64,000 nt of DNA, from positions 37,425-101,424 of the forward strand of contig CALUHC010000041.1 of NCBI GenBank assembly GCA_944320355.1. The letters are read 5' to 3'. Positions 1 through 64,000 of the stretch are shown here, one piece after another. This DNA comes from an uncultured Prevotella sp. (lineage in GTDB: Bacteria; Bacteroidota; Bacteroidia; Bacteroidales; Bacteroidaceae). Position 1 is the first letter of the stretch. Every line of letters begins with the position of its first letter. Below the pieces are notes generated by a model. It was not told where the DNA came from. It made no database searches and was given only the letters and a program-made list of their open reading frames with translations. Both the position numbers and the translations under genes were made by a program.

Positions 1-2520
1 AGGCAACTTCGAGTTCTTGGGATACATTCTGATGGCACCCTTGAACGAGCCTGCATTGTCAGCCTCAACTTTGCCCTCGAAAATGTAATTGTTGCCGTTA
101 TGCCCCACCACCTTGAGGGGGAACACGCTCGAAATGCAATCCTCATCGTCCTTTCCGTTCTTGAGCGAAATGAACTCCAGGCCTATGGCATCGTCGAGTC
201 CCTGCTCGTCGATGACGTAGCGCACGGTATATTCCTTGCCGGTCTCGATGCCGCTCGACGGCGCATCCCACTCGGAAGAAACTACATTGATGGAGTCCCA
301 GCGCTCTGCCACAGCCTCTTTCCAATGGGCTATCTCCTTGGCAAGGCGGTTATCGTCAGCCGACAGCTTCTTGAAGCGAGCCGCTTCCTTCTCATAGAAC
401 TTATGATAGTAGTCGTCCAATTGGCGCTTCATCGTATAATGAGGAGCAATCTGCGCGATAGAGTTCTTTATTACCTTTATCCAGCCTTCGCTGTAGCCCT
501 TTTCATTCTTGTCATAATAGAGCGGAATGATTTCTCGCTCCAGCATGCTGTATATCGTGGCAGCGTCAAGCTGGTCCTGATAAGTCTGGTTCTGGTAAGT
601 CCGTTTCTCTGTCAACGCCCATCCGGCACCCTCACGATAGCCTTCAAGCCACCATCCGTCGAGCACAGAGAGGTTCACTACACCGTTCATCTCGGCCTTC
701 TCGCCAGACGTTCCAGATGCCTCCAGCGGGCGCGTCGGGGTGTTCATCCAGATGTCAACGCCCGAAACCAGCCTGCGCGCAAGCTGATAGTCATAATCCT
801 CAAGGAATATTATCTTGCCCAGGAACTCCGGCCTCTGGCTTATTTCATACACCTTCTTTATCAAGCCTTGCCCTGCGCCGTCGGCCGGGTGAGCCTTTCC
901 GGCAAAAAGGAACTGCACCGGACGGTCCGGATTGTTGACTATTCTCTCAAGGCGTTCGATGTCGGTGAACAGCAAGTGAGCGCGCTTGTATGTGGCAAAG
1001 CGACGGCAGAAACCTATCATAAGAGCGTTGGGGTTGATGCGCTCAAGCAGCGACACAACTCTGGCGGGGTCGCCTTGATTCCTGAGCCACTTCTCCTTGA
1101 ACTGTATGCGGATGTAGTCCACAAGCTTGTTCTTCAGCGCCATACGCGTGTCCCATATCTCGTCATCCGGCACATTGTATATGGCTTCCCAGATTTTCTG
1201 GTTGCTCTGGTCGCTCATGAACGAGTCATCGAAATACTTTGCGTACAACTTCCGCCATTCTGTGGCTGCCCACGTTGGCATATGAACGCCGTTGGTGACA
1301 TAGCCCACGTGGTTTTCCTCAGGATAATAGCCCGTCCAGATGCTTGCGAACATCTTCTGGCTGACCCATCCGTGGAGCTTGCTCACGCCGTTGACCTCCT
1401 GGCAAGTGTTGCAGGCGAACACTGACATACAGAACTTCTCAGAGTGGTCGTTGGGATTGTTGCGCCCCATTCCGATAAGCTCATCCCACGAAATGCCGAG
1501 CTTGGCGGGATATGCGCCCATATACTTCCCGAACAGTCCCTCATCAAAATAATCATGCCCGGCAGGCACAGGGGTGTGGACTGTGTAGAGAGACGACGCG
1601 CGCACCAACTCGATAGCCTCATTGAATGTCAGCCCGTTCTCCACGTAGTCACACAGACGCTGCAGGTTGCAGAGCGCGGCATGCCCCTCGTTGCAGTGGT
1701 AGATGTCTTTCTTGATGCCCATCTTCTTGAGCATCTGCACACCACCTATTCCGAGAAGAATCTCCTGCTTGAGACGGTTCTCCCAGTCACCGCCGTAGAG
1801 CGAGTGCGTGATGGGCTTGTCGAACTCAGAGTTCATCTCGTTGTCGGTATCAAGAAGGTAAAGCTTTATGCGGCCAACATTGACCCTCCACACATAAGCG
1901 TGAACATAATAGTTTGGATAAGGAACGTCGACCACCAGCGGATTGCCGTCAGCGTCAAGCTCGCGCTCTATTGGCAAGAGGTTGAAGTTCTGGGCCTCGT
2001 ACTTGGCTATCTGCTGCCCGTCCATGCTCAGCGACTGTGTGAAATAGCCATAGCGATAGAGGAAACCCACGGCACACATATCCACATTGCTGTCTGACGC
2101 CTCCTTGAGATAGTCGCCGGCCAGCATTCCGAGGCCTCCGGAATAGATCTTCAAGACGTGGTTGAGACCATACTCCATAGAGAAATAGGCCACCGAAGGA
2201 CGCTTGCTGTCGGGCTTCACGTCCATGTATTTGCGGAAAAGCCCATAAACGTTCTTTATCTTCTTCATCAAGGCCTTGTCCTTCAGGATTTCTTCCTTGC
2301 GCTCATAGCTGAGCCTTTCGAGCAATAGCACCGGGTTGTGCCCCACCTTGCTGTAGAGCTCCGGAGACAGTTCCCTAAAGAGGTCGCGAGCCTCATAGTT
2401 CCACGACCACCACATATTATGGGCCAATTCGTCCAAGCACTTAAGCTGTTCCGGCATGACCGCCCTCACGTTCAACTCAGTCCACTGGGGAACGTTCACG
2501 TAATCTGCTTTGATCTTCAT
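1..2520 (-). CDS. glgP: Alpha-glucan (glycogen) phosphorylase, 3' end cut by window edge
   Basis: GT35-family phosphorylase that releases glucose-1-phosphate from glycogen with a pyridoxal-phosphate cofactor. The reading frame is open from an ATG at 2520 to base 1, so 840 residues are visible and probably only the last few are missing. Recognisable segments are the N-terminal MWWSWN region, FSMEYG, the [10 protein letters not shown] segment and the cofactor site EASGTSGEK with its lysine near residue 608. The short archaeal/bacterial-type architecture fits a Bacteroidota enzyme. It lies 31 bases downstream of the glycogen synthase on the same strand, so the two very likely form a glycogen turnover operon. 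Family call from motifs; exact C-terminus not visible. Confidence 0.95.
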
Positions 2521-2551
2521 ATTCTGTTGTTTAGATAAATTTGCCTTTTCA

Positions 2552-4213
2552 TTATTTCTTCTTGCGCTCTTCCGCCTTGGCCAGAGCCATGTCGTAAGCG
2601 TCAAGGTAATACTTTATGAACTCGCTCCAGAGAGCTTGCTTCGACAGAGCGTCAGCGTTGGCTCGCGCAGCCACCCTCTGTTCCTCTGTCCAGTTGGAAT
2701 ATTCGGCCACGGCATCCTTGATGCTGTCGGCCACCTCAGAATAGTTATAGTCCGTGCGGTGAATCACTTTCACGCCGTCAGCCAGCTCGCCATAATGCCC
2801 GATACGGCTGTTGGCCCAAAGGCCGAAACCAGAAAGGTCGGTTGTGATGCACGGCACCTTGAAGGCGATGGCCTCAAGCGGGGTGTAACCCCACGGCTCG
2901 TAATACGAAGGATAGATGCAAAGGTCGTTGCCGAGTATTATGTCGTAGTATGACATATTGAGTATTCCGTCGTGCCCGTCGAGATAACATGGCAGGAAAA
3001 TCACCTTCACCGGATCCTCGCGGCGGTTCTGCATATTGTAATACTTCAGCATATCGAGCACCTGGTCATGGCTTATGTTGTGTAGCCAGTGGGTCACTTG
3101 CGGCACGTCGAGCGGCGTATTGTAATCTCCGCCGCCAGCCAGCCGTTCCTGCAAGTCCTTGCGTGGCTCGCCCACCCAGCCCGGCACTTCGATGAAAGCC
3201 ACCACCTTCTTGCCCAGCTCCTTGTCGCGCAGCAGCCGGTTCATGGCCTCTATGTAGACATCGACGCCCTTGTTGCGGAACTCGTAGCGCCCGCTGGTGG
3301 ACACTATGAGTGTGTCGTCGTCCATGCGCTCGCCCAACAGCGCGCCGGCCACGTCGAGCAACCGCCGCCGGGCCAGCCTGCGCTTCTCGGCGAACAAAGG
3401 CTCCGACGGCACGAAACTGTTGTCGAAACCGTTTGGCAGCACGAAGTCAACCGGCTTGTCGAGCAGCTCCCTGCACTCGTTGGCCGTTATCTCGCTCACC
3501 GTCGTGAAGCAGTCCACGTGCCATGCCGTCTGCTTCTCTATCGAGTGCTTGCTCTGCATATTCAGCTCTCCGGCCATCTGGTCGCCGTTATAGGCGAACA
3601 GATAGTCGTAAAGCGGCTTCATGTTGCCGGCTATGCTGCGCCCTATGCTCGTTGCGTGGGTGGTAAAGAGGGTGCCAATCTGCGGAAGCCTATTGTTGAT
3701 GTAGAGCAGGCCGAGCCCCGTCATCCACTCGTTGCCATGATAGACCACGCGGTCTGCCTCTGTCAGGCAGTTGTTGTAAAAGCTCTCAACAACCAGCGCG
3801 GCGGCATAAGAGAACATGGATGCCTCGTCGTAATCGCCGTATGCGTGGAGACTGTCCACGCCGTAGTGCTCCCACAACCAGGCATACAGCTCGTTCTTTC
3901 CTGAATAATAGGGCTTGAAGTCCACGAGCACCGTGACCGGCTCGCCAGGAACCAGCCAACGCCCCACCCTGACGTGCAGCCCAGACTCTGCAGCCTTGCC
4001 ACGCCATTCGGCAAACAACGATGTGTCCTCACTGAAATATTCCGACTGGACTTCTCCCCCGAAATCTGGTCCGATGAATATAATCCTGTCGCGCATCATG
4101 CCTTGAAGGGTCTTTGCCCGCGTTGAAAGAACAGTATATATGCCACCAACTTTATTGCATACCTCCCAACTTGACTCAAACACATAGTCGGGAGACAGTT
4201 TTCCTTTTCCCAT
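2552..4213 (-). CDS. Glycogen synthase, eukaryote-type GT3 family
   Basis: Transfers glucosyl units from a nucleotide-sugar donor to the growing glycogen chain. The 553-residue protein starts with the [17 protein letters not shown] block typical of GT3 (yeast/animal GYS-like) synthases rather than bacterial GT5 GlgA, and carries the C-terminal [11 protein letters not shown] segment with the two glutamates of the retaining glycosyltransferase signature. I chose the ATG at 4213 (MGKGKLSPD) over an upstream non-conserved extension to 4264, because family conservation begins there and a -7 promoter box lies at 4235-4242, inside the longer reading. First gene of the glycogen operon with glgP. GT3 synthases are common in Bacteroidota, so this is a lineage marker. 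Confidence 0.93.
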
Positions 4214-4234
4214 ACATTTAGTTTTATGCGAGCG

Positions 4235-4242
4235 CAAATGTA
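4235..4242 (-). promoter_or_regulatory. -7 box for the glycogen operon
   Basis: TACATTTG on the minus strand matches the Bacteroidota -7 consensus TAnnTTTG and lies 21 bases upstream of the chosen synthase start. No convincing -33 element was found. Confidence 0.55.
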
Positions 4243-4488
4243 ATAAAAACTTAGGACATTCCAAATAAAAAAACGCACAATCTTCCGAAAGTGTGCCATT
4301 TAATGACTTTGATTAACCCATCATCCAAAAATGTTTTTGGCTGACTATCAATGTGCAAGCCCGTTTTCGTGGCGCCAAACGCAGCCATGCCATGACTTCT
4401 CGGCGGCATGAAACAGCGGCTTTGATTTCTGACATAAAAAGGCCATTCGCCTCGCCCCACATAACCACTTGACTGTCAGCACATTGAG

Positions 4489-4598
4489 AAACAGGCCATT
4501 TCGCAGTGCGAAACGGCACATTTCAGGCGACAAAACGACCCGTTTTGGAACGCGAAACGGCACATATCGCAGGCCGAAACGCCAACCTTTGATTTTTG
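4489..4598 (+). repeat. 22-bp palindromic-core array R1 (5 units)
   Basis: Five units begin at 4489, 4511, 4533, 4555 and 4577, an exact 22-base period. Each unit is a 13-base near-palindrome of form AAACG-NNN-CGTTT (for example AAACGGCACATTT and AAACGACCCGTTT), followed by a 9-base linker that differs between units; the fifth is degenerate. A left flank TTGACTGTCAGCACATTGAG (from 4469) and right flank CCTTTGATTTTTGGCAC resemble the flanks of the other arrays in the window. It lies between the divergent glycogen operon and the 5041 gene. No coding potential. Confidence 0.85.
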
Positions 4599-4647
4599 GC
4601 ACACGCAGCACCACCTGCAAAGGACGCTGCACGGCGACAACCAGAAT

Positions 4648-4818
4648 GGGGCTGTGTCAAAATGTAGTTGAAAGGAGTTAACCGAAGTCAGACGCCCTAT
4701 CGGTCGCCGAAAGTTAACGGACAATGGCCTGGAAATCAGCAACAAAACATACGTCTGTAACTCCAGATTACTTCGGGCGAAGCCCCAAACTCCAGTTAAC
4801 TCCATTCTGACACAGCCT
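4648..4818 (+). mobile_element. MITE-like element, copy A
   Basis: About 171 bases bounded by terminal inverted repeats: GGGGCTGTGTCAAAATG at the left and the complement of GAGGCTGTGTCAGAATG at the right, 15 of 17 positions matching. The interior is itself partly palindromic (AGGAGTTAACCGAAGT against ACTCCAGTTAACTCC; CTTCGGGCGAAG near the right). A second copy, about 95 percent identical by my alignment, lies at 54186-54358. It has no open reading frame, so mobilisation would need a transposase supplied from elsewhere. I could not define a target-site duplication. It sits 50 bases to the right of array R1. Confidence 0.75.
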
Positions 4819-4893
4819 CTAATGCCATACCCGCCAATTTCAAAAAGGCTGTTAACGGAAGCATTTCATAACCGTAAATACGTATGTTTGCAT

Positions 4894-4901
4894 TAACTTT
4901 G
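4894..4901 (+). promoter_or_regulatory. -7 box for the 5041 gene
   Basis: TAACTTTG matches TAnnTTTG exactly and lies 10 bases upstream of leader element L1, so transcripts would start at or just before the leader. Confidence 0.6.
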
Positions 4902-4911
4902 CATAAAATAT

Positions 4912-4976
4912 GCTGCACTCGGGCAATTGCGAACAAGTTCGCTTGCCGCCCGTTTGCGTCATCTTTAACATAAGGC
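4912..4976 (+). ncRNA. Conserved 5' leader element L1 (bulged hairpin)
   Basis: Begins GCTGCACTCGG, followed by a hairpin at 4922-4947: outer stem GGCAA/TTGCC, a two-base TT bulge on the 5' side, inner stem GCGAA/TTCGC and loop CAAG, then CCGCCCGTTTGCG. Related leaders occur at 7927-7982, 14151-14203 and 18061-18112, with pair-preserving changes in both stems. It lies between the promoter at 4894 and the ATG at 5041. Structured leader is inference from covariation; no known riboswitch class was recognised. Confidence 0.6.
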
Positions 4977-5040
4977 AAACTGCGCCTGTGCCGATTACGG
5001 GGGCGCTTGGACTATATATTCACGACAAAAACAGACGACA

Positions 5041-5934
5041 ATGAAGAAGTTTAGAAAAATTGTGGCCATAGAGCCTGTGGGACTGGAGCCGTGGGCTGTG
5101 GAGCGGTTGCACGGCATGGCAGACAGCGTGGTGATGCACGACGACATTCCACATGGAGCAGACGAGGTGGTGGGCCGCATCGGCGATGCCGACGGGGTGT
5201 TGCTCAGCTGGACGACAAACCTCACCGGCGATATGCTGGCGCGATGCAAGGAAGTGCGTTATGTGGGTATGTGCTGCTCGCTCTATTCGCCCGAGAGCGC
5301 CAACGTTGACATCCGCTTTGCCGAGGCTCACGGCATAACGGTTACGGGAATACGCGACTACGGCGACGAGGGAGTGGTGGAATACGTGGTTAGCGCGCTC
5401 GTCAGGCGGCTCCACGGGTTCGGCATGGAGCCGTGGCTTGGCGAGCCGAGCGAGATAACAGGGCTTAAAGTAGGCGTTGTCGGCCTCGGCAAGTCGGGCG
5501 GGATGATAGCCGACGCGATGCGGTTCTTCGGCGCTGATGTGGCCTACTTCGCCCGCAGCGAGAAGCCGGCGGCCGCAGCCAAGGGCTACAAGTTTATGCC
5601 ACTGGGAGACCTGCTGGAGTGGAGCGACGCGGTGTTCTGCTGCCTGAACAAGAACACGGTGCTGCTTGGCGACGCGGATTTTGCCCGCCTGGGCAACCAC
5701 AAACTGCTGTTCAACACCGGACTTTCGCCCGCGTGGGAGGAAGAAGCATTTGCGCGCTGGATAGAAGGCGACAACGCTTGTTACTGCGACACGGTGGGAG
5801 CACTCGGCGGCACGCGCTTCCTCGACCATCCCCACGTGCGCTGTGCCGGTGTGTCCACAGGCCGCACACGACAGGCTTCGGTGCGGCTCAGCGAGAAAGT
5901 GCTGGCCAACCTGGAGGCGTTTTTGAGAAGTTAA
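5041..5934 (+). CDS. D-isomer-specific 2-hydroxyacid dehydrogenase-like protein
   Basis: 297-residue NAD(P)-dependent dehydrogenase of the 2-hydroxyacid dehydrogenase fold. The Rossmann dinucleotide motif GLGKSG is at residues 148-153, followed by an ADV acidic end of the second strand. The usual catalytic arginine position (family NTxRG) reads NTGLSPAWEEE here, so the arginine is not evident, while the late histidine (LDHPHV) can be seen. It could be a sugar-acid or phosphonate-type reductase or a divergent paralog; substrate unknown. Monocistronic: a leader element precedes it and a large palindrome follows before the convergent nadX. Confidence 0.8.
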   Translation: MKKFRKIVAIEPVGLEPWAVERLHGMADSVVMHDDIPHGADEVVGRIGDADGVLLSWTTNLTGDMLARCKEVRYVGMCCSLYSPESANVDIRFAEAHGITVTGIRDYGDEGVVEYVVSALVRRLHGFGMEPWLGEPSEITGLKVGVVGLGKSGGMIADAMRFFGADVAYFARSEKPAAAAKGYKFMPLGDLLEWSDAVFCCLNKNTVLLGDADFARLGNHKLLFNTGLSPAWEEEAFARWIEGDNACYCDTVGALGGTRFLDHPHVRCAGVSTGRTRQASVRLSEKVLANLEAFLRS

Positions 5935-5947
5935 GAGGGCGTTTGAA

Positions 5948-6126
5948 AAGGAGTTACAAGGAGCTAAAAAAGGAGTTACAAGGAGTTATAGGGAGTAAGA
6001 AGGAGTTATAAGGAGTAAGAAGGAGTTAGAGGACGTATGTTAGGCTGTTTTATATGGCCATTGCTCAATCACGAAGCATACGTCTTCTAACTCCTTCTAA
6101 CTCCTCCTGACTCCCTATAACTCCTT
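5948..6126. repeat. Decamer repeats (AAGGAGTTAT-like) forming a long inverted repeat
   Basis: About eight head-to-tail variants of AAGGAGTTAT/AAGGAGTAAG fill 5948-6030. The segment 5980-6039 is the left arm and 6077-6126 the right arm of an inverted repeat: about 50 paired bases with three mismatches, plus one extra 10-base repeat unit in the left arm, around a 37-base loop. Both arms end at GACGTATG/CATACGTC. It separates two convergent genes and could serve as a bidirectional terminator. Partial similarity to the interior of the MITE copies (CATACGTC, TAACTCC) suggests common origin. Confidence 0.8.
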
Positions 6127-6132
6127 CAATCG

Positions 6133-6936
6133 TTACACAAACACCACTGGCGAGGCGATGTTGCGCAGCGTGCTCACAACTGACCACGCGGCTATCTCGG
6201 CCGTGGAGCTGTAGACATCGACCACGGCGCGCACCTGCTCGTTCCTTATCTCGACGCGCTGTGTGTCGCCCTTGAAGCCGGGTGTCGATTGTATGGACAC
6301 CTTCATGCGTTCCGGTCCTACCGAAGCCCTTGCCGCGGCCACGGTCACATTGACCTTGGTGGGGAATAGTTTTATGGCCTCCGAGGCCGTTCCGCTGAAC
6401 ACTGTGCGGCGTTCGGTCTGCAGCGAGTCGTCATATACGGGTGTGCCTCTCAGCGCGTCTGGGCCTTTCTCGTTGAAGAACTCGGCCGAAGCGCCACCCA
6501 TCAGCGCCGCCGTCTGCAGCACGTCAAACCCTCCCGTGGCTCCCGACACCACGTAGAGACGGCTGCCATGCTCGCGGGCAGTGCGCATCACATCGGCATA
6601 AAAGGCATCGTCGGCCAGCGCACCTATCGACAGGCACACCACCGAAATGCCAGCCTGCAGTGCCGGCAAGGCCCACTGCCGCAGTGCGGCGGGCGCTGCT
6701 GCCTCGACGAGGAAGTCGGGACGGAGGGCCAGCAGGTCATCGAACGTGCGGGCAACGGTGCATCTCCTGCCGCCGTCACCAAGCTCGCGGGCAAGTGCTT
6801 CGGCCTTGCCCACAGTGCGCGAGAACAGTGCCGTCAGCTCGTATCCGGGCAGAAAGCCGGAGGCTGCGGCGCGAGCCACGATGCAGCCCAGCTTGCCGCA
6901 TCCGGCTATGGCCAGTGTCTTGACTTGTGTTTCCAT
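6133..6936 (-). CDS. nadX: L-aspartate dehydrogenase family protein
   Basis: 267-residue NAD(P)-dependent L-aspartate dehydrogenase-type protein (DUF108). It has an N-terminal nucleotide-binding motif AGCGKLG (residues 11-17), the SGATGGFD segment and the KVNVTVAAARASVG block of the C-terminal aspartate-binding domain. NadX enzymes make iminoaspartate for NAD synthesis and can substitute for NadB; alternatively it degrades aspartate. It starts 10 bases after the nitronate monooxygenase-like gene ends on the same strand, so they are probably co-transcribed from the promoter at 7993. Family call firm; physiological direction inferred. Confidence 0.85.
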   Translation of the reverse strand: METQVKTLAIAGCGKLGCIVARAAASGFLPGYELTALFSRTVGKAEALARELGDGGRRCTVARTFDDLLALRPDFLVEAAAPAALRQWALPALQAGISVVCLSIGALADDAFYADVMRTAREHGSRLYVVSGATGGFDVLQTAALMGGASAEFFNEKGPDALRGTPVYDDSLQTERRTVFSGTASEAIKLFPTKVNVTVAAARASVGPERMKVSIQSTPGFKGDTQRVEIRNEQVRAVVDVYSSTAEIAAWSVVSTLRNIASPVVFV

Positions 6937-6946
6937 CGCGGGCGCA

Positions 6947-7894
6947 CTAAATGAAGTCGTTTTCAGTTATGGCTTTCTTGGCCTCAGAGTATTCCGCCAT
7001 GAGCCTTTCCATCACCGTTGCGGTGGGTTCCACGGCCTTGATGGCCGATGCTATCTGCCCTATTTCCAGTTCGCCGCCGTCCACATCGCCCTCAAAGATG
7101 CCGCGTTTTGTCGATGCCTTGCCGAGGATGCCGCGCAGCTCGTCGGCCTCCGCGCCGCGGCTCTCGGCCTCGGCCACTTTGTCGTAGAGAGCGTTCTTTA
7201 CCAACCGGCTGGGCGAAATCTTCTTTAGGCACAGCATGGTGTCGCCCTCTTCGAGTGCTATGCACCGCTGCTTGAACGCCTCCGAGGCCGAGCTCTCTGC
7301 CGTGAGGGCGAAGAGCGTGCCTGCCTGCACGCCCTCGGCACCGAGCGCCATGGCCGCCAGCATGGCCTGTCCGCTGCCTATCCCGCCCGCGGCGACGAGC
7401 GGCAGCGACGTGGCGCGGCGCACCTGGGGTATCAGGGTGAGCGTGGTCGTCTCCTCACGCCCGTTGTGTCCGCCCGCCTCGAAGCCCTCGGCAACCACGG
7501 CATCTACCCCGGCTTCCTCACACTTGCGCGCAAACTTGCTGCTCGACACCACGTGAGCCACCTTGATACCGGCCTCATGGAGGCGCGCGGTGTACTTCTT
7601 CGGACTGCCGGCCGAGGTGAACACAATCTTCACTCCCTCGCCGATGAGTATGTCTATGAGCCTGTCTATCTCGGGATACATCAGCGGCACGTTGACGCCC
7701 CAGGGCTTGTCGGTGGCCGCTTTCATCTTGTTTATGTGCTCAATGAGCGTCTCGGGGTGCATGGAACCGGCCCCGAGCAGGCCCAGTCCGCCAGCGTTGC
7801 TCACTGCGGAGGCCAGACGCCAGCCGCTGCACCACACCATTCCGCCTTGGATTATCGGATAGCGGATGCCGAAAAGATTGCATATTCTGTTCAT
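6947..7894 (-). CDS. Nitronate monooxygenase / FabK-like FMN enzyme
   Basis: 315-residue TIM-barrel flavoprotein of the NPD/nitronate monooxygenase and enoyl-ACP reductase II superfamily. Visible features are the N-terminal YPIIQGGMVWCSG segment, the AEGFEAGGHNGR FMN/active-site loop and the phosphate-binding LVAAGGIGSG motif followed by LGAEGVQAGTLF. Sequence alone does not separate nitronate detoxification from FabK-type fatty-acid enoyl reduction. The start is the ATG at 7894, preceded by leader element L2 and a perfect -7 box. Lead gene of a probable two-gene unit with nadX. Confidence 0.8.
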   Translation of the reverse strand: MNRICNLFGIRYPIIQGGMVWCSGWRLASAVSNAGGLGLLGAGSMHPETLIEHINKMKAATDKPWGVNVPLMYPEIDRLIDILIGEGVKIVFTSAGSPKKYTARLHEAGIKVAHVVSSSKFARKCEEAGVDAVVAEGFEAGGHNGREETTTLTLIPQVRRATSLPLVAAGGIGSGQAMLAAMALGAEGVQAGTLFALTAESSASEAFKQRCIALEEGDTMLCLKKISPSRLVKNALYDKVAEAESRGAEADELRGILGKASTKRGIFEGDVDGGELEIGQIASAIKAVEPTATVMERLMAEYSEAKKAITENDFI

Positions 7895-7926
7895 TGTCTG
7901 CTTGTTTTTTGTTGTGGAAACTTGTA

Positions 7927-7982
7927 CAAAGATATGGCAAACGAGCGGAAAGAGAACTTGTTCTCAATTTCCTGAGTGCAGC
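7927..7982 (-). ncRNA. Conserved 5' leader element L2 (bulged hairpin)
   Basis: Minus-strand sequence begins GCTGCACTCAGG and folds as outer stem GGAAA/TTTCC, two-base TT bulge, inner stem GAGAA/TTCTC and loop CAAG, then CGCTCGTTTGCC. Relative to L1, one outer pair changes C-G to A-T and one inner pair changes C-G to A-T, so both changes preserve pairing. It lies between the -7 box at 7993 and the ATG at 7894. Confidence 0.6.
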
Positions 7983-7992
7983 ATATCTTCTA

Positions 7993-8000
7993 CAAAGATA
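7993..8000 (-). promoter_or_regulatory. -7 box for the nitronate monooxygenase-nadX unit
   Basis: TATCTTTG on the minus strand matches TAnnTTTG exactly, 10 bases before leader L2. Confidence 0.6.
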
Positions 8001-8062
8001 GGCAAAAAGTTCTGTCCGGCAAAGTCTTTACGTTTAAATCAGCTCTGCGTGTGCCTGTTTCG

Positions 8063-8977
8063 TCACGATATGATGGCGGCCAATAGCGGGATGCTGAGCA
8101 CGGACAGCAGCGTGGAGAGAAATGTTCCCTGTGTCATTATGGTCTCGTCGCGGCCGTATTTCATGCAGAACATAGTGCCGAACGAGGCCACGGGCATACC
8201 GATGAGCACGGCGTTGATGGCCGATATATGCCTGTCGGCACCGAGAAACGCCATTAGGTAATATATGCCCACGGGCAGTATGAGAAGGCGGAAGACGCAC
8301 GTTATGTATATGGGCAGGCTGCCCGCCATGCGGCGGAGAGGCATCGCGGCTATGCTCGACCCTATGACGAGCAGCGCCGACGGCACAGTCATGCCGCCGA
8401 GCAGCGTGAAAGGCTGCGCTATCACCTCTGGAGCGCGCCAGCCCGCGGCCACTATGAGTATCGAAACGTAGGTGGCCACCATGGCCGGAGAATAGAGCAG
8501 CTGCCACCGGAAGCCGCCTTTCTTCTGCCCGGTGACGAACATTATGCCCCAGACAAATATGGTGAGCGTGTTCGGAGCGTTGAGTATGCAGGCGTAGAAT
8601 ATGGAACTCTGCCCGAAGATGGAGCCGATGATGGGGTAGCCGATGAAGCCAACGTTGGCGAAGGTGAGCATGAAACTGTACATACCGCGGTCCTCGCGCC
8701 TCACCGGGAGACATCTCGGTATGACGTAGGCGAGGGCTATCAGCACCGCGTATGTGAGTATGCCGACACCCAGCAGCGGAAGTATGTGGCTGCGGTCGGG
8801 CATGGTGTCGCCCATCGTCGATGATATGATGAGGCACGGGCAGGTGAGTTGGATAACAAAATTAGACAGCCGTTTGTCGAACTCGCCGCCCATAAGGCCG
8901 CACTTGCGGGCGGCAAAACCGGCTATGACAATGAGGAAAAGGACAACCATCTGGGTTGCCACGGATTCTATGTCCAT
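8063..8977 (-). CDS. AEC-family (auxin efflux carrier-type) membrane transporter
   Basis: 304-residue integral membrane protein with about ten hydrophobic segments (for example MVVLFLIVIAGFAA, ILPLLGVGILTYAVLIALAY and LLSVLSIPLLAAIIS). The pattern fits the AEC/malonate-malate permease family, with a conserved break around NFVIQLTCPCLIISS. These proteins export or import organic anions; the substrate cannot be read from sequence. It starts at the ATG at 8977 and is transcribed from its own promoter box at 9004. The 168-base gap to the next gene, which has its own promoter, suggests a separate unit. Confidence 0.85.
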   Translation of the reverse strand: MDIESVATQMVVLFLIVIAGFAARKCGLMGGEFDKRLSNFVIQLTCPCLIISSTMGDTMPDRSHILPLLGVGILTYAVLIALAYVIPRCLPVRREDRGMYSFMLTFANVGFIGYPIIGSIFGQSSIFYACILNAPNTLTIFVWGIMFVTGQKKGGFRWQLLYSPAMVATYVSILIVAAGWRAPEVIAQPFTLLGGMTVPSALLVIGSSIAAMPLRRMAGSLPIYITCVFRLLILPVGIYYLMAFLGADRHISAINAVLIGMPVASFGTMFCMKYGRDETIMTQGTFLSTLLSVLSIPLLAAIIS

Positions 8978-9003
8978 ATTGCTTCGTGCTTGTTTTCAGC
9001 CCG

Positions 9004-9011
9004 CAAAAGTA
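9004..9011 (-). promoter_or_regulatory. -7 box for the AEC transporter
   Basis: TACTTTTG on the minus strand, 26 bases upstream of the ATG at 8977; exact match to TAnnTTTG. Confidence 0.55.
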
Positions 9012-9075
9012 GTGTTTTTTCGCGAAACGTGGCATCGAGGCACGGTTAAAATCGGGCGATATGCGAAATATTGCT

Positions 9076-9083
9076 TACTTTTG
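9076..9083 (+). promoter_or_regulatory. -7 box for the DUF554 gene
   Basis: TACTTTTG matches TAnnTTTG and lies 23 bases before the ATG at 9107, giving a very short leader. It is divergent from the AEC transporter promoter 65 bases away. Confidence 0.55.
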
Positions 9084-9106
9084 CAGCAGCAAACACAGAC
9101 TGAAAG

Positions 9107-9805
9107 ATGATAGGAACGATAGTGAACACGTGCGCCATAATAGCCGGAACGATAATAGGCACGGTGCTGAACCGCGGGATAAAGGAGAAGTATAAGGCAG
9201 TACTGTACAACGGCCTGGGGCTGGCCAGCCTTATGATAGGGCTCAACGCCTCGATAACCAACCTGCCCAAGAGCCGCTTCCCGGTGCTGTTCATACTGGC
9301 ACTGGCCGTAGGCGGAGTGGCAGGAACGGCCTTGGACATAGACGGAAGGTTTCACCGCATGGTGGAACGGAGGGCCAAGCACACCGGCGGGCGCAGCCTT
9401 GCCGACGGCCTTTCGACGGCAATCCTGCTCTATTGCATAGGTCCGTTGTCAATGCTCGGCCCCGTTATAAGCGCGCTCAACGGCGACAATACGTTCCTGT
9501 TCACCAACGCCACGCTCGACTTTGTGTCCTCAACGGTGTTCGCTTCGACCTATGGCATCGGCATGGTGCTGGCCGCCCCGGTGCTGTTTTGCTGGCAGGG
9601 ACTGTTCTATCTCGTGGCCGAGATATCGAGCTCTGCCGTAAGCGACGCGCTCATGGCAGAGCTTCTGATAGTAGGCGGACTGATGATTACTGGCAGCGGG
9701 CTGTCGTTGCTCGGCATAAAAGACTGCAAGACGCTCAACCTGCTGCCGTCGCTCCTGGTGCCGGTGGTGTGGTTTGCCGTGGCATCGTTGCTCGGAATGG
9801 GCTGA
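9107..9805 (+). CDS. DUF554 family membrane protein
   Basis: 232-residue polytopic membrane protein of the DUF554 (YdfK/YqgA-like) family. The N-terminus MIGTIVNTCAIIAGTIIG with its glycine spacing, the LGLASLMIG segment, the central YCIGPLSMLGP and the C-terminal glycine-rich helices are typical. Family function is not established; some members are annotated as putative transporters. Monocistronic: it has its own promoter and is followed by a very strong inverted repeat before the convergent glnN. Confidence 0.85.
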   Translation: MIGTIVNTCAIIAGTIIGTVLNRGIKEKYKAVLYNGLGLASLMIGLNASITNLPKSRFPVLFILALAVGGVAGTALDIDGRFHRMVERRAKHTGGRSLADGLSTAILLYCIGPLSMLGPVISALNGDNTFLFTNATLDFVSSTVFASTYGIGMVLAAPVLFCWQGLFYLVAEISSSAVSDALMAELLIVGGLMITGSGLSLLGIKDCKTLNLLPSLLVPVVWFAVASLLGMG

Positions 9806-9831
9806 GACGGGGCGCAAGCAGTCCGGCATAA

Positions 9832-9886
9832 AGAACCTACGTACAAGTGCTTTGCACATTGGCAGAAGCACCTGTACGTAGGTTCT
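9832..9886. terminator. Long hairpin between convergent DUF554 gene and glnN
   Basis: AGAACCTACGTACA followed by GTGCTT pairs with AAGCAC and TGTACGTAGGTTCT around a 13-base loop, giving about 20 paired bases with one mismatch. There is no long T tract on either strand. The position between two convergent genes supports a bidirectional transcription stop or RNA-stabilising role; this is inference. Confidence 0.6.
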
Positions 9887-9943
9887 GATGACCACAAGAG
9901 AGCCCAACAACAGTTAACTCCCTTGCATCCAAATTTCCAAAGA

Positions 9944-12136
9944 CTACCTGATGAACAGCAGTTCGCGGTATTTGGGCAGCGTCCAGAGGCCGTCTTCCAC
10001 TATCATTTCAAGGTTGTCTATCTCTTTTCTTATGGCCTGCATCTTGGGTTCCACGGTGTCGTGGTAGGCGATGGCGCGCTTGTGGATGCTCTCTATGCGG
10101 TTGGCCACGCGGCGAGACTCTATGAGTTCGTCAACGAGAGTCTCTATAGCTTCAGTTCCTTCGGCTATCTCCTCTATGAGTTTCATGTTGCGTGCGCTCA
10201 GGCGCTCGGCCTTTTCGGCCGGGAAAACGGCTTTCATGCTCTGCACGTTGCGTATGAGCTGGCTTTGATAGTGGGTCGAAACGGGTATTATGTGGTTCAT
10301 GGAGAGGTCGCCGATCACACGGGCTTCTATCTGCACTCGCTTCACATAGGTCTCCCATTTCACCTCGTTGCGGGCCTCAAGCTCCTTGCGGTTCATCACC
10401 TTTGTGCTCTCGAACATACGTATGTTGTCCTTGTCGAGGTAGCGTTCGAACACTATCGGACAGCTGCTCTCGGTGTCGAGTCCGCGGCGGCGGGCCTCCT
10501 CCACCCACTCTTCTGAGTATCCGTTGCCGTCAAAGCGTATTGGCTTGCAGGTCTTTATGTCGTCGCGCAGTACGTCGAGTATGGCACTTATCTTTCCCTC
10601 TCCCTTCTCTATGAGCGCGTCCACGCGCGTCTTGAAGTTCGTCAGGGCCTCGGCCATGGCGGCGTTTAGCGCAATCATCGCGCTGGCACAGTTGGCTTCG
10701 GAACCTATCGCGCGGAATTCGAAGCGGTTGCCCGTGAAGGCAAAGGGGCTGGTGCGGTTGCGGTCGGTGTTGTCTATTATCAACTCCGGTATCTGCGGGA
10801 TGTCAAGTTCCATGCCCTGCTTGGCCTTGAGGTTGAACAGTTCGTCCTTGTCGGAAGTCTCAATGTGGTCGAGCAGTTCGTTGAGCTGTTTGCCGAGAAA
10901 CGACGAGATGATGGCGGGCGGAGCCTCGTTGCCCCCGAGGCGGTGGGCGTTGGTGGCGCTCATGATGCTCGCCTTGAGCAGCCCGTTGTGCTTATACACG
11001 GCCATGAGGGTCTCGACGATGAACGTAACGAAGCGCAGATTCTCCTCCGGGGTCTTGCCGGGGGCGTGAAGCAGCACACCGTTGTCGGCGCAGAGGCTCC
11101 AGTTGTTGTGCTTGCCGGAACCGTTGATGCCGTCGAACGGCTTCTCGTGCAGCAGCACGCGGAAGCCATGCTTGCGCGCCACCTTCTTCATGAGCGACAT
11201 GAGCAGCATGTTGTGGTCGACCGCAAGGTTGCACTCTTCGAATATCGGCGCAAGCTCAAACTGGTTGGGCGCCACCTCGTTGTGGCGTGTCTTGCAGGGT
11301 ATTGCCAGCTCCAGGGCCTGTATTTCGAGGTCTTTCATAAATGCCTGCACGCGGTCCGGTATTGTGCCGAAGTAGTGGTCGTCCATCTGTTGGTTCTTCG
11401 CGCTCTCGTGCCCCATGAGGGTTCGGCCCGTGAGCATGAGGTCGGGGCGGGCCGAGTAGAGCCCCTCGTCAACGAGAAAGTACTCCTGCTCCCACCCGAG
11501 ATTGCACTTCACGCGCGTCACTTCGGGGTAGAAGTACTTGCAGACTTCGGTCGCCGCGCGGTCAACGGCATGGAGGGCGCGCAGCAGCGGGGCCTTGTAG
11601 TCGAGCGCTTCGCCCGTGTATGATATAAAGATGGTGGGGATGCACAGCGTGTCGTCTATGATGAAGACGGGCGAGGTGGGGTCCCAGGCGGAGTATCCGC
11701 GCGCCTCGAACGTGTTGCGTATGCCGCCGTTGGGGAACGAGCTGGCATCGGGCTCCTGCTGCACGAGCAGCTTTCCGCTGAAGTTCTCCACCATGCCTCC
11801 CTTGCCGTCGTGCTCCACGAAGGCATCGTGCTTCTCGGCCGTGCCTTCGGTGAGGGGCTGAAACCAGTGCGTATAGTGCGTGACGCCCATCTCCATGGCC
11901 CACTGCTTCATGCCGGCGGCCACGGCATCGGCTATCGAGCGGTCGAGTCTCGTGCCGTTGTCTATCACGTCTATCAGCTTCTCATAAACGTCGGCGGGCA
12001 GGTATTTGTACATTTTCTGCCTTGTGAACACGTACTTGCCGAAGTACTCCGACGGCCGTTCCTTGGGCGTTGCCACCTCTACGGCTTTCTTCTTGAAAGC
12101 CTCTTCTACGACCTGAAATCTTAAATTTGCAGACAT
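9944..12136 (-). CDS. glnN: Glutamine synthetase type III
   Basis: 730-residue GSIII enzyme that makes glutamine from glutamate, ammonia and ATP. The length and the absence of the short GSI/GSII architecture fit GSIII. Seen are the GSIII segment THYTHWFQPLTEGTAEKHD, the GNGSGKHNNWS-like ATP/glutamate loop (INGSGKHNNWSL) and NRTSPFAFTGNRFEFRA. It follows the agmatine deiminase and N-carbamoylputrescine amidase genes on the same strand with a 40-base gap, so it may re-assimilate the ammonia those two release. The start is the ATG at 12136 (MSANLRFQV). Confidence 0.95.
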   Translation of the reverse strand: MSANLRFQVVEEAFKKKAVEVATPKERPSEYFGKYVFTRQKMYKYLPADVYEKLIDVIDNGTRLDRSIADAVAAGMKQWAMEMGVTHYTHWFQPLTEGTAEKHDAFVEHDGKGGMVENFSGKLLVQQEPDASSFPNGGIRNTFEARGYSAWDPTSPVFIIDDTLCIPTIFISYTGEALDYKAPLLRALHAVDRAATEVCKYFYPEVTRVKCNLGWEQEYFLVDEGLYSARPDLMLTGRTLMGHESAKNQQMDDHYFGTIPDRVQAFMKDLEIQALELAIPCKTRHNEVAPNQFELAPIFEECNLAVDHNMLLMSLMKKVARKHGFRVLLHEKPFDGINGSGKHNNWSLCADNGVLLHAPGKTPEENLRFVTFIVETLMAVYKHNGLLKASIMSATNAHRLGGNEAPPAIISSFLGKQLNELLDHIETSDKDELFNLKAKQGMELDIPQIPELIIDNTDRNRTSPFAFTGNRFEFRAIGSEANCASAMIALNAAMAEALTNFKTRVDALIEKGEGKISAILDVLRDDIKTCKPIRFDGNGYSEEWVEEARRRGLDTESSCPIVFERYLDKDNIRMFESTKVMNRKELEARNEVKWETYVKRVQIEARVIGDLSMNHIIPVSTHYQSQLIRNVQSMKAVFPAEKAERLSARNMKLIEEIAEGTEAIETLVDELIESRRVANRIESIHKRAIAYHDTVEPKMQAIRKEIDNLEMIVEDGLWTLPKYRELLFIR

Positions 12137-12176
12137 TATGCTATTTCTTTGTTTGGTTGTTCGTTGTGATTGGCGT

Positions 12177-13064
12177 TCATCTGTCGATGAATCTCTTTGT
12201 TATATCCCCGTAGCTGTCTATGCGGCGGTCGCGCAAGAAGGGCCACCAGCGGCGCACCTGCTCGCCGTGGTCCATGTCTATGCTCACGATTACGCTCTCC
12301 TCCTCGTTGTCGGATGCCTCGTAAAGCAGTTCGCCCTGCGGCCCGGCCACGAACGATGTGCCCCAGAACTGTATTCCACCGGTCTGCCCCGAGGGGTCTG
12401 GCTCGAAGCCGACGCGGTTCACTGCGACCACGGGCAGACCGTTGGCCACGGCGTGTCCGCGCTGCACAGTCTGCCAGGCGCGCCGCTGCCGCTGCTGTTC
12501 GTCGTCGTCGTCGCTTAGCGCATAGCCTATGGCCGTGGGATAGATGAGCAGCTCCGCGCCGCCGAGAGCCATGAGGCGGGCGGCCTCCGGGTACCACTGA
12601 TCCCAGCAAACCATAACCCCGAGGCGGCCCACAGAGGTGTCTATGGGGTGGAATCCGAGGTCGCCGGGCGTGAAGTAGAACTTCTCATAGTAGGCCGGAT
12701 CGTCGGGGATGTGCATCTTCCGGTACGTGCCGGCTATCTCGCCGTCGCGGTCTATGACCACCGCCGTGTTGTGATACAGCCCAGGCGCGCGCCGCTCGAA
12801 GAGCGACGTGACGATGACCACGCCGCACCTTGCGGCCAGCTCTCCAAACATCTGCGTCGATGGGCCGGGAATCGGCTCGGCGAGATCAAAGTTGTTGACA
12901 TCCTCTACCTGGCAGAAGTAGAGCGAATTGTGCAGCTCTTGCAGCACAACGAGCTGTGCGCCGCGCCGCGCGAGGTCGGCCACGCCCTCGGCCAGGCGCA
13001 ACATATTGTTGCGCCTGTCGGCCGTGTTGTGCTGTTGCAGGAATCCTATATTGAGTTCTTTCAT
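12177..13064 (-). CDS. aguB: N-carbamoylputrescine amidase
   Basis: 295-residue nitrilase-superfamily amidase that hydrolyses N-carbamoylputrescine to putrescine, carbon dioxide and ammonia. The Glu-Lys-Cys catalytic triad can be read: VLQELHNS (Glu), YRKMHIPD (Lys) and VMVCWDQWYPEAAR (Cys). I chose the ATG at 13064 (MKELNIGFLQQ), because the longer reading upstream runs through the agmatine deiminase gene in another frame and is not nitrilase-like. It starts 11 bases after the agmatine deiminase stop, the classic AguA-AguB pairing. Confidence 0.93.
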   Translation of the reverse strand: MKELNIGFLQQHNTADRRNNMLRLAEGVADLARRGAQLVVLQELHNSLYFCQVEDVNNFDLAEPIPGPSTQMFGELAARCGVVIVTSLFERRAPGLYHNTAVVIDRDGEIAGTYRKMHIPDDPAYYEKFYFTPGDLGFHPIDTSVGRLGVMVCWDQWYPEAARLMALGGAELLIYPTAIGYALSDDDDEQQRQRRAWQTVQRGHAVANGLPVVAVNRVGFEPDPSGQTGGIQFWGTSFVAGPQGELLYEASDNEEESVIVSIDMDHGEQVRRWWPFLRDRRIDSYGDITKRFIDR

Positions 13065-13075
13065 TGCTTGTCGGT

Positions 13076-14134
13076 TTATGTTTTTGGGGTTATAGCCGGA
13101 TATTGCATGGTGCAGCAGTGCAGCGAACCGTGCTGAATGATGACGCTGCGGCAGTCGATGCCTACGACTTCGCGCCCCGGGAAGGCTTCGGCTATTATGC
13201 CGGCGGCCTCCGCGTCGAGGTCGGGCTGCGCGTAGGTGGGGCAGAGCACCGCCCCGTTCACCACGAGGAAATTGGCGTATGTGGCCGGAAGCCGCTCGCC
13301 GTGGCGCACTATCGGGCGCGGCATGGGCAGGCGCAGCAGGCGGTAGGGGCGGCCGTCGGCGGTGGTGAGCGTGCGCAGTTGTCGCTCCATCTGTTGCAGC
13401 TCGGTGTACTGCTCGTCCGCCGGGTCGTCGCAGCCTACATATAATAATGTGTCGCCCGGGGCCGTTCGCACCAATGTGTCTATGTGCCCGTCGGTGTCGT
13501 CGCCCGTCAGTTGGCCGTGGTCTATCCACACTATGCGGTCGGCGCAGAGCGTTTCTTTGAGCCGCCTCTCTATGTCCTGCCGCGTCATGGGCTGGTTGCG
13601 GTGGGGCGCAAGCAGGCATCCCGAGGTGGTGAACACCGTTCCGCGGCCGTCGCTCTCTATCGCGCCGCCCTCAAGCACAAAGTCCGTGTGGTCGGCATAC
13701 TCGCCCCCTATAAGCCCGGCCTCGTAGAGACGGCGGTTTATGGCGTTGTCTCTCTCGGCGGCAAACTTATCGCCCCAGCCGTTGAAACGGAAGTCGAGCA
13801 ACCGCCGCGCGCCGCCACCGGCCAGCGATATGAATGCGTGGTCGCGCGCCCATGTGTCGTCCGTAGGGCAGGCCAGGGTCGTGATGTTGGCCAATATGCC
13901 CTCTCCCGCGGCCCGGCGTATGGCTTCCGTGGCCTCATCTGGTCGCGGAGCCACTATGAGCAGCCGCTCGCGGCGTGCTATCTCCACCGCCATCCGCACG
14001 TATGTGGCGGTGATTTCCTCCATTATGGGCTGCCAGTCGGTGTCCTCGTGCGGCCATGTCAGCTGCACGCACTCCTGCTCTTCCCACTCGGCGGGCAGCC
14101 GCCAACGGCTCTTTTCTATGTCGTTTATATTCAT
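13076..14134 (-). CDS. aguA: Agmatine deiminase
   Basis: 352-residue member of the porphyromonas-type peptidylarginine/agmatine deiminase family, converting agmatine to N-carbamoylputrescine plus ammonia. Seen are PAEWEEQECVQLTWPH at the N-terminus, the DTWARDHAF and LEGGAIESDG substrate-binding segments, WIDHGQLTGDDTDGHIDT, and the catalytic-cysteine motif GSLHCCTMQYP at the C-terminus. First gene of the aguA-aguB-glnN unit; leader element L3 and a perfect -7 box lie upstream. Confidence 0.95.
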   Translation of the reverse strand: MNINDIEKSRWRLPAEWEEQECVQLTWPHEDTDWQPIMEEITATYVRMAVEIARRERLLIVAPRPDEATEAIRRAAGEGILANITTLACPTDDTWARDHAFISLAGGGARRLLDFRFNGWGDKFAAERDNAINRRLYEAGLIGGEYADHTDFVLEGGAIESDGRGTVFTTSGCLLAPHRNQPMTRQDIERRLKETLCADRIVWIDHGQLTGDDTDGHIDTLVRTAPGDTLLYVGCDDPADEQYTELQQMERQLRTLTTADGRPYRLLRLPMPRPIVRHGERLPATYANFLVVNGAVLCPTYAQPDLDAEAAGIIAEAFPGREVVGIDCRSVIIQHGSLHCCTMQYPAITPKT

Positions 14135-14150
14135 AATTTATATGTACAAG

Positions 14151-14203
14151 GATAGCGCAAACAGGCGGAAAGCGAAACAGAATCGCAAATTCCCAAGTGC
14201 AGC
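14151..14203 (-). ncRNA. Conserved 5' leader element L3 (bulged hairpin)
   Basis: Minus-strand sequence begins GCTGCACTTGG and folds as outer stem GGAA/TTCC, a short 5' bulge, inner stem GCGA/TCGC with a 7-base loop TTCTGTT, then CGCCTGTTTGCGC. The loop differs from L1 and L2 while the stems are kept. It lies between the aguA promoter box and the aguA start. Confidence 0.55.
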
Positions 14204-14213
14204 TTATCCTCTG

Positions 14214-14221
14214 CAAAGATA
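14214..14221 (-). promoter_or_regulatory. -7 box for the aguA-aguB-glnN unit
   Basis: TATCTTTG on the minus strand, an exact TAnnTTTG match, 10 bases upstream of leader L3. Confidence 0.6.
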
Positions 14222-14453
14222 CTCTTTTTTTCCCACTTGCAGCTTATATGTGGGGCAACAAATTGGCTTTAAGGCTAATTACATAATTTATGTCATTTCC
14301 GGCGGTCTCCACGACCCGCGCAATCGCCCAAGCCACTGACGGCGGTTTTTCAGCCGTTTCGGCCGCCCGTACAACCGTTTAGGCATCCGTAATGGATAGC
14401 ACGACACCAGATTCTATGTCATCCATAACGCACAAGGAGCTTAGAAGCGGGCT

Positions 14454-14543
14454 ATGCGACAAAGCATACAAGCAAATATGACCGAAAAGACACTCAAGGC
14501 AGCTGAAATAAAAGACAACTTTGATAAAATCAAAACTGCCTCT
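14454..14543 (+). pseudogene. Degenerate partial copy of the small ORF at 14862
   Basis: Translates as a start methionine followed by QANMTEKTLKAAEIKDNFD and related residues. About 19 of 30 residues match the start of the 14862 frame; about three quarters of bases match. After about 30 codons similarity ends and the frame soon stops. Array R2 lies between the two copies. It may be a decayed duplicate of a small gene or a non-coding repeat. Confidence 0.35.
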
Positions 14544-14619
14544 TATATACCTTGTTTTTTGATACACTCGACACAACAACTATCATAGCTGTAAATGCTT
14601 GATAATCAATGGGGTTACG

Positions 14620-14729
14620 AAATGTGCCGTTTCGGCCTGCAAAACGGCACATATTGCACGCCAAAACGTGCCGTTTCGTGCCCTGAAACGGCACGTCTTG
14701 CAAACCGAAACGGTTGGCTTTGTTTTTTG
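14620..14729 (+). repeat. 22-bp palindromic-core array R2 (5 units)
   Basis: Units begin at 14620, 14642, 14664, 14686 and 14708, exactly 22 bases apart. Neighbouring cores are reverse complements (ATGTGCCGTTT with AAACGGCACAT; ACGTGCCGTTT with AAACGGCACGT), so pairs of units could form 11-bp stems with 9-base loops. Left flank TTGATAATCAATGGGGTTAC (from 14599) and right flank GGCTTTGTTTTTTGACA match array R4 in inverse orientation, which defines the element's ends. Confidence 0.87.
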
Positions 14730-14861
14730 ACAAACAAGTGGCAATATTTAATGGACATACAGAAGGGGCTGTCCCTGAGCATCTGTCCTGGTTTTATCAA
14801 AGCCTATTTGATCTTGATTTTCATGGCTGATTTGCCCGTTTGCTGAGGAACATAACGTACT

Positions 14862-15047
14862 ATGTGGCTAAGCATACTGGCAAATATAGCCGAAAAGACA
14901 CTCAAGGCGGCAGTGGTAAAAGACAAATCTGATAAGGCCAAGACAGCTGCCAAGCATTTTGCGGACGGGCATACACGCGCAGAAGACATTATGGCAGGCC
15001 GTCACTTCTTTGCCGGAACAAAAGTCTCATACGTCAAGTCATCATAA
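14862..15047 (+). CDS. Possible small protein, 61 aa
   Basis: Uncertain small frame (MWLSILANIAEKTLKAAVVKD, lysine/alanine-rich, then TAAKHFADGHTRAEDI). Support: its first 30 codons recur, diverged, at 14454. Against: it overlaps the 3' end of the XRE regulator on the opposite strand by 46 bases, and the opposite strand has an equally open frame (14804-14989). I do not recognise the product. Confidence 0.25.
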   Translation: MWLSILANIAEKTLKAAVVKDKSDKAKTAAKHFADGHTRAEDIMAGRHFFAGTKVSYVKSS

Positions 15048-15493
15048 TATACACGTATCTCCACAACCCGGCGCTGCGGCCTTTCCACATATTTCACCTC
15101 CTCGCGCACTATCTCCGGCCTCACGCCCCTGACACCATTGGGGTGTGGATGCGACGAAAAAGACTGCGGTTCCACCGCGCCGTGGACAGTGGAAGAGGAG
15201 TTGTCGTTACCTTCGAAATCGAGCATTGGCTCGGCACCATTGTGAACCGGGCCACCATCAGCACCGCCTGCACCAGACTGCTCGATGCCGTACATATCGC
15301 CGATGCCGAAGAGCAGCCAGTCGATGTTTATGTCGGGTATTTTCTTTTTGATTGCTTCAACAATGTTAAGAGTCGGTTTTGTGCGTCCGTTGAAGATGCT
15401 GCTCAGCGATGCCGGAGACATATCTATGAACTGCGCGAACACCTGCTGAGTCATGTGTTTCGACTCCATAATCTGTCTTATCCTATCTTTCAT
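15002..15493 (-). CDS. XRE-family helix-turn-helix regulator
   Basis: 163-residue protein with an N-terminal Cro/CI-type helix-turn-helix at about residues 1-62: RIRQIMESKHMTQQVFAQFI, then MSPASLSSIFNGRTKPTLNIVEAI. The tail is low-complexity (GAGGADGG) followed by a short charged C-terminal part (VEIRVYYDDLTYETFVPAKK). The same architecture occurs in Bacteroidota chromosomal regulators of unknown target. The promoter box is at 15546 and an AT-rich region with a palindrome lies upstream, a plausible autoregulatory operator region. DNA-binding call firm; targets unknown. Confidence 0.85.
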   Translation of the reverse strand: MKDRIRQIMESKHMTQQVFAQFIDMSPASLSSIFNGRTKPTLNIVEAIKKKIPDINIDWLLFGIGDMYGIEQSGAGGADGGPVHNGAEPMLDFEGNDNSSSTVHGAVEPQSFSSHPHPNGVRGVRPEIVREEVKYVERPQRRVVEIRVYYDDLTYETFVPAKK

Positions 15494-15545
15494 AAGGCAT
15501 TAAACTCGAATTTAGGGCATAGACTGCCGTTTTCCTTTGCATTTA

Positions 15546-15553
15546 CAAAGGTA
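15546..15553 (-). promoter_or_regulatory. -7 box for the XRE regulator
   Basis: TACCTTTG on the minus strand, exact TAnnTTTG match, 52 bases upstream of the ATG at 15493. Confidence 0.55.
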
Positions 15554-15665
15554 AAACAAATTCTCGAAACGTGCAACAAATGTAATGATTATTTTGCTTT
15601 TGAAATTTCATCTTTACGTTTTTAAATACCAAAACGCAAAATATTAATTTATCATATAAGTCGAT

Positions 15666-15685
15666 TTACATATACAAATGTAAAC
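15666..15685. promoter_or_regulatory. Inverted repeat, candidate operator of the XRE regulator
   Basis: TTTACAT-ATACAA-ATGTAAA: 7-base arms with a 6-base spacer, about 120 bases upstream of the XRE promoter box. The operator role is inference from position and symmetry. Confidence 0.3.
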
Positions 15686-16245
15686 AATCTTGTTTGAAAA
15701 CAGCTAAAAGCCTTTATACAAACGATTTTTGCAACAAACTGGCTCTTACTTAGTTATTTAGCAAAATAAAATGACATATACAGGCATAGAAACCATTTTG
15801 AATGCTATAAAAGCATATATTTCACGTAAAAAAGATTAATATATACGCGTAAAATTCTGATTACTCGATAATTATAACACGAATACTATTATTGTATAAA
15901 TATGGTTTCAAACTACAAATGCAAATGTTTTGATTTACAAAGCATATAGATTTTCTTTGTGAATATTTGTGTTTTGTGAACTTATTTGCCTTATGGGTAT
16001 TTACATAGTAACACATTATATTTGGATTCACAAATCAAAATCAACAAAAGAAAACGCAAAATAAAGTGAACACCAAATTCCTTTGGCCTTCAGAAACGAT
16101 TTTTTTCCATTTTCAAAGAATTACGGACAAGGATACGATTTTCTGCAAATACGCGAATTTTGAGAGGGTAAAAAAGAGCGTAAGGTGCTGTTTTTCCGTT
16201 GTTTGGGGTCAAAAAAAGCGTTCCGGCGGAACGCTGCTTTTAGGA

Positions 16246-16272
16246 AAAAATCGGGGCGAAAGACCCCGATTT
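16246..16272 (-). terminator. Rho-independent terminator of holA
   Basis: On the minus strand AAATCGGGG-TCTTTCG-CCCCGATTT directly follows the holA stop and runs into further T residues: a GC-rich 9-bp stem plus a T tract. A second hairpin, AGCGTTCC-GGC-GGAACGCT, lies at 16217-16235. Confidence 0.85.
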
Positions 16273-17298
16273 TCAGTGAAGTGTGAAATAAATTAACTCT
16301 TTCATAAGCTCTCCCGGAGGGGTATTTGGGTTGTCAAGCCCCTTACTTTTGGCATCTATCTCTCTAATTTTAGAAATTATCTGCAACACTTTCACCCCGC
16401 TGTAATTTCTCATACCCGTAATGTAATCCTTCGTGGCCCATTGCGATTTCAGCTCAAGCCACTTGGCGAGAGCCTCTGCACTACCCTTCTGAGGGCAATA
16501 ATAGGCTATCATCAGGTTCTGAAAATAATTGAAAAGCATGGGCAGAAAACTATAGATATTGCCCGCCTTGGGGTTGTCGTCGAAGTACTTTATTATCTGG
16601 TTTGCCTTGAACACATTCCTGTTCACCACGGCATCGCGCAGCTCGAAGGCGTTAAAGTCCTTGCTCACCCCTATCTGCTGTTCGACGATGAGCGGTGTCA
16701 CGCGCCTGTCGTCGGCGGGCAATGCAATGAGCAGCTTGTTGAGCTCACCCACGAGCCTGTTCAGGTCGGCCCCTATGTGGTCGGCTATTATCTGCTGCGA
16801 CTTGGGGTCTATGCTCGCCCCTTTAGCTTTCAAGTATGCTTCGATGAATGCCGGAAGCTCTCGCTCACGCAACTTCTTGCTCTCGAAGAGCACCCCTACA
16901 CGCTCCACTATGCCTGCCAGTTTCTTGCGACGGTCCAACGTTCCGTTCTTGTGACACATCACCAGGATGGTAGATTTGAGCGGCTTTTGCAGATAGAAGT
17001 CTATCGGATCGGTGTTCTTCAGGTTCTGCGCTTCTTTCACTATGACCACTTGATAGTCGGACATCATCGGATAACGCTTGGCAATGTCAGCCACCTGCGC
17101 CGCCGTAACGTCAGAGCCGAACAGCACGGTCTGGTTGAAGTCGCGCTCCTCAGGGGGCAACACGTTTTCGGCTATGTAGTCCGATATCTTGTCAATATAA
17201 TAAGGTTCGTCGCCCATTAGATAGTAAACAGGGGCAAACTTGCGCGCCTGCAAGTCGCGCATGATGCCCGCGTAGGTAACGTTTTTGGTCTCTGCCAT
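16273..17298 (-). CDS. holA: DNA polymerase III subunit delta
   Basis: 341-residue clamp-loader subunit that opens the beta sliding clamp. The N-terminal segment FAPVYYLMGDEPYYIDKI is the typical HolA signature, followed by the atypical AAA+ fold (ESKKLRERELPAFIEAYLKAKG; GADLNRLVGELNKL) and the C-terminal helical collar. Length fits the family. Transcribed divergently from the HsdR-N-domain gene, with its own promoter box at 17410 and an excellent terminator after the stop. Confidence 0.93.
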   Translation of the reverse strand: MAETKNVTYAGIMRDLQARKFAPVYYLMGDEPYYIDKISDYIAENVLPPEERDFNQTVLFGSDVTAAQVADIAKRYPMMSDYQVVIVKEAQNLKNTDPIDFYLQKPLKSTILVMCHKNGTLDRRKKLAGIVERVGVLFESKKLRERELPAFIEAYLKAKGASIDPKSQQIIADHIGADLNRLVGELNKLLIALPADDRRVTPLIVEQQIGVSKDFNAFELRDAVVNRNVFKANQIIKYFDDNPKAGNIYSFLPMLFNYFQNLMIAYYCPQKGSAEALAKWLELKSQWATKDYITGMRNYSGVKVLQIISKIREIDAKSKGLDNPNTPPGELMKELIYFTLH

Positions 17299-17320
17299 CG
17301 CCTTTTTATCGCTAATTTAT

Positions 17321-17328
17321 TAATTTTG
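17321..17328 (+). promoter_or_regulatory. -7 box upstream of the HsdR-N-domain gene
   Basis: TAATTTTG on the plus strand, an exact consensus match, 179 bases before the chosen start at 17508. Confidence 0.45.
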
Positions 17329-17409
17329 CAAGCCCAAACCGGCGCAAACCTATGCCCAGCGAGCAGAAATGCAGTCCGGCACAAAACACGAACATGGGCT
17401 TATCTGCTG

Positions 17410-17417
17410 CAAAGATA
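17410..17417 (-). promoter_or_regulatory. -7 box for holA
   Basis: TATCTTTG on the minus strand, followed by CAGCAGATAAGCCC, which loosely resembles the start of the conserved leaders. The hairpin itself is not recognisable here. Confidence 0.5.
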
Positions 17418-17507
17418 CAGCAAAATATCGGTTGGGCGAAACGCCGCGGCGATTTTGTATGCACCGGGATATTGAGCGACCAAATCACTGATTCAATATA
17501 TATAATA

Positions 17508-17957
17508 ATGTATGGACTGAACCTTCCGCCGTTCGAGGTGCGCACAATAGCAAAATCTGGGCGGCCGTTTATCTATGATATGCTGCGCCGTAAATACGTT
17601 GCGCTCACTCCCGAAGAATGGGTGAGACAGCATTTCGTCCACTTTCTAGTGGAACACAAAGGCTACCCAGCCGCCTATCTGGCCAACGAGGTGGAGCTGA
17701 AAGTGGGCACCAAGAAGCTGCGCTGCGACAGTGTGCTGTACGACACAGCCCTGCGCCCGCGCATGATCATTGAATACAAGGCACCGACCGTGGCCATACG
17801 GCAAGCGGTATTCAACCAAATATCCACCTACAACCTTCTGCTCCACGTCGATTATCTCATCGTAAGCAACGGCATTCGCCACTTCTGCTGCAAGATGGAC
17901 TACGCTTCCGGCCGCTACGTTTTCCTTAACGACATACCAGATCACGCCGTTCTGTAA
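17508..17957 (+). CDS. Stand-alone HsdR-N-type nuclease-domain protein
   Basis: 149-residue protein consisting only of the N-terminal nuclease domain of type I restriction HsdR subunits. The PD-(D/E)xK core can be read as RCDSVLYD (Asp 74) and RMIIEYK (Glu 89-x-Lys 91), with a downstream RQAVFNQISTYN helix that fits the conserved QxxxY region. No helicase domain, HsdM or HsdS is nearby. I used the ATG at 17508, because the 52 codons upstream (from 17352) cross the promoter region and are not conserved-looking. Small proteins of this type recur in Bacteroidota next to holA; the role is unknown. Confidence 0.8.
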   Translation: MYGLNLPPFEVRTIAKSGRPFIYDMLRRKYVALTPEEWVRQHFVHFLVEHKGYPAAYLANEVELKVGTKKLRCDSVLYDTALRPRMIIEYKAPTVAIRQAVFNQISTYNLLLHVDYLIVSNGIRHFCCKMDYASGRYVFLNDIPDHAVL

Positions 17958-18043
17958 AGCAGAAAATGCCCGCAAACATCACGCTATCAACAAAAATAGT
18001 TAAAAACACACATTGTTCTGCATATAAAACGGCAAAAAATGAG

Positions 18044-18051
18044 TAACTTTG
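18044..18051 (+). promoter_or_regulatory. -7 box for the Nif3 gene
   Basis: TAACTTTG, exact TAnnTTTG match, 10 bases before leader L4. Confidence 0.6.
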
Positions 18052-18060
18052 CAGAACGTT

Positions 18061-18112
18061 GGCTGCACTCGGCAATATGCGAACAAGATTCGCATTGCGC
18101 TCGTTTGCACAA
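18061..18112 (+). ncRNA. Conserved 5' leader element L4 (bulged hairpin)
   Basis: GGCTGCACTCGG followed by outer stem GCAAT/ATTGC, two-base AT bulge, inner stem GCGAA/TTCGC and loop CAAGA, then GCTCGTTTGCAC. Same layout as L1-L3, with different but paired outer-stem bases. It lies between the promoter box at 18044 and the GTG start at 18155. Confidence 0.6.
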
Positions 18113-18154
18113 CGTATGCCAACAAAACCACATACATAAAAAAGCTGTAAAAGC

Positions 18155-18937
18155 GTGAAGATAAAGGAAGTCATTTGCGCCCTTGAACGATTCGCGCCTC
18201 TGCCCTTGCAGGAAGACTGGGACAATGCCGGCCTGCAAGTAGGACTGACAGAGACGGAAGCATCAGGGGCTTTATTGTGCCTTGACGTCAACGAGCGCAT
18301 TGTTGACGAGGCTGTAAGCAAGGGCTGCAACCTCATCGTGGCCCACCACCCGCTCCTGTTCCGCGGACTGAAACAGATATCCGATGCCGACTATGTGCAG
18401 CGCACTGTCCGTAAGGCCATCGAGAACCGCGTGGCCGTGGTGGCCATGCACACCAACATGGACAACGCCCGCGGCGGAGTGAACTTCAAGATGGCCGAGA
18501 AGATGGGGCTCACCGACGCCGACTTCTTCGCTCCCAAGGGCGGCGGAGCCGATGCCGGCAGCGGAGTGATCGGCACATTGCCCTGCCCCATGGCCGCCGA
18601 CGACTTTGTGACGATGCTCAAGGAGCGGTTCGACGTGGAATGCGCACTGTGCAACCAGCTGCTGCGCCGCCCCATCAGCCGCGTGGCCATCTGCGGCGGC
18701 GCGGGCGACTTCCTGCTCGGCGAGGCCGTGAAAGCCGGTGCCGATGCCTTCGTCACTGGCGAGATGCACTACCACGTCTACTTCGGCCACGAGCAGGAAA
18801 TACAGATATGCGTCATTGGCCACTACCAGAGCGAACAATACACAAGCGAAATATTCAAATCAATAATCAGCGAGGCGTGTCCCGACCTGCCACTACACAT
18901 AGCAGAGACGAACACCAATCCTATAATCTATTTATAA
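18155..18937 (+). CDS. Nif3-like dinuclear metal centre protein (DUF34)
   Basis: 260-residue Nif3/YqfO-family protein; family members form hexameric rings with a two-metal site. Metal ligands are visible in VAHHPLLF and HTNMDNA and in the C-terminal GHYQSEQY; the QEDWDNAGLQVG signature is near the N-terminus. Often labelled GTP cyclohydrolase 1 type 2, but true function is uncertain. The start is GTG at 18155, matching the family N-terminus. It is 2 bases from the zinc-ribbon gene, a pairing seen in many bacteria. Confidence 0.9.
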   Translation: MKIKEVICALERFAPLPLQEDWDNAGLQVGLTETEASGALLCLDVNERIVDEAVSKGCNLIVAHHPLLFRGLKQISDADYVQRTVRKAIENRVAVVAMHTNMDNARGGVNFKMAEKMGLTDADFFAPKGGGADAGSGVIGTLPCPMAADDFVTMLKERFDVECALCNQLLRRPISRVAICGGAGDFLLGEAVKAGADAFVTGEMHYHVYFGHEQEIQICVIGHYQSEQYTSEIFKSIISEACPDLPLHIAETNTNPIIYL

Positions 18938-18939
18938 TC

Positions 18940-19800
18940 ATGGCAAAGAAAGATCCTACAGACTTGTCGGTAGAAGAGAAGCTGAAAGCACTCTACCAGC
19001 TCCAAACCACACTCTCGGCCATCGACGAGAAGAAGGCGCTACGCGGCGAACTGCCCCTCGAAGTGCAAGACCTTGAAGACGAAATCGAGGGACTGACCAT
19101 CCGAATCGAGAAGATAAAGCGCGAGATTGACGAGTTCCAGAAGGCCATCAGCCAGAAAAAAGCCGAGATAAACGAGGCCCAGGCCAGCGTGGACCGCTAC
19201 AAAATGCAGCTCAATGACGTCAAGAACAACCGCGAGTACGACACGCTCAGCAAGGAAATAGAGTTCCAGTCGCTTGAGATAGAGCTGTGCAACAAGAAGA
19301 TTCGCGAAGCCCAGGCACGCATAGAAGAGAAGACCAACGAGCTGCAGACGAACGAGGAGAACATAAAGGACCGCCAGAGCGACCTCGAAATAAAGAAAAA
19401 CGAGCTCGATGAAATCATGGACGAGACGCGCGTCGAGGAAGAGAAACTGAAGGAAAAGGTTACGGAACTCGAAGCGAAAATAGAGCCGCGCCTGCTCACT
19501 TCGTTCAAGCGCATACGCAAGAACGCCCGCAACGGCCTCGGAATCGTTTACGTGCAGCGTGACGCCTGCGGCGGATGCTTCAACAAAATACCGCCACAGC
19601 GGCAGCTCGACATCAAGATGCACAAGAAAATCATAGTCTGCGAGTATTGCGGACGCATCATCATCGACCCCGAACTGGCCGGAATCAAGTCTGAAAAGCC
19701 CGGAACAGACGACAAGAAAAAAGCCACGACACGCAAGCGCACCATACGCAAAATCGTGAAGAAAGCCGACGACGACATAGTGCCGGAGGCTGAGCTGTAG
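18940..19800 (+). CDS. Zinc-ribbon coiled-coil protein (CT398/DUF164-like)
   Basis: 286-residue protein with a long charged coiled coil (about residues 10-185) followed by a zinc ribbon with two CxxC pairs (CGGC and CEYC) and a basic C-terminal tail (KKKATTRKRTIRKIVKK). This architecture matches the C4-type zinc-ribbon family linked to Nif3. Coiled coil plus zinc ribbon suggests nucleic-acid or protein binding, but no function is established. The start is the ATG at 18940, immediately after the Nif3 stop. Confidence 0.88.
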   Translation: MAKKDPTDLSVEEKLKALYQLQTTLSAIDEKKALRGELPLEVQDLEDEIEGLTIRIEKIKREIDEFQKAISQKKAEINEAQASVDRYKMQLNDVKNNREYDTLSKEIEFQSLEIELCNKKIREAQARIEEKTNELQTNEENIKDRQSDLEIKKNELDEIMDETRVEEEKLKEKVTELEAKIEPRLLTSFKRIRKNARNGLGIVYVQRDACGGCFNKIPPQRQLDIKMHKKIIVCEYCGRIIIDPELAGIKSEKPGTDDKKKATTRKRTIRKIVKKADDDIVPEAEL

Positions 19801-19838
19801 GCCACACATATACGCATACCGCGCCATTCCACACAATG

Positions 19839-19892
19839 TTCCCGGGCTATTCCAGCATTTCTGCGCCGGAATAAGCCCGGGAACAGCTGTTC
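19839..19892. terminator. Hairpin plus palindrome between convergent genes
   Basis: TTCCCGGGCTATTCC pairs with GGAATAAGCCCGGGAA (one-base bulge) around a 14-base loop, followed immediately by the perfect palindrome GAACAGCTGTTC at 19881-19892. It lies between the zinc-ribbon gene and the convergent TonB-domain gene. Likely bidirectional terminator; no long T run. Confidence 0.6.
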
Positions 19893-19923
19893 ATACGGCA
19901 TCGCATCAACCCTTTTGCCACGC

Positions 19924-20847
19924 CTATAGCTTGAACATTATCGGCAGAGCGTATCTCACGCTGACCGGCTTGCCTTTCTGCGTCCCCGGCTTCCATCGCG
20001 GCATGGCGTTGACTATGCGCAGCGCTTCCTCGTCGAGAGACTTGTCAACACCCCTCAACACAACAGCATCGCCTACCGACCCGTCTTTTCTCACAACAAA
20101 TTTCACAATCACGCGCCCCTGCACATTGTTTTCCTTAGCTATGGCGGGATAGCGCAGGTTCGACGATATGAACGCCATCAGAGCGGTGATTCCACCGGGA
20201 AACTCAGGCATACGCTCCGGATTTTCGAACAGTGTGTCACCCGCAGCAGCCCTATTTCCCTGTCCGGTCAAAGCCCCTGACCCAGCCTGCGCACCATCCG
20301 TCACGCCATCATCGGCAGCCGGCTTCGGCACACTAAACCTAACATCGCTCTTCTCTTCCGGCGGCAACGGGCGGCTGCTCTTCTCATGGAAAAGCACGGT
20401 CTGGCCTGTATGCCCGGCTATATACTCCCCACCAATGAACTCATCGCCGTCAAACTCGCCATAATACAGCTTGAAATAGCCGGCCAGGATGCCCTCTGCC
20501 TCATACTCATTCAGCACTATGTTCGAGCTGTCTGCCATATTCCCGCTCACCTCATACGATATTGTCTCATCATCGAACTTATACGTTCCCCACAGCGAAT
20601 CGCCGCGCTGCGTCAGCGTCATAGTGGCTTTCTGCCCTCCTATGCCGCCCGCAAGCACCACCTCGCGCGCCAGGCCATGTCCGTCGTTGCCTCCCACGCC
20701 GGCAGCAGTGGCGCAAAGCGTGGCTGCAAACAGCAAAGCCGCTGTGGCAAAAAGATGCGGCACAGCTCGTATGGCTTCGTTTTCTCCACTCCCTCTCTGC
20801 GGCATTCTGCACAGCAGATGCCAAAGATGTCTTCCCTCTCTCATCAT
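19924..20847 (-). CDS. TonB C-terminal domain protein
   Basis: 307 residues. An N-terminal hydrophobic segment (HLFATAALLFAATLCATAAG) is a signal peptide or membrane anchor; a middle domain of beta-rich character follows (TLTQRGDSLWGTYKFDDET); the last ~100 residues are a TonB C-terminal domain (FPGGITALMAFISSNLRYP, GRVIVKFVVRKDGSV, MPRWKPGTQKGKPVSVRY). It would act at the periplasmic face, coupling energy to outer-membrane receptors or binding partner proteins. I chose the ATG at 20847, because further upstream only TTG is available. The promoter box is at 20958. Domain call firm; partner unknown. Confidence 0.85.
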   Translation of the reverse strand: MMREGRHLWHLLCRMPQRGSGENEAIRAVPHLFATAALLFAATLCATAAGVGGNDGHGLAREVVLAGGIGGQKATMTLTQRGDSLWGTYKFDDETISYEVSGNMADSSNIVLNEYEAEGILAGYFKLYYGEFDGDEFIGGEYIAGHTGQTVLFHEKSSRPLPPEEKSDVRFSVPKPAADDGVTDGAQAGSGALTGQGNRAAAGDTLFENPERMPEFPGGITALMAFISSNLRYPAIAKENNVQGRVIVKFVVRKDGSVGDAVVLRGVDKSLDEEALRIVNAMPRWKPGTQKGKPVSVRYALPIMFKL

Positions 20848-20957
20848 TACCAAAACGTTTTTTATACAGTTAAACAACAAAATACGGTTGCAACAACATC
20901 CAGAGCCAATGGGAGCGAAAACCGCCCACCACCCTCCGAGTGCAACCTATCTGCCTA

Positions 20958-20965
20958 CAAAGATA
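20958..20965 (-). promoter_or_regulatory. -7 box for the TonB-domain gene
   Basis: TATCTTTG on the minus strand; the following bases TAGGCAGATAGGTTGCACTC resemble the first part of the conserved leaders, but the bulged hairpin is not recognisable. Confidence 0.5.
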
Positions 20966-21299
20966 CACAATAAAGCCCATTTCATTTTGCATTTGCCATA
21001 GAAAAAAACAAGCAGACCACCTGTGCCGCACGCCATTGCACAAATGCCGAAGTCAGTTCTTCTTTGTTAATTAAGCCCAAAAACAATTAAAACGCTAATC
21101 AAGAAAGTGCTTCATTTTCGGCGAATTTGCGACCAACCGACCGGGAGATCGCAAATATCGCGAAAATGAGCGTGCAATTGTAACTCATTGAAACCCAGTG
21201 GAATTATGGCGTATTTATGGAAAATGTGCAATAACCGACACCTAAATATTTGCCAAAAAGCGGCCAAAAACCGTGTTTTTTGACCCAAAATCACCCGCA

Positions 21300-21387
21300 A
21301 TATATGCCGTTTTGCACTGCAAAACAAGCCTTTTAGCTCTCCGATCTGTGCCATTTCGCATTTCAAAGCGGCACATATCGCAAAACA
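21300..21387 (+). repeat. 22-bp palindromic-core array R3 (4 degenerate units)
   Basis: Units begin at 21300, 21322, 21344 and 21366. Cores are more decayed than elsewhere (ATATATGCCGTTT, AAACAAGCCTTTT, ATCTGTGCCATTT, AAGCGGCACATAT), but the 22-base register is kept exactly. Flanks contain TTTTTTGACC on the left and GTTTTTGTCAAG on the right. It lies in the 1-kb gap between the TonB-domain gene and the DUF6268-like pair. Confidence 0.7.
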
Positions 21388-21468
21388 CAGCTACGTTTTT
21401 GTCAAGATATTTCATTCCACAATGATTTTCGCTTCCCATTTCGTCAGTTTCTGAAGTGTTAAATTTTA

Positions 21469-21545
21469 GGAGTTTAATGGAGTCAGAAGGAGTTATCGCT
21501 CCGTTTCACTTCGCTGGGAAGTTAAAGGACAATAGCTTTGCGTTC
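21469..21545 (+). repeat. Decayed relative of the MITE A/B interior
   Basis: TAGGAGTTTAATGGAGTCAG, then AAGGAGTTATCG and AAGTTAAAGGACAATAGC, line up with the left half of the MITE copies at 4648 and 54186. Terminal inverted repeats are missing, so this looks like a decayed or partial copy. As with the other two, it lies just right of a 22-bp array. Confidence 0.45.
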
Positions 21546-21608
21546 GGCGCAGCCTAAGCCTCCTCGTGGAGTGTTTGAAGGGGCAGCCGCACCTCTTCCG
21601 CATGGTCT

Positions 21609-21829
21609 TTTTACCTTTTTGAATGTCCGCAAGTTGCCAAACTCGCTTGATGGCGTTCTACTTGGAGGTGTATCAAAATGTGTGTTTAGGTCTGCAAGCC
21701 CTTTCCCCAGCCCTCTCCCAAAGGGCGAGGGAGAGGGTTATGGCCATTAAACGTGCATTTTGATACACCCTCAAGTGCGCGTATGGTTGACAAAATGCGG
21801 ACATTCATTTTACCTTTTTACTTTTCTAC
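21609..21829. repeat. Outer inverted repeat around the 21664 element
   Basis: TTACCTTTTTGAATGTCCGC near 21609 is repeated in inverse orientation around 21799-21829 (GCGGACATTC followed by ATTTTACCTTTTTAC). The two arms enclose the 109-bp element at 21664-21772, suggesting that the smaller element inserted into an older palindromic sequence. Confidence 0.5.
21664..21772 (+). mobile_element. MITE-like element with GGTGTATCAAAATG ends
   Basis: 109 bases with terminal inverted repeats of about 24 bases: left GAGGTGTATCAAAATGTG and the complement of right GAGGGTGTATCAAAATGCAC, each continuing into GTTTA. The interior holds a GC-rich hairpin, CCCTCTCCC-AAAGGGC-GAGGGAGAGGG. Non-coding. The end sequence (GTATCAAAATG) resembles the GTGTCAAAATG of the other MITE, so they may be related families. 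Confidence 0.65.
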
Positions 21830-21850
21830 TTTTTTACCTTTAAAAGGTGG

Positions 21851-22798
21851 TTACAGCGCATAGCTAACGCCTATCTGCGCGAAAGGAGCTGGCTTCTGGC
21901 TTATATCCATATATTCCGTTGTACCGGTAAGGCCGGTGACGCGGCTCGACATACTGAGCGACACCCCGGCCATGGCCTCGACATACAGATGCGTCCTCAG
22001 CCTGCGGCGATACTTAACCATGGGGCGGAAGGCAGTCTTTCTATACACGCAACGCCCGGGCAGCCCCTCCGTCTGCGGACATAAGAAAAACGACTTCACG
22101 TCAATGTCGCCGCCAATGGCTATGAGGTCATCGCGCGTCGGGGTGTAGTCGATGCCGAACATACCACCATACAGATTTATCGCCCACCGCTCTGAGAACC
22201 TGTGGCGGTACATGAACACGAGGAAAGCTGGCACCTTGGAGTTTGTGTTCACCAACACCATAGGGCCAAGGCCGAACTGCGTGCGCGCCGTATGGCACAA
22301 CATGACCATCGCCATGGCCATGGCCGACGTGCGGCCATAGCCTCCCTGTCCGAACTCTGCGCCCACATTGGCAAAGGCAACGAGCGGCCTGCCCCACAGC
22401 CTCGTGCGTGCCATGAGCGAGATGCCCACCTGCCCCGCCACGTGAACGCCGTTCAAGCCCATGCCGGCGGCATCGCGCCCCGCGGGCATCTCGTCTGCCC
22501 CAAAGTCTGCCGTCACCGAGGCATAACGCCCGGTGGCCGTCAGCGTGAACGTCTTGGTGCGGAAACACAGGTACGAGACACGCGCCGTGAAACCGTCTGA
22601 AAGGCTGCTACACGCATGATCGCAGGCCACTTTGATGTTCGTTCTCACAAGACCGTAATCGCCCTCGGTCACTGTCGAGTCGACAGCAGCCTGCGCCACT
22701 GCTCTCTGCCCGCACAAGAACAAAGCCACACAGAGCGCACCCGCGGTGCGCACCTGCATGGCATACTCTTGTATTTTCTTAATTATCAACTTTCTCAT
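21851..22798 (-). CDS. DUF6268-like outer-membrane protein (second of pair)
   Basis: 315 residues with an N-terminal signal peptide (LIIKKIQEYAMQVRTAGALC and following LFLCGQRAVAQA) and a body of alternating polar/aromatic strands ending in an aromatic/hydrophobic strand (FAQIGVSYAL), typical of an outer-membrane beta-barrel. It shares design and C-terminus (IGVSYSL) with the gene upstream, indicating a tandem paralog pair. I chose the ATG at 22798 over a TTG at 22807. Family assignment is tentative; function unknown. Confidence 0.6.
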   Translation of the reverse strand: MRKLIIKKIQEYAMQVRTAGALCVALFLCGQRAVAQAAVDSTVTEGDYGLVRTNIKVACDHACSSLSDGFTARVSYLCFRTKTFTLTATGRYASVTADFGADEMPAGRDAAGMGLNGVHVAGQVGISLMARTRLWGRPLVAFANVGAEFGQGGYGRTSAMAMAMVMLCHTARTQFGLGPMVLVNTNSKVPAFLVFMYRHRFSERWAINLYGGMFGIDYTPTRDDLIAIGGDIDVKSFFLCPQTEGLPGRCVYRKTAFRPMVKYRRRLRTHLYVEAMAGVSLSMSSRVTGLTGTTEYMDISQKPAPFAQIGVSYAL

Positions 22799-22829
22799 TG
22801 CCAGCAATCAAACAGACATACAGTTCCCA

Positions 22830-23849
22830 TCACCTGAACAGACTGTACGAAACGCCGATATTGAAGAACGGTATGGGCGAGCGGTCCTGCTTCACCACCG
22901 GCTCCACCTCCGTCTTTCCCTCCTCGTTCCTCACCTTTATGCCCTTTCGGTTCTTCTTGTACAGCCCGCCTTTCATCACCATCGACACGCCGGCACGCAC
23001 CGAAAGATATAGGTGTTTGTTTATTATGTACTCGTAGTTTATCTCCGGTTTCAGCATAGCGTCGCTGTAATAGCATATCTCCGGCGCGCCCTCCAGGTCG
23101 GAGTTCAGGTAGAAGCTCTCGCTCGACATCGACGCTCCGGCCGACAACCGCTGGCTGCCCATGTCGTAGCGCAGGTAGAACTGTCCCGGCATGGCTATGT
23201 CAACGCTCAGCGCGGGGTTGCCGAAGCGGTGCCACCACACGATGACCGGCAGCAGCGGCATGCTGTTGAAGAGCGTCATGCCCATCACTCCGGCACTCAG
23301 TGCCGTGCGCTCCGTGTTCTTGAACACCATCATGGCCGAGGCCGTGCCGAACACCTTGCCCCACCCTTCGTTCCATCCGTCCACCGAGACCGTGGCCGAG
23401 ATGACCAGCGGCTTGCCGAAAAGGCTCATGTAGTAAGACCCGTTTAGCCCGCCGCAGAAGTAGTCGTAGGCGTTGCGCCCGAAGATTTCGGAGGGTGCTA
23501 TGGCGTTGTCCTTATCGTAAGTCTGGAACTGATAGCGCGCATATTGCAGGTTGGCGTAGAGCGAAGCGTTGCGCAGCTTCAGCATGGGCACCATGGTCGA
23601 GAACTTCAGCGTGTGCAGGTTCTTCTTCCGCCGCCGCTCCACCTCGCGGCCGTCCATGCTGAAGGTGTAGTCGTGAGCCCACTTAGTCTCCAAGAAAAGG
23701 TTCACCGTGCGGTAGCGCGAGAAGTTCTTTGCCGCGAAGGTACGGAAGTCATCGGCCAGCGAGTCGGTTATCACCTGAGCCTGCAGGGGCATCGGGGCCA
23801 ACGCCGCAACCGCCATTACGGCAATTAAAAGATGATGTTTTGTGCTCAT
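22830..23849 (-). CDS. DUF6268-like outer-membrane protein (first of pair)
   Basis: 339 residues starting with a clear signal peptide (HHLLIAVMAVAALAPMPLQAQ). The remainder is rich in amphipathic beta strands (ASLYANLQYARYQF; YYMSLFGKPLVISATVSVDGW; HLYLSVRAGVSMVMKGG) and ends FFNIGVSYSLFR with a terminal aromatic. This fits a small outer-membrane beta-barrel. Co-transcribed with the paralog 31 bases downstream; promoter box at 23873. No substrate or partner can be inferred. Confidence 0.6.
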   Translation of the reverse strand: MSTKHHLLIAVMAVAALAPMPLQAQVITDSLADDFRTFAAKNFSRYRTVNLFLETKWAHDYTFSMDGREVERRRKKNLHTLKFSTMVPMLKLRNASLYANLQYARYQFQTYDKDNAIAPSEIFGRNAYDYFCGGLNGSYYMSLFGKPLVISATVSVDGWNEGWGKVFGTASAMMVFKNTERTALSAGVMGMTLFNSMPLLPVIVWWHRFGNPALSVDIAMPGQFYLRYDMGSQRLSAGASMSSESFYLNSDLEGAPEICYYSDAMLKPEINYEYIINKHLYLSVRAGVSMVMKGGLYKKNRKGIKVRNEEGKTEVEPVVKQDRSPIPFFNIGVSYSLFR

Positions 23850-23872
23850 TTATATAACCTTTTTAGCGGCTG

Positions 23873-23880
23873 CAAAGGTA
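23873..23880 (-). promoter_or_regulatory. -7 box for the outer-membrane protein pair
   Basis: TACCTTTG on the minus strand, exact match, 23 bases upstream of the ATG at 23849. Confidence 0.55.
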
Positions 23881-23944
23881 AAAACATCGCCACGGCGGCG
23901 CAAGGTCTGCATTTTGGGAGTATTGTCCTATTTTTTGAAAATGC

Positions 23945-23975
23945 TTGCCCGATTGGCAAAAAACGCCTATTTTTG
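23945..23975 (+). promoter_or_regulatory. Promoter of the AraC regulator
   Basis: A -33-like TTG at 23945-23947 and a perfect -7 box TATTTTTG at 23968-23975, separated by 20 bases, the usual spacing in Bacteroidota. Confidence 0.55.
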
Positions 23976-24002
23976 TGGCCTAAAACAACTATCCGGCGCA
24001 TT

Positions 24003-24863
24003 ATGAAGAGAGCGAACGAACCCGATGTGATAGCAAACATAAAGGCGATACACCCCGAGGCGGTGTGCTTCATGGACGATTATCTTATCTATGACGTGGC
24101 AGGCAGGCCGCTGCCGGAATACTCGTCTAAAATCAACACCTACGGTTTCTTTCTCTGCCTGCAGGGCCGCGCCGAGGTGGCCATAGACCTCATGCCGTTC
24201 AGCCTGCGCCCCGGCACGCTGATGGTCAACATCCCAGGGCAGCTCATAACGCACAAAAACGTAGGCAACGACCTGCGCGGCACGTGCCTCGTGATGACCC
24301 AACACTTCATAGACAGCCTCGCCCTGCCCTACAACTTCGGCATGGCGATAGGCATACGCGAGACTCCCGTGTTGGAGCTTAAGCCCGGAGAACTCGGCGC
24401 TATACAGGGTTACTGCTCGATGGTGCGCGGACTCCTGCACGGCGAACGCCCCTATCAGGCCGAGACGCTGCGCCACCTCACCTGCGCATACGCCTACAGC
24501 CTCGGCTCGTATCTGTACCAAATGGCGGAGAAACGCAAGCTCTCGGGCGAGGAATCCATCATGCAACGCTTCATGCATGAAGTGCGCACGCACTACAAGG
24601 AGGAGCGCAAGGTGCAGTTCTACGCCGAGCGGCTGCACCTCACGGCAGGCTACCTGTCAACCCTGATAAAGAATATCAGCGGCAAAACGGCCTCCGAGTG
24701 GATAGACAGCTACGTGCTCCTTGAGGCCAAGGTGATGCTGAAGCAGACCAACATGACCGTGCAACAAATCAGCGACGAACTGAACTTCCCCTCCCAGTCG
24801 TTCTTCGGCAAGTACTTCAAGCGGCTGGAAGGCACGTCGCCAAAGAAGTTCCGAGAGGGGTGA
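24003..24863 (+). CDS. AraC-family transcriptional regulator
   Basis: 286 residues. The N-terminal ~170 residues form a cupin-like sensing domain (FFLCLQGRAEVAIDLMPFSL; GTLMVNIPGQ). The C-terminal ~100 residues hold the double helix-turn-helix: FYAERLHLTAGYLSTLIKNI then MTVQQISDELNFPSQSFFGKY, ending RLEGTSPKKFRE. I chose the ATG at 24003 because the longer frame reads through the promoter. Divergent from the outer-membrane pair, which it might control. Ligand unknown. Confidence 0.9.
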   Translation: MKRANEPDVIANIKAIHPEAVCFMDDYLIYDVAGRPLPEYSSKINTYGFFLCLQGRAEVAIDLMPFSLRPGTLMVNIPGQLITHKNVGNDLRGTCLVMTQHFIDSLALPYNFGMAIGIRETPVLELKPGELGAIQGYCSMVRGLLHGERPYQAETLRHLTCAYAYSLGSYLYQMAEKRKLSGEESIMQRFMHEVRTHYKEERKVQFYAERLHLTAGYLSTLIKNISGKTASEWIDSYVLLEAKVMLKQTNMTVQQISDELNFPSQSFFGKYFKRLEGTSPKKFREG

Positions 24864-25417
24864 ACGTGCCTGCCTGCGGCGGTGTGCATACGGACTTACA
24901 ACGCCAAAAGCACCGCTCTACAGTCCGCCCGAAGACGTATCAAAAATCAAAGCCTGCCGTTTTGGCTTGCGAAATGTGCCGTTTCGCGTTCCAAAACGAC
25001 CCGTTTCAAGCTCTAAAACGTGCCGTTTTGGTCTGCAAAACGGCACGTTTTGTAACCCCACTGATTATCAACCGGTTACAAAGCGCACGCAGACTGTTGG
25101 CAAGGTATCAAAAAACACGGTTAAGGTATGCCGCGCACAAGATGACGCACCACACCGATTCACCACAGCAACAACAAGCAGAAAAGGACACAATAGAAAC
25201 ACATATACGCCAGACGGCACCCAGAAGGACCTGCAACACAGCCTCACCTCAAACGGCAAACGCACCATACGGACAAGCCGGACGACACAAAGTGAAAGAA
25301 AAAGGAACTATACACAACATAACTGACGGCACGACAATCATAACAATGCCTCCACGTATTTTGCCCACCAGAATGCAAATTCTTTACAAAAAGCATCTGC
25401 CATACAATAAAATTCTG
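24864..25417. other. Gene-free region holding array R4
   Basis: Contains array R4 (24950-25059) and its flanks. The 25072-25417 part is A/C-rich without a convincing frame. A 186-codon plus-strand frame (24860-25420) runs straight through the repeat array, has low-complexity composition and is rejected as coding. Confidence 0.5.
24950..25059 (-). repeat. 22-bp palindromic-core array R4 (5 units)
   Basis: Units begin at 24950, 24972, 24994, 25016 and 25038. The last two cores, AAACGTGCCGTTT and AAACGGCACGTTT, are perfect reverse complements with a 9-base loop (13-bp potential stem). Left edge ATCAAAAATCAAAGCC (24939-24954) and right edge GTAACCCCACTGATTATCAA (to 25071) are the inverted counterparts of the R2 flanks, so this copy lies in the opposite orientation. 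Confidence 0.88.
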
Positions 25418-25425
25418 TAATTTTG
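25418..25425 (+). promoter_or_regulatory. -7 box for the phoH-purC-menG run
   Basis: TAATTTTG, exact TAnnTTTG match, 32 bases before the phoH start. Confidence 0.55.
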
Positions 25426-25457
25426 CAGTTGGATTTTAACAAGATACGCAAAACAAG

Positions 25458-26426
25458 TTGATAGAGAAGCATATAGTTCTTGAAGACATTGACCCGGTCA
25501 TATTTTATGGAGTGAACAACGTCCACCTGCAAATGATCAAGGCGCTGTTCCCGAAATTGCGCATCGTAGGCAGGGACAATGTGATAAGGGTGCTGGGAGA
25601 CGAAGAGCAGATGGCCGCCTTCGAGGAGAACGTAGAGACGATGCGCAAGCACGTCCTGAAGTTCAACTCGATAAAACCTGAGGACATCCTTGACATAGTG
25701 AACGGCCACCGCACCAACGACGACATACCAAAGGACGTGCTCGTGTACAGCATAGGCGGACGGCCGATAAAGGCACGGAGCGAGAACCAGCACAGACTGA
25801 TAGAAGCCTACGAGGAAAACGACATGGTGTTCGCCGTAGGCCCGGCCGGAACGGGCAAGACCTATCTCAGCATAGCGCTGGCCGTGAAAGCCCTGAAGGA
25901 GAAGACCATAAAGAAGATAGTGCTCAGCAGGCCGGCCGTGGAGGCAGGCGAGAAGCTCGGATTCCTGCCCGGAGACATGAAGGACAAGATAGACCCTTAC
26001 CTCCAGCCGCTGTACGACGCCCTGGAAGACATGATTCCCGCCGCGCGCCTGCAGGACATGATGGACAAGCACATCATACAGATAGCCCCGCTGGCGTTCA
26101 TGCGCGGCCGCACGCTGAGCGACGCCGTGGTGATACTTGACGAGGCCCAGAACACCACTCCGGCGCAAATCAGGATGTTCCTCACACGCATGGGCTGGAA
26201 CACCAAGATGATAATAACGGGCGACATGACACAGATAGACCTGCCGCGCGACCAGAAAAGCGGACTGCGCGAGGCTCTCGACATACTGAGCGGCATAGAA
26301 GGAATAGGAGTCGTGAGCCTGAACAAGAAGGACATCGTGCGACACAAGCTCGTGACAAGAATTGTCAATGCCTACGAAGCCTTTGACAAAGCGAAAAATT
26401 CAGAACAAAATAAACAACGACAATGA
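25458..26426 (+). CDS. PhoH-like ATPase
   Basis: 322-residue PhoH-family P-loop ATPase. The Walker A motif GPAGTGKTY and Walker [10 protein letters not shown] are clear, along with [17 protein letters not shown] and [11 protein letters not shown], all standard for PhoH/YbeZ-type proteins linked to RNA metabolism. The N-terminal ~110 residues carry the KH-like region ([12 protein letters not shown]). The start is a TTG at 25458, since no in-frame ATG fits the conserved N-terminus. It overlaps purC by 4 bases (ATGA). Confidence 0.92.
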
Positions 26427-27370
26427 ATGCATTAACAAACACTGACTTCCACTTTGAAGCCCAAAAGAGCGTTTACCACGGCAAGGTCCGCGATGTATAT
26501 AACATTAATGACGACCTGTTGGTGATGGTCGCAACGGACAGAATCTCGGCTTTCGACGTTGTTCTCCCCAAAGGCATCCCGTTCAAAGGCCAGGTCCTGA
26601 ACCAGATTGCGTCGAAATTCCTCGATGCCACAAGCGACATCTGCCCCAACTGGAAGCTCGCCACGCCCGACCCCATGGTCACCGTGGGCCTGAAGTGCGA
26701 GGGATTCCGCGTCGAGATGATCATCCGCTCCATCCTCACCGGCTCGGCTTGGCGCGAGTACCAGAAGGGGTGCAGGGAGATTTGCGGTGTCAAGCTGCCA
26801 GAAGGCATGAGGGAGAACCAGCGTTTCCCCGAGCCGATAATCACCCCGACGACCAAAGCCGACGAGGGCCACGACATGAACATCTCCAAGGAAGAGATCA
26901 TCGCGCAAGGCATAATGTCGGCCGAAGACTACGCCATCGTGGAAGACTACACAAGGAAACTGTTCCACAGAGGCCAGGAGATAGCCGCCAAACAAGGGCT
27001 GATACTCGTTGACACGAAATATGAGTTCGGCAAGAGAGACGGCAAGATATACCTCATCGACGAGATACACACGCCAGACTCCAGCCGCTACTTTTACGCC
27101 GACGGCTACGAGGAGAAGTTCAAGAACGGCGAGCCGCAGCGCCAGCTGTCCAAGGAGTTCGTGCGCCAATGGCTCATAGAGCACAATTTCATGAACGAGC
27201 CGGGACAGCAAATGCCCGAGATAACCGACGAATACGCCGAGAGCGTGAGCGAGCGCTATATCGAGCTGTATGAGCACATCACCGGCGAGAAGTTCGACAA
27301 AGCCGCCGAGGAAGGCGACATCGCAGCACGAATAGAGAAAAACGTGGCCGACTATCTCAAGACGAGGTGA
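26423..27370 (+). CDS. purC: SAICAR synthase (phosphoribosylaminoimidazole-succinocarboxamide synthase)
   Basis: 315-residue enzyme of de novo purine synthesis joining CAIR and aspartate. Signature segments are GKVRDVYN near residue 20, [21 protein letters not shown], the LVDTKYEFG loop and [12 protein letters not shown]. The length with its C-terminal extension is that of Bacteroidota PurC. Translationally coupled to phoH by the ATGA overlap. Confidence 0.97.
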
Positions 27371-27396
27371 GGCAACACCTCTGCGGGCATCTGACA

Positions 27397-28131
27397 ATGT
27401 ACAAGCAAGAAGAGATAAAGCCATACGGCAACGAAGGCGGGAAAGGCAGGCAGGTTGAGCAAATGTTCGACCAGATAGCCCACTCATACGACAAGTTGAA
27501 CCACAGGCTTTCGATGGATATTGACAAGGGCTGGAGGCGCAAGGCAATAAAGCAACTTGCGCCTTACGGCCCAAAGTCAGTACTCGACGTGGCGACCGGC
27601 ACCGGCGATTTCGCCATACTCTCCGCCAAGATGCTCAACCCTTCGCAACTCATAGGCGTAGACATCAGCGAAGGCATGATGGAAATTGGCCGGGACAAGG
27701 TAAGGAAAGAAAGGCTGGAAAGCGTCATCTCCATGGTAAAGGGCGACTGCATGCAACTGCCTTTCGCCGACAACAGCTTCGATGCCGTGACAGCCGCATT
27801 CGGCATTCGCAACTTTGAAGACCTGGAGCGCGGCCTGCGGGAGATGCACCGCGTGCTGAAAGAAGGTGGGCACCTGAGCATAGTAGAGCTGACTACGCCT
27901 GTCACGTTTCCCATGAAGCAGCTCTTCAAGGTCTATTCGCATTCATTCCTGCCTTTCTATGGCAGGCTAATATCAAAGGACACCAAAGCCTACAGCTACC
28001 TTACCGCCACAATCGAAGCCTTCCCACAAGGCGAGACGATGGTGGAAATACTGAAATCGTGCGGCTTTTCGACAGCCTCGTTCAGGCGGCTCACGTTCGG
28101 CATCTGCACAATGTATCTTGCACAAAAATAA
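27397..28131 (+). CDS. menG: Demethylmenaquinone methyltransferase
   Basis: 244-residue SAM-dependent UbiE/MenG methyltransferase, last step of menaquinone synthesis. It has N-terminal [23 protein letters not shown]-binding motif [37 protein letters not shown] read in sections, and C-terminal [16 protein letters not shown] chose the ATG at 27397 (MYKQEEI) rather than a GTG at 27367 overlapping purC. Menaquinone fits an anaerobic Bacteroidales respiratory chain. Confidence 0.95.
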
Positions 28132-28143
28132 AACAAACACCTT

Positions 28144-28896
28144 ATGGACAAATACGGACTGATTGGCTATCCACTCGAACACTCGTTCTCCATCAGCTAT
28201 TTCAACCAGAAATTCGCCGATGAAAGCATAGACGCAGTGTATGAAAACTTTGAAATACCGACAATAGACCTGCTGCCGGAGGTACTGGAATCGAATCCTG
28301 ACTTGCGAGGATTCAACGTCACAATACCTTACAAGCAGAAAGTCGTGCCTTTCCTCGACTCAATCAGCCCCGAAGCGAGAGCCATTGGAGCGGTGAACGT
28401 CGTGAAAGTGGAAAGGGAAGGCACAAAAACCATATTGAAAGGCTACAACTCCGATGTCATCGGATTCACAAAGAGCATAGAGCCTATGCTCGACAAAAAC
28501 CACAAGAAAGCCTTGATACTCGGCACGGGCGGAGCCTCGCGAGCCATAGACTACGGCTTGAAAGCACTCGGCTTGGAAACGGTTTTCGTGAGCAGATATA
28601 TGCGGCCGGGGACAATCCAATACGAGAACATCACACCGGACGTGGTGAAAGAATATAACGTCATCGTGAATTGCACCCCATGCGGAATGTATCCTCACAC
28701 CGATGAATGCCCGCAACTGCCATACGAGGCAATGGACAGCCACACCATCCTGTATGACCTGATATACAATCCCGACACAACCCAGTTCATGCAAAAAGGC
28801 GCAGAGCACGGAGCGAGCACCAAGAACGGACTCGAGATGCTGCTGCTGCAGGCCTTCGCGAGCTGGGACTTCTGGAACGGGAAGGAGCAGCTTTAA
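28144..28896 (+). CDS. aroE: Shikimate dehydrogenase
   Basis: 250-residue NADPH enzyme reducing 3-dehydroshikimate. Seen are the N-terminal substrate-binding motif GYPLEHSFSISYFN, the catalytic FNVTIPYKQKV lysine, AIGAVNVVKVE, the nucleotide-binding GTGGASRAI and C-terminal KNGLEMLLLQA. It follows menG by 12 bases. Confidence 0.96.
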   Translation: MDKYGLIGYPLEHSFSISYFNQKFADESIDAVYENFEIPTIDLLPEVLESNPDLRGFNVTIPYKQKVVPFLDSISPEARAIGAVNVVKVEREGTKTILKGYNSDVIGFTKSIEPMLDKNHKKALILGTGGASRAIDYGLKALGLETVFVSRYMRPGTIQYENITPDVVKEYNVIVNCTPCGMYPHTDECPQLPYEAMDSHTILYDLIYNPDTTQFMQKGAEHGASTKNGLEMLLLQAFASWDFWNGKEQL

Positions 28897-28951
28897 GGCT
28901 TTTCGCCATAATATAACCAACGAACCACATCAAAAACCACCAACAAACGAC

Positions 28952-30121
28952 ATGGACAACAGCAACCGATATATGATGCGAGGCGTCAGCGCAGCAAAAG
29001 AGGACGTACACAACGCCATAAAGAACATTGACAAGGGCATATTTCCGCAGGCTTTCTGCAAGATTATACCCGACATACTGGGCGGCGATCCCGACTACTG
29101 CAACATCATGCACGCCGACGGCGCGGGCACTAAGTCATCGCTGGCCTATATGTATTGGAAGGAAACCGGCGACCTGAGCGTGTGGAAAGGCATAGCCCAA
29201 GACGCGCTGATAATGAACACCGACGACCTGCTCTGCGTAGGAGCCGTTGACAACATCCTCGTTTCGAGCACCATAGGACGCAACAAGATGCTTGTGCCTG
29301 GCGAGGTCATATCGGCCATAATAAACGGAACTGACGAATTGCTGAAGCAGATGCGCGACATGGGCATAGGCATCTATGCCACCGGGGGCGAGACCGCCGA
29401 CGTGGGAGACCTCGTGCGCACCATCATCGTTGACTCCACCGTGACCTGCCGCATGAAGCGCAGCGACGTGATAGACAACGCCAACATCCGCCCGGGCGAT
29501 GTCATAGTGGGCCTCGCCTCGTTCGGCAAGGCTACTTACGAAGACAGCTATAACGGCGGCATGGGCAGCAACGGACTGACCAGCGCGCGCCACGATGTGT
29601 TCGCAAAATACCTCGCAGAGAAATACCCGGAGAGCTACGACCACGCCGTTCCAGCCGAACTCGTCTACAGCGGGCACTACCACCTCGGCCAAGAGATTGA
29701 GGGAACGGGAGTCAACGCAGGCCAATTGGTGCTCTCACCAACACGCACTTACGCTCCGGTGATAAAGAAGATTCTCGACAAGCACCGCCCCGAAATACAC
29801 GGAATGGTGCACTGCACCGGCGGCGCACAGACCAAGGTGCTCCACTTTGTGGGCGAAAACTGCAAGGTGATCAAGGACAATATGTTCGACGTTCCGCCCC
29901 TGTTCCGCATCATCCGCGAGGAGAGCAACACCGATTGGAAGGAGATGTACAAGGTGTTCAACATGGGTCACAGGATGGAAATATACGTAAGCCCCGAGAC
30001 GGCAGACAACATCATCGAGATAAGCCGTGGCTTCAACATAGACGCTAAGGTGGTTGGTCACATCGAGGAAGGGCCGCGCAGCCTGACAATCAAGAGCGAA
30101 TTTGGCACTTTTGAATATTGA
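28952..30121 (+). CDS. purM: PurM-like phosphoribosylformylglycinamidine cyclo-ligase (AIR synthase)
   Basis: 389 residues of the AIR synthase-related family, the form Bacteroidota use for the fifth step of purine synthesis. Seen are the HADGAGTKSSLAY motif, MNTDDLLCVGA, GIYATGGETADVGD and FNMGHRMEIYVS. It is longer than classical ~345-residue PurM. Together with purC it gives the run two purine genes. It ends 3 bases before prfA. Confidence 0.9.
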   Translation: MDNSNRYMMRGVSAAKEDVHNAIKNIDKGIFPQAFCKIIPDILGGDPDYCNIMHADGAGTKSSLAYMYWKETGDLSVWKGIAQDALIMNTDDLLCVGAVDNILVSSTIGRNKMLVPGEVISAIINGTDELLKQMRDMGIGIYATGGETADVGDLVRTIIVDSTVTCRMKRSDVIDNANIRPGDVIVGLASFGKATYEDSYNGGMGSNGLTSARHDVFAKYLAEKYPESYDHAVPAELVYSGHYHLGQEIEGTGVNAGQLVLSPTRTYAPVIKKILDKHRPEIHGMVHCTGGAQTKVLHFVGENCKVIKDNMFDVPPLFRIIREESNTDWKEMYKVFNMGHRMEIYVSPETADNIIEISRGFNIDAKVVGHIEEGPRSLTIKSEFGTFEY

Positions 30122-30124
30122 AAC

Positions 30125-31237
30125 ATGACAGAAGACAACAGCATACTCCAGAAGCTCGACGGCCTGGTGAGCCGGTACGAGGAGATTTCAACGCTCATAA
30201 CCGACCCGTCTGTCATCGCTGACCAGGAGCGATACGTAAAGCTGACGAGGGAATACAAAGACCTGGGCGACATCATGGACGCGAGGAAAAGGTACGTGGC
30301 CTGCCTCAACTCCATAGCCGAAGCCAAAGACATACTGGCCAACGAGAGCGACCCGGAGATGAAAGAGATGGCACGCGAGGAGCTTTCGGCAAACGAGGCA
30401 CTGCGCCCCAAGATAGAGGAAGAGATAAAGGTGGCCCTGATACCAAAGGATCCTGAAGACGCAAAGAACGTGCAGATGGAGATAAGGGCCGGCACAGGCG
30501 GCGACGAAGCGGCACTGTTTGCGGGCGACTTGTTCCAGATGTACAAAAAATTCTGCGACTCAAAGGGCTGGACCCTGTCCATAACCAGCACGAGCGAAGG
30601 CGCTGTGGGCGGCTTCAAGGAAATTGATTTCGCAGTGAGTGGAGACAATGTGTACGGCACGTTGAAATACGAATCGGGAGTGCACCGCGTGCAACGGGTG
30701 CCCGCCACCGAGACACAAGGCCGGATGCACACCAGTGCCGCCACCGTGGCAGTGCTGCCGGAGGCCGACAAGTTTGAGGTGAACATCAATGAGGGCGACA
30801 TAAAATGGGACACGTTCCGAAGCTCGGGAGCTGGCGGGCAGAACGTGAACAAGGTGGAATCGGGCGTGCGCCTGCGCTATCCGTGGAGAAATCCCAACAC
30901 AGGCGAGACGGAAGAGATTCTCATCGAGTGCACCGAGACACGCGACCAGCCCAAGAACAAGGAGCGCGCACTGTCGCGCCTGCGCACCTTCATCTATGAC
31001 CGCGAGCACCAGAAATACATCGACGACATAGCCAGCCGCCGCAAGACGCTCGTATCCACGGGCGACCGCAGCGCGAAGATACGCACATACAACTTCCCGC
31101 AGGGCCGCGTGACAGACCACCGCATAGGCTACACCACGCACGACCTGCAGGGATTCCTCGGCGGCAACATACAGGACATGATCGACGCCCTGACCGTGGC
31201 CGAGAACGCCGAGCGGATGAAAGAAAGCGAACTTTAA
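30125..31237 (+). CDS. prfA: Peptide chain release factor 1
   Basis: 370-residue class I release factor for UAA/UAG stop codons. The GGQ peptidyl-hydrolysis motif is at residues 237-239 (SSGAGGQNVNKVES), and the PAT stop-recognition tripeptide is at 193-195 (RVPATETQGR), which identifies RF1 rather than RF2. No frameshift signal. The next gene in line would normally be pyrF, but a restriction-modification pair is inserted. Confidence 0.97.
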   Translation: MTEDNSILQKLDGLVSRYEEISTLITDPSVIADQERYVKLTREYKDLGDIMDARKRYVACLNSIAEAKDILANESDPEMKEMAREELSANEALRPKIEEEIKVALIPKDPEDAKNVQMEIRAGTGGDEAALFAGDLFQMYKKFCDSKGWTLSITSTSEGAVGGFKEIDFAVSGDNVYGTLKYESGVHRVQRVPATETQGRMHTSAATVAVLPEADKFEVNINEGDIKWDTFRSSGAGGQNVNKVESGVRLRYPWRNPNTGETEEILIECTETRDQPKNKERALSRLRTFIYDREHQKYIDDIASRRKTLVSTGDRSAKIRTYNFPQGRVTDHRIGYTTHDLQGFLGGNIQDMIDALTVAENAERMKESEL

Positions 31238-31253
31238 GCAATAGAATAATAAT

Positions 31254-32372
31254 ATGAGTTACCAATCGATAGACGCTCTGCAACGCGCATTGAGCGAAAA
31301 CGTGTTCCACTATACCCGCGACACAAAAAAAGCTGCGGGCAGGGCATTAGGCACTATCGTGGAAACCATATCTTTCTATTTGCTTAACGAATGGGGATTC
31401 TACAAAGACATAGCCATTGAACGTGGCTTGCAAGAATATGGCAATACTGGCATCTCGCACAATGTGGAATTCACAATGCACCCGTTGCTGGCAGATTTCC
31501 AATGCAAGATTAACGCTGTTCCCCCATTGTCAAGCTCGAAAATATTAAGACAGATTGGACTAAATGGCATTAAAGCCACTCACAATATCCTGTTGGACAA
31601 AAACGGAATCCTAAGAAACGCATGCATAATTGGGAATAGCGAAGACAAGACTATGCTTGCCACTGTTTCCAACATAACCGATGACATCATTTCTGTTGAC
31701 GTTTATCAACAACGCAACAAGCCATACGCTATGTTTGAATGCAAGCGCGTCGGAGTGGAAGAAGGCTGCAAAAAAGGTCCGCAAACTATTGAGAAGGCCA
31801 AACAAGGGGCTTATGTAGCAAACAACGCGTCTTCTTTGCAAAAGATAAGGAATAACAAAGGTGAGTTATTTGGTGTTCTGTACGAAGGCGACACACCTAT
31901 CATTGCCCCATACGAGGAGTTGCGTCAAGACATATTATACGGCGAAGACACAACATTGCTGAGAAATTTTATACTCACCGTCGGCATCGTCAGCAACCAC
32001 GGCAATTGGTTCTCGGCAAACAATATGAACAAAGAGCTGCGCGTTCTTGCGCAATCTTACGATTGGCTTTTATTCCTCTCTGACCAAGGGCTGTCACAAT
32101 TCGTTTCCGAACTCTTGCTTGATCCACTGCCTGAGTACGAGGCTGCACAAGACGCTTTCCACAAAAGTTACAATGAAAGAAAGACAAACAATGTCTTCAC
32201 TAAAACCAAGATGGACTTCAATGCGCATATAACATTGATGAATTATTTCCACAATAACATCCAAAAGATTGAAAGTTGGTTCAACGTTGTTTCTCCTACA
32301 GGCAAAGATATGGCACAACTAAAATCAGAACTCAACGCACTGAAAAACAAAAATTGGAGGAGCATGCAATGA
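31254..32372 (+). CDS. Predicted type II restriction endonuclease
   Basis: 372-residue protein with a PD-(D/E)xK-like nuclease core: VDV (Asp 149) followed by MFECKRVGVEEGCKKGPQ (Glu 162-x-Lys 164). Base composition is clearly more A+T-rich than the neighbours, and codon choice differs (many AAT, TTT, ATA), as expected of acquired DNA. It overlaps the adenine methyltransferase gene by 4 bases (ATGA), so the two are translationally coupled. Recognition sequence not deducible. Alternative: another mobile nuclease of the same fold. Confidence 0.78.
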   Translation: MSYQSIDALQRALSENVFHYTRDTKKAAGRALGTIVETISFYLLNEWGFYKDIAIERGLQEYGNTGISHNVEFTMHPLLADFQCKINAVPPLSSSKILRQIGLNGIKATHNILLDKNGILRNACIIGNSEDKTMLATVSNITDDIISVDVYQQRNKPYAMFECKRVGVEEGCKKGPQTIEKAKQGAYVANNASSLQKIRNNKGELFGVLYEGDTPIIAPYEELRQDILYGEDTTLLRNFILTVGIVSNHGNWFSANNMNKELRVLAQSYDWLLFLSDQGLSQFVSELLLDPLPEYEAAQDAFHKSYNERKTNNVFTKTKMDFNAHITLMNYFHNNIQKIESWFNVVSPTGKDMAQLKSELNALKNKNWRSMQ

Positions 32373-32998
32373 CAGCAGGGAGGAGAGTGAACACAATGAG
32401 CCAAAGTTGGTGTACACCACCAAAGTATGTCAATGCCATAAAACGGTTTTGGGGTGGGCAAATACATCTTGACCCATGTTCCAACCAATATTCTATCGTC
32501 AATGCAAATGTAGAATTCAGCCTGCCCGAAACAGATGGACTAGAACAGGAATGGAACTATCCTACGGTGTATGTCAATCCACCATACGGTGCAGACCGAC
32601 ATCGCGGCACAACAATAAAGAACTGGCTTGCCAAATGCGCTATGACCCACCAACGCTACAATGCCGAGGTCATAGCCCTAATTCCTGTAGCGCCCAACAC
32701 TACCCATTGGAAGAACTACGTATTCGGTCAGGCGTCTGCCATCTGCTTTCTATATGACACAAGACTGAGATTTCTTGAAAACGGCATGGACACGGGCAAA
32801 GGAGCGCCTATGGCCTGCTGCCTCGTCTATTGGGGAAATAATATCAATGGATTCTTTGATAATTTCATTGAATTCGGTGCTGTGGTTGATATCCGCAATT
32901 TAATCAACACATTGATAGGAGACGACGGCACATACCCACAAATCAATTTCGACAACAATAACAACAAGACATATTATGAACAGGCAACAACTCATTGA
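32369..32998 (+). CDS. Phage-type (Dam-like) DNA N6-adenine methyltransferase
   Basis: 209 residues. It has the [12 protein letters not shown]-terminal signature of the phage N-6-adenine methyltransferase family, a LDPCSN motif at about 34-39 and the catalytic NPPYG motif at 70-74 (Asn-Pro-Pro-Tyr). I chose the ATG at 32369, coupled to the endonuclease stop and preceded by AGGAG; an earlier in-frame start at 32276 lies deep inside the nuclease gene. The 3' end overlaps pyrF by 23 bases in another frame. Likely protects host DNA from the adjacent nuclease. Confidence 0.85.
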
Positions 32999-33797
32999 GA
33001 ACATATTCCAGAAGAAGTCATTCCTGTGCGTCGGACTCGACACCGACACAAAGAAGATACCGGCACACCTCGCAGGGAGCGACGATGCCATATTCGCCTT
33101 CAACAAGGCCATCATCGACGCCACCGCGCCGTTCTGCGTGGCCTACAAGCCCAACCTCGCCTTCTACGAGGCCGGAGGACTGAAAGGCATGGCCGCGTTC
33201 GAGAAAACCATAGCCTACCTGAAAGAGAACCATCCGCAGCACTTCATCATAGCCGACGCGAAGCGCGGCGACATAGGCAACACATCGACAATGTACGCAA
33301 GGACGTTCTTCGAGGAATATAACGTTGACGCCCTGACCGTGGCCCCATACATGGGTGAAGACAGCGTGACCCCGTTCCTGGCCTACAACGGCAAGTGGGT
33401 CATTCTGCTCGCGCTCACCAGCAACAAGGGTTCGCTCGACTTCCAGATGACAACCGACGGCAATGGCGAACGGCTCTTCGAGAAAGTGATGAGAAAAGCT
33501 CAGCAATGGGGCAACGACGGCAACATGATGTTCGTGGTCGGAGCCACACAGGGCCGGATGTTCGAGGACGTGCGCAAGGTGGCCCCGAGCCACTTCCTGC
33601 TGGTGCCGGGCGTGGGAGCGCAGGGCGGCAGCCTGCAGGAGGTATGCAAGTACGGCATGACCAAAGACTGCGGCCTGCTGGTCAACTCATCGCGCGGCAT
33701 CATATACGCAAGCGGTGGCGAAGACTTTGCAGAGGCAGCAGCGGCGAAAGCGGAGGAACTGCAACGCGAGATGGCCGCCGAACTGGCGCAACTGTAA
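32976..33797 (+). CDS. pyrF: Orotidine 5'-phosphate decarboxylase
   Basis: 273-residue enzyme making UMP, of the longer group 2 PyrF type. Seen are [17 protein letters not shown], the catalytic [10 protein letters not shown] and the phosphate-binding VPGVGAQGG followed by VNSSRGI. The start codon lies inside the methyltransferase gene, 23 bases before its stop, a leftover of the insertion junction. Composition returns to GC-rich at this gene. Confidence 0.96.
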
Positions 33798-34185
33798 GCG
33801 CAGGGCAACGGCACCGCGCCTGCCACCAGACCACGCCAAGCCACCGAATGCAGGCTAAGTTCCATGGATAATAACACGGCGAAAACAGGCGCGGAGGCGG
33901 CACAGCGTAACTCATTGGCACTCAACGCATTGCAAAACGGGTCGAATTGGCTCGCAAAACGGCTCGTTTCAGCTCGCGAAACGGGCCGTTTCGCAATGTG
34001 AAACGGCCCGTATTGCAAACCGACACCGCCGAGGCTTCCGCACAAGCCCACTGCACCGGTGCCGGCAACAGCCCACAAAAGCATCGGGAACGGAGGCCAA
34101 ACAAACAGAAACGCCGCCATGGCGACCGCACCGTATGCCACCGAAACGCACAGAAAGCACAACACGCAGACACAGGCAACAAGAC
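33798..34185. other. Gap between pyrF and the HD hydrolase
   Basis: Holds array R5 (33935-34022). The remainder (33798-33934 and 34023-34185) is C/A-rich with no convincing frame, promoter or terminator that I can support. Confidence 0.45.
33935..34022 (+). repeat. 22-bp palindromic-core array R5 (4 units)
   Basis: Units begin at 33935, 33957, 33979 and 34001. Cores use G/C-rich centres (AAACGGGTCGAAT, AAACGGCTCGTTT, AAACGGGCCGTTT, AAACGGCCCGTAT). The left flank TTGGCACTCAACGCATTGC lines up base for base in length with the left flank of R2 and R4. Confidence 0.82.
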
Positions 34186-35412
34186 ATGGCAATGGACAAC
34201 AGCAAGATAATCAACGACCCGGTGTTCGGGTTCATAAAGATTCCCGGTGGCCTGCTGCTCAGCATCGTGCAGCACCCGCTCATGCAACGGCTGACACGGA
34301 TAAACCAGCTCGGGCTGGCGTCGGTGGTCTATCCAGGGGCAAGGCACTCGCGCTTCCAGCACTCCATAGGCGCGTTCCACCTGATGAGCGAGGCCATAAA
34401 CACGCTGCAGCAGAAGGGCAACTTCATATTTGACAGCGAGGCCGAGGCTGTGGAGGCGGCCATACTGATGCACGACATAGGCCACGGCCCGTTCAGCCAC
34501 GTGCTGGAAAACACGCTCATACGAGGCATATCGCACGAGGAGATATCCGAGCTGATGATGAAACGCATAAACCGCGACCTCGGCAACCAGCTCAACCTCG
34601 CCCTGAAAATCTTCAAGAACGAATATCCCAAACGCTTCCTCCACCAGCTCATAAGCAGCCAGCTCGACATGGACAGGCTCGACTACCTGACACGCGACAG
34701 CTTCTTCACCGGCGTGAACGAAGGCAGCATAGGCAGCGCACGGATAATAAAGATGCTCAATGTGCACGACGACAACCTCGTTGTGGAGCACAACGGCATA
34801 TTCTCCATAGAGAACTACCTAACCTCGCGCAGGCTGATGTACTGGCAGGTGTACCTCCACAAGACCGCCGTGGCCGCAGAGTGCGTGCTCGTGAACGCGC
34901 TGAACAGGGCCAAGCTCATAACGCAGGAGGGCGGCGACATATTCGCCCCGCCTGCCCTCAGGTATTTCCTGGAGAACGACGTGGACGCCGAGTGGTTCAG
35001 AACGCACGACGAAACGCTTGACAAGTACAGGGAGCTGGACGACAACGACATCTGGAGCGCACTCAAGGTGTGGACCCACCACGGCGACAAGATACTGAGC
35101 ACGCTGGCCGCCGACATGGTGAACAGGCGCATATTCAAGGTGGAAGTGAGCGATGAGCCGTTCGACCAAGGCTACATCGACAACACGAGGCAACGCATAG
35201 CCCGCATAATGGGCATAGGCACAGACGACGCGCGGTGGCTGGCGGGCATCAACGAAATAGAAAAAGACATGTACGACCCGGCCGACGACAACATAACAGT
35301 GATATACAAAGACGGCGCGACCAAAGACATATCCGAGGCCTCCGAACTGCTCGGCATGGAGCTTCTTTCTAAAAAAATCAGAAAATATTACCTTTGTTAT
35401 CAGCGTGTCTAA
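34186..35412 (+). CDS. HD-domain phosphohydrolase (dNTPase-like)
   Basis: 408-residue HD-superfamily protein. The metal site is visible as SRFQHSIG (His 59), LMHDIGHGPFSH (His-Asp at about 96-97) and SSQLDMDRLDYL (Asp), the pattern of dGTP triphosphohydrolase-like enzymes in Bacteroidota. Substrate is unproven: nucleotide or nucleic-acid phosphate. I start at the ATG at 34186 (MAMDNSK), because the upstream part of the long frame is low-complexity intergenic sequence; 34192 is equally possible. Immediately upstream of the lipid A cluster. Confidence 0.85.
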   Translation: MAMDNSKIINDPVFGFIKIPGGLLLSIVQHPLMQRLTRINQLGLASVVYPGARHSRFQHSIGAFHLMSEAINTLQQKGNFIFDSEAEAVEAAILMHDIGHGPFSHVLENTLIRGISHEEISELMMKRINRDLGNQLNLALKIFKNEYPKRFLHQLISSQLDMDRLDYLTRDSFFTGVNEGSIGSARIIKMLNVHDDNLVVEHNGIFSIENYLTSRRLMYWQVYLHKTAVAAECVLVNALNRAKLITQEGGDIFAPPALRYFLENDVDAEWFRTHDETLDKYRELDDNDIWSALKVWTHHGDKILSTLAADMVNRRIFKVEVSDEPFDQGYIDNTRQRIARIMGIGTDDARWLAGINEIEKDMYDPADDNITVIYKDGATKDISEASELLGMELLSKKIRKYYLCYQRV

Positions 35413-35423
35413 ATAAATATTGC

Positions 35424-35431
35424 TATATTTG
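35424..35431 (+). promoter_or_regulatory. -7 box for the lpxD-lpxC/fabZ-lpxA-miaA run
   Basis: TATATTTG, exact TAnnTTTG match, 31 bases upstream of the lpxD ATG. Confidence 0.55.
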
Positions 35432-35462
35432 CAGAATTAAAAACCGTCAATAACAAGCCGAA

Positions 35463-36494
35463 ATGGAATTTACAGCAAAACAGATTGCAGATTACATAGG
35501 TGGTAAGGTTGAAGGCGACGAGAACGCCACCATAAACACATTTGCCAAGATAGAAGAAGGACGGAAAGGCGCAATATCTTTCCTCTCCAACCCCAAATAC
35601 TACCATTATATATATGACACAGAGGCAAGCATTGTGCTCGTGAACAAAGACTTCGCGCCCGAGAAGCCCGTGAAGGCCACGCTGATACGCGTGGACAACG
35701 CCTACGAGTGCGTGGCCCGGCTGTTGCAGCTCTACGCCGCGGCCAAGCCGCGCAGGCAGGGCATAGACCCGCTCGCCTCGATAGCGCCCACAGCCAAGAT
35801 AGGCGACGGCGCATACGTAGGGGCGTTCGCCTGCATAGGCGACGGGGTGACCATAGGCGCGAACACCCAGATATACCCCCACACAGTGATAGACAGCGGC
35901 GTGACCATCGGCGAGGGCTGCCTGCTCTACCCCAACGTGACCATCTACAACGGATGCAAGATAGGCAACAACGTCATCATCCACGCCGGAAGCGTGATAG
36001 GAGCCGACGGGTTCGGCTTCGCCCCAGGCAACGACGGATATGACAAGATACCGCAGATAGGCATCGTGACGATAGAAGACAACGTGGAGATAGGCGCCAA
36101 CACCTGCGTGGACCGCTCCACAATGGGCAGCACGGTGATAAAGAAGGGCGCGAAGCTGGACAACCTCATACAAGTGGCCCACAACGTGGAAATAGGCGAG
36201 AACACCGTGATGTCGGCCCAGGTGGGCATAGCAGGGAGCACAAAGATTGGGTCGTGGTGTATGTTTGGCGGCCAGGTGGGCATAGCAGGCCACATCCACA
36301 TCGGCGACCGGACATCGTTCGGGGCGCAATCGGGCGTGCCCGGCAACACCAAGGGCAACCAGACACTGATAGGCACACCGCCAATGGAGCCGAAGGCCTA
36401 CTTCAAGTCGCAGGCCATATTCCGCAAGCTGCCCGAACTGTACAAGGAGATAAACGAGCTGAAGAAGCAAGTAGAAGAATTAAGAAACAAATAA
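35463..36494 (+). CDS. lpxD: UDP-3-O-acylglucosamine N-acyltransferase
   Basis: 343-residue left-handed beta-helix acyltransferase, third step of lipid A synthesis. The N-terminal uridine-binding domain (about residues 1-100) is followed by long hexapeptide repeats ([20 protein letters not shown]) and the catalytic histidine in [13 protein letters not shown]-terminal coiled extension ([17 protein letters not shown]) is typical. The next gene starts 13 bases later. Confidence 0.97.
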
Positions 36495-36507
36495 AAATAC
36501 ATTCACG

Positions 36508-37890
36508 ATGAAACAGATGACGCTTAAAGGCAGTTTCTCGCTATGCGGGAAAGGCCTACACACAGGGCTGAGCCTCACCGTTACTTTCAATCCCGCAAAG
36601 GAAAACACCGGCTACAAGATACAGCGCATTGACCTTGAAGGAATGCCGATAATAGACGCCGTGGCCGAAAACGTGGTGGACACGCAGCGCGGCACCGTGC
36701 TTGGCAAGGGCGACATAAGAATCTCGACGGTAGAGCACGGACTGGCCGCCCTCTATGCCATGGGCGTGGACAACTGCCTCATACAGGTGAACGGCCCAGA
36801 GTTCCCCATACTCGACGGCAGCGCGGCCATATACGTGGAGAAGATAAAGGAAGTGGGCATGGAAGAGCAGAACGCCCCGAAAGACTGGTATGTCATACGC
36901 AAGAAAATCGAAGTGAAGGACGAGGAGAGCGGCTCGTGCATCACCCTGCTGCCCGACGAGGAGTTCAGCCTCACGGCAATGTGCTCGTTCAACTCAAAGT
37001 TCATCAACAGCCAGTTCGCCACTCTCGACAAGGTTGAGGACTTCGCAACCGAGATAGCCCCCGCCCGCACATTCGTGTTCGTGAGGGACATCGAGCCACT
37101 GCTCAAGGCCAACCTCATCAAGGGCGGCGACCTCGACAACGCCATCGTGATGTACGAGAAGCAGATATCGCAGGAACAGCTCGACAAGCTGGCCGATATG
37201 CTCGATGTGGAGCACCGCGACGCCACCGAGCTTGGCTACATACAGCACAAGCCACTGGTATGGGAAAACGAGTGCACGCGCCACAAGCTGCTCGACATCA
37301 TCGGCGACATGGCACTGATAGGCAAGCCCATCAAGGGGCGCATAATAGCCACCCGCCCGGGCCACACGATAAACAACAAGTTCGCACGGCAGATGCGCCG
37401 CGACATACGCAAGCACGAAGTGCAGGCCCCCATATACGACCCGAACGAGGAACCGATAATGGACATAAACCGCATAAGGGAACTGCTGCCACACCGCTAC
37501 CCCATGCAGCTCGTGGACAAAGTGATATCGCTGGGCGCTACAAGCATCGTAGGCGTGAAGAACATCACCAGCAACGAGCCTTTCTTCCAGGGCCACTTCC
37601 CGCAGGAACCAGTCATGCCGGGCGTGCTCCAGATAGAAGCCATGGCGCAATGCGGCGGCTTGTTGGTGCTCAACACGGTGGAAGAGCCTGAGCGCTGGTC
37701 TACATATTTCATGAAGATTGACGACGTGAAGTTCCGCCAGAAAGTGGTGCCGGGCGACACTCTCCTGTTCAAGGTAGACCTGCTTGCCCCCGTCCGCCAC
37801 GGTGTGTCGTCGATGAAAGGCTACGGCTTTGTGGGCGACCGCGTCGTGGTAGAGGCAACATTCACAGCTCAAATAGTCAAGAACAAATAA
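36508..37890 (+). CDS. lpxC/fabZ: Bifunctional UDP-3-O-acyl-GlcNAc deacetylase / 3-hydroxyacyl-ACP dehydratase
   Basis: 460-residue natural fusion found in Bacteroidota. Residues 1-~300 are LpxC, the zinc deacetylase committing to lipid A: GKGLHTGLS, STVEHGLAALYAMG (zinc histidine) and CTRHKLLDIIGDMAL (zinc ligands). Residues ~310-460 are FabZ of fatty-acid synthesis: LLPHRYPMQLVDK with the catalytic histidine and GHFPQEPVMPGVLQIEAMAQ with the catalytic glutamate. Both halves look intact. Confidence 0.97.
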   Translation: MKQMTLKGSFSLCGKGLHTGLSLTVTFNPAKENTGYKIQRIDLEGMPIIDAVAENVVDTQRGTVLGKGDIRISTVEHGLAALYAMGVDNCLIQVNGPEFPILDGSAAIYVEKIKEVGMEEQNAPKDWYVIRKKIEVKDEESGSCITLLPDEEFSLTAMCSFNSKFINSQFATLDKVEDFATEIAPARTFVFVRDIEPLLKANLIKGGDLDNAIVMYEKQISQEQLDKLADMLDVEHRDATELGYIQHKPLVWENECTRHKLLDIIGDMALIGKPIKGRIIATRPGHTINNKFARQMRRDIRKHEVQAPIYDPNEEPIMDINRIRELLPHRYPMQLVDKVISLGATSIVGVKNITSNEPFFQGHFPQEPVMPGVLQIEAMAQCGGLLVLNTVEEPERWSTYFMKIDDVKFRQKVVPGDTLLFKVDLLAPVRHGVSSMKGYGFVGDRVVVEATFTAQIVKNK

Positions 37891-37898
37891 GCAAAGGC

Positions 37899-38669
37899 AT
37901 GAACATAATAAGTGAAATGGCGTATGTCGACCCTGAAGCACAGTTGGGCGACAACAACATCATAGGGCCGTTCTGCTATATCGACAAGGACACCGTCATC
38001 GGCAACAACAACAAACTATACAACAGCGTGACCATACACATGGGAGCGCGCATAGGCAACGGCAACGAGTTCTTCCCCGGAGCGAGCATAAGCACAAAGC
38101 CGCAAGACCTGAAATACAAGGGAGAACGGACGTTCTGCGAAATAGGCGACAACAACAGCATAAGGGAGAGCGCCACCATCAGCCGCGGCACGGCAAGCAA
38201 AGGCAAGACCGTGGTAGGGTCGAACAACCTGCTGATGGAGAATATGCACATCGCTCACGACTGCATGATAGGCAGCGGCGTCATCATCGGCAACTCCACA
38301 AAGCTGGCCGGCGAGATTGTCATCGATGACAATGCCATACTCAGCGCGACGGTGCTCACCCACCAGTTCTGCCGCATCGGTGGCTACGTGATGATTCAAG
38401 GCGGATGCCGTTTCAGCCAAGACATTCCGCCTTACATAATCGCCGGCAAAGAGCCCACCCGGTATTGCGGCCTGAACATAATAGGGCTGAGGCGGCGCGG
38501 ATTCTCCAATGAGACCATCGACATGATACACAACACCTACCGCATCATCTATTCCAACGGAATAATCAAAGACGGGATACAGGAAGCAAGGGCCCAATAC
38601 CCAGGCGTAAAAGAAGTGGAATATATCTGCTCTTTCATCGAGAACTCCAAGCGGGGCATCATCCGATGA
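37899..38669 (+). CDS. lpxA: UDP-GlcNAc acyltransferase
   Basis: 256-residue beta-helix enzyme for the first step of lipid A synthesis. Hexapeptide repeats start at residue ~10; the catalytic His is in MENMHIAHDCMIG; the C-terminal helical domain begins at about GLRRRGFSNETI. It overlaps miaA by 4 bases (ATGA). Confidence 0.97.
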   Translation: MNIISEMAYVDPEAQLGDNNIIGPFCYIDKDTVIGNNNKLYNSVTIHMGARIGNGNEFFPGASISTKPQDLKYKGERTFCEIGDNNSIRESATISRGTASKGKTVVGSNNLLMENMHIAHDCMIGSGVIIGNSTKLAGEIVIDDNAILSATVLTHQFCRIGGYVMIQGGCRFSQDIPPYIIAGKEPTRYCGLNIIGLRRRGFSNETIDMIHNTYRIIYSNGIIKDGIQEARAQYPGVKEVEYICSFIENSKRGIIR

Positions 38670-39604
38670 GCGGCACGCTGATTGTTGTCACCGGACCGAC
38701 TGCCGTTGGCAAGACAGAACTGTGCCTGGAAATTGCCAACAAATACCGAATACCTGTCATCAACGCAGACTCAAGGCAGATGTACAAGGGCATGGAAATA
38801 GGCACGGCAGCCCCGACAGCGCAGCAACTAAAAGCCGTGGAACACTATTTCGTGGGCAACCTGCAACCTACCGCCTATTACAGTGCGGCAATGTTCGAGC
38901 ACGACGTGCTCAATTTGCTTGATTGCCTGTTCGGCAAGGAAGTTCCTACGGCAAGCTCTGAACCAGACACGACACAGACAAGAATCGCACTTATGAGCGG
39001 TGGAAGCATGATGTACATCGATGCCGTGTGCAACGGCATCGATGACATCCCCACCATCACGCCAGAAACACGGAACATCCTGAAGGAAAGACTGGCAGCC
39101 GAAGGCCTCGAAAAACTATGCGAAGAGCTCAAAGCCCTCGACCCGGAATATTACGGCATCGTGGACAAGAAGAACCCGCGGCGCGTCATTCACGGTCTGG
39201 AGATATGCCTGCAAACAGGCAAGCCATACTCATCGTTCCGCAAGAAATCAAAGAAACAGAGGAACTTCAAGATAATAAAAATAGGCTTGAACCGCCCCCG
39301 TGAGGAGCTGTACACAAGAATAAACGCCAGAGTAGACAAGATGATGAGCCAGGGACTGCTCGACGAAGTCAAGACTCTCTACCCTCTGAGAGCGCACAAC
39401 GCACTGAACACAGTCGGATACAAGGAGCTATTTGCATACATTGACGGGACCTACACTTACGAAGAGGCCATTGAACGGATAAAGGGCAACACTCGCCGAT
39501 ACGCGCGCAAGCAGCTCACGTGGCTCAAAAAAGACAAAGACATCGTATGGTTTTCCCCAAACGACAAGGACGCTATAATGAATTATATTTCTCAACATGA
39601 GTAA
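38666..39604 (+). CDS. miaA: tRNA dimethylallyltransferase
   Basis: 312-residue enzyme prenylating adenosine 37 of tRNAs that read UNN codons. Seen are the P-loop VTGPTAVGKTEL, INADSRQMYKGMEIGTA and the NTVGYKELF segment. Overlaps at both ends (lpxA by 4 bases, PBP by 8) show translational coupling. Confidence 0.96.
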   Translation: MSGTLIVVTGPTAVGKTELCLEIANKYRIPVINADSRQMYKGMEIGTAAPTAQQLKAVEHYFVGNLQPTAYYSAAMFEHDVLNLLDCLFGKEVPTASSEPDTTQTRIALMSGGSMMYIDAVCNGIDDIPTITPETRNILKERLAAEGLEKLCEELKALDPEYYGIVDKKNPRRVIHGLEICLQTGKPYSSFRKKSKKQRNFKIIKIGLNRPREELYTRINARVDKMMSQGLLDEVKTLYPLRAHNALNTVGYKELFAYIDGTYTYEEAIERIKGNTRRYARKQLTWLKKDKDIVWFSPNDKDAIMNYISQHE

Positions 39605-42152
39605 GAATCCAAAGAAGAAAAAAGGAGGAATAGGATACTGTTTCAGCCTTTGCAGAAACGCAGCCAGAAGATTCGGACACTTCTACATAAGATTGTATAA
39701 AGGAAAGCCCTGGTACATCAAGTTCATATCCGGGCTTGTTTCGCTTATCGTTGCATTCATCCTCTACTTGGTCGCTGTGGACATCAATTTCCTTTGGTTG
39801 TTTGGCAAGTCTCCCGATATGGCCACAATAAAGAACCCCATTACGAACCAAGCCACAGAAATATATAGTGCCGACAGCGTAATGATAGGCAAATTCTTCA
39901 GCGAGAACAGGACACCGGTCAAATACGAGGAGGTCAATCCTGTATTTTGGAAAGCGCTTGTAGACACAGAAGACGAACGCTTCTACCGTCATTTCGGCAT
40001 CGACTTCCAAGGAGTGTTCGCCGCTATAAAAGACTATGCCGTACACAACGACGCCCGCGGAGCCTCAACCATCACCCAGCAGCTGGCCAAGAATATGTTC
40101 CGCGTTAGGACACAGTACTCAACAGGCCTCCTCGGCAAGGTTCCAGGACTGAAGATTCTGATAATGAAAAGCAAAGAATGGATCACTGCCGTAAAGATAG
40201 AAAGACTTTTCACAAAGAAAGAAATCCTCACGATGTATGCCAACACGGTCGATTTCGGCTCAAATTCGTTCGGCATAAAGACAGCCTGCAAAACTTATTT
40301 CGGCAACACCCCGGCTGAACTTACAGCGGAGCAAGCCGCCGTATTGGTGGGAATGCTCAAGGCCACGACCTATTATAACCCCCGCCTCAACCCGGAAAAC
40401 AGCCTACGCAGAAGGAACACCGTGCTCAACAACATGGTCATACACGGTGATCTCACACAGGCACAATATGACTCACTGAAATCCATCCCTATCAAGCTGG
40501 ACTACAGTGTGGAAAGCACATACGACGGACAAGCCACATACTTCCGCGAAGCAGTGGCCAACTACCTTCGCGACTGGTGCAAGGAAAACGGATACGACCT
40601 CTACAACAGCGGATTGAAAATATACACTACGGTAGACACAAAGATGCAGAAATATGCCGAAGAGGCAGCCAAGAAGCAGATGAAAACCGTACAGAGGAAC
40701 TTCAACAACCACTGGGGCAAAACCAATCCGTGGCAAGACGAGAACCATAAGGAGATTCCAAACTTCATAGAGAACCTCGCACAGAAACTCCCTGTCTACA
40801 AATACCTCACAAACAAATATCCAAACGACCCCGACTCTGTGACCTACTGGCTGAACAAACCGCACAAAGTGAAGGTGTTCGACTACGAAAAAGGCACAAT
40901 AGAAAAGGAGATGAGCACGATGGACTCTATCCGATACATGGAGCGGTTCATGCACTGCGGGTTCGTGGCCATGGAGCCTGCGACAGGTCATGTGAAGGCT
41001 TGGGTGGGCGACATAGACTTTGACACATGGAAGTATGACAAGGTCACGGCAATGCGCCAGCCAGGTTCCACGTTCAAGCTCTTCGTTTACGCCGAAGCCA
41101 TGAACCAAGGACTGACCCCATGCGACAAGCGGCTCGACGCTTACATAAGCATGAAAGTCTATGACAAGTTCCAAAAGAAGGAGGTTACATGGGCACCGAC
41201 CAACGCCAATGGATACTTCACCGGAGATTCCATGCCGCTCAAAGCAGCCTTCGCACAGAGCATAAACTCTGTGGCAGTAAGGCTGGGCCAAGAGGTCGGC
41301 ATCGACAACATAGTACGAACAGCCCATGCCATGGGAATAAAAAGCCCGCTTGACAACACCCCGTCACTTGCCTTAGGGTCAAGCGATGTCAACCTCCTTG
41401 AACTTGTAAACTCATATTGCACCGTTGTTAACGATGGCAAAGCGCACGAGCCGGTGCTTGTAACGAGGATACTCGACCGTGACGGCAACGAAATATATGT
41501 GGCTCCAACCGAACAGCGACAGGCCATTTCGTACAAGAGCGCATTCCTGCTCCAGCAACTGCTACTCGGCGGACTGCGCGAGCCGGGAGGCACGAGCATG
41601 AGCCTGTGGAGGTTTGTCAGCAAGTTCAACGACACTGAGTTCGGCGGAAAGACAGGAACATCCAACAACCATTCCGACGCATGGTTTGTGGGCATCAGCC
41701 CCAACATAGTGGTCGGCGCATGGGTTGGCGGCGAATACCGCAGCATACATTTCCGCACAGGTGCGCTCGGCCAAGGCAGCCGCACAGCCTTGCCTATCTG
41801 CGGATATTTCCTCGAATCCGTGCTCGGCGACCCTGCCTTCAAGAAATACCACGGCAAGTTCGCAAAGCCAACCGACGAGATTGAATACGATATGTACAAT
41901 TGCAGCAGCTACTACTACCACCGCCCAGACACCGACTCAGTGTCTGCAGACAGCATAATGAACTCCATCAGCGAAGAGATTATCACGCTCGCCCCAACCG
42001 ACGAGGCCGCTTCGCTTGATGCCGGAAACGAAGAAAAAGACAACGGTCACAACGAGCGGGCAAATGGCAACAAATCCAAACAAAACAAAGAAGCAACCGA
42101 CAAGAAACACTCCAAAGCCAGGCAGCCACAGTTTGAAGACGTGTTCTATTGA
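39597..42152 (+). CDS. Class A penicillin-binding protein (PBP1A-like)
   Basis: 851-residue bifunctional peptidoglycan synthase. A cytoplasmic basic start and transmembrane helix at about 43-62 are followed by a GT51 glycosyltransferase domain (EDERFYRHFGID, GASTITQQLAKNMF) and a transpeptidase domain with SxxK (GSTFK, serine near residue 491), the SxN motif SINS and KTG (GGKTGTSN near 683). The acidic/lysine-rich C-terminal tail (~780-851) is low-complexity. Active-site motifs are intact. Confidence 0.95.
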   Translation: MSKNPKKKKGGIGYCFSLCRNAARRFGHFYIRLYKGKPWYIKFISGLVSLIVAFILYLVAVDINFLWLFGKSPDMATIKNPITNQATEIYSADSVMIGKFFSENRTPVKYEEVNPVFWKALVDTEDERFYRHFGIDFQGVFAAIKDYAVHNDARGASTITQQLAKNMFRVRTQYSTGLLGKVPGLKILIMKSKEWITAVKIERLFTKKEILTMYANTVDFGSNSFGIKTACKTYFGNTPAELTAEQAAVLVGMLKATTYYNPRLNPENSLRRRNTVLNNMVIHGDLTQAQYDSLKSIPIKLDYSVESTYDGQATYFREAVANYLRDWCKENGYDLYNSGLKIYTTVDTKMQKYAEEAAKKQMKTVQRNFNNHWGKTNPWQDENHKEIPNFIENLAQKLPVYKYLTNKYPNDPDSVTYWLNKPHKVKVFDYEKGTIEKEMSTMDSIRYMERFMHCGFVAMEPATGHVKAWVGDIDFDTWKYDKVTAMRQPGSTFKLFVYAEAMNQGLTPCDKRLDAYISMKVYDKFQKKEVTWAPTNANGYFTGDSMPLKAAFAQSINSVAVRLGQEVGIDNIVRTAHAMGIKSPLDNTPSLALGSSDVNLLELVNSYCTVVNDGKAHEPVLVTRILDRDGNEIYVAPTEQRQAISYKSAFLLQQLLLGGLREPGGTSMSLWRFVSKFNDTEFGGKTGTSNNHSDAWFVGISPNIVVGAWVGGEYRSIHFRTGALGQGSRTALPICGYFLESVLGDPAFKKYHGKFAKPTDEIEYDMYNCSSYYYHRPDTDSVSADSIMNSISEEIITLAPTDEAASLDAGNEEKDNGHNERANGNKSKQNKEATDKKHSKARQPQFEDVFY

Positions 42153-42168
42153 TTGACTGAACATACAA

Positions 42169-43890
42169 ATGGAGCTAGACCTCGACAACAAGGAATGGCA
42201 GTCGGCACTGCGCATCATCAACAACACACGGCGCTCGCTTTTCCTGACAGGGAAAGCGGGCACCGGAAAATCCACATTCCTGCGCTACGTAGCCCAGACC
42301 ACCAAGAAAAAACACGTAATACTCGCACCCACCGGCATTGCGGCCATAAACGCCGGAGGCAGCACCCTGCACAGCTTCTTCCGCCTGCCGTTCCACCCGC
42401 TCATACCTACCGACAGCCGATACAGCACCCGCAACATAAGGAAAACGCTGAAGTACAGCAGTGACCACTGCAAGCTGATACGCGAAGTGGAGCTGATCAT
42501 CATCGACGAGATAAGCATGGTGAGGGCAGACATCATTGATTTCATCGACAAGGTGCTGCGCATCTACTGCCGAAATATGCGAGAGCCGTTTGGCGGCAAG
42601 CAGCTCCTGCTTGTCGGCGACATATACCAGCTTGAGCCTGTTGTCACTGAGGATGACCACCGGCTGCTCCACCCATTCTACGAATCGGCTTATTTCTTCG
42701 CGGCGAAAGTGTTCAGCCAGATGAAGCTCGTCAGCATAGAGCTGCAAAAAGTTTACAGGCAGACCGACCAATCGTTCATAGACATACTGGACCACATCCG
42801 CAACAACACTGCCGGACAGGCCGAACTGCAAGTGCTAAACTCTCGCGTCGGAGCCAGACTAAACACACAAGACAGCAGGCTGGCAATAACCCTGGCAACC
42901 CGCCGAGACACTGTGGACTACATAAACGAGCAGCAGCTCGACAAGCTGGACGGCGCACCGTCGGTGTTCCTCGGCGAAATCAAAGGCGAGTTCCCGCTGA
43001 CATCGCTCCCGTCGCCAATGGAACTGCACGTAAAAGTGGGAGCACAGGTGATATTCATCAAGAACGACAAGGACAAGAGATGGGTGAACGGCACCCTCGG
43101 GGTGATAGACTGCATAGACGAAGGGCAGGGCACCATAAGCGTAATCACTGAAGACGGAAACGAATATGAGGTGGAACGCGACGTATGGGAGAACATACGA
43201 TACACGTTCAACGAAAAAGAACAGAAGATAGACGAAGAGCAACTCGGCCTGTACCGCCAGTTCCCCATGAGGCTGGCATGGGCCATAACCATCCACAAAA
43301 GCCAGGGGCTGACCTTCCGCCAAGTCAACATCGACTTCACCGGAGGTGTGTTCGCCGGGGGGCAGGCTTATGTCGCACTAAGTCGCTGCACGTCGCTCGA
43401 AGGCCTGAACCTCAAGGAACCCATCCACGAGAAAGACATTTTCATACGCCCCGAAGTGGTAAGGTTTGCCAAGCAATACAACAACACAGCCATATACAGG
43501 CAGGCCATGCAGGAAAACCGCGCCGACGCAGAATACAGCCAGGCCGTGAAGGCATTCGACCGGCATGACTTCGACACATTCATCGAGTACTTCTTCAAGG
43601 CCATCCACAGCCGCTACGACATAGAGAAGCCGGCAGCCAAACGGCTGATACGCAGGAAACTGGGCATCATAAACACGCTCAAGCAAGAAAACGAGCGGCT
43701 CGAACAGGAGCTGCGCGACAAGGACGATTTCCTGAAAAGACTGTCGGCCGAGTACACCTTGCTCGGCAAGGAGTGCGAAAAGGAGAATATGCCCGACGCA
43801 GCCATTGCCAACTACCGCAAGGCCCTGCAACTCTACCCTGAGGCTTTCGAGGCCCAAAGGCGCATGGACAGGCTGTCGGGCCGTGACTGA
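42169..43890 (+). CDS. PIF1-like superfamily 1 DNA helicase with TPR-like tail
   Basis: 573 residues. Helicase motifs: Walker A GKAGTGKS (28-35), LAPTGIAAINAGGST, Walker B LIIIDEISMV, LLVGDIYQLEPV, and late motifs IHKSQGLTF and YVALSRC. The C-terminal ~150 residues have a coiled coil (LKQENERLEQELRDKDDFL) and a TPR-like unit (AIANYRKALQLYPEAFEAQ). PIF1-type helicases unwind replication obstacles and G-quadruplexes; the function here is inferred from family. Confidence 0.9.
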   Translation: MELDLDNKEWQSALRIINNTRRSLFLTGKAGTGKSTFLRYVAQTTKKKHVILAPTGIAAINAGGSTLHSFFRLPFHPLIPTDSRYSTRNIRKTLKYSSDHCKLIREVELIIIDEISMVRADIIDFIDKVLRIYCRNMREPFGGKQLLLVGDIYQLEPVVTEDDHRLLHPFYESAYFFAAKVFSQMKLVSIELQKVYRQTDQSFIDILDHIRNNTAGQAELQVLNSRVGARLNTQDSRLAITLATRRDTVDYINEQQLDKLDGAPSVFLGEIKGEFPLTSLPSPMELHVKVGAQVIFIKNDKDKRWVNGTLGVIDCIDEGQGTISVITEDGNEYEVERDVWENIRYTFNEKEQKIDEEQLGLYRQFPMRLAWAITIHKSQGLTFRQVNIDFTGGVFAGGQAYVALSRCTSLEGLNLKEPIHEKDIFIRPEVVRFAKQYNNTAIYRQAMQENRADAEYSQAVKAFDRHDFDTFIEYFFKAIHSRYDIEKPAAKRLIRRKLGIINTLKQENERLEQELRDKDDFLKRLSAEYTLLGKECEKENMPDAAIANYRKALQLYPEAFEAQRRMDRLSGRD

Positions 43891-43973
43891 GCGCACAGCC
43901 GCCACGCCCTCACACACTCGCCAAACCGGCAGGAACCAGAATCAACAAAATGTGCAAACGAACTTAGAACATC

Positions 43974-44801
43974 ATGATAGACTTCCCGATAGCAAAAATC
44001 AACCTCGGACTAAACATAGTCAGCAAGCGCAGTGACGGCTACCACAACTTGGAGACCGTGTTCTATCCTGTCCCAGTAAAAGACGCACTCGAAATCCATC
44101 CCATGGCGGCCGGATTTCCGTCTGACACGGATTGCGACCTGAAAGTGACCAACATGGCGATAGAAGGCAACGAACAAGACAACCTCGTGGTGAGGGCCTA
44201 CAACCTGCTGGCACACGAATACGACCTGCCCCGACTGCACATACACCTCTACAAAGGCATACCCATGCAGGCAGGCATGGGCGGCGGGTCGAGCGACTGC
44301 GCCTGCATGATCGCAATGCTCAACCGCGAGTTCGGCCTGGGCATGAGCCAAGACAAGATGACAAGCATCGCAGCGAAGCTGGGAGCCGACTGCCCGTTCT
44401 TCATACTCGGCACCCCAGCCTATGCCGAAGGCATTGGAGAGTTGCTACATCCCATTGCGCTCGACCTCAGCGGATGGACGATAGCCATTGTGAGCCCCGG
44501 CATACCCGTATCCACACGCGAGGCATTCGCCGGCATACATCCCCGCCAAACCGTGACGAAATGCCGCGACATAGTGGCACAACCGATAGAAACATGGCGC
44601 GACAGCCTGACCAACGACTTTGAGGACAACGTGTTCCGCCTGCACCCTGAGATAGGCGAAATAAAAGAAAAGCTGTACGGGCTCGGCGCGACATACGCCT
44701 CGATGACCGGCAGCGGAAGCAGCGTGTTCGGACTGTTCCGCTCCAAGATAGACCTCAAAGGCTGCTTCGCCGGCATGACAACCCACTGCGCCACCCTGTA
44801 A
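43974..44801 (+). CDS. ispE: 4-diphosphocytidyl-2-C-methyl-D-erythritol kinase
   Basis: 275-residue GHMP kinase of the MEP isoprenoid pathway. Seen are the N-terminal PIAKINLGLNIVSKRSDGYH, the ATP loop PMQAGMGGGSSDCA and the C-terminal MTGSGSSVFGLF motif. It is convergent with dnaB, only 14 bases apart, with no visible terminator between them. Confidence 0.95.
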   Translation: MIDFPIAKINLGLNIVSKRSDGYHNLETVFYPVPVKDALEIHPMAAGFPSDTDCDLKVTNMAIEGNEQDNLVVRAYNLLAHEYDLPRLHIHLYKGIPMQAGMGGGSSDCACMIAMLNREFGLGMSQDKMTSIAAKLGADCPFFILGTPAYAEGIGELLHPIALDLSGWTIAIVSPGIPVSTREAFAGIHPRQTVTKCRDIVAQPIETWRDSLTNDFEDNVFRLHPEIGEIKEKLYGLGATYASMTGSGSSVFGLFRSKIDLKGCFAGMTTHCATL

Positions 44802-44815
44802 CAAGCAGCAAACAG

Positions 44816-46375
44816 TCAGAAGGCACAACGGCCGTCGCCTGCCGGCGGCGGAAGCATATCGCCGCCAAACGGGTCGTAATCCATCGGCATATCGGGCAGT
44901 CCGGCGTCGCCGTTGATGCGCGAGCCCACAATCTCGCCCCCTCCGCCAGCAGTGGCCGACTTGCCAAGGCGCGTATCCTCGGGATTCTCAAAGCGGGTGA
45001 ACTCCCCGCGGAAGGTCAGCAGCACGTCGCCTGTGGCGCCCTTACGGTGCTTGGCTATGATGATTTGGGCCATGCCGTGCAGGTCGCGGCCGTTTTCGTC
45101 CTGATATATATGGTAATATTCCGGACGGTGGACGAACAGCACCATGTCGGCATCCTGCTCTATTGCGCCCGACTCTCGCAAGTCGCTCAGCTGCGGCCGC
45201 TTGCCTTCCAGGCCCTCGCGCGACTCCACTCCGCGGTTCAGCTGGCTCAGAGCCAATATCGGTATGTCGAGCTCCTTGGCCAGCCCCTTCAGCGAACGCG
45301 ATATTGTCGACACCTCTTCCTGGCGGCTGCTGAAGCGCATTCCGTTGGCATTCATCAGCTGCAGGTAGTCTATCATTATCAGCTTCACACCATGCTCGCG
45401 CACAAGCCGCCGCGCCTTTGTGCGCAACTCGAAGACCGAAAGTCCCGGTGTGTCGTCCACATAGAGCGGCGCGCCTATCAGGTTGCCCATCCGCTTGTCC
45501 AGCCGCTCCCACTCGTCGGGCTGCAACTGGCCGTTCAGTATCTTGCTTCCCTGTATCTCGCAGCAGTTGGAAATCAGTCGGTTCACCAGCTGCACGTTGC
45601 TCATTTCGAGCGAGAAGAAAGCCATCGGCACCTTATAGTCAGCCGCGATGTTTTTCGCCATGGACAGCGCGAACGACGTCTTACCCATGGCCGGTCGGCC
45701 GGCAATGATGACAAGGTCGCTCGCCTGCCATCCGCTGGTTATGTCGTCCAGCTTGTGATAGCCCGTGGGCACACCCGTGAGGCCGTCCTTGTTGGCCGCC
45801 GCCTTCTGTATCACCTCCACGGCGTTCTTTATCACAGGGTCTATCTGGGTGTAGTCCTTCTTCATGTTGATGCGCGAAAGCTCGAAGAGCGAGCCTTCGG
45901 CCTCCTGCATCAGGTCGTCTATGTCAACAGTGTCATCGAACGCCTTGGTCGTTATCACGCCCGCGTATGATATGAGCTGGCGTGCGATGAACTTCTGCGC
46001 TATTATCCGCGCATGGAATTCGATGTTGGCCGACGAGGCCACGCGCGAGGTCAGCTCCACGATGTAGGCCGGCCCGCCCACCTCGTCAAGGTCGCCGTTC
46101 TTGGCCAGCTGCTGCGTCACGGTAAGCTCGTCGACAGGCTGCTCGGCCATGCTGAGGTCACGCACAGCGGCATATATCTTCTGGTTGCGCGGCTCGTAGA
46201 AGCTCTCCGGGTATAGAATCTCGCACACCACGGCGTATGCGTCCTTGTCAATCATCAGCGCCCCCAGCACAGCACGCTCCACATCGAGAGCCTGCGGCTG
46301 CAGATGCCCATAAGTATTGTCCACCGGGGCTGCCTTGCGCGGCCTCCGTGGCCTGTTGTTCTCTTGTTCTGCCAT
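44816..46375 (-). CDS. dnaB: Replicative DNA helicase
   Basis: 519-residue DnaB. The N-terminal primase-interacting domain (QALDVERAVLGALMIDKDAY) is followed by a RecA-like ATPase with Walker A GRPAMGKTS at 226-234, LIMIDYLQLM, LSQLNRGVESR and the DLRESGAIEQDADMV signature. No intein is present. I chose the ATG at 46375 (MAEQENNRPRR), which sits just after a perfect promoter box; the longer frame to 46654 is not conserved. Confidence 0.96.
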   Translation of the reverse strand: MAEQENNRPRRPRKAAPVDNTYGHLQPQALDVERAVLGALMIDKDAYAVVCEILYPESFYEPRNQKIYAAVRDLSMAEQPVDELTVTQQLAKNGDLDEVGGPAYIVELTSRVASSANIEFHARIIAQKFIARQLISYAGVITTKAFDDTVDIDDLMQEAEGSLFELSRINMKKDYTQIDPVIKNAVEVIQKAAANKDGLTGVPTGYHKLDDITSGWQASDLVIIAGRPAMGKTSFALSMAKNIAADYKVPMAFFSLEMSNVQLVNRLISNCCEIQGSKILNGQLQPDEWERLDKRMGNLIGAPLYVDDTPGLSVFELRTKARRLVREHGVKLIMIDYLQLMNANGMRFSSRQEEVSTISRSLKGLAKELDIPILALSQLNRGVESREGLEGKRPQLSDLRESGAIEQDADMVLFVHRPEYYHIYQDENGRDLHGMAQIIIAKHRKGATGDVLLTFRGEFTRFENPEDTRLGKSATAGGGGEIVGSRINGDAGLPDMPMDYDPFGGDMLPPPAGDGRCAF

Positions 46376-46396
46376 TAGGATTTTCGGTTTGGACTG

Positions 46397-46404
46397 CAAA
46401 AGTA
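46397..46404 (-). promoter_or_regulatory. -7 box for dnaB
   Basis: TACTTTTG on the minus strand, exact match, 21 bases upstream of the ATG. Confidence 0.6.
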
Positions 46405-46710
46405 CAAAAAATGATGGTAATAACACTGCCTTTTCACGGCAAAATGACAAGAACCTCGCCCGAGGCAGACAGACAGCCTCACGCCACAGACACCGCAACA
46501 AGACAAGCCGCAGCGCCTGCCACAGTGCCGCCGCATACCGGCAATACAGCAAGTGCATCACGCCGGCCGGACAAAACGCCGCACATCCGCAAGCCCCGGG
46601 GACAACAAGACGCCTGCCTGCGGCACACATCATACAGACAAGCCAAGAGGGCATGCAAGCAGAATGCGCACCGCCTGTAAGTCAAGTCATTGACAATCAG
46701 CATAGTTACA

Positions 46711-46798
46711 AAACGTGCCGTTTTAGCTTGCAAAACGGCACGTTTCGGGCGGTGAAACGGCACGTTTCAGGGTGCCAAACGGCACATATTGCAAACCA
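46711..46798 (+). repeat. 22-bp palindromic-core array R6 (4 units)
   Basis: Units begin at 46711, 46733, 46755 and 46777. Units 1 and 2 have perfect complementary cores (AAACGTGCCGTTT and AAACGGCACGTTT) with a 9-base loop. Left flank TTGACAATCAGCATAGTTAC (from 46690) and right flank AAAAGTTGGCATTGTGTT match those of R1 and R2. Confidence 0.87.
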
Positions 46799-47202
46799 AG
46801 CGCACAAAAGTTGGCATTGTGTTCGCGTGCAACACAGCAAAAGGCACGCAATTATCTCCGCGACAGCCTGGCAGAGCCAACGAACAGAGTCCACCTGGCC
46901 GCAACGCAAACCAAACCGGGCGCCCCCCCAACCACACCGGGAAACGCCGCCAAGAGAATGAGCCGAAAACGAAGTCAACCAGAAAAAGACTTTAACCACA
47001 CAACCATTGGCCAAACGGGAAAACAGCCAACGGCAAAGAAAATGGAAAAAACAGGACGACATCTTAGAAGTTGACATGATTTTATCAACTGCCGAGCTGT
47101 GTCGGATTTTCGAGACATAATGCACACACTCACGCTGCCACGCCTACGGTCGCCCCGCGCTGGCCGTTGTCAGGCCCACTCCAAATGCGCCACCAGCACA
47201 AC

Positions 47203-47463
47203 TCAACGCTTCTTCCTGCCACGGAACAGAGAGCCGTAGCGCGACATCAGCTTGCGCACAAGCATGAAAGCGTCGAACGCTGTGATGCTGTTGCTGATGA
47301 TGCTCGTCACGAGCTCGCCTCTGGTGCTGGCTTTCTGCGGCGCAAAAAGGCTGTTCCACGTAGTGCCTATTTGCTCACTCTTTTTCCTTATTTCAGTGCG
47401 CAACTCGTCCTTACGGGCCTGTATCTCGGCCAAGGTATTATAGGAAATGATACGATTGTTCAT
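47203..47463 (-). CDS. Small conserved hypothetical protein, 86 aa
   Basis: Charged N-terminal helix (LAEIQARKDELRTEIRKKSE), then LFAPQKASTRGELVTSIISN and a basic C-terminus RGRKKR. The pattern of a short coiled coil plus a mildly hydrophobic segment resembles small Bacteroidota proteins encoded with YtxH and phage-holin-like proteins, as here. Third gene of a probable three-gene unit (48288 to 47203). Function unknown. Confidence 0.6.
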   Translation of the reverse strand: MNNRIISYNTLAEIQARKDELRTEIRKKSEQIGTTWNSLFAPQKASTRGELVTSIISNSITAFDAFMLVRKLMSRYGSLFRGRKKR

Positions 47464-47487
47464 AATATATTGGCGTGATGAAAGATG

Positions 47488-47835
47488 TCAGTTGAGCAGT
47501 ATCCCGGTAATAAACCTTACCAACGGTCGCACTATAAGAGGCTTACGCAAGGCATAGATGACAACCAGCAGCAACAGAAACGCCCCCGCAACAATAGCAA
47601 ACGCCACCGGCAAGCCCACACACGAGGCCAGCAGATGGACAGCTGCGAACGAGAGGTAGAACAGCACCGCGACTATCAGGGTGAACATGATGAGGCTCAA
47701 CGACAGAGCCGTGATCAGCCTGACAAGCTTGTCTATTATGTCGAACTTCATGTATTCTTTCTGAAGACCGATATAATCTTTCAGCATTTCCACGAGCCGC
47801 GCTATCGACTCTACGTTCTTGTCGTTTGATAACAT
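47488..47835 (-). CDS. Phage holin-like superfamily III membrane protein
   Basis: 115 residues with an N-terminal amphipathic helix (VEMLKDYIGLQKEYMKFDII) and two transmembrane helices (LIMFTLIVAVLFYLSFAAVH; VAFAIVAGAFLLLLVVIYA), ending in a short basic tail. This is the layout of the phage_holin_3_6/Holin-X family, which in Bacteroidota occurs as a housekeeping or stress membrane protein and is not evidence of a prophage. Between the YtxH-like gene and the 86-residue protein. Confidence 0.7.
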   Translation of the reverse strand: MLSNDKNVESIARLVEMLKDYIGLQKEYMKFDIIDKLVRLITALSLSLIMFTLIVAVLFYLSFAAVHLLASCVGLPVAFAIVAGAFLLLLVVIYALRKPLIVRPLVRFITGILLN

Positions 47836-48075
47836 AATTGATTACTGTGGCTTTTGGCGCGACCTGCGCGCCGCTTAGTTACTGTTATTGTTTATTTGTC
47901 CTATGCCCGCTCACATCGCCTGGGCGCAAGCCGCATATTCCCCCTGGCACTTCCGGCACAGACAGCTATACCTGAAAAATGCCAAGGGGAACCGCATTTT
48001 TGCGGACAACATGTCACTTTGCCGCCACGCAGCATCCTTTTGCAGGCTCCACCCGGCGGGAAAAGCTGACCGGCA

Positions 48076-48288
48076 TCATGCCTCGGGGGCAGCCTCGCGA
48101 ATATCGTCAACGAGGTCGCTCACCTCTTTGCGGCTCAACTTGATGTTGTGCTTTGCCAGAAAGTCGTCCACTGCGTCTGTGATTTTCTCACGTGTGTCTT
48201 TTCCTTTTTCGGGCGCCAACAGCAGACCCAACACTGCGCCGGCGATTGCTCCGCCCAAGAATGCGCTGATATAACCTAAACTCTTCAT
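48076..48288 (-). CDS. YtxH-domain small membrane protein
   Basis: 70 residues: glycine-rich transmembrane helix (ISAFLGGAIAGAVLGLLLAP) followed by EKGKDTREKITDAVDDFL, the YtxH/gas-vesicle-like pattern of small stress-associated proteins. I start at the ATG at 48288 (MKSLGY), since the eight codons before it lie in the leader. First gene of the small membrane-protein unit; 240 bases separate it from the holin-like gene. Confidence 0.75.
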   Translation of the reverse strand: MKSLGYISAFLGGAIAGAVLGLLLAPEKGKDTREKITDAVDDFLAKHNIKLSRKEVSDLVDDIREAAPEA

Positions 48289-48461
48289 AACTTTATATTT
48301 TAAATTAAACAATAAATATGTACATTCAATGCCTCAACTCAATCCCGGCCTACTCCAGACCTGCCTGAAGTGGAAAGGACGGCGCGCCTCTCAGCAAAAG
48401 GACGGCGCAACCAGACCGGAACCGAGTTCGCCTGCAATTGTCATGTGCAGTTTATTTTCCA

Positions 48462-48469
48462 CAAAGATA
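48462..48469 (-). promoter_or_regulatory. -7 box for the YtxH-like unit
   Basis: TATCTTTG on the minus strand, followed by TGGAAAATAAACTGCACATG, similar to the 5' end of the conserved leaders but without their bulged hairpin. It gives a leader of about 170 bases; no other feature is evident in 48289-48634. Confidence 0.5.
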
Positions 48470-48634
48470 AGAAAGTTTTCGCGAGCGCAGCTATTTTATT
48501 TATTGTTTTTTGTTAAAACCACGCTCTTAGCGTCATTTAACAAACTTTATGTGGCATCAAGTCACGCTTTTGACTGATATTTTGTAACTTCGCGAAAATA
48601 TTTACATACAAATTTGCAAGTTTAACTTAAACAG

Positions 48635-49141
48635 ATGGTAAACATGAAGAAGTACATGGTGTTATGCGCAGGATTATGCGCTGCAATGGCTTTAACTGGT
48701 TGCAAGTCTAGCGAGAGCGCATACAAGAAAGCATACGAGAAGGCCAAGGCTCAGGAAACAGCGCAACAGACTGCCCCCGAGACAGCCCAGACAGAAGCGA
48801 ACGTGGTGGCACCTCTCGTGGACAAACCTGCCACAGACACTAAGGTCGTGGACAACGTGGACAATGTACAGGTGCGCGAGGAGAAAGTATCGCTTGTCAA
48901 TGGCTCCGGCCTGAAAGCTTTCAGCGTGGTGGTTGGCTCGTTCTCGCTCAAGGCCAATGCCGACGGACTGCAGCAGAAGCTGCGCGACTCTGGCTACGAC
49001 GCACAAGTGGTGAAGAACGACGAGCGCAATATGTACCGCGTGGTGGCCACAACATTCGACAACAAAGTCGATGCCGCTGCCAGCCGCAACGAATTCCGCG
49101 CCCAGTACCCCGACGCATGGTTGCTCTACAACGCCCAGTAA
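48635..49141 (+). CDS. SPOR-domain lipoprotein
   Basis: 168 residues. A lipoprotein signal peptide ends in the lipobox LTGC, so the mature protein is anchored to a membrane facing the periplasm. An A/Q/T-rich linker leads to a C-terminal SPOR domain (AFSVVVGSFSLKANADGLQQ; YRVVATTFDNKVDA), which binds denuded peptidoglycan at division sites. The alternative start at 48644 (MKKYMV) is equally likely. First gene of a run with ruvX, def and a TPR gene. Confidence 0.85.
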   Translation: MVNMKKYMVLCAGLCAAMALTGCKSSESAYKKAYEKAKAQETAQQTAPETAQTEANVVAPLVDKPATDTKVVDNVDNVQVREEKVSLVNGSGLKAFSVVVGSFSLKANADGLQQKLRDSGYDAQVVKNDERNMYRVVATTFDNKVDAAASRNEFRAQYPDAWLLYNAQ

Positions 49142-49163
49142 ACATCTCTTGCTGACAGCATCT

Positions 49164-49577
49164 GTGGCACGGATATTGTCCATTGACTACGGGAAAAAGC
49201 GCACCGGGCTGGCGGTCACCGACCCTCTCCAGATAGTTCCGGGAGGGTTGGCCACTGTCGCCACGGCCGATTTGTTCGAATATCTGCGCGACTATGTGTC
49301 GCGCGAAGAGGTGGAGCGCATCGTCATAGGCGAGCCCAAACAGCCCAACGGACAGCCAAGCGAGAACATGGAGCGCGTGAGGCAGTTCGTAGCACGGTGG
49401 CGAAAGGCCATGCCTGCAATCCCCATCGTGTACTATGACGAGCGGTTCACGTCTGTGCTTGCCCATCAGGCCATGATTGACGGCGGGCTCGGCAAAAAGG
49501 CGCGGCGCAACAAGGAACTGGTGGACGAGATAAGCGCTACCATCATTCTGCGCGACTACCTCAACTCAAGGCGTTAG
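49164..49577 (+). CDS. ruvX: Putative Holliday junction resolvase YqgF/RuvX
   Basis: 137-residue RNase H-fold nuclease. Catalytic-type motifs are LSIDYGKKRTGLAV, IVIGEPKQPNG and YYDERFTSVLA. The start is GTG at 49164, giving the conserved N-terminus; the longer frame runs back into the SPOR gene. The family also acts in 16S rRNA processing. Confidence 0.93.
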   Translation: MARILSIDYGKKRTGLAVTDPLQIVPGGLATVATADLFEYLRDYVSREEVERIVIGEPKQPNGQPSENMERVRQFVARWRKAMPAIPIVYYDERFTSVLAHQAMIDGGLGKKARRNKELVDEISATIILRDYLNSRR

Positions 49578-49614
49578 CACAATCCGGCGCTTTCCCATGA
49601 ATTATGCTTAAGAC

Positions 49615-50178
49615 ATGATATTACCTATTTATATTTACGGGCAACCGGTATTGCGAAAGGTTGCCGAAGACATTCCGGCAGATATGCCGGGATTGAGCGA
49701 ATTGGTTCAGGATATGTTCGAGACCCTCGCCGAGTCGGAGGGCATAGGGCTGGCAGCGCCTCAGATTGGCAAGGCCATACGTGTCGTTGTCATCGACCTT
49801 GATGTCATTTCGGACGACCTGCCTGAATACAAAGGCTTCAGGCGCGCTTACATAAACCCACACATCGTGGAATATGACGACTCCAAGACCGAGACTATGG
49901 AAGAGGGATGCCTCAGCCTGCCGGCCATACACGAGAATGTGACGCGCCCCACACGCATCCGCGTGCAGTATCTTGATGACGCCCAGCAACAACATGACGA
50001 GTGGGTGGACGGCTACCTTGCCCGGGTGATGCAGCACGAGTTCGACCACCTTGACGGCAAGATGTTCATCGACCGCATATCCCCATTGCGCAAGCAACTC
50101 ATCAAGAGCAAGCTCCGCGCCATACTCCAAGGCCGCTTCCGCTGTGCGTACAAGGCAAAGGCTGCGGCCAAACGATAG
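49615..50178 (+). CDS. def: Peptide deformylase
   Basis: 187-residue metalloprotease removing the formyl group from nascent proteins. All three motifs are intact: GIGLAAPQIG, EGCLSLP and QHEFDHLDG. It partners functionally with map at 61 kb. Confidence 0.97.
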   Translation: MILPIYIYGQPVLRKVAEDIPADMPGLSELVQDMFETLAESEGIGLAAPQIGKAIRVVVIDLDVISDDLPEYKGFRRAYINPHIVEYDDSKTETMEEGCLSLPAIHENVTRPTRIRVQYLDDAQQQHDEWVDGYLARVMQHEFDHLDGKMFIDRISPLRKQLIKSKLRAILQGRFRCAYKAKAAAKR

Positions 50179-50222
50179 CACCGGCCGCCATGCCTTCTGG
50201 CGGCACTCAGTCTTTTTCACGG

Positions 50223-52196
50223 ATGTATCGAAAGGTTGTTTTCTTCTTTGCGCTGCTGTTCATGCCACTGGCAGGCAAGGCGCAGTTCAACACAGACAGA
50301 CTAGTGACAATAGGGCGCAGCGCGCTCTATTATGAGGACTATGTGCTCTCGATACAGTACTTCAACCAAGCCCTGTCCGCAAAGCCATACCTCTACGAGC
50401 CGTGGTTCTACAGAGGTGTGGCCAAATTCTACCTTGACGATTATGTAGGCGCAGAAAACGACTGCACGGAAGCCATCGAGCGCAACCCCTACGTAGTCGA
50501 CATATACGAGCTGAGGGGCATCGCAAGGATAAGGCAGGGCAAATATTCAGATGCCATAGCCGATTACACACGCGCACTGAAATACGACCCTGAAAACCGC
50601 GGACTATGGCACAACCGCGTGCTATGCCGCATACAAGACAAGGACTACGAGCGTGCACTGGCAGAACTTGACACCATGCAAACGCGGTGGAGCAAGTATG
50701 CGGCCGCCTACTCCATGCGGGCTGAGGTATATATGCTGCAGAAAGACACCACTCAAGCCATCAAAGCGCTTGACAAAAGCCTTGAAATTGACCCTTACGA
50801 CGGCTCTACCTGGACCATGCGCTCCATCATAAGCCTGTCGCGCCGCGAGTGGAAAGAGGCCGAAGGCTACCTCGACAAGGCCATACACCTTCTGCCGCGC
50901 GAGGCCGGTAACTACATAAACCGGGCATTGGCGCGCGTCAACCAGAACAACCTGCGAGGGGCAATGGCCGACTATGACACTGCGCTCGACATTGACCCGA
51001 ACAACTTTCTCGGACATTACAACCGCGGATTGCTGCGTGCCCAGGTGGGAGACGACAACCGCGCAATAACAGATTTCGACTTCGTCCTGAAGCTTGAGCC
51101 AGACAACCTCATGGCCCTGTTCAACCGCGCGCTACTGCTCGACCGCACCGGTGACCTGCGCGGAGCCATACGCGACTACTCAAAGGTGATAGACCAGTAC
51201 CCGAACTTCTGGACCGGACTGCACTACCGGGCCGAATGCTACCGCCGCCTCGGCATGACAAAGCAAGCCGAAGCCGACGAGTTCAGAATCTACAAGGCGC
51301 AACTATACAAGAGCCTCTATGGCATACAGCCGCGACTCAACAAGGAACAGCTGCGCAAGCGAAGCGACGAGGACATGGACAAGTACAACCAGCTCGTGGT
51401 GGCCGATGAGCAGGAAGTTGAGCACAAATACGAGAATGACTACCGCGGGAGGGTGCAGAACCGCAAGGTGGAGGCCACGTTCATGCCCATGTTCGGCCTG
51501 TCCTTCGAGCGTCACCACAGCGATGTCATGCTATATGTTGCATACGACAAGCAGGTAGACGCCTTCAACACACTCCTGGCCACAAACCGCAAGCTCTATG
51601 TGAATTGCTCGCAGGCAACACTCGACGAAGCTCACTCCAAGGCTCTGTTCGGCTATATAGACTCACTGTCTGTGAAACTCGGCTCTGCCGAAGACGCAGG
51701 CAGCGCGTCGCCGCTGCTGATACTGCGTGCCGTGGCCTACACAGCAACACAGAATTTCGAAAGTGCCATTGATGACCTGTCATCATATCTGCAGGCCGAC
51801 ACGACATCCTCGCTGGCGTATTGGCAGCGCGCCGTGTGCCAAACAAAAATCAACGAATTCAACGCATCGCTCGGCACCGACATGAACATGAAATACGCCA
51901 ATGTGCTCGCCGACCTCGAAATGGCCATACGCCACAATCCGCAGTGCGCCTACCTCTATTACAACCGGGGCAATGTCTACGCCGCACGCAAGGACTACGC
52001 CCGCGCCATAGATGACTATACACGCGCCATAGCCATCGACGGCAAACTCGCCGAAGCATACTACAACCGCGGACTGGCCTACATCTTCAGCCAAAAGAAC
52101 GCCGAGGGCATATCAGACTTGAGCAAAGCTGGCGAGTTAGGACTGTACAACGCATACAGCATCATCAAGCAACACTCGGGTAAAGGACAGAAGTGA
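50223..52196 (+). CDS. Secreted tetratricopeptide-repeat protein
   Basis: 657 residues. The signal peptide (VVFFFALLFMPLAGKAQ) predicts export to the periplasm or outer membrane. At least nine TPR units follow (YDPENRGLWHNRVLCRIQDK; IDPNNFLGHYNRGLLRAQVG; LEPDNLMALFNRALLLDRTG), interrupted at about residues 370-470 by a charged segment, and TPRs resume at the C-terminus. TPRs are protein-binding scaffolds; the partner is unknown. The ATG at 50223 was chosen because it begins the signal peptide. Confidence 0.88.
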   Translation: MYRKVVFFFALLFMPLAGKAQFNTDRLVTIGRSALYYEDYVLSIQYFNQALSAKPYLYEPWFYRGVAKFYLDDYVGAENDCTEAIERNPYVVDIYELRGIARIRQGKYSDAIADYTRALKYDPENRGLWHNRVLCRIQDKDYERALAELDTMQTRWSKYAAAYSMRAEVYMLQKDTTQAIKALDKSLEIDPYDGSTWTMRSIISLSRREWKEAEGYLDKAIHLLPREAGNYINRALARVNQNNLRGAMADYDTALDIDPNNFLGHYNRGLLRAQVGDDNRAITDFDFVLKLEPDNLMALFNRALLLDRTGDLRGAIRDYSKVIDQYPNFWTGLHYRAECYRRLGMTKQAEADEFRIYKAQLYKSLYGIQPRLNKEQLRKRSDEDMDKYNQLVVADEQEVEHKYENDYRGRVQNRKVEATFMPMFGLSFERHHSDVMLYVAYDKQVDAFNTLLATNRKLYVNCSQATLDEAHSKALFGYIDSLSVKLGSAEDAGSASPLLILRAVAYTATQNFESAIDDLSSYLQADTTSSLAYWQRAVCQTKINEFNASLGTDMNMKYANVLADLEMAIRHNPQCAYLYYNRGNVYAARKDYARAIDDYTRAIAIDGKLAEAYYNRGLAYIFSQKNAEGISDLSKAGELGLYNAYSIIKQHSGKGQK

Positions 52197-52386
52197 CGCC
52201 CGGCACAGGCACGCTACAACGCGCAAAAGCACCGGCACCGCTCCGCAGGCCATCGCCTGAGGCCACCGACAACACAAGCCTGCCGCAAACACAAGCCTGC
52301 CGCAAACACAACAGGCTTATTGTATCTGCGACCACGTCTGGGCGACACCGTACACCAAAAGCAAACCAACAAAAAGGCCCCATATT

Positions 52387-52812
52387 ATGAAGACAATTAT
52401 CGCCATAGCTGCCATGGCCATGGCTGCATTGACAGCCAACGCACAGGAAAGCGGCAAAACATTCAGCGGGAATTTCCAGAACGACGAATACAACGTTTAC
52501 ATAGTCCTCGACCTTGAGGGCAAGGGCATAGTCGTGCCAAACCATGAGATATTCGGCGAATTGCCGGGCTATCTCGCCAAGCGACGCAACAGCTTCTACT
52601 GGCTCATCACAGCCGGCGAGTTAGTATCCCCTAAGCTAGCAAAGCTCGAAATGATCAACGACTACGGCAGCGAAGACCTGAAAGCCACGCTGACCATGAA
52701 AGATGACAGCACTTTTGTGCTGACACAGGGAGAGGGTAGCGCACTGAAAGTGCCCAACAACGGGAAATGGCAAAAGCTGCCCAAGAAGCTGGAACTGAAG
52801 AAAACACGATAG
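52387..52812 (+). CDS. Small secreted protein of unknown function, 141 aa
   Basis: Signal peptide (IIAIAAMAMAALTANAQE) followed by a compact beta-rich domain (TFSGNFQNDEYNVYIVLDLE; LKATLTMKDDSTFVLTQGEG). I do not recognise the family. It lies 190 bases after the TPR gene; the gap contains the short duplication AAGCCTGCCGCAAACACA in tandem. Confidence 0.6.
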   Translation: MKTIIAIAAMAMAALTANAQESGKTFSGNFQNDEYNVYIVLDLEGKGIVVPNHEIFGELPGYLAKRRNSFYWLITAGELVSPKLAKLEMINDYGSEDLKATLTMKDDSTFVLTQGEGSALKVPNNGKWQKLPKKLELKKTR

Positions 52813-52817
52813 CCTGA

Positions 52818-53021
52818 CAACACTCACATACAACACGCCCACGATACCGCCACGGCTACATCAAGAGCATACGCATGGGAGTGGCCGAACGACTGCTACA
52901 GGACACAGAGCTCACCATCGCCGAAATAGCTGCAAGAACAGGCTTCTCGTCTGCCAAATACTTCTCGGCGGCATTCAAGGAATGCTTCGGACGCACACCA
53001 AACGAGTATCGGAAAGCATGA
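52818..53021 (+). pseudogene. AraC-family regulator remnant (C-terminal helix-turn-helix only)
   Basis: The frame carries GYIKSIRM, then AERLLQDTELTIAEIAARTG and FSSAKYFSAAFKECFGRTPNEYRKA, the second helix-turn-helix and signature end of an AraC/XylS protein. The frame begins right after a stop codon, and its first ATG is at 52875, so the N-terminal half is absent. It lies 39 bases upstream of the ogt-like gene, the place an Ada regulator domain would occupy. Fragment or pseudogene; a functional 49-residue product seems unlikely. Confidence 0.6.
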
Positions 53022-53060
53022 GAAAGGGAAATGGCAGCGAAACGCAACAACAACTGAGAC

Positions 53061-53600
53061 ATGAACACAACACCGGACAAACCAATACAAACACGCGTCT
53101 ACCATTCACCATGCGGAGAGATGGTGCTCGGCTCGTATGACGGAAGGCTGTGCCTATGCTGCTGGGAACGGCAACTGCGCGAGGGAAGCGTGGCAAACCG
53201 AGTGGAACGTGGACTCTGCGCCATTATGAAAGAATGCCCGTCAGACATAACCGATGCGGCAGCACGCAGTCTTGACTGCTATTTCGCGGGGCGCGGACTG
53301 ACGCCAGGCCTGCCCCTGCTGCCCGTTGGCACCGATTTTCAGAAAGCCGTATGGCAGGCGTTGCTGTCCGTTCCATACGGACAAACCACCACATACGGAG
53401 AGTTGGCCGCGGCACTTGGCAGCCCGAAGGCCGTAAGAGCCGTGGCCGCAGCCAACGGCGCCAACGCCATTTCGATATTCGTGCCGTGCCACAGGGTCAT
53501 AGGGAGGGACGGCGCACTGACAGGATATGCAGGAGGACTGGCCGCCAAGCAATTCCTTCTCGACCTTGAGAAAGCCACGGCGCATGAGGCAAGTCGCTGA
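53061..53600 (+). CDS. ogt: Methylated-DNA-protein cysteine methyltransferase
   Basis: 179-residue suicide alkyltransferase repairing O6-methylguanine. The acceptor motif VPCHRVIG is intact and the helix-turn-helix segment [20 protein letters not shown] is typical. Directly downstream of an AraC remnant, which together recall a split Ada-like protein, and directly upstream of a second family member. Confidence 0.93.
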
Positions 53601-53601
53601 C

Positions 53602-53913
53602 ATGGGCTCATTCCGCCTCGACGTTTATTCCGTGGTCAGAGCCATCCCGCGCGGCCGTGTCATCCAATATGGGCAGATAGCCCGCCTCATTGGCTATCCG
53701 CGCCACTCACGCCTCGTGGGGCGAATGCTCCGCGAGGCCACTGCAGACAGCGGCCTTCCGTGCCACAGAGTGGTCAACTCATCTGGCAGGACTTCGCCAC
53801 GCTGGCCGGAACAAGCCTCGCTGCTTGCGGCGGAGGGAGTGATATTCAAACCCAACGGCTGTGTGGATATGGGCAAATGCGGCTGGGACTACACTTCACT
53901 TTCTTGCGTATAG
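53602..53913 (+). CDS. MGMT-domain (alkyltransferase-like) DNA-binding protein
   Basis: 103 residues containing only the alkyltransferase DNA-binding domain (VVRAIPRGRVIQYGQIARLI; LVGRMLREA; LPCHRVVNSSGR). Size and context resemble alkyltransferase-like (Atl) proteins, but the acceptor position is Cys (PCHRV), not the Trp usual in Atl. I chose the ATG at 53602, one base after the ogt stop; 53584 (overlapping) is possible. Damage sensing or repair with Ogt is inferred. Confidence 0.8.
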   Translation: MGSFRLDVYSVVRAIPRGRVIQYGQIARLIGYPRHSRLVGRMLREATADSGLPCHRVVNSSGRTSPRWPEQASLLAAEGVIFKPNGCVDMGKCGWDYTSLSCV

Positions 53914-54026
53914 TCATCACACTCCAAGAGCCAGCTGCCGACCACAACGCTCCGGCCAACCTCACACACCACCGACAAGCAAAACCGAAACAGGCCCACT
54001 GCCTTTACTTGAATATATGCAACCAC

Positions 54027-54050
54027 AAAAAGGCCGTGCGGCCTTGTTTT
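54027..54050 (+). terminator. Rho-independent terminator after the alkyltransferase genes
   Basis: AAGGCC-GTGC-GGCCTT stem at 54030-54045 preceded by A residues and followed by GTTTT. Confidence 0.65.
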
Positions 54051-54075
54051 CGCGTATGAGCCGTATCGGGGCGCA

Positions 54076-54163
54076 AAACGTGCCGTTTCGCTCCCCGATA
54101 CGGCACGTTTCACCGTCCGAAACGACCCATTTCGCATGACAAAACGGCCCTTTCTGCAAGTCA
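54076..54163 (-). repeat. 22-bp palindromic-core array R7 (4 units)
   Basis: Units begin at 54076, 54098, 54120 and 54142, with cores AAACGTGCCGTTT, ATACGGCACGTTT, AAACGACCCATTT and AAACGGCCCTTTC. The flank GCAAGTCACTGGCTATCAGC on the right resembles the inverted left flank of R2, so orientation is reverse. MITE copy B starts 22 bases after the last unit. Confidence 0.82.
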
Positions 54164-54185
54164 CTGGCTATCAGCTGGTTTGACA

Positions 54186-54358
54186 GGGGCTGTGTCAAAA
54201 TGTAGTTGAAAGGAGTTAACCGAAGTCAGACGACCTATCGGTCGCCGGAAGTTAACGGACAATTGCTTGGTAATCAGCAACAAAACATATGTCTGTTAAC
54301 TCCAGATAACTTCGGGCGAAGCCCCAAACTCCAGTTAACTCCATTCTGACACAGCCTC
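54186..54358 (+). mobile_element. MITE-like element, copy B
   Basis: About 173 bases, near-identical to copy A at 4648: I count about seven substitutions and one single-base indel. Same terminal inverted repeats (GGGGCTGTGTCAAAATG and the complement of GAGGCTGTGTCAGAATG). Recent-looking divergence for two copies 50 kb apart. It abuts the flank of array R7. Confidence 0.78.
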
Positions 54359-54387
54359 TTAACATAAGAATGTTAACAGCAATATAC

Positions 54388-54440
54388 GCCAATCGCGTAT
54401 TTGCAGCCATACAAAAGAGACCTGCAAACACGCGATTGGC
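54388..54440 (-). terminator. Long hairpin downstream of the HU-LysM gene
   Basis: GCCAATCGCG and TTTGCAG pair with CTGCAAA and CGCGATTGGC, a 10-bp plus 7-bp stem with a small internal loop. It follows the stop at 54473 by 32 bases. Likely transcript end; no strong T tract. Confidence 0.6.
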
Positions 54441-54472
54441 ACAAAAGCAAACGATGAAAGGAACGAAGAAAA

Positions 54473-55930
54473 TCAGCGTTTCCTTTTTTTCTTCTGCAAT
54501 TTCGGAATCTTTATTTTCTGTCCGGCCTTAAGATGTATGTCACCGCTAAACCCGTTGTACGTCTCGACATAACACTCCATCCCCGGCCCGAGATGGCGGT
54601 CGCTGATGTCTCCGATGGTCTGCCCGGCCTTGACCGTCACCACCTTGTCGGTGCCAATGATGCGATACGCCCCGTAACGTATCCTGCTGTCCATGCGCTC
54701 ATACTTTTCAGAGTCGAACGCCTCTGCCGCGCTCTCTGCCTGTCCGGGCTGTGCCTTTTGTGGTTCCTGCGCAGGTTTTGTATCGGTGGCGGGCTTGCTC
54801 TCTGCAGCCTGCGGCTTTGCGTCACGGCGCACTGTATCGGTAGGCACCGGCACAGCCAGAGTGTCGGCCACCGCAAGAGCTGGCGCTGCGGGCTTGGTCT
54901 GCTTTGATGACGGCTCATCCTTGTCATCCGCTGCCGCCAACGTTTTGCCGTCGGACATATACTTGCCGTACAGAAAACCGATGTAACCCGAACAGGTCAT
55001 CAAGGCCAACACCACCACGCAGAGCAGCGTCCACTTCAGCACTGTGTGCCCTCCACTGTCATTCCGAGACGTGTCCTCCACGGCGGCAGGCTCTGTGGTT
55101 GCGACCTCTTCCGTTTCCTCCGCGGTCACTTCAGCACCTGATTCTGAACTTTCGTCCGCGGCTTCGTATACCGATTCGCTTTCATCAGGTTCTGCGACCG
55201 CATTTTCTTCTGCCACGGCACTATCATCTACGTCACCGGCGGCGGCATGGCCGTCCACCGGCCCGTCATTTTCCGAACGGGCTTCCGATGGCTCTTCCGG
55301 CTCTGCTTGCGGCTCATCGGTCGGCACAGCGACAAGTTCCGACGGCTCATCGGCAACCGCCACGACACTCACCTCTACGACATCACGCCCCTGCTCGTCC
55401 GCCGTGCCTTCATCCGCCGGTACGCCAGCGGCAGTGGCATTTGCCTCTTCGCCAGCCAACGAGTCTTCGTCAGCCATGCTTCCGTCGTCAGCCGATGCGT
55501 CATCTGCGTCCGGCTCTTCGGCCTCAGGCTCGTTTTCGTCGGCCGATATTTCCGGCTCAGGCACCGGTTCGCCCTTATCCGCCTCAAGGTCGTCAAACTC
55601 CACGCCGTCATTGAGTATCACCGTCTCAAACTGCGAGAACGGTTTGTTCACCAGTTCCTTCATCAGCGAGTCGGGCGTGAAGGTAATCTTGTCATGGCTC
55701 TCTATGAGAACGCGCTCACCGTTGTTCACGTTCACGCTCTCACGCGCGCTGACACCAACGAGCTTGAACGTGCCAAGCCCCTTCACCTTCACAATCCGCT
55801 CCGTGCCGAGAGCCTGGCGCACCACGTCAAACATCGTGGCGACAAAAAGCTGCGCCACACTCGGTTCGAGTTTCTTTCGGTCGGCCAGCACGCGAGCCAA
55901 ATCCTGTATAGTCATCGTCTCCATGCTCAT
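54473..55930 (-). CDS. Membrane protein fusing an HU-like domain to a LysM domain
   Basis: 485 residues. 1-~100: HU/IHF-like domain (MTIQDLARVLADRKKLEPSV; VKVKGLGTFKLVGV). ~105-290: very acidic Ala/Glu/Asp linker. ~296-322: one transmembrane helix (TVLKWTLLCVVVLALMTCSG). ~323-410: Pro/Ala/Lys linker. ~425-477: LysM domain (VVTVKAGQTIGDISDRHLGP; LKAGQKIKIP). Predicted topology puts HU in the cytoplasm and LysM at the peptidoglycan. HU fused to envelope-binding domains is known in Bacteroidota, usually with SPOR. The start at 55930 overlaps the HU gene stop (ATGA), so the two are coupled. Confidence 0.88.
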   Translation of the reverse strand: MSMETMTIQDLARVLADRKKLEPSVAQLFVATMFDVVRQALGTERIVKVKGLGTFKLVGVSARESVNVNNGERVLIESHDKITFTPDSLMKELVNKPFSQFETVILNDGVEFDDLEADKGEPVPEPEISADENEPEAEEPDADDASADDGSMADEDSLAGEEANATAAGVPADEGTADEQGRDVVEVSVVAVADEPSELVAVPTDEPQAEPEEPSEARSENDGPVDGHAAAGDVDDSAVAEENAVAEPDESESVYEAADESSESGAEVTAEETEEVATTEPAAVEDTSRNDSGGHTVLKWTLLCVVVLALMTCSGYIGFLYGKYMSDGKTLAAADDKDEPSSKQTKPAAPALAVADTLAVPVPTDTVRRDAKPQAAESKPATDTKPAQEPQKAQPGQAESAAEAFDSEKYERMDSRIRYGAYRIIGTDKVVTVKAGQTIGDISDRHLGPGMECYVETYNGFSGDIHLKAGQKIKIPKLQKKKRKR

Positions 55931-56214
55931 CCTTGCGTTTGGTTCTTCACCTTGTCTTTCCAATCGTCGGCCGGCCTGAAGGCAAGCACCAGCTTGGGAG
56001 GCACAAGCATACGCTGCTGTGTGGTGGGATTCACCATTATGCGCTCCATCTTCTTGCGCACATCAAAGTTGCCAAATCCGTCGATGGCCACCGACGAGCC
56101 GTCCTGAAAGGCATCTCCGAGGGCATCGATGACGGTATTGACCATCTTCTGGGTCGATGCGGCGGTATAGCCTGTGCGGCGCGACAGCTCAGCGATAAAC
56201 TCCTTGTTATTCAT
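55927..56214 (-). CDS. HU-family DNA-binding protein
   Basis: 95-residue HU/IHF-like nucleoid protein (EFIAELSRRTGYTAASTQKM; AIDGFGNFDVRKK). The arm region reads PTTQQRMLVPPKLVLAF, close to the usual NPxT arm. Upstream of, and overlapping, the HU-LysM gene by 4 bases, so it may partner with it. Confidence 0.92.
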   Translation of the reverse strand: MNNKEFIAELSRRTGYTAASTQKMVNTVIDALGDAFQDGSSVAIDGFGNFDVRKKMERIMVNPTTQQRMLVPPKLVLAFRPADDWKDKVKNQTQG

Positions 56215-56223
56215 AAGATGATA

Positions 56224-57528
56224 TCATTCTGTGATTGTTGTGCCATAAAGGTCAAACTCCTCTGCGCCGGTTATCCTCACATCGTAGAACTGCCCGATGC
56301 TGAGCCTACGCTCCTCGGCCGGGATGAGCACCTCAGGGTCTACCTCAGGAGAACAAAACTCTGTCCTGCCAACATAATAATCTCCCTCCACGCGGTCGAT
56401 TATCACCTTCATGATGCTGCCAACCTTGGCTGCCTCTATCTCGGCGCTTATCTCCTGCTGCAAGGCCATCAGAGCGTCGAGACGCCGCTCTTTCACCTCT
56501 GGCGGAACGTCGTCGGCATAGTGCTCGGCCGAATAAGTGCCATCTTCCTCCGAATAAGCAAACGCCCCCATGCGCTCAAACCGCGCACGGCGCGTGAAAT
56601 CCATAAGCTCCTCGAAGTCAGCCTCGGTCTCTCCCGGGAAGCCTACCATGAGCGTTGTCCGGATGTGTATGCCGGGAACCTCGCGGCGAATCCGCTCCAA
56701 CAGCTCGTATGTCTCGGCCTTGGTGACATTGCGGCGCATACGGCTCAGCATATTGTCCGATATGTGCTGAAGGGCAATGTCGAGATACTTGCACACGTTG
56801 GGACGCTCACGCATAACCCTGAGCAGGGCGTAAGGGAAGTGCGTTGGATAGGCATAGTGCAAGCGAATCCACTCTACGCCGGGTATATCGGCCATGCGGT
56901 CTATGAGTTCGGCTATGTGTTGCTTTCCGTCAAAGTCAACTCCGTAGTACGTAAGTTCCTGTGCTATTACCTGAAACTCCTTTGTTCCCCCGTCAACGAG
57001 CAGCCTCACCTCATCGAGGATGTCGTCCATGGGGCGGCTCACGTGGCGACCGGTCATGATGGGTATGGCGCAATAGGCGCAATGGCGGTCGCAACCCTCG
57101 CTTATCTTCACGTAAGCGTAATGGCGCGGAGTGGTCAGATGGCGGGCAGACGGCAACGCTGCGGGCTCCACCCCGCACAAGTCTGCCACCAACTGCTTAT
57201 AGTCAAACTTGCCGTAATACTTGTCCACCTGCGGTATTTCGGCCTCAAGCTCCCCCTTGTAACGCTGCGACAAGCATCCCATGACAAACAAACGCTTGAT
57301 GCGCCCCTCGTCTTTTGCCTGCGCGAACTCAAGGATTGCGTCTATGCTCTCCTGCTTCGCGTCCTCTATGAAGCCACAGGTGTTTATCACAACGATGTCT
57401 CCCTGCGGTGTGTCACTGTCGTGAGTGCAGGCATAACCAGCCGACTCGAACAGTCCCATGAGCGTCTCGCTGTCCACAAGATTCTTCGAGCAGCCCATGG
57501 TTATGATGTCTACAGTCTTCTTTTTCAC
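56224..57528 (-). CDS. rimO: Ribosomal protein S12 methylthiotransferase
   Basis: 434-residue radical-SAM enzyme modifying an aspartate of S12. N-terminal cluster cysteines are at 13, 51 and 85, radical-SAM CxxxCxxC at 146-153 (CDRHCAYC), and there is a C-terminal TRAM domain (GSIMKVIIDRVEGDYYVGRT). RimO rather than MiaB is indicated by MGCSKNLVDSE. The start is GTG at 57528, 3 bases after the ftsY stop. Confidence 0.96.
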   Translation of the reverse strand: MKKKTVDIITMGCSKNLVDSETLMGLFESAGYACTHDSDTPQGDIVVINTCGFIEDAKQESIDAILEFAQAKDEGRIKRLFVMGCLSQRYKGELEAEIPQVDKYYGKFDYKQLVADLCGVEPAALPSARHLTTPRHYAYVKISEGCDRHCAYCAIPIMTGRHVSRPMDDILDEVRLLVDGGTKEFQVIAQELTYYGVDFDGKQHIAELIDRMADIPGVEWIRLHYAYPTHFPYALLRVMRERPNVCKYLDIALQHISDNMLSRMRRNVTKAETYELLERIRREVPGIHIRTTLMVGFPGETEADFEELMDFTRRARFERMGAFAYSEEDGTYSAEHYADDVPPEVKERRLDALMALQQEISAEIEAAKVGSIMKVIIDRVEGDYYVGRTEFCSPEVDPEVLIPAEERRLSIGQFYDVRITGAEEFDLYGTTITE

Positions 57529-57531
57529 GTG

Positions 57532-58488
57532 TCAGTCTTTCTTGAACAACGAATCAACAAACTGGCGCTTGTTGAAAAGCTGAAGGTCTTCCATGCCTTC
57601 GCCAAGGCCGATATACTTGACAGGAACTTTCAGCTGGTCGCTGATGCCAATCACGACACCGCCCTTGGCCGTGCCGTCAAGCTTGGTGATGGCGAGCGAT
57701 GTTATTTGCGTCACGGCCGAGAACTGCTTGGCCTGCTCGAAAGCATTCTGCCCGGTGCTGCCGTCGAGCACCAGCATCACCTCGTCGGGAGCCTGCGGCA
57801 GCACTTTCTTCATCACGTCCTTTATCTTCTTCAGCTCGTTCATCAGCCCCACCTTGTTGTGCAACCGCCCGGCCGTGTCTATCAACACCACGTCGGCACC
57901 GTTGGCCTTCGCGCTGTTGAGTGTGTCAAACGCCACCGAAGCGGGGTCGCTGCCCATCTGCTGCTTTATCACAGTCACGCCGACGCGCTCGCCCCAAATG
58001 CACAGCTGCTCTACCGCAGCGGCACGGAATGTGTCGGCCGCGCCAAGGTAAACTTTCTTTCCGGCCTTCTTGAACTGATACGCCAACTTGCCTATCGTGG
58101 TGGTCTTCCCCACCCCGTTGACGCCAACAACAAGCACCACGTATGGCTTATGGTCGGCCGGCAAGTCCCAGTTGTCATTGTCATCGGCATTGTTTTCAGA
58201 CAGCAGGGCTGCTATCTCATCGCGCAAGATGCCGTTAAGCTCCGACGTGCTCACATATTTGTCGCGTGCAACGCGCTCCTCTATGCGCTTGATTATCTTC
58301 AAAGTGGTATCCACACCGACATCGCTCGTGATGAGCACCTCCTCAAGGTTGTCGAGCACATCGTCGTCAACCTTAGACTTGCCCGCCACGGCACGCGCCA
58401 GCTTATCGAACACGCTCGCCTTCGTTTTCTCCAGACCCTTGTCGAGCGTTTCCTTCTTGTTCTTATTAAAAAAGCCGAAAATTCCCAT
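57532..58488 (-). CDS. ftsY: Signal recognition particle receptor FtsY
   Basis: 318-residue SRP GTPase. Short N-terminal region MGIFGFFNKNKKETLDKGLE then the NG domain with G1 GVNGVGKTT (122-130), AADTFRAAAVEQL, IDTAGRLHNK and ITKLDGTAKGG. The start at 58488 (MGIFGF) is the conserved one; the longer frame reads into the promoter. The -7 box is at 58506. Confidence 0.97.
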   Translation of the reverse strand: MGIFGFFNKNKKETLDKGLEKTKASVFDKLARAVAGKSKVDDDVLDNLEEVLITSDVGVDTTLKIIKRIEERVARDKYVSTSELNGILRDEIAALLSENNADDNDNWDLPADHKPYVVLVVGVNGVGKTTTIGKLAYQFKKAGKKVYLGAADTFRAAAVEQLCIWGERVGVTVIKQQMGSDPASVAFDTLNSAKANGADVVLIDTAGRLHNKVGLMNELKKIKDVMKKVLPQAPDEVMLVLDGSTGQNAFEQAKQFSAVTQITSLAITKLDGTAKGGVVIGISDQLKVPVKYIGLGEGMEDLQLFNKRQFVDSLFKKD

Positions 58489-58505
58489 ATCGCGATATTT
58501 TAGTG

Positions 58506-58513
58506 CAAACTTA
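58506..58513 (-). promoter_or_regulatory. -7 box for the ftsY-rimO-HU run
   Basis: TAAGTTTG on the minus strand, exact match, 17 bases upstream of the ftsY ATG. Confidence 0.55.
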
Positions 58514-58647
58514 CACAAAATTTTCGAGATTACGGCTTTATATATAAACAAAATGACCGCCAGGCATAACAAAACCCCATACAGACAATGCAAAGGCGCC
58601 CAACCGTACCGAAGCCACGCCCACGGAAAGCGAGGGCAAGAGCAAAA

Positions 58648-58676
58648 AAGGCCACGCACTTACTGTGCGCAGCCTT
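58648..58676 (-). terminator. Rho-independent terminator of the rpmB-rpmG-DUF4295 operon
   Basis: On the minus strand AAGGC-TGC-GCAC-AGTAA-GTGC-GTG-GCCTT is followed by a run of T residues, just after the DUF4295 stop. Confidence 0.8.
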
Positions 58677-58701
58677 AAATATGCTTAAGAGTAACTGTTT
58701 C

Positions 58702-58860
58702 TCAGTTCTTGAAGAAGTCCTTAACGGCCTCGTTGGGAACCATCTGCTCGTCAAAGATGTAAGCACCCGTCTTGGGGCTCTTCACCATCTTTATCACTTT
58801 TGAGTAAGCGCGACCATCCTTCGAGCCTTCGTGGAGGGTAGCGACGGTTTTCTTTGCCAT
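58702..58860 (-). CDS. DUF4295 family small protein
   Basis: 52 residues, MAKKTVATLHEGSKDGRAYS then KVIKMVKSPKTGAYIFDEQ, ending AVKDFFKN. This basic small protein family is characteristically encoded after L28 and L33 in Bacteroidota and is thought to be ribosome-associated. It follows rpmG by 23 bases and ends at a good terminator. Confidence 0.9.
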   Translation of the reverse strand: MAKKTVATLHEGSKDGRAYSKVIKMVKSPKTGAYIFDEQMVPNEAVKDFFKN

Positions 58861-58883
58861 GCTTTAAGTACTTATGTTTGTCG

Positions 58884-59072
58884 TTATTTAATCTCCTTGT
58901 GGAGCGTCATTTTCTTCAAGATAGGATTGTACTTCATCAACTCCATCCTATCAGGAGTGTTCTTGCGATTCTTGGTCGTGACATAACGGCTTGTACCGGG
59001 CAGCCCACTGTTCTTCATCTCAGTGCACTCCAGGATAACCTGAACACGATTGCCTTTCACTTTCTTTGCCAT
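58884..59072 (-). CDS. rpmG: 50S ribosomal protein L33
   Basis: 62 residues; [39 protein letters not shown] and KYNPILKK are typical. No CxxC zinc pairs (zinc-independent type). In operon with rpmB, 6 bases downstream of it. Confidence 0.95.
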
Positions 59073-59078
59073 AATAAA

Positions 59079-59342
59079 TTAGTCTCCTATCACTTTAATG
59101 TCCTTCCAATCGCAATATCCATTGGCAACAGCCTTCTTCAAAGCTGCATCAAGACCTACCTTATTAATCAGGCGCAGACCGGCTGCGCTGAGCTTCAAGC
59201 TAATCCAGCAATTCTCCTCTACATAGTAGAATTTCTTGCGGAAGAGGTTTACATCAAAGCGACGCTTGGTACGGTGCTTTGAGTGAGACACATTACAACC
59301 TACCTGTGCCTTCTTTCCCGTAATCTGACAAATCTTCGACAT
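59079..59342 (-). CDS. rpmB: 50S ribosomal protein L28
   Basis: 87 residues; N-terminal [20 protein letters not shown] and KRRFDVNL are the L28 signature, ending in the C-terminal [10 protein letters not shown]. First gene of the L28-L33-DUF4295 operon; promoter box at 59393. Confidence 0.96.
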
Positions 59343-59392
59343 TTCTATCTAAGTTTTTCGGTTCGTTTTTGTAACTTATTCCAAACAGGTTG

Positions 59393-59400
59393 CAAAGGTA
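59393..59400 (-). promoter_or_regulatory. -7 box for rpmB
   Basis: TACCTTTG on the minus strand, exact match, 50 bases upstream of the ATG. Confidence 0.55.
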
Positions 59401-59488
59401 AGGCTTTTTTTTCTAAACGCCAAACTTTTGTCCTAAAAATCAGTCTTTTAAGGATTATTTTGTCCTCTGCCACCCGCCTTTTGCATCT

Positions 59489-60010
59489 TTACTTGACCTC
59501 GTCTGCCTCATATTCCACCGCGCTGTCTTCACGCAGGAAATCCAAGAAGAGCTGCAAAGCCCTCTTGGTGGCTATGGCAAGGTTTATGTCACGGCCGTGG
59601 TCTTCCTCCACCTTGGCTGTCTTGTACCTGCCGGGAGTGCCGCAGGCCAGCCAGATGGTGCCCACGGGTATGTCCTTTGTGCCGCCCGTAGGGCCGGCGA
59701 TGCCCGTCGCCCCTATGGCGAAATCGGTGTTCAGGGCCTTGCAGGCACCGTCAACCATGGCTATGGCCACCTCTTCGCACACGGCCGTCTTCTCTTCGAG
59801 CAGCCCGTGCGACACGGCGAGCAGCCTCTCCTTTATCTCGTTGGTATACGAGATGACACCTCCCTTGAAATACTTCGACGCCCCGGGAACCGAGATTATG
59901 GCTTCGGCTATGCGGCCCCCGGTGCAGCTCTCGGCCGTGGCGAGTGTCTGTTCGCGCTCCCAGAGCAGCTGGCTTATCTCTCTGCTTATTATCTTGCTTT
60001 CAAATTCCAT
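59489..60010 (-). CDS. pncC: CinA-family nicotinamide-nucleotide amidohydrolase
   Basis: 173-residue stand-alone PncC/CinA C-terminal domain that hydrolyses NMN to nicotinate mononucleotide. Active-site segments are TAESCTGGRIAEAI and the IGATGIAGPTGGT loop. It lacks the N-terminal COG1058 domain of full CinA. Six bases after tsaD. Confidence 0.9.
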   Translation of the reverse strand: MEFESKIISREISQLLWEREQTLATAESCTGGRIAEAIISVPGASKYFKGGVISYTNEIKERLLAVSHGLLEEKTAVCEEVAIAMVDGACKALNTDFAIGATGIAGPTGGTKDIPVGTIWLACGTPGRYKTAKVEEDHGRDINLAIATKRALQLFLDFLREDSAVEYEADEVK

Positions 60011-60016
60011 AGTAAG

Positions 60017-61048
60017 TTATTTAAATGTCACTTTCGAGAATGCAGGCGCGTCAATGCCGCAGAAATCGCCGTCAAGGTACTTGTAATAGCCCGTGATGCC
60101 TATCATGGCGGCGTTGTCGGTGGTGTAGCTGAACTTGGGGATGTAGATTGTCCAGCCATACTTGTCGGCGTGTTCGCGGAATGCGTTGCGCAGCCCGTTG
60201 TTGGCGCTCACGCCGCCAGCCACCGCCACGTGCTTGATGCCCGTCTGGCTCACGGCCTTGCGCAGCTTCTTCATGAGTATGTCCACGATGGTGAACTCAA
60301 GGCTTGCGGCGATGTCTTCCTTGTGGCGCTCTATGAAATCGGGGTCTGCCGCCACCCATTCGCGCAAGGAATAGAGGAACGAGGTCTTCAGCCCGCTGAA
60401 GCTGTAGTCGAGGTTCGGTATCTGGGGCTCGGCAAACTTGTATGCGTGCGGGTTGCCCTGCCGCGCCAGCCTGTCTATTATCGGCCCGCCGGGATAGCCC
60501 AGCCCCATCACCTTGGAGCACTTGTCGATGGCCTCGCCGGCCGCGTCGTCGATGGTCTGGCCTAGCACCTCCATGTCGTTGTACGCGTTCACCTTCACTA
60601 TCTGCGAGTTTCCGCCGCTCACGAGCAGGCAGATGAACGGCAGAGGCGGCGCCGAGCGGTCGTCGTCGCTTTCCTTTATGAAGTGAGCCATGACATGACC
60701 CTGCAGGTGGTTCACGTCGACAAGAGGGATGCCCAGCGAGCGGGCAAAGCCCTTGGCGAAGCTCACGCCAACGAGCAATGAGCCCATGAGCCCGGGGCCG
60801 CGCGTGAATGCCACTGCCGACAAGTCCTCTTTTGTGATTCCGGCGCGCTTTATGGCTTGGTCCACCACCGGCACCACATTCTGCTGGTGGGCGCGCGACG
60901 CCAGTTCAGGCACCACGCCTCCGTAGGCCCGGTGCACGTCCTGGCTCGCGGTGACGTTGCTCAGCAGCACTCCGTTGCGCAACACAGCTGCCGACGTGTC
61001 GTCGCAACTGCTCTCTATACCTAATATATATATATCCTTGTTGTCCAT
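60017..61048 (-). CDS. tsaD: tRNA N6-adenosine threonylcarbamoyltransferase
   Basis: 343-residue catalytic subunit for t6A37 synthesis. Metal ligands His 114 and His 118 (NHLQGHVMAH), IESSCDDTSAAV near residue 11, FTRGPGLMGSLLVG and the GGVSANNGLR loop are all present. Seven bases after map. Confidence 0.96.
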   Translation of the reverse strand: MDNKDIYILGIESSCDDTSAAVLRNGVLLSNVTASQDVHRAYGGVVPELASRAHQQNVVPVVDQAIKRAGITKEDLSAVAFTRGPGLMGSLLVGVSFAKGFARSLGIPLVDVNHLQGHVMAHFIKESDDDRSAPPLPFICLLVSGGNSQIVKVNAYNDMEVLGQTIDDAAGEAIDKCSKVMGLGYPGGPIIDRLARQGNPHAYKFAEPQIPNLDYSFSGLKTSFLYSLREWVAADPDFIERHKEDIAASLEFTIVDILMKKLRKAVSQTGIKHVAVAGGVSANNGLRNAFREHADKYGWTIYIPKFSYTTDNAAMIGITGYYKYLDGDFCGIDAPAFSKVTFK

Positions 61049-61055
61049 CGGTCTG

Positions 61056-61916
61056 TCAGTATGTGAGCACCTCCACGCCGTGCTCGGTCATAAGGAACGT
61101 GTGCTCCCACTGCGCGCTCGGCAGTTCGTCGCCGGTGATCACCTCCCATCCGTACTCGTCGTCGGCATCGATGAACACCTTCCACGTGCCCATGTTTATC
61201 ATCGGCTCTATGGTGAACACCATGCCCGGCACGAGCAGCATACCCGTGCCCCGGTGACCGTAGTGCAGCACCTCAGGCTCCTCGTGGAACTGCAAGCCCA
61301 CGCCGTGGCCGCAAAGGTCGCGCACCACTCCGTAGTGGTATTTCTCCGCGTGCTTCTGTATGGCATGGCCTATGTCGCCCACAAAGCCGTATGGCTTGGC
61401 GGCCTCGGCCCCCACTTCGAGGCACTCCTTGGCCACGCGCACCAGCTGCTCCTTCTCGGGCGTGGTCTTGCCGATGATGAACATACGCGAAGCGTCGGCG
61501 TAATAGCCGTCAAGAATGGTCGTGAAGTCCACGTTGACTATGTCGCCCTCCTTCAGCACGTCGGTTGCCTTCGGTATGCCGTGGCACACCACCTCGTTGA
61601 TGCTGGTGCACACGCTCTTGGGGAAGCCCTCGTAGTTGAGGTCTGCCGGCACGGCTCCGTGTCCCACGCAATAGTCGTAGCAGATGCGGTCTATCTCAAG
61701 TGTGCTCATGCCTTCGTGTATCTGGCGTGCCACCTCGTCGAGCACTCCCGTGTTCACCACTCCGCTCTTGCGTATGCCCTCTATCTGCTCGGGGGTCTTT
61801 ATAAGGTCGCGCGTTGGCACCAGTTTGCCCTTGTTCTCCCAATACATCACCTGCTTGTCCATCTCGGTGAGGGGCTGTCCGGGCAGCGCGTGCCATCTTT
61901 TCTTCTTACCCAACAT
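61056..61916 (-). CDS. map: Methionine aminopeptidase
   Basis: 286-residue type I MAP with an N-terminal extension (~40 residues) usual in Bacteroidota. Metal ligands lie in VNVDFTTILDGYYADASRMF (two Asp), GHGVGLQFHEEP (His) and FTIEPMINMG (Glu). I chose the ATG at 61916 (MLGKKKRW) over 61976, because the promoter box at 61944 lies between them. Confidence 0.95.
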   Translation of the reverse strand: MLGKKKRWHALPGQPLTEMDKQVMYWENKGKLVPTRDLIKTPEQIEGIRKSGVVNTGVLDEVARQIHEGMSTLEIDRICYDYCVGHGAVPADLNYEGFPKSVCTSINEVVCHGIPKATDVLKEGDIVNVDFTTILDGYYADASRMFIIGKTTPEKEQLVRVAKECLEVGAEAAKPYGFVGDIGHAIQKHAEKYHYGVVRDLCGHGVGLQFHEEPEVLHYGHRGTGMLLVPGMVFTIEPMINMGTWKVFIDADDEYGWEVITGDELPSAQWEHTFLMTEHGVEVLTY

Positions 61917-61943
61917 AATCGTCGCTTCGTTTTTAAAACAATG

Positions 61944-61951
61944 CAAAAGTA
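61944..61951 (-). promoter_or_regulatory. -7 box for the map-tsaD-pncC run
   Basis: TACTTTTG on the minus strand, exact match, 27 bases upstream of the map ATG. Confidence 0.55.
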
Positions 61952-62162
61952 CAATTTTTCCGGCAAACGGCGGCATTTATGCCCCATTTCTTTGCCGGCG
62001 GGCCTAATTTTTGCAGGAGCGAAACGACGCGGGCCGCCATGCTGCACGCGCCGCGGCTACACACGGGCAGGGTGGAATTTAACACTTCGTGAAACATCGG
62101 AATAGAAACGTGAAACAATTCCGGCACAGAAATTCCACCACAAAACACGGGCACGGGGAACC

Positions 62163-62250
62163 ATACGTGCCGTCTTAAAACGCCAAACGGCACATATCGC
62201 ATAGCGAAATGTGCCGTTCCGATTGGCAAAACCACCCGTTTTGTCAAGTA
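62163..62250 (+). repeat. 22-bp palindromic-core array R8 (4 units)
   Basis: Units begin at 62163, 62185, 62207 and 62229, with cores ATACGTGCCGTCT, AAACGGCACATAT, AAATGTGCCGTTC and AAACCACCCGTTT. Units 2 and 3 are reverse complements over ten bases. The right flank GTTTTGTCAAGTATTTTCC resembles that of R3. The unit after the last is not recognisable. Confidence 0.8.
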
Positions 62251-62561
62251 TTTTCCACCCCGAACGGGTCGTTTCGGGCGGTTTCACAACTATCTTAAGC
62301 CTCGCGTCACTGCACACTCTGCCATTGCCACTCGCGAAGCCCGTGTGCCACAAGCACTTATGATTGCACACCCGTTTTCGCGATATTTGCCGCCAAAGGC
62401 TGCCTACTCGGCGGAAACGCGATTCTCGGAGCCCCAACGTGGCGGAAATTAAGAAACGAAACATTCGTTAACAATAAGCGGACCAAACAACCCCGTGCCG
62501 CCGCCGATATCCAAGCAGCCCGCATGGCTTGCCCCAAAGGCAACCATGACCGGCAACAGCA

Positions 62562-64000
62562 TCATGGAGCCAGCCTCACTGTCTCCGTCTTTCCTGGTAT
62601 CAGGGTCAGCATGGCAGTGCCGTTGTCACTTATCTCCACGGCCATATACCGGGCCTCGACAACCATTCGCCCGTCGAGCATCATCACGCCCCACTGGCAC
62701 GGCCGCGCCTCGACGGCGCAGTAGACTCCGACAGGATTGCCTATGCTGCGATAGACGGGAGGCACTATCACGCGGCCGCCAAGACGAAGCCCCCACTTCA
62801 AGCCGGAGCGGAACGGCACTGCCCCACGCAGCTCAGCCAGGCGAGACTTGCGCCTGAGTTCTGCCGACTTGCAGGAAGCAGCGTCGCGGACGGCGGCACG
62901 AGCCGACGCCTCGGCCTGCAGACGGGGAATTACCACGTCGAAAGCCTCGGATGACGATGCCGGATTCTCGATGGCTATGAGCCGCTTCGCTTCGCCGTCG
63001 CGGGCCAGGAAGTAGCGGCCCGCTGTGTCTGCCACTACAAGGCTGCCGTCGGCAAGGAGGCCGCTGAAGTGATAGTAGGTCTCGCTGTCGCCAGAAAACA
63101 GGCAGACACTCGCGTGGCCCCACTCCGCGTCGTCACCGCACACCTGCCTAACCTTGGGAGAGGAGAGAAAGTCGTATATGCGAAGGCAGTAACCATAGTC
63201 GGACACGCTGCGGCCGAGCCGGACAGCCCCCGCCTCATAACGGACACGGGTTCTGCTGAAGGCGATGCCGCCAACCACGAGCAGCTGCACATCGCCTATT
63301 GTCATCACCTTAGGCTTTTCCGTGTAACGATGCCCGCAAAGAAGGTCAAAATATGACTCACGCCCGTCGCCGCCACGCACAAAAAGCAGATTGTCGCCAA
63401 GAAACCGCACACTGCGGCACTGCCCAAGGGCACACTCCACGTAGCCACTATCGCTCACAACAACTGCGCTGCCACCGGCAAGGCGGACCGCGGCAAGATT
63501 GCCGTCAGTGCCCAACACACCTGCGTACTGCGGCACCGCCGTCACCAGGCCGCCGCGCCTAAGCCCATACAGCCCGCTCAAACGGTCTCTGAAGCCACTA
63601 AGCGCAACACCGGTGCCGGCCACCGCAGGCCGGGCAGAGCACGTCGACAGGCTCTCAAGCAACTTGCCGTGAGGCATCACCACCTCAAGATCGCAACCAC
63701 GGCCACAGCCCATGGCCGAAGAATGCACACGCGCAGAGCCGGCCGCTGGCGCAACCGCATGAGTGGCAGGCACACCCTTGCCGGCAAGCCGCCCCTCAAA
63801 CATGGCCTGCCAGTCGCGCTCGGCCGTGGGCAAACCGAACAGGCGGTAAAGACCCACGTTGTCTATCAGCACACAGCTCTCCTTGCCCGCCGTCTTGCGC
63901 AGACCGCGACCAACCTGCTGAAGGTACTTCGACAGCGACAGCGTGGGACGGGCCAGCTGCACGAACTCCACGTCGGGACAGTCGAAACCCTCGCTGAACA
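62562..64000 (-). CDS. Superfamily II DEAD/DEAH helicase with WG-repeat-like C-terminus (5' end beyond window)
   Basis: The frame is open to the window edge, so the start and the ATPase motifs I-III are not visible. At the edge is FSEGFDCPDVEFVQLARPT (motif V), then YLQQVGRGLRK (motif VI with the arginine finger), typical of SSL2/RecQ-like Bacteroidota helicases. The last ~400 residues are unusual for a helicase: repeated short beta units (GGLVTAVPQYAGVLGTDGNL; LKWGLRLGGRVIVPPVYRSI; CQWGVMMLDGRMVVEARY) of WG/KWG-repeat character. The WG-like tail may bind a partner; function unknown. Confidence 0.8.
   Translation of the reverse strand, partial: FSEGFDCPDVEFVQLARPTLSLSKYLQQVGRGLRKTAGKESCVLIDNVGLYRLFGLPTAERDWQAMFEGRLAGKGVPATHAVAPAAGSARVHSSAMGCGRGCDLEVVMPHGKLLESLSTCSARPAVAGTGVALSGFRDRLSGLYGLRRGGLVTAVPQYAGVLGTDGNLAAVRLAGGSAVVVSDSGYVECALGQCRSVRFLGDNLLFVRGGDGRESYFDLLCGHRYTEKPKVMTIGDVQLLVVGGIAFSRTRVRYEAGAVRLGRSVSDYGYCLRIYDFLSSPKVRQVCGDDAEWGHASVCLFSGDSETYYHFSGLLADGSLVVADTAGRYFLARDGEAKRLIAIENPASSSEAFDVVIPRLQAEASARAAVRDAASCKSAELRRKSRLAELRGAVPFRSGLKWGLRLGGRVIVPPVYRSIGNPVGVYCAVEARPCQWGVMMLDGRMVVEARYMAVEISDNGTAMLTLIPGKTETVRLAP

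Follow-up and report, generated by a model that had tools for sequence, protein, structure and literature searches.

To our knowledge, nucleoid organisation in Bacteroidota is poorly known. Among the short palindromes that organise chromosomes are matS, which has a 3-bp centre, and the Noc sites. REP sequences consist of a GTAG/CGTC-type tag adjoining a palindrome of 20-40 bp (PMC3733652). BIME-2 elements serve as sites for gyrase, whose motif in E. coli shows a phased 10-bp variation in G/C (PMC6379681). The BrickBuilt MITEs of Porphyromonas gingivalis are described as 19 copies with IS5-family-like ends that carry 1 to 22.8 repeats of a 23-nt direct repeat, AGAYCATARTATCCTCTCRTRTG (PMC4596501). 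Here we analyse palindromic arrays in a 64-kb stretch of an uncultured Prevotella genome, hereafter the window; a literature search retrieved no earlier description of these arrays.

Arrays with a 22-bp register in the window and the source genome

A sequence-only reading of the window had described eight arrays, R1 to R8, with 35 units in all. All eight were recovered at those places, with a total of 35 or 36 units: five each in R1, R2 and R4, four each in R3, R5, R6 and R8, and four in R7, or five if a decayed outer unit is counted. The exact 22-bp register is present in every array, including R3 (21300-21378, no strand assigned), whose four cores are heavily decayed, with two to four mismatches each over the 10 fixed core positions. 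R1 (4420-4602, forward strand, 183 bp), R2 (14550-14733, forward, 184 bp) and R4 (24937-25120, reverse, 184 bp) are copies of one element type, subfamily I. Their arrays (4489-4589, 14620-14720 and 24950-25050, respectively) are accompanied by a dyad flank (4459-4488, 14590-14619 and 25051-25080) and by two end motifs (4420-4435 and 4587-4602 in R1, 14550-14565 and 14718-14733 in R2, 25105-25120 and 24937-24952 in R4). R5 (33905-34013, forward) combines a dyad flank at 33905-33934 with an array at 33935-34013, its outer ends being unrecognised, and R6 (46681-46789, forward) has a flank at 46681-46710 and an array at 46711-46789; R6 lies 56 bp from the 5' end of dnaB (44816-46654, minus strand). 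R7 (54054-54184, reverse) comprises an array at 54076-54154, the decayed outer unit at 54054, a dyad flank at 54155-54184 and a partially recognised subfamily II end. R8 (62163-62241, no strand assigned) is an array without a recognised dyad flank.

The window contains 20 cores with at most one mismatch, compared to a mean of 2.3 and a maximum of 6 in 50 dinucleotide shuffles, and the best mismatch sum over four units is 1, compared to 15 at best across 50 such shuffles. The source genome was sampled by the window and 20 further stretches, amounting to 454,195 bp (18% of 2.48 Mb). This sample holds 70 arrays, of which one overlaps a called gene, and we estimate approximately 380 arrays per genome; the strict finder requires one core with at most one mismatch, and decayed arrays such as R3 escape it. 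Across the 454 kb, among pairs of cores with at most one mismatch lying within 120 bp of each other, 290 of 296 are 22, 44 or 66 bp apart (148, 97 and 45 pairs, respectively; six at other distances). Judged from repeat architecture alone, the arrays are not CRISPR, as had already been argued, given their 9-base linkers, variable 13-base cores and genome-wide dispersal.

Element anatomy, linkers and DNA shape

The sequence-only reading had further recognised that the arrays belong to a dispersed element, which occurs in both orientations and is conserved at its two edges. Such an element was confirmed, and found in other species as well, but the proposed length of ~135 bp has to be corrected: the best-defined subfamily (I) measures 184 bp, a length shared by 14 of its 16 copies. 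Subfamily I has sharp ends, which are direct repeats, and a conserved dyad adjoining the array, and the array sits centrally in the element. Column statistics were based on the 65 of 70 arrays with four cores and enough flank. Several subfamilies exist that differ in their outer ends (34 of the 65 arrays could not be placed in one) and have in common the array module, composed of the dyad flank, in its best form GTAAC..TTGATNATCA..GGTTAC, and four to five palindromic sites. Each site reads YR-AAACG-NSN-CGTTT-YR, with five variable bases between sites and a pitch of 22 bp, about two helical turns. Identity within subfamily I is 0.81-0.91 for cores, 0.42-0.53 for linkers and 0.30-0.34 for outside sequence; element length is near-fixed while linkers diverge.

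The linkers had been regarded as unconserved, which holds for their five inner bases and not for their edges, where pyrimidine-purine (YR) steps occur in 373 of 390 cases. Nearly all information at the first linker base is in the Y/R class; the cores are conserved at the level of letters (A not T, C not G). The A/T content of the arrays peaks at a period of 11.0 bp. The alternation of A/T with G/C blocks at 11-bp intervals along ~100 bp might favour wrapping around gyrase, and the arrays might thereby act as gyrase wrapping stations similar to BIME-2. Both the 11.0-bp period and the YR linker edges agree with this, as does the likeness to the E. coli gyrase motif with its phased 10-bp G/C variation (PMC6379681). 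However, the conservation of core letters and their switches between lineages exceed the needs of bendability, and wedge-model curvature shows no rise at arrays in the source genome, and we consider gyrase stations distinctly improbable.

Hairpin pairing between neighbouring cores, which had been offered as an alternative to protein binding, found weak support at most, with little covariation in four kinds of test. More generally, RNA or single-strand hairpins, serving as terminators or mRNA ends, could arise from pairing cores or linker halves. Every core is indeed self-complementary, and weak signals came from core 1 with core 2 (z 2.3), the halves of linker 1 (z 2.3), one array dyad among many tried (z 3.5; test on 60 of the 65 arrays) and one pairing test in genome G282 (P 0.049). 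Yet the majority of core-pair tests are null, the fourth core in G282 fails to track its partner (P 0.14, exact complement), and the order of cores is such that pairs would cross in half of the G282 copies. With arrays also devoid of a 3'-end preference and of any Rfam match, hairpins are a most unlikely explanation.

Genomic placement and occurrence in other species

In the source genome sample, 33 arrays lie between tandem, 17 between divergent and 13 between convergent genes (background gaps 114, 31 and 33), with no clear preference for a gene orientation or for 3' ends. Between species, some arrays persist at orthologous places and others are absent, and in one orthologous pair the lengths differ by exactly two 22-bp units. 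These data bear on local gene regulation, in which arrays would be operators or promoters of adjoining genes, as proposed for BrickBuilt. Intergenic location favours such a role, and BrickBuilt segments, which show bidirectional promoter activity, offer a parallel (PMC4596501). It is nevertheless very unlikely, considering the missing orientation preference, the different array flanks in two of three shared orthologous regions and the absence of two arrays from the orthologous region.

In two species, arrays are depleted at distances under ~2 kb from one another. Gaps below 2 kb number 1 of 42 in one species (6.7-8.7 expected), counted after excluding arrays of fewer than three units and those starting within 200 bp of the preceding array, and 1 of 45 in G282 (5.2-5.8 expected). 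Regular overall spacing was found in one species only, and was absent in G282 and in P. lacticifex (13 arrays). Neighbouring arrays have the same orientation in 2 of 10 cases when less than 5 kb apart and in 10 of 20 when farther apart (P 0.24); recombination loss of close same-orientation copies may contribute to spacing. An apparent plus-strand bias among the matches listed for G282 contig C1 beyond ~560 kb proved to be an artefact and was dropped; the complete matches of an exact second pattern lie on both strands there.

Related arrays are present in P. lacticifex and further Prevotella. Genomes G282, G217 and G531 carry a homologous element with different core letters and ends, and every recognised copy counted (40 of 40 and 10 of 10) is 186 bp long. 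In G282 (46 arrays yielding 45 oriented copies; 42 copies used for core types), terminal inverted repeats are found in 40 of 46 copies, and the G282 end pattern does not suit P. lacticifex, where 16 loci give two weak matches of other length. Period 22 ranks first in an unsupervised scan of stretches preselected from genomes matching one of two patterns. No equivalent was evident in 20 kb each of three pattern-negative Prevotella and three other genera; these six samples contained one weak and one non-palindromic period-22 match, indicating that the array trait is patchy. A reversed-pattern control cannot serve as a neutral null, since the linker-centred dyad of related arrays also fits it. 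Orthologous arrays in G522/G287 differ slightly in identity between cores (0.81) and linkers (0.72), and arrays on the examined contig of G481 are decayed. Since cores are thus barely better kept than linkers, and arrays decay in G481, any function is dispensable in some lineages.

Mu/Tn7-like systems have 22-bp transposase sites and transposition immunity. By analogy, the element could be a purely selfish MITE whose array is a multi-site transposase binding region and whose ~2 kb exclusion reflects such immunity. Dispersed copies with sharp ends, the terminal inverted repeats in G282, presence or absence varying between species, lineage-specific variants and the exclusion itself all argue for this. 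We still regard it as rather unlikely: no target-site duplication was found (neither 42 G282 copies nor 16 of subfamily I gave a peak), and no transposon with the G282 element ends was recognised in 400 kb (15%) of G282, where three longer end pairs fell outside gene inspection. Moreover, different outer ends share one array module, the array is central instead of terminal, and PF01797 transposases have no match in the 80%-complete source genome. A search for solo end motifs of the element found none.

A putative binding-site array and its relation to known systems

Phased sites for a dimeric protein, the main interpretation of the sequence-only reading, fit the data best, by virtue of core over linker conservation, YR edges, the 11.0-bp A/T period and near-fixed length; the protein and its function stay putative. 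We tentatively favour, with confidence just short of even, short dispersed MITE-like intergenic elements carrying such sites and probably having a role in chromosome organisation. One protein dimer would bind per palindromic site, and dimers on one DNA face, two turns apart, would coat or wrap 100-180 bp, assisted by flexible YR steps. Stations of this kind would serve chromosome organisation and not a single adjoining gene. The elements probably spread by a transposition-like process, after which selection on the sites may have retained them in some lineages. A broader proposition is possible but on balance doubtful, namely that several hundred putative nucleoprotein stations of near-fixed length, with four to five dimer sites each at two-turn phase, spread by mobile elements, at least ~2 kb apart, and switching letters between lineages together with their architectural protein at constant 22-bp geometry, form an undescribed Prevotella chromosome-organising system.

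An element whose letters vary but whose geometry stays constant, in an estimated ~380 arrays per genome, offers a direct handle to find the binder, and provides a case of repeats whose linker edges preserve DNA-flexibility class instead of letters. The arrays may also mislead repeat and CRISPR annotation of such genomes.

Like MITEs in general, the elements are short, transposase-less and dispersed, with terminal inverted repeats in G282, but subfamily I ends are direct repeats, target-site duplication is not seen, and length is near-fixed despite linker divergence. BrickBuilt comes close in being a Bacteroidales intergenic MITE-like element with leader and tail and a tandem unit of similar size (PMC4596501). 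The Prevotella arrays differ in their 22-bp unit, palindromic cores, four to five units and estimated ~380 arrays; membership in BrickBuilt is ruled out by the period of 22 and by the core, AAACGNNNCGTTT, which is unlike the published 23-nt consensus. matS and Noc sites are likewise short palindromes scattered along the chromosome, but are single sites, whereas each Prevotella station has four to five phased sites, with chromosomal placement known from samples. The REP-associated RAYT transposase (Y1_Tnp) is, as stated, without a match in the source genome. The BIME-2/REP arrays of Enterobacteria resemble the Prevotella arrays as palindromic intergenic arrays present in hundreds per genome with a proposed role in genome organisation, and the Prevotella arrays share the trait of many palindromic units in intergenic arrays (70 in 454 kb); what sets the latter apart is that their short palindromes follow one another in direct orientation at a strict 22-bp register, within an element of near-fixed length.

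Palindromic-core arrays in the window and across the genome

All eight arrays (R1 to R8) that the sequence-only reading had placed in the window were found there, in the exact 22-bp register. The window holds 20 cores with at most one mismatch from AAACGNNNCGTTT, compared with a mean of 2.3 and a maximum of 6 in 50 dinucleotide shuffles, and its lowest mismatch sum over four units was 1, compared with 15 at best in the same shuffles. R3 (21300-21378) is decayed. Searches of the window gave neither an Rfam family at gathering score nor a tRNA. A 496-aa frame (54473-55963, minus strand) situated about 320 bp away from R7 (54054-54184) has an HU-type DNA-binding domain at its N terminus (PF00216, E 1.6e-16). 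Identical copies of a second dispersed repeat, GGGGCTGTGTCAAAATGTAGTTGAAAGGAGTTAACC, lie just past R1 (4648-4683) and R7 (54186-54221).

The surrounding assembly (GCA_944320355.1, hereafter this genome; 2.48 Mb, 80% complete) contains 431 places matching the three-unit pattern with at most 3 mismatches. In a sample of 454,195 bp, comprising the window and 20 further stretches, 70 arrays were counted, consisting of four (n = 39), five (n = 28), three (n = 2) or two units (n = 1); extrapolation suggests approximately 380 arrays in the whole genome. The proposed register, which random core spacing would contradict, held genome-wide: 290 of the 296 close core pairs in this sample were 22 (148), 44 (97) or 66 bp (45) apart, 6 pairs showed other spacings, and 12 of 239 good cores were isolated. 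According to a rough gene caller, one of the 70 arrays overlapped a gene; the others lay between tandem (33), divergent (17) or convergent (13) genes or at stretch ends (6), compared with 114 tandem, 31 divergent and 33 convergent background gaps of at least 100 bp.

Anatomy of the unit and the element

Column statistics pooled from 65 oriented arrays gave the unit consensus YR-AAACG-N-S-N-CGTTT-YR-NNNNN, the central core base being G or C in 518/520 cases (260 cores, both strands counted). The linker had been described as not conserved, which is true of its middle base (0.01 bit) but not of its edges, where the outer dinucleotide is pyrimidine-purine in 373/390 (CG 135, TG 133, CA 88, TA 17). 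The first linker base carries 0.93 bits, of which the Y/R class accounts for 0.92; edges constrained by class only would be expected from a need for flexibility. The A/T periodicity is strongest at 11.0 bp in this genome and at about 11.4 bp in G282, a genome carrying a homologous element with other core letters. Relative to shuffled sequence, wedge-model curvature was slightly raised in G282 (1.093 vs 1.064) but not here (1.070 vs 1.061).

A conserved dyad adjoins the array, and farther out the outer ends vary with subfamily. Subfamily I, bounded by the direct repeats CTTTGTTTTTTGATAC and CTTTGATTTTTGATAC, is longer than the ~135 bp first estimated: both ends could be recognised in 16 copies, of which 14 measure exactly 184 bp, the other two being off by one base. 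Across these 14 copies the cores are 0.81-0.91 identical, the linkers 0.42-0.53, the dyad flank 0.78, the two ends 0.79 and 0.90, and the sequence immediately outside 0.30-0.34. All 22 copies of its strict end motif in the sample were located at arrays. Recognised end motifs place R1, R2 and R4 in subfamily I, the subfamily being unassigned for 34 of the 65 arrays.

Because cores are conserved, linker edges are YR only, phasing is 11 bp, unit number is narrow and indels are near-absent, we infer that protein dimers would bind the double-stranded array on one face of the DNA. Gyrase wrapping would be an attractive special case, since G/C content in the E. coli gyrase motif varies in 10-bp phase and BIME-2 elements are gyrase sites (PMC6379681). 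However, core conservation letter by letter, with lineage-specific letters, points to a dedicated candidate protein rather than gyrase. Hairpin pairing should leave covariation, which is weak in these arrays: two pair tests reached z 2.3, one dyad among many tried z 3.5 and one test in G282 P 0.049, and another G282 test gave P 0.14.

Spacing and turnover of the arrays

The spacing data support exclusion at short range in two species and regular spacing in one. Over 260 kb of contig C35, with 43 arrays, one of 42 gaps was below 2 kb, against 6.7-8.7 expected under gene-aware nulls (P ≤0.003), and the coefficient of variation was 0.48 vs 0.75-0.83 in the nulls. For G282, 1/45 gaps was below 2 kb (5.2-5.8 expected, P 0.011-0.014), and overall regularity was not significant; the 13 arrays of P. 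lacticifex showed no significant spacing effect. Recombination deleting close same-orientation copies may contribute to the exclusion. The main rival to a dedicated binding protein is a selfish element whose arrays would be transposase sites, with immunity; it is weakened in that neither target duplications nor a partner transposon were recognised in these partial genomes.

Between G522 and G287, two genomes 89-90% identical over long blocks of one contig, arrays occupy four aligned intergenic loci in both, with no gaps within the array; identity differs little between fixed core positions (0.81) and linkers (0.72). Across 17 matched orthologous intergenic regions of this genome and G592, arrays were present in both in 3, in this genome only in 2 and in neither in 12 (Fisher P 0.015). 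At one of the three loci occupied in both genomes, the two copies align over their full length as the same element, G592 being shorter by exactly two 22-bp units; at the other two loci the flanks of the arrays differ. One array of this genome is missing from the compact orthologous region of G592, and R6 (46681-46789) aligns with a G592 array in the dyad flank and array only, so that orthology is uncertain. The contig read from G481 has few arrays, and these are decayed. Such behaviour resembles that of a mobile element which some lineages retain and which decays in others. A 6.2-kb stretch starting shortly past an array element (L148:1403-7595) is 99% identical to contig C30 of G592, vs 80-90% for most neighbouring matches, and is probably a recently shared mobile element.

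Distribution and relation to known repeats

The trait is patchy. Scanning named genomes for exact three-unit matches gave at least 54 stretches; among the matches listed, P. lacticifex and five Prevotella MAGs have similar arrays, and different-looking ones occur in a Spirochaetes MAG and in the Prevotellaceae MAG RUG10753. On the Spirochaetes contig the 22-bp arrays are AT-rich, AAACGAAACGTTT being joined by two linkers in alternation (L099:2717-2950); they may have arisen independently, or the contig may be misbinned. Viral contigs yielded no exact three-unit match. In a family sample of 201 genomes, 12 of them further members of the genus, matches were confined to this genome and one other, the latter matching once with 3 mismatches. 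Within the genus, 32 of 398 genomes matched at all and 11, this genome included, matched at least 10 times; cores look different in some of them.

With a reversed-pattern control, 10 other genomes reached at least 10 matches (maximum 337); the matches in G282 are the linker-centred dyad of the homologous element. Its dyad flank and TGCNNNGCA linkers agree with the element of this genome, and it differs in cores (AAAGCGGCTGTTT, AAAGCGTAGGTTT and relatives) and ends (TGTAAATATTTTTC and GAATTATCTTTACA). Both ends were recognised in 40/46 copies, all 40 being 186 bp long; since conservation continues about 20 bp beyond, the element may in fact be longer. By DNA search, 8 of 14 further genomes have homologues, numerous in G217 and G531; 24 loci were fetched, and each of the 10 copies whose ends could be recognised is 186 bp. 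In G282 elements (L167, L203-L219) the middle core pair combines one X-type and one Y-type core in 40/42 copies, 20 in each order.

When genomes selected for matching either pattern were scanned for periods of 8-60 bp, period 22 came first, with 54/85 hits in this genome, 48/56 in G282, 18/37 in P. lacticifex and 7/7 in G577. No period-22 match remained after block shuffling (one shuffle per stretch), and pattern-negative genomes, sampled as six 20-kb stretches, gave nothing comparable. In G577, a Prevotella, the 22-bp arrays are built on several unrelated sequences, e.g. around AGATATCT and AGGTCTACCT (L182, L220-L223). In period-22 arrays of G493 (L122, L179) and G340 (L124) the other half, TTTGGAGGCTTCAAA, is constant and the AAACGNNNCGTTT part variable.

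The literature searched, mainly open-access papers, gave no published account of the Prevotella element, nor does Prevotella appear in the main text of a 2025 REP survey (PMC12306157). REP/BIME elements are alike in kind to the Prevotella arrays, but a search of this genome (80% complete) gave no match to PF01797, the REP-associated transposase family. The nearest published kin in build are the BrickBuilt MITEs of P. gingivalis, whose period, sequence, copy number and ends are different from those of the Prevotella element (PMC4596501; PMC5771137).
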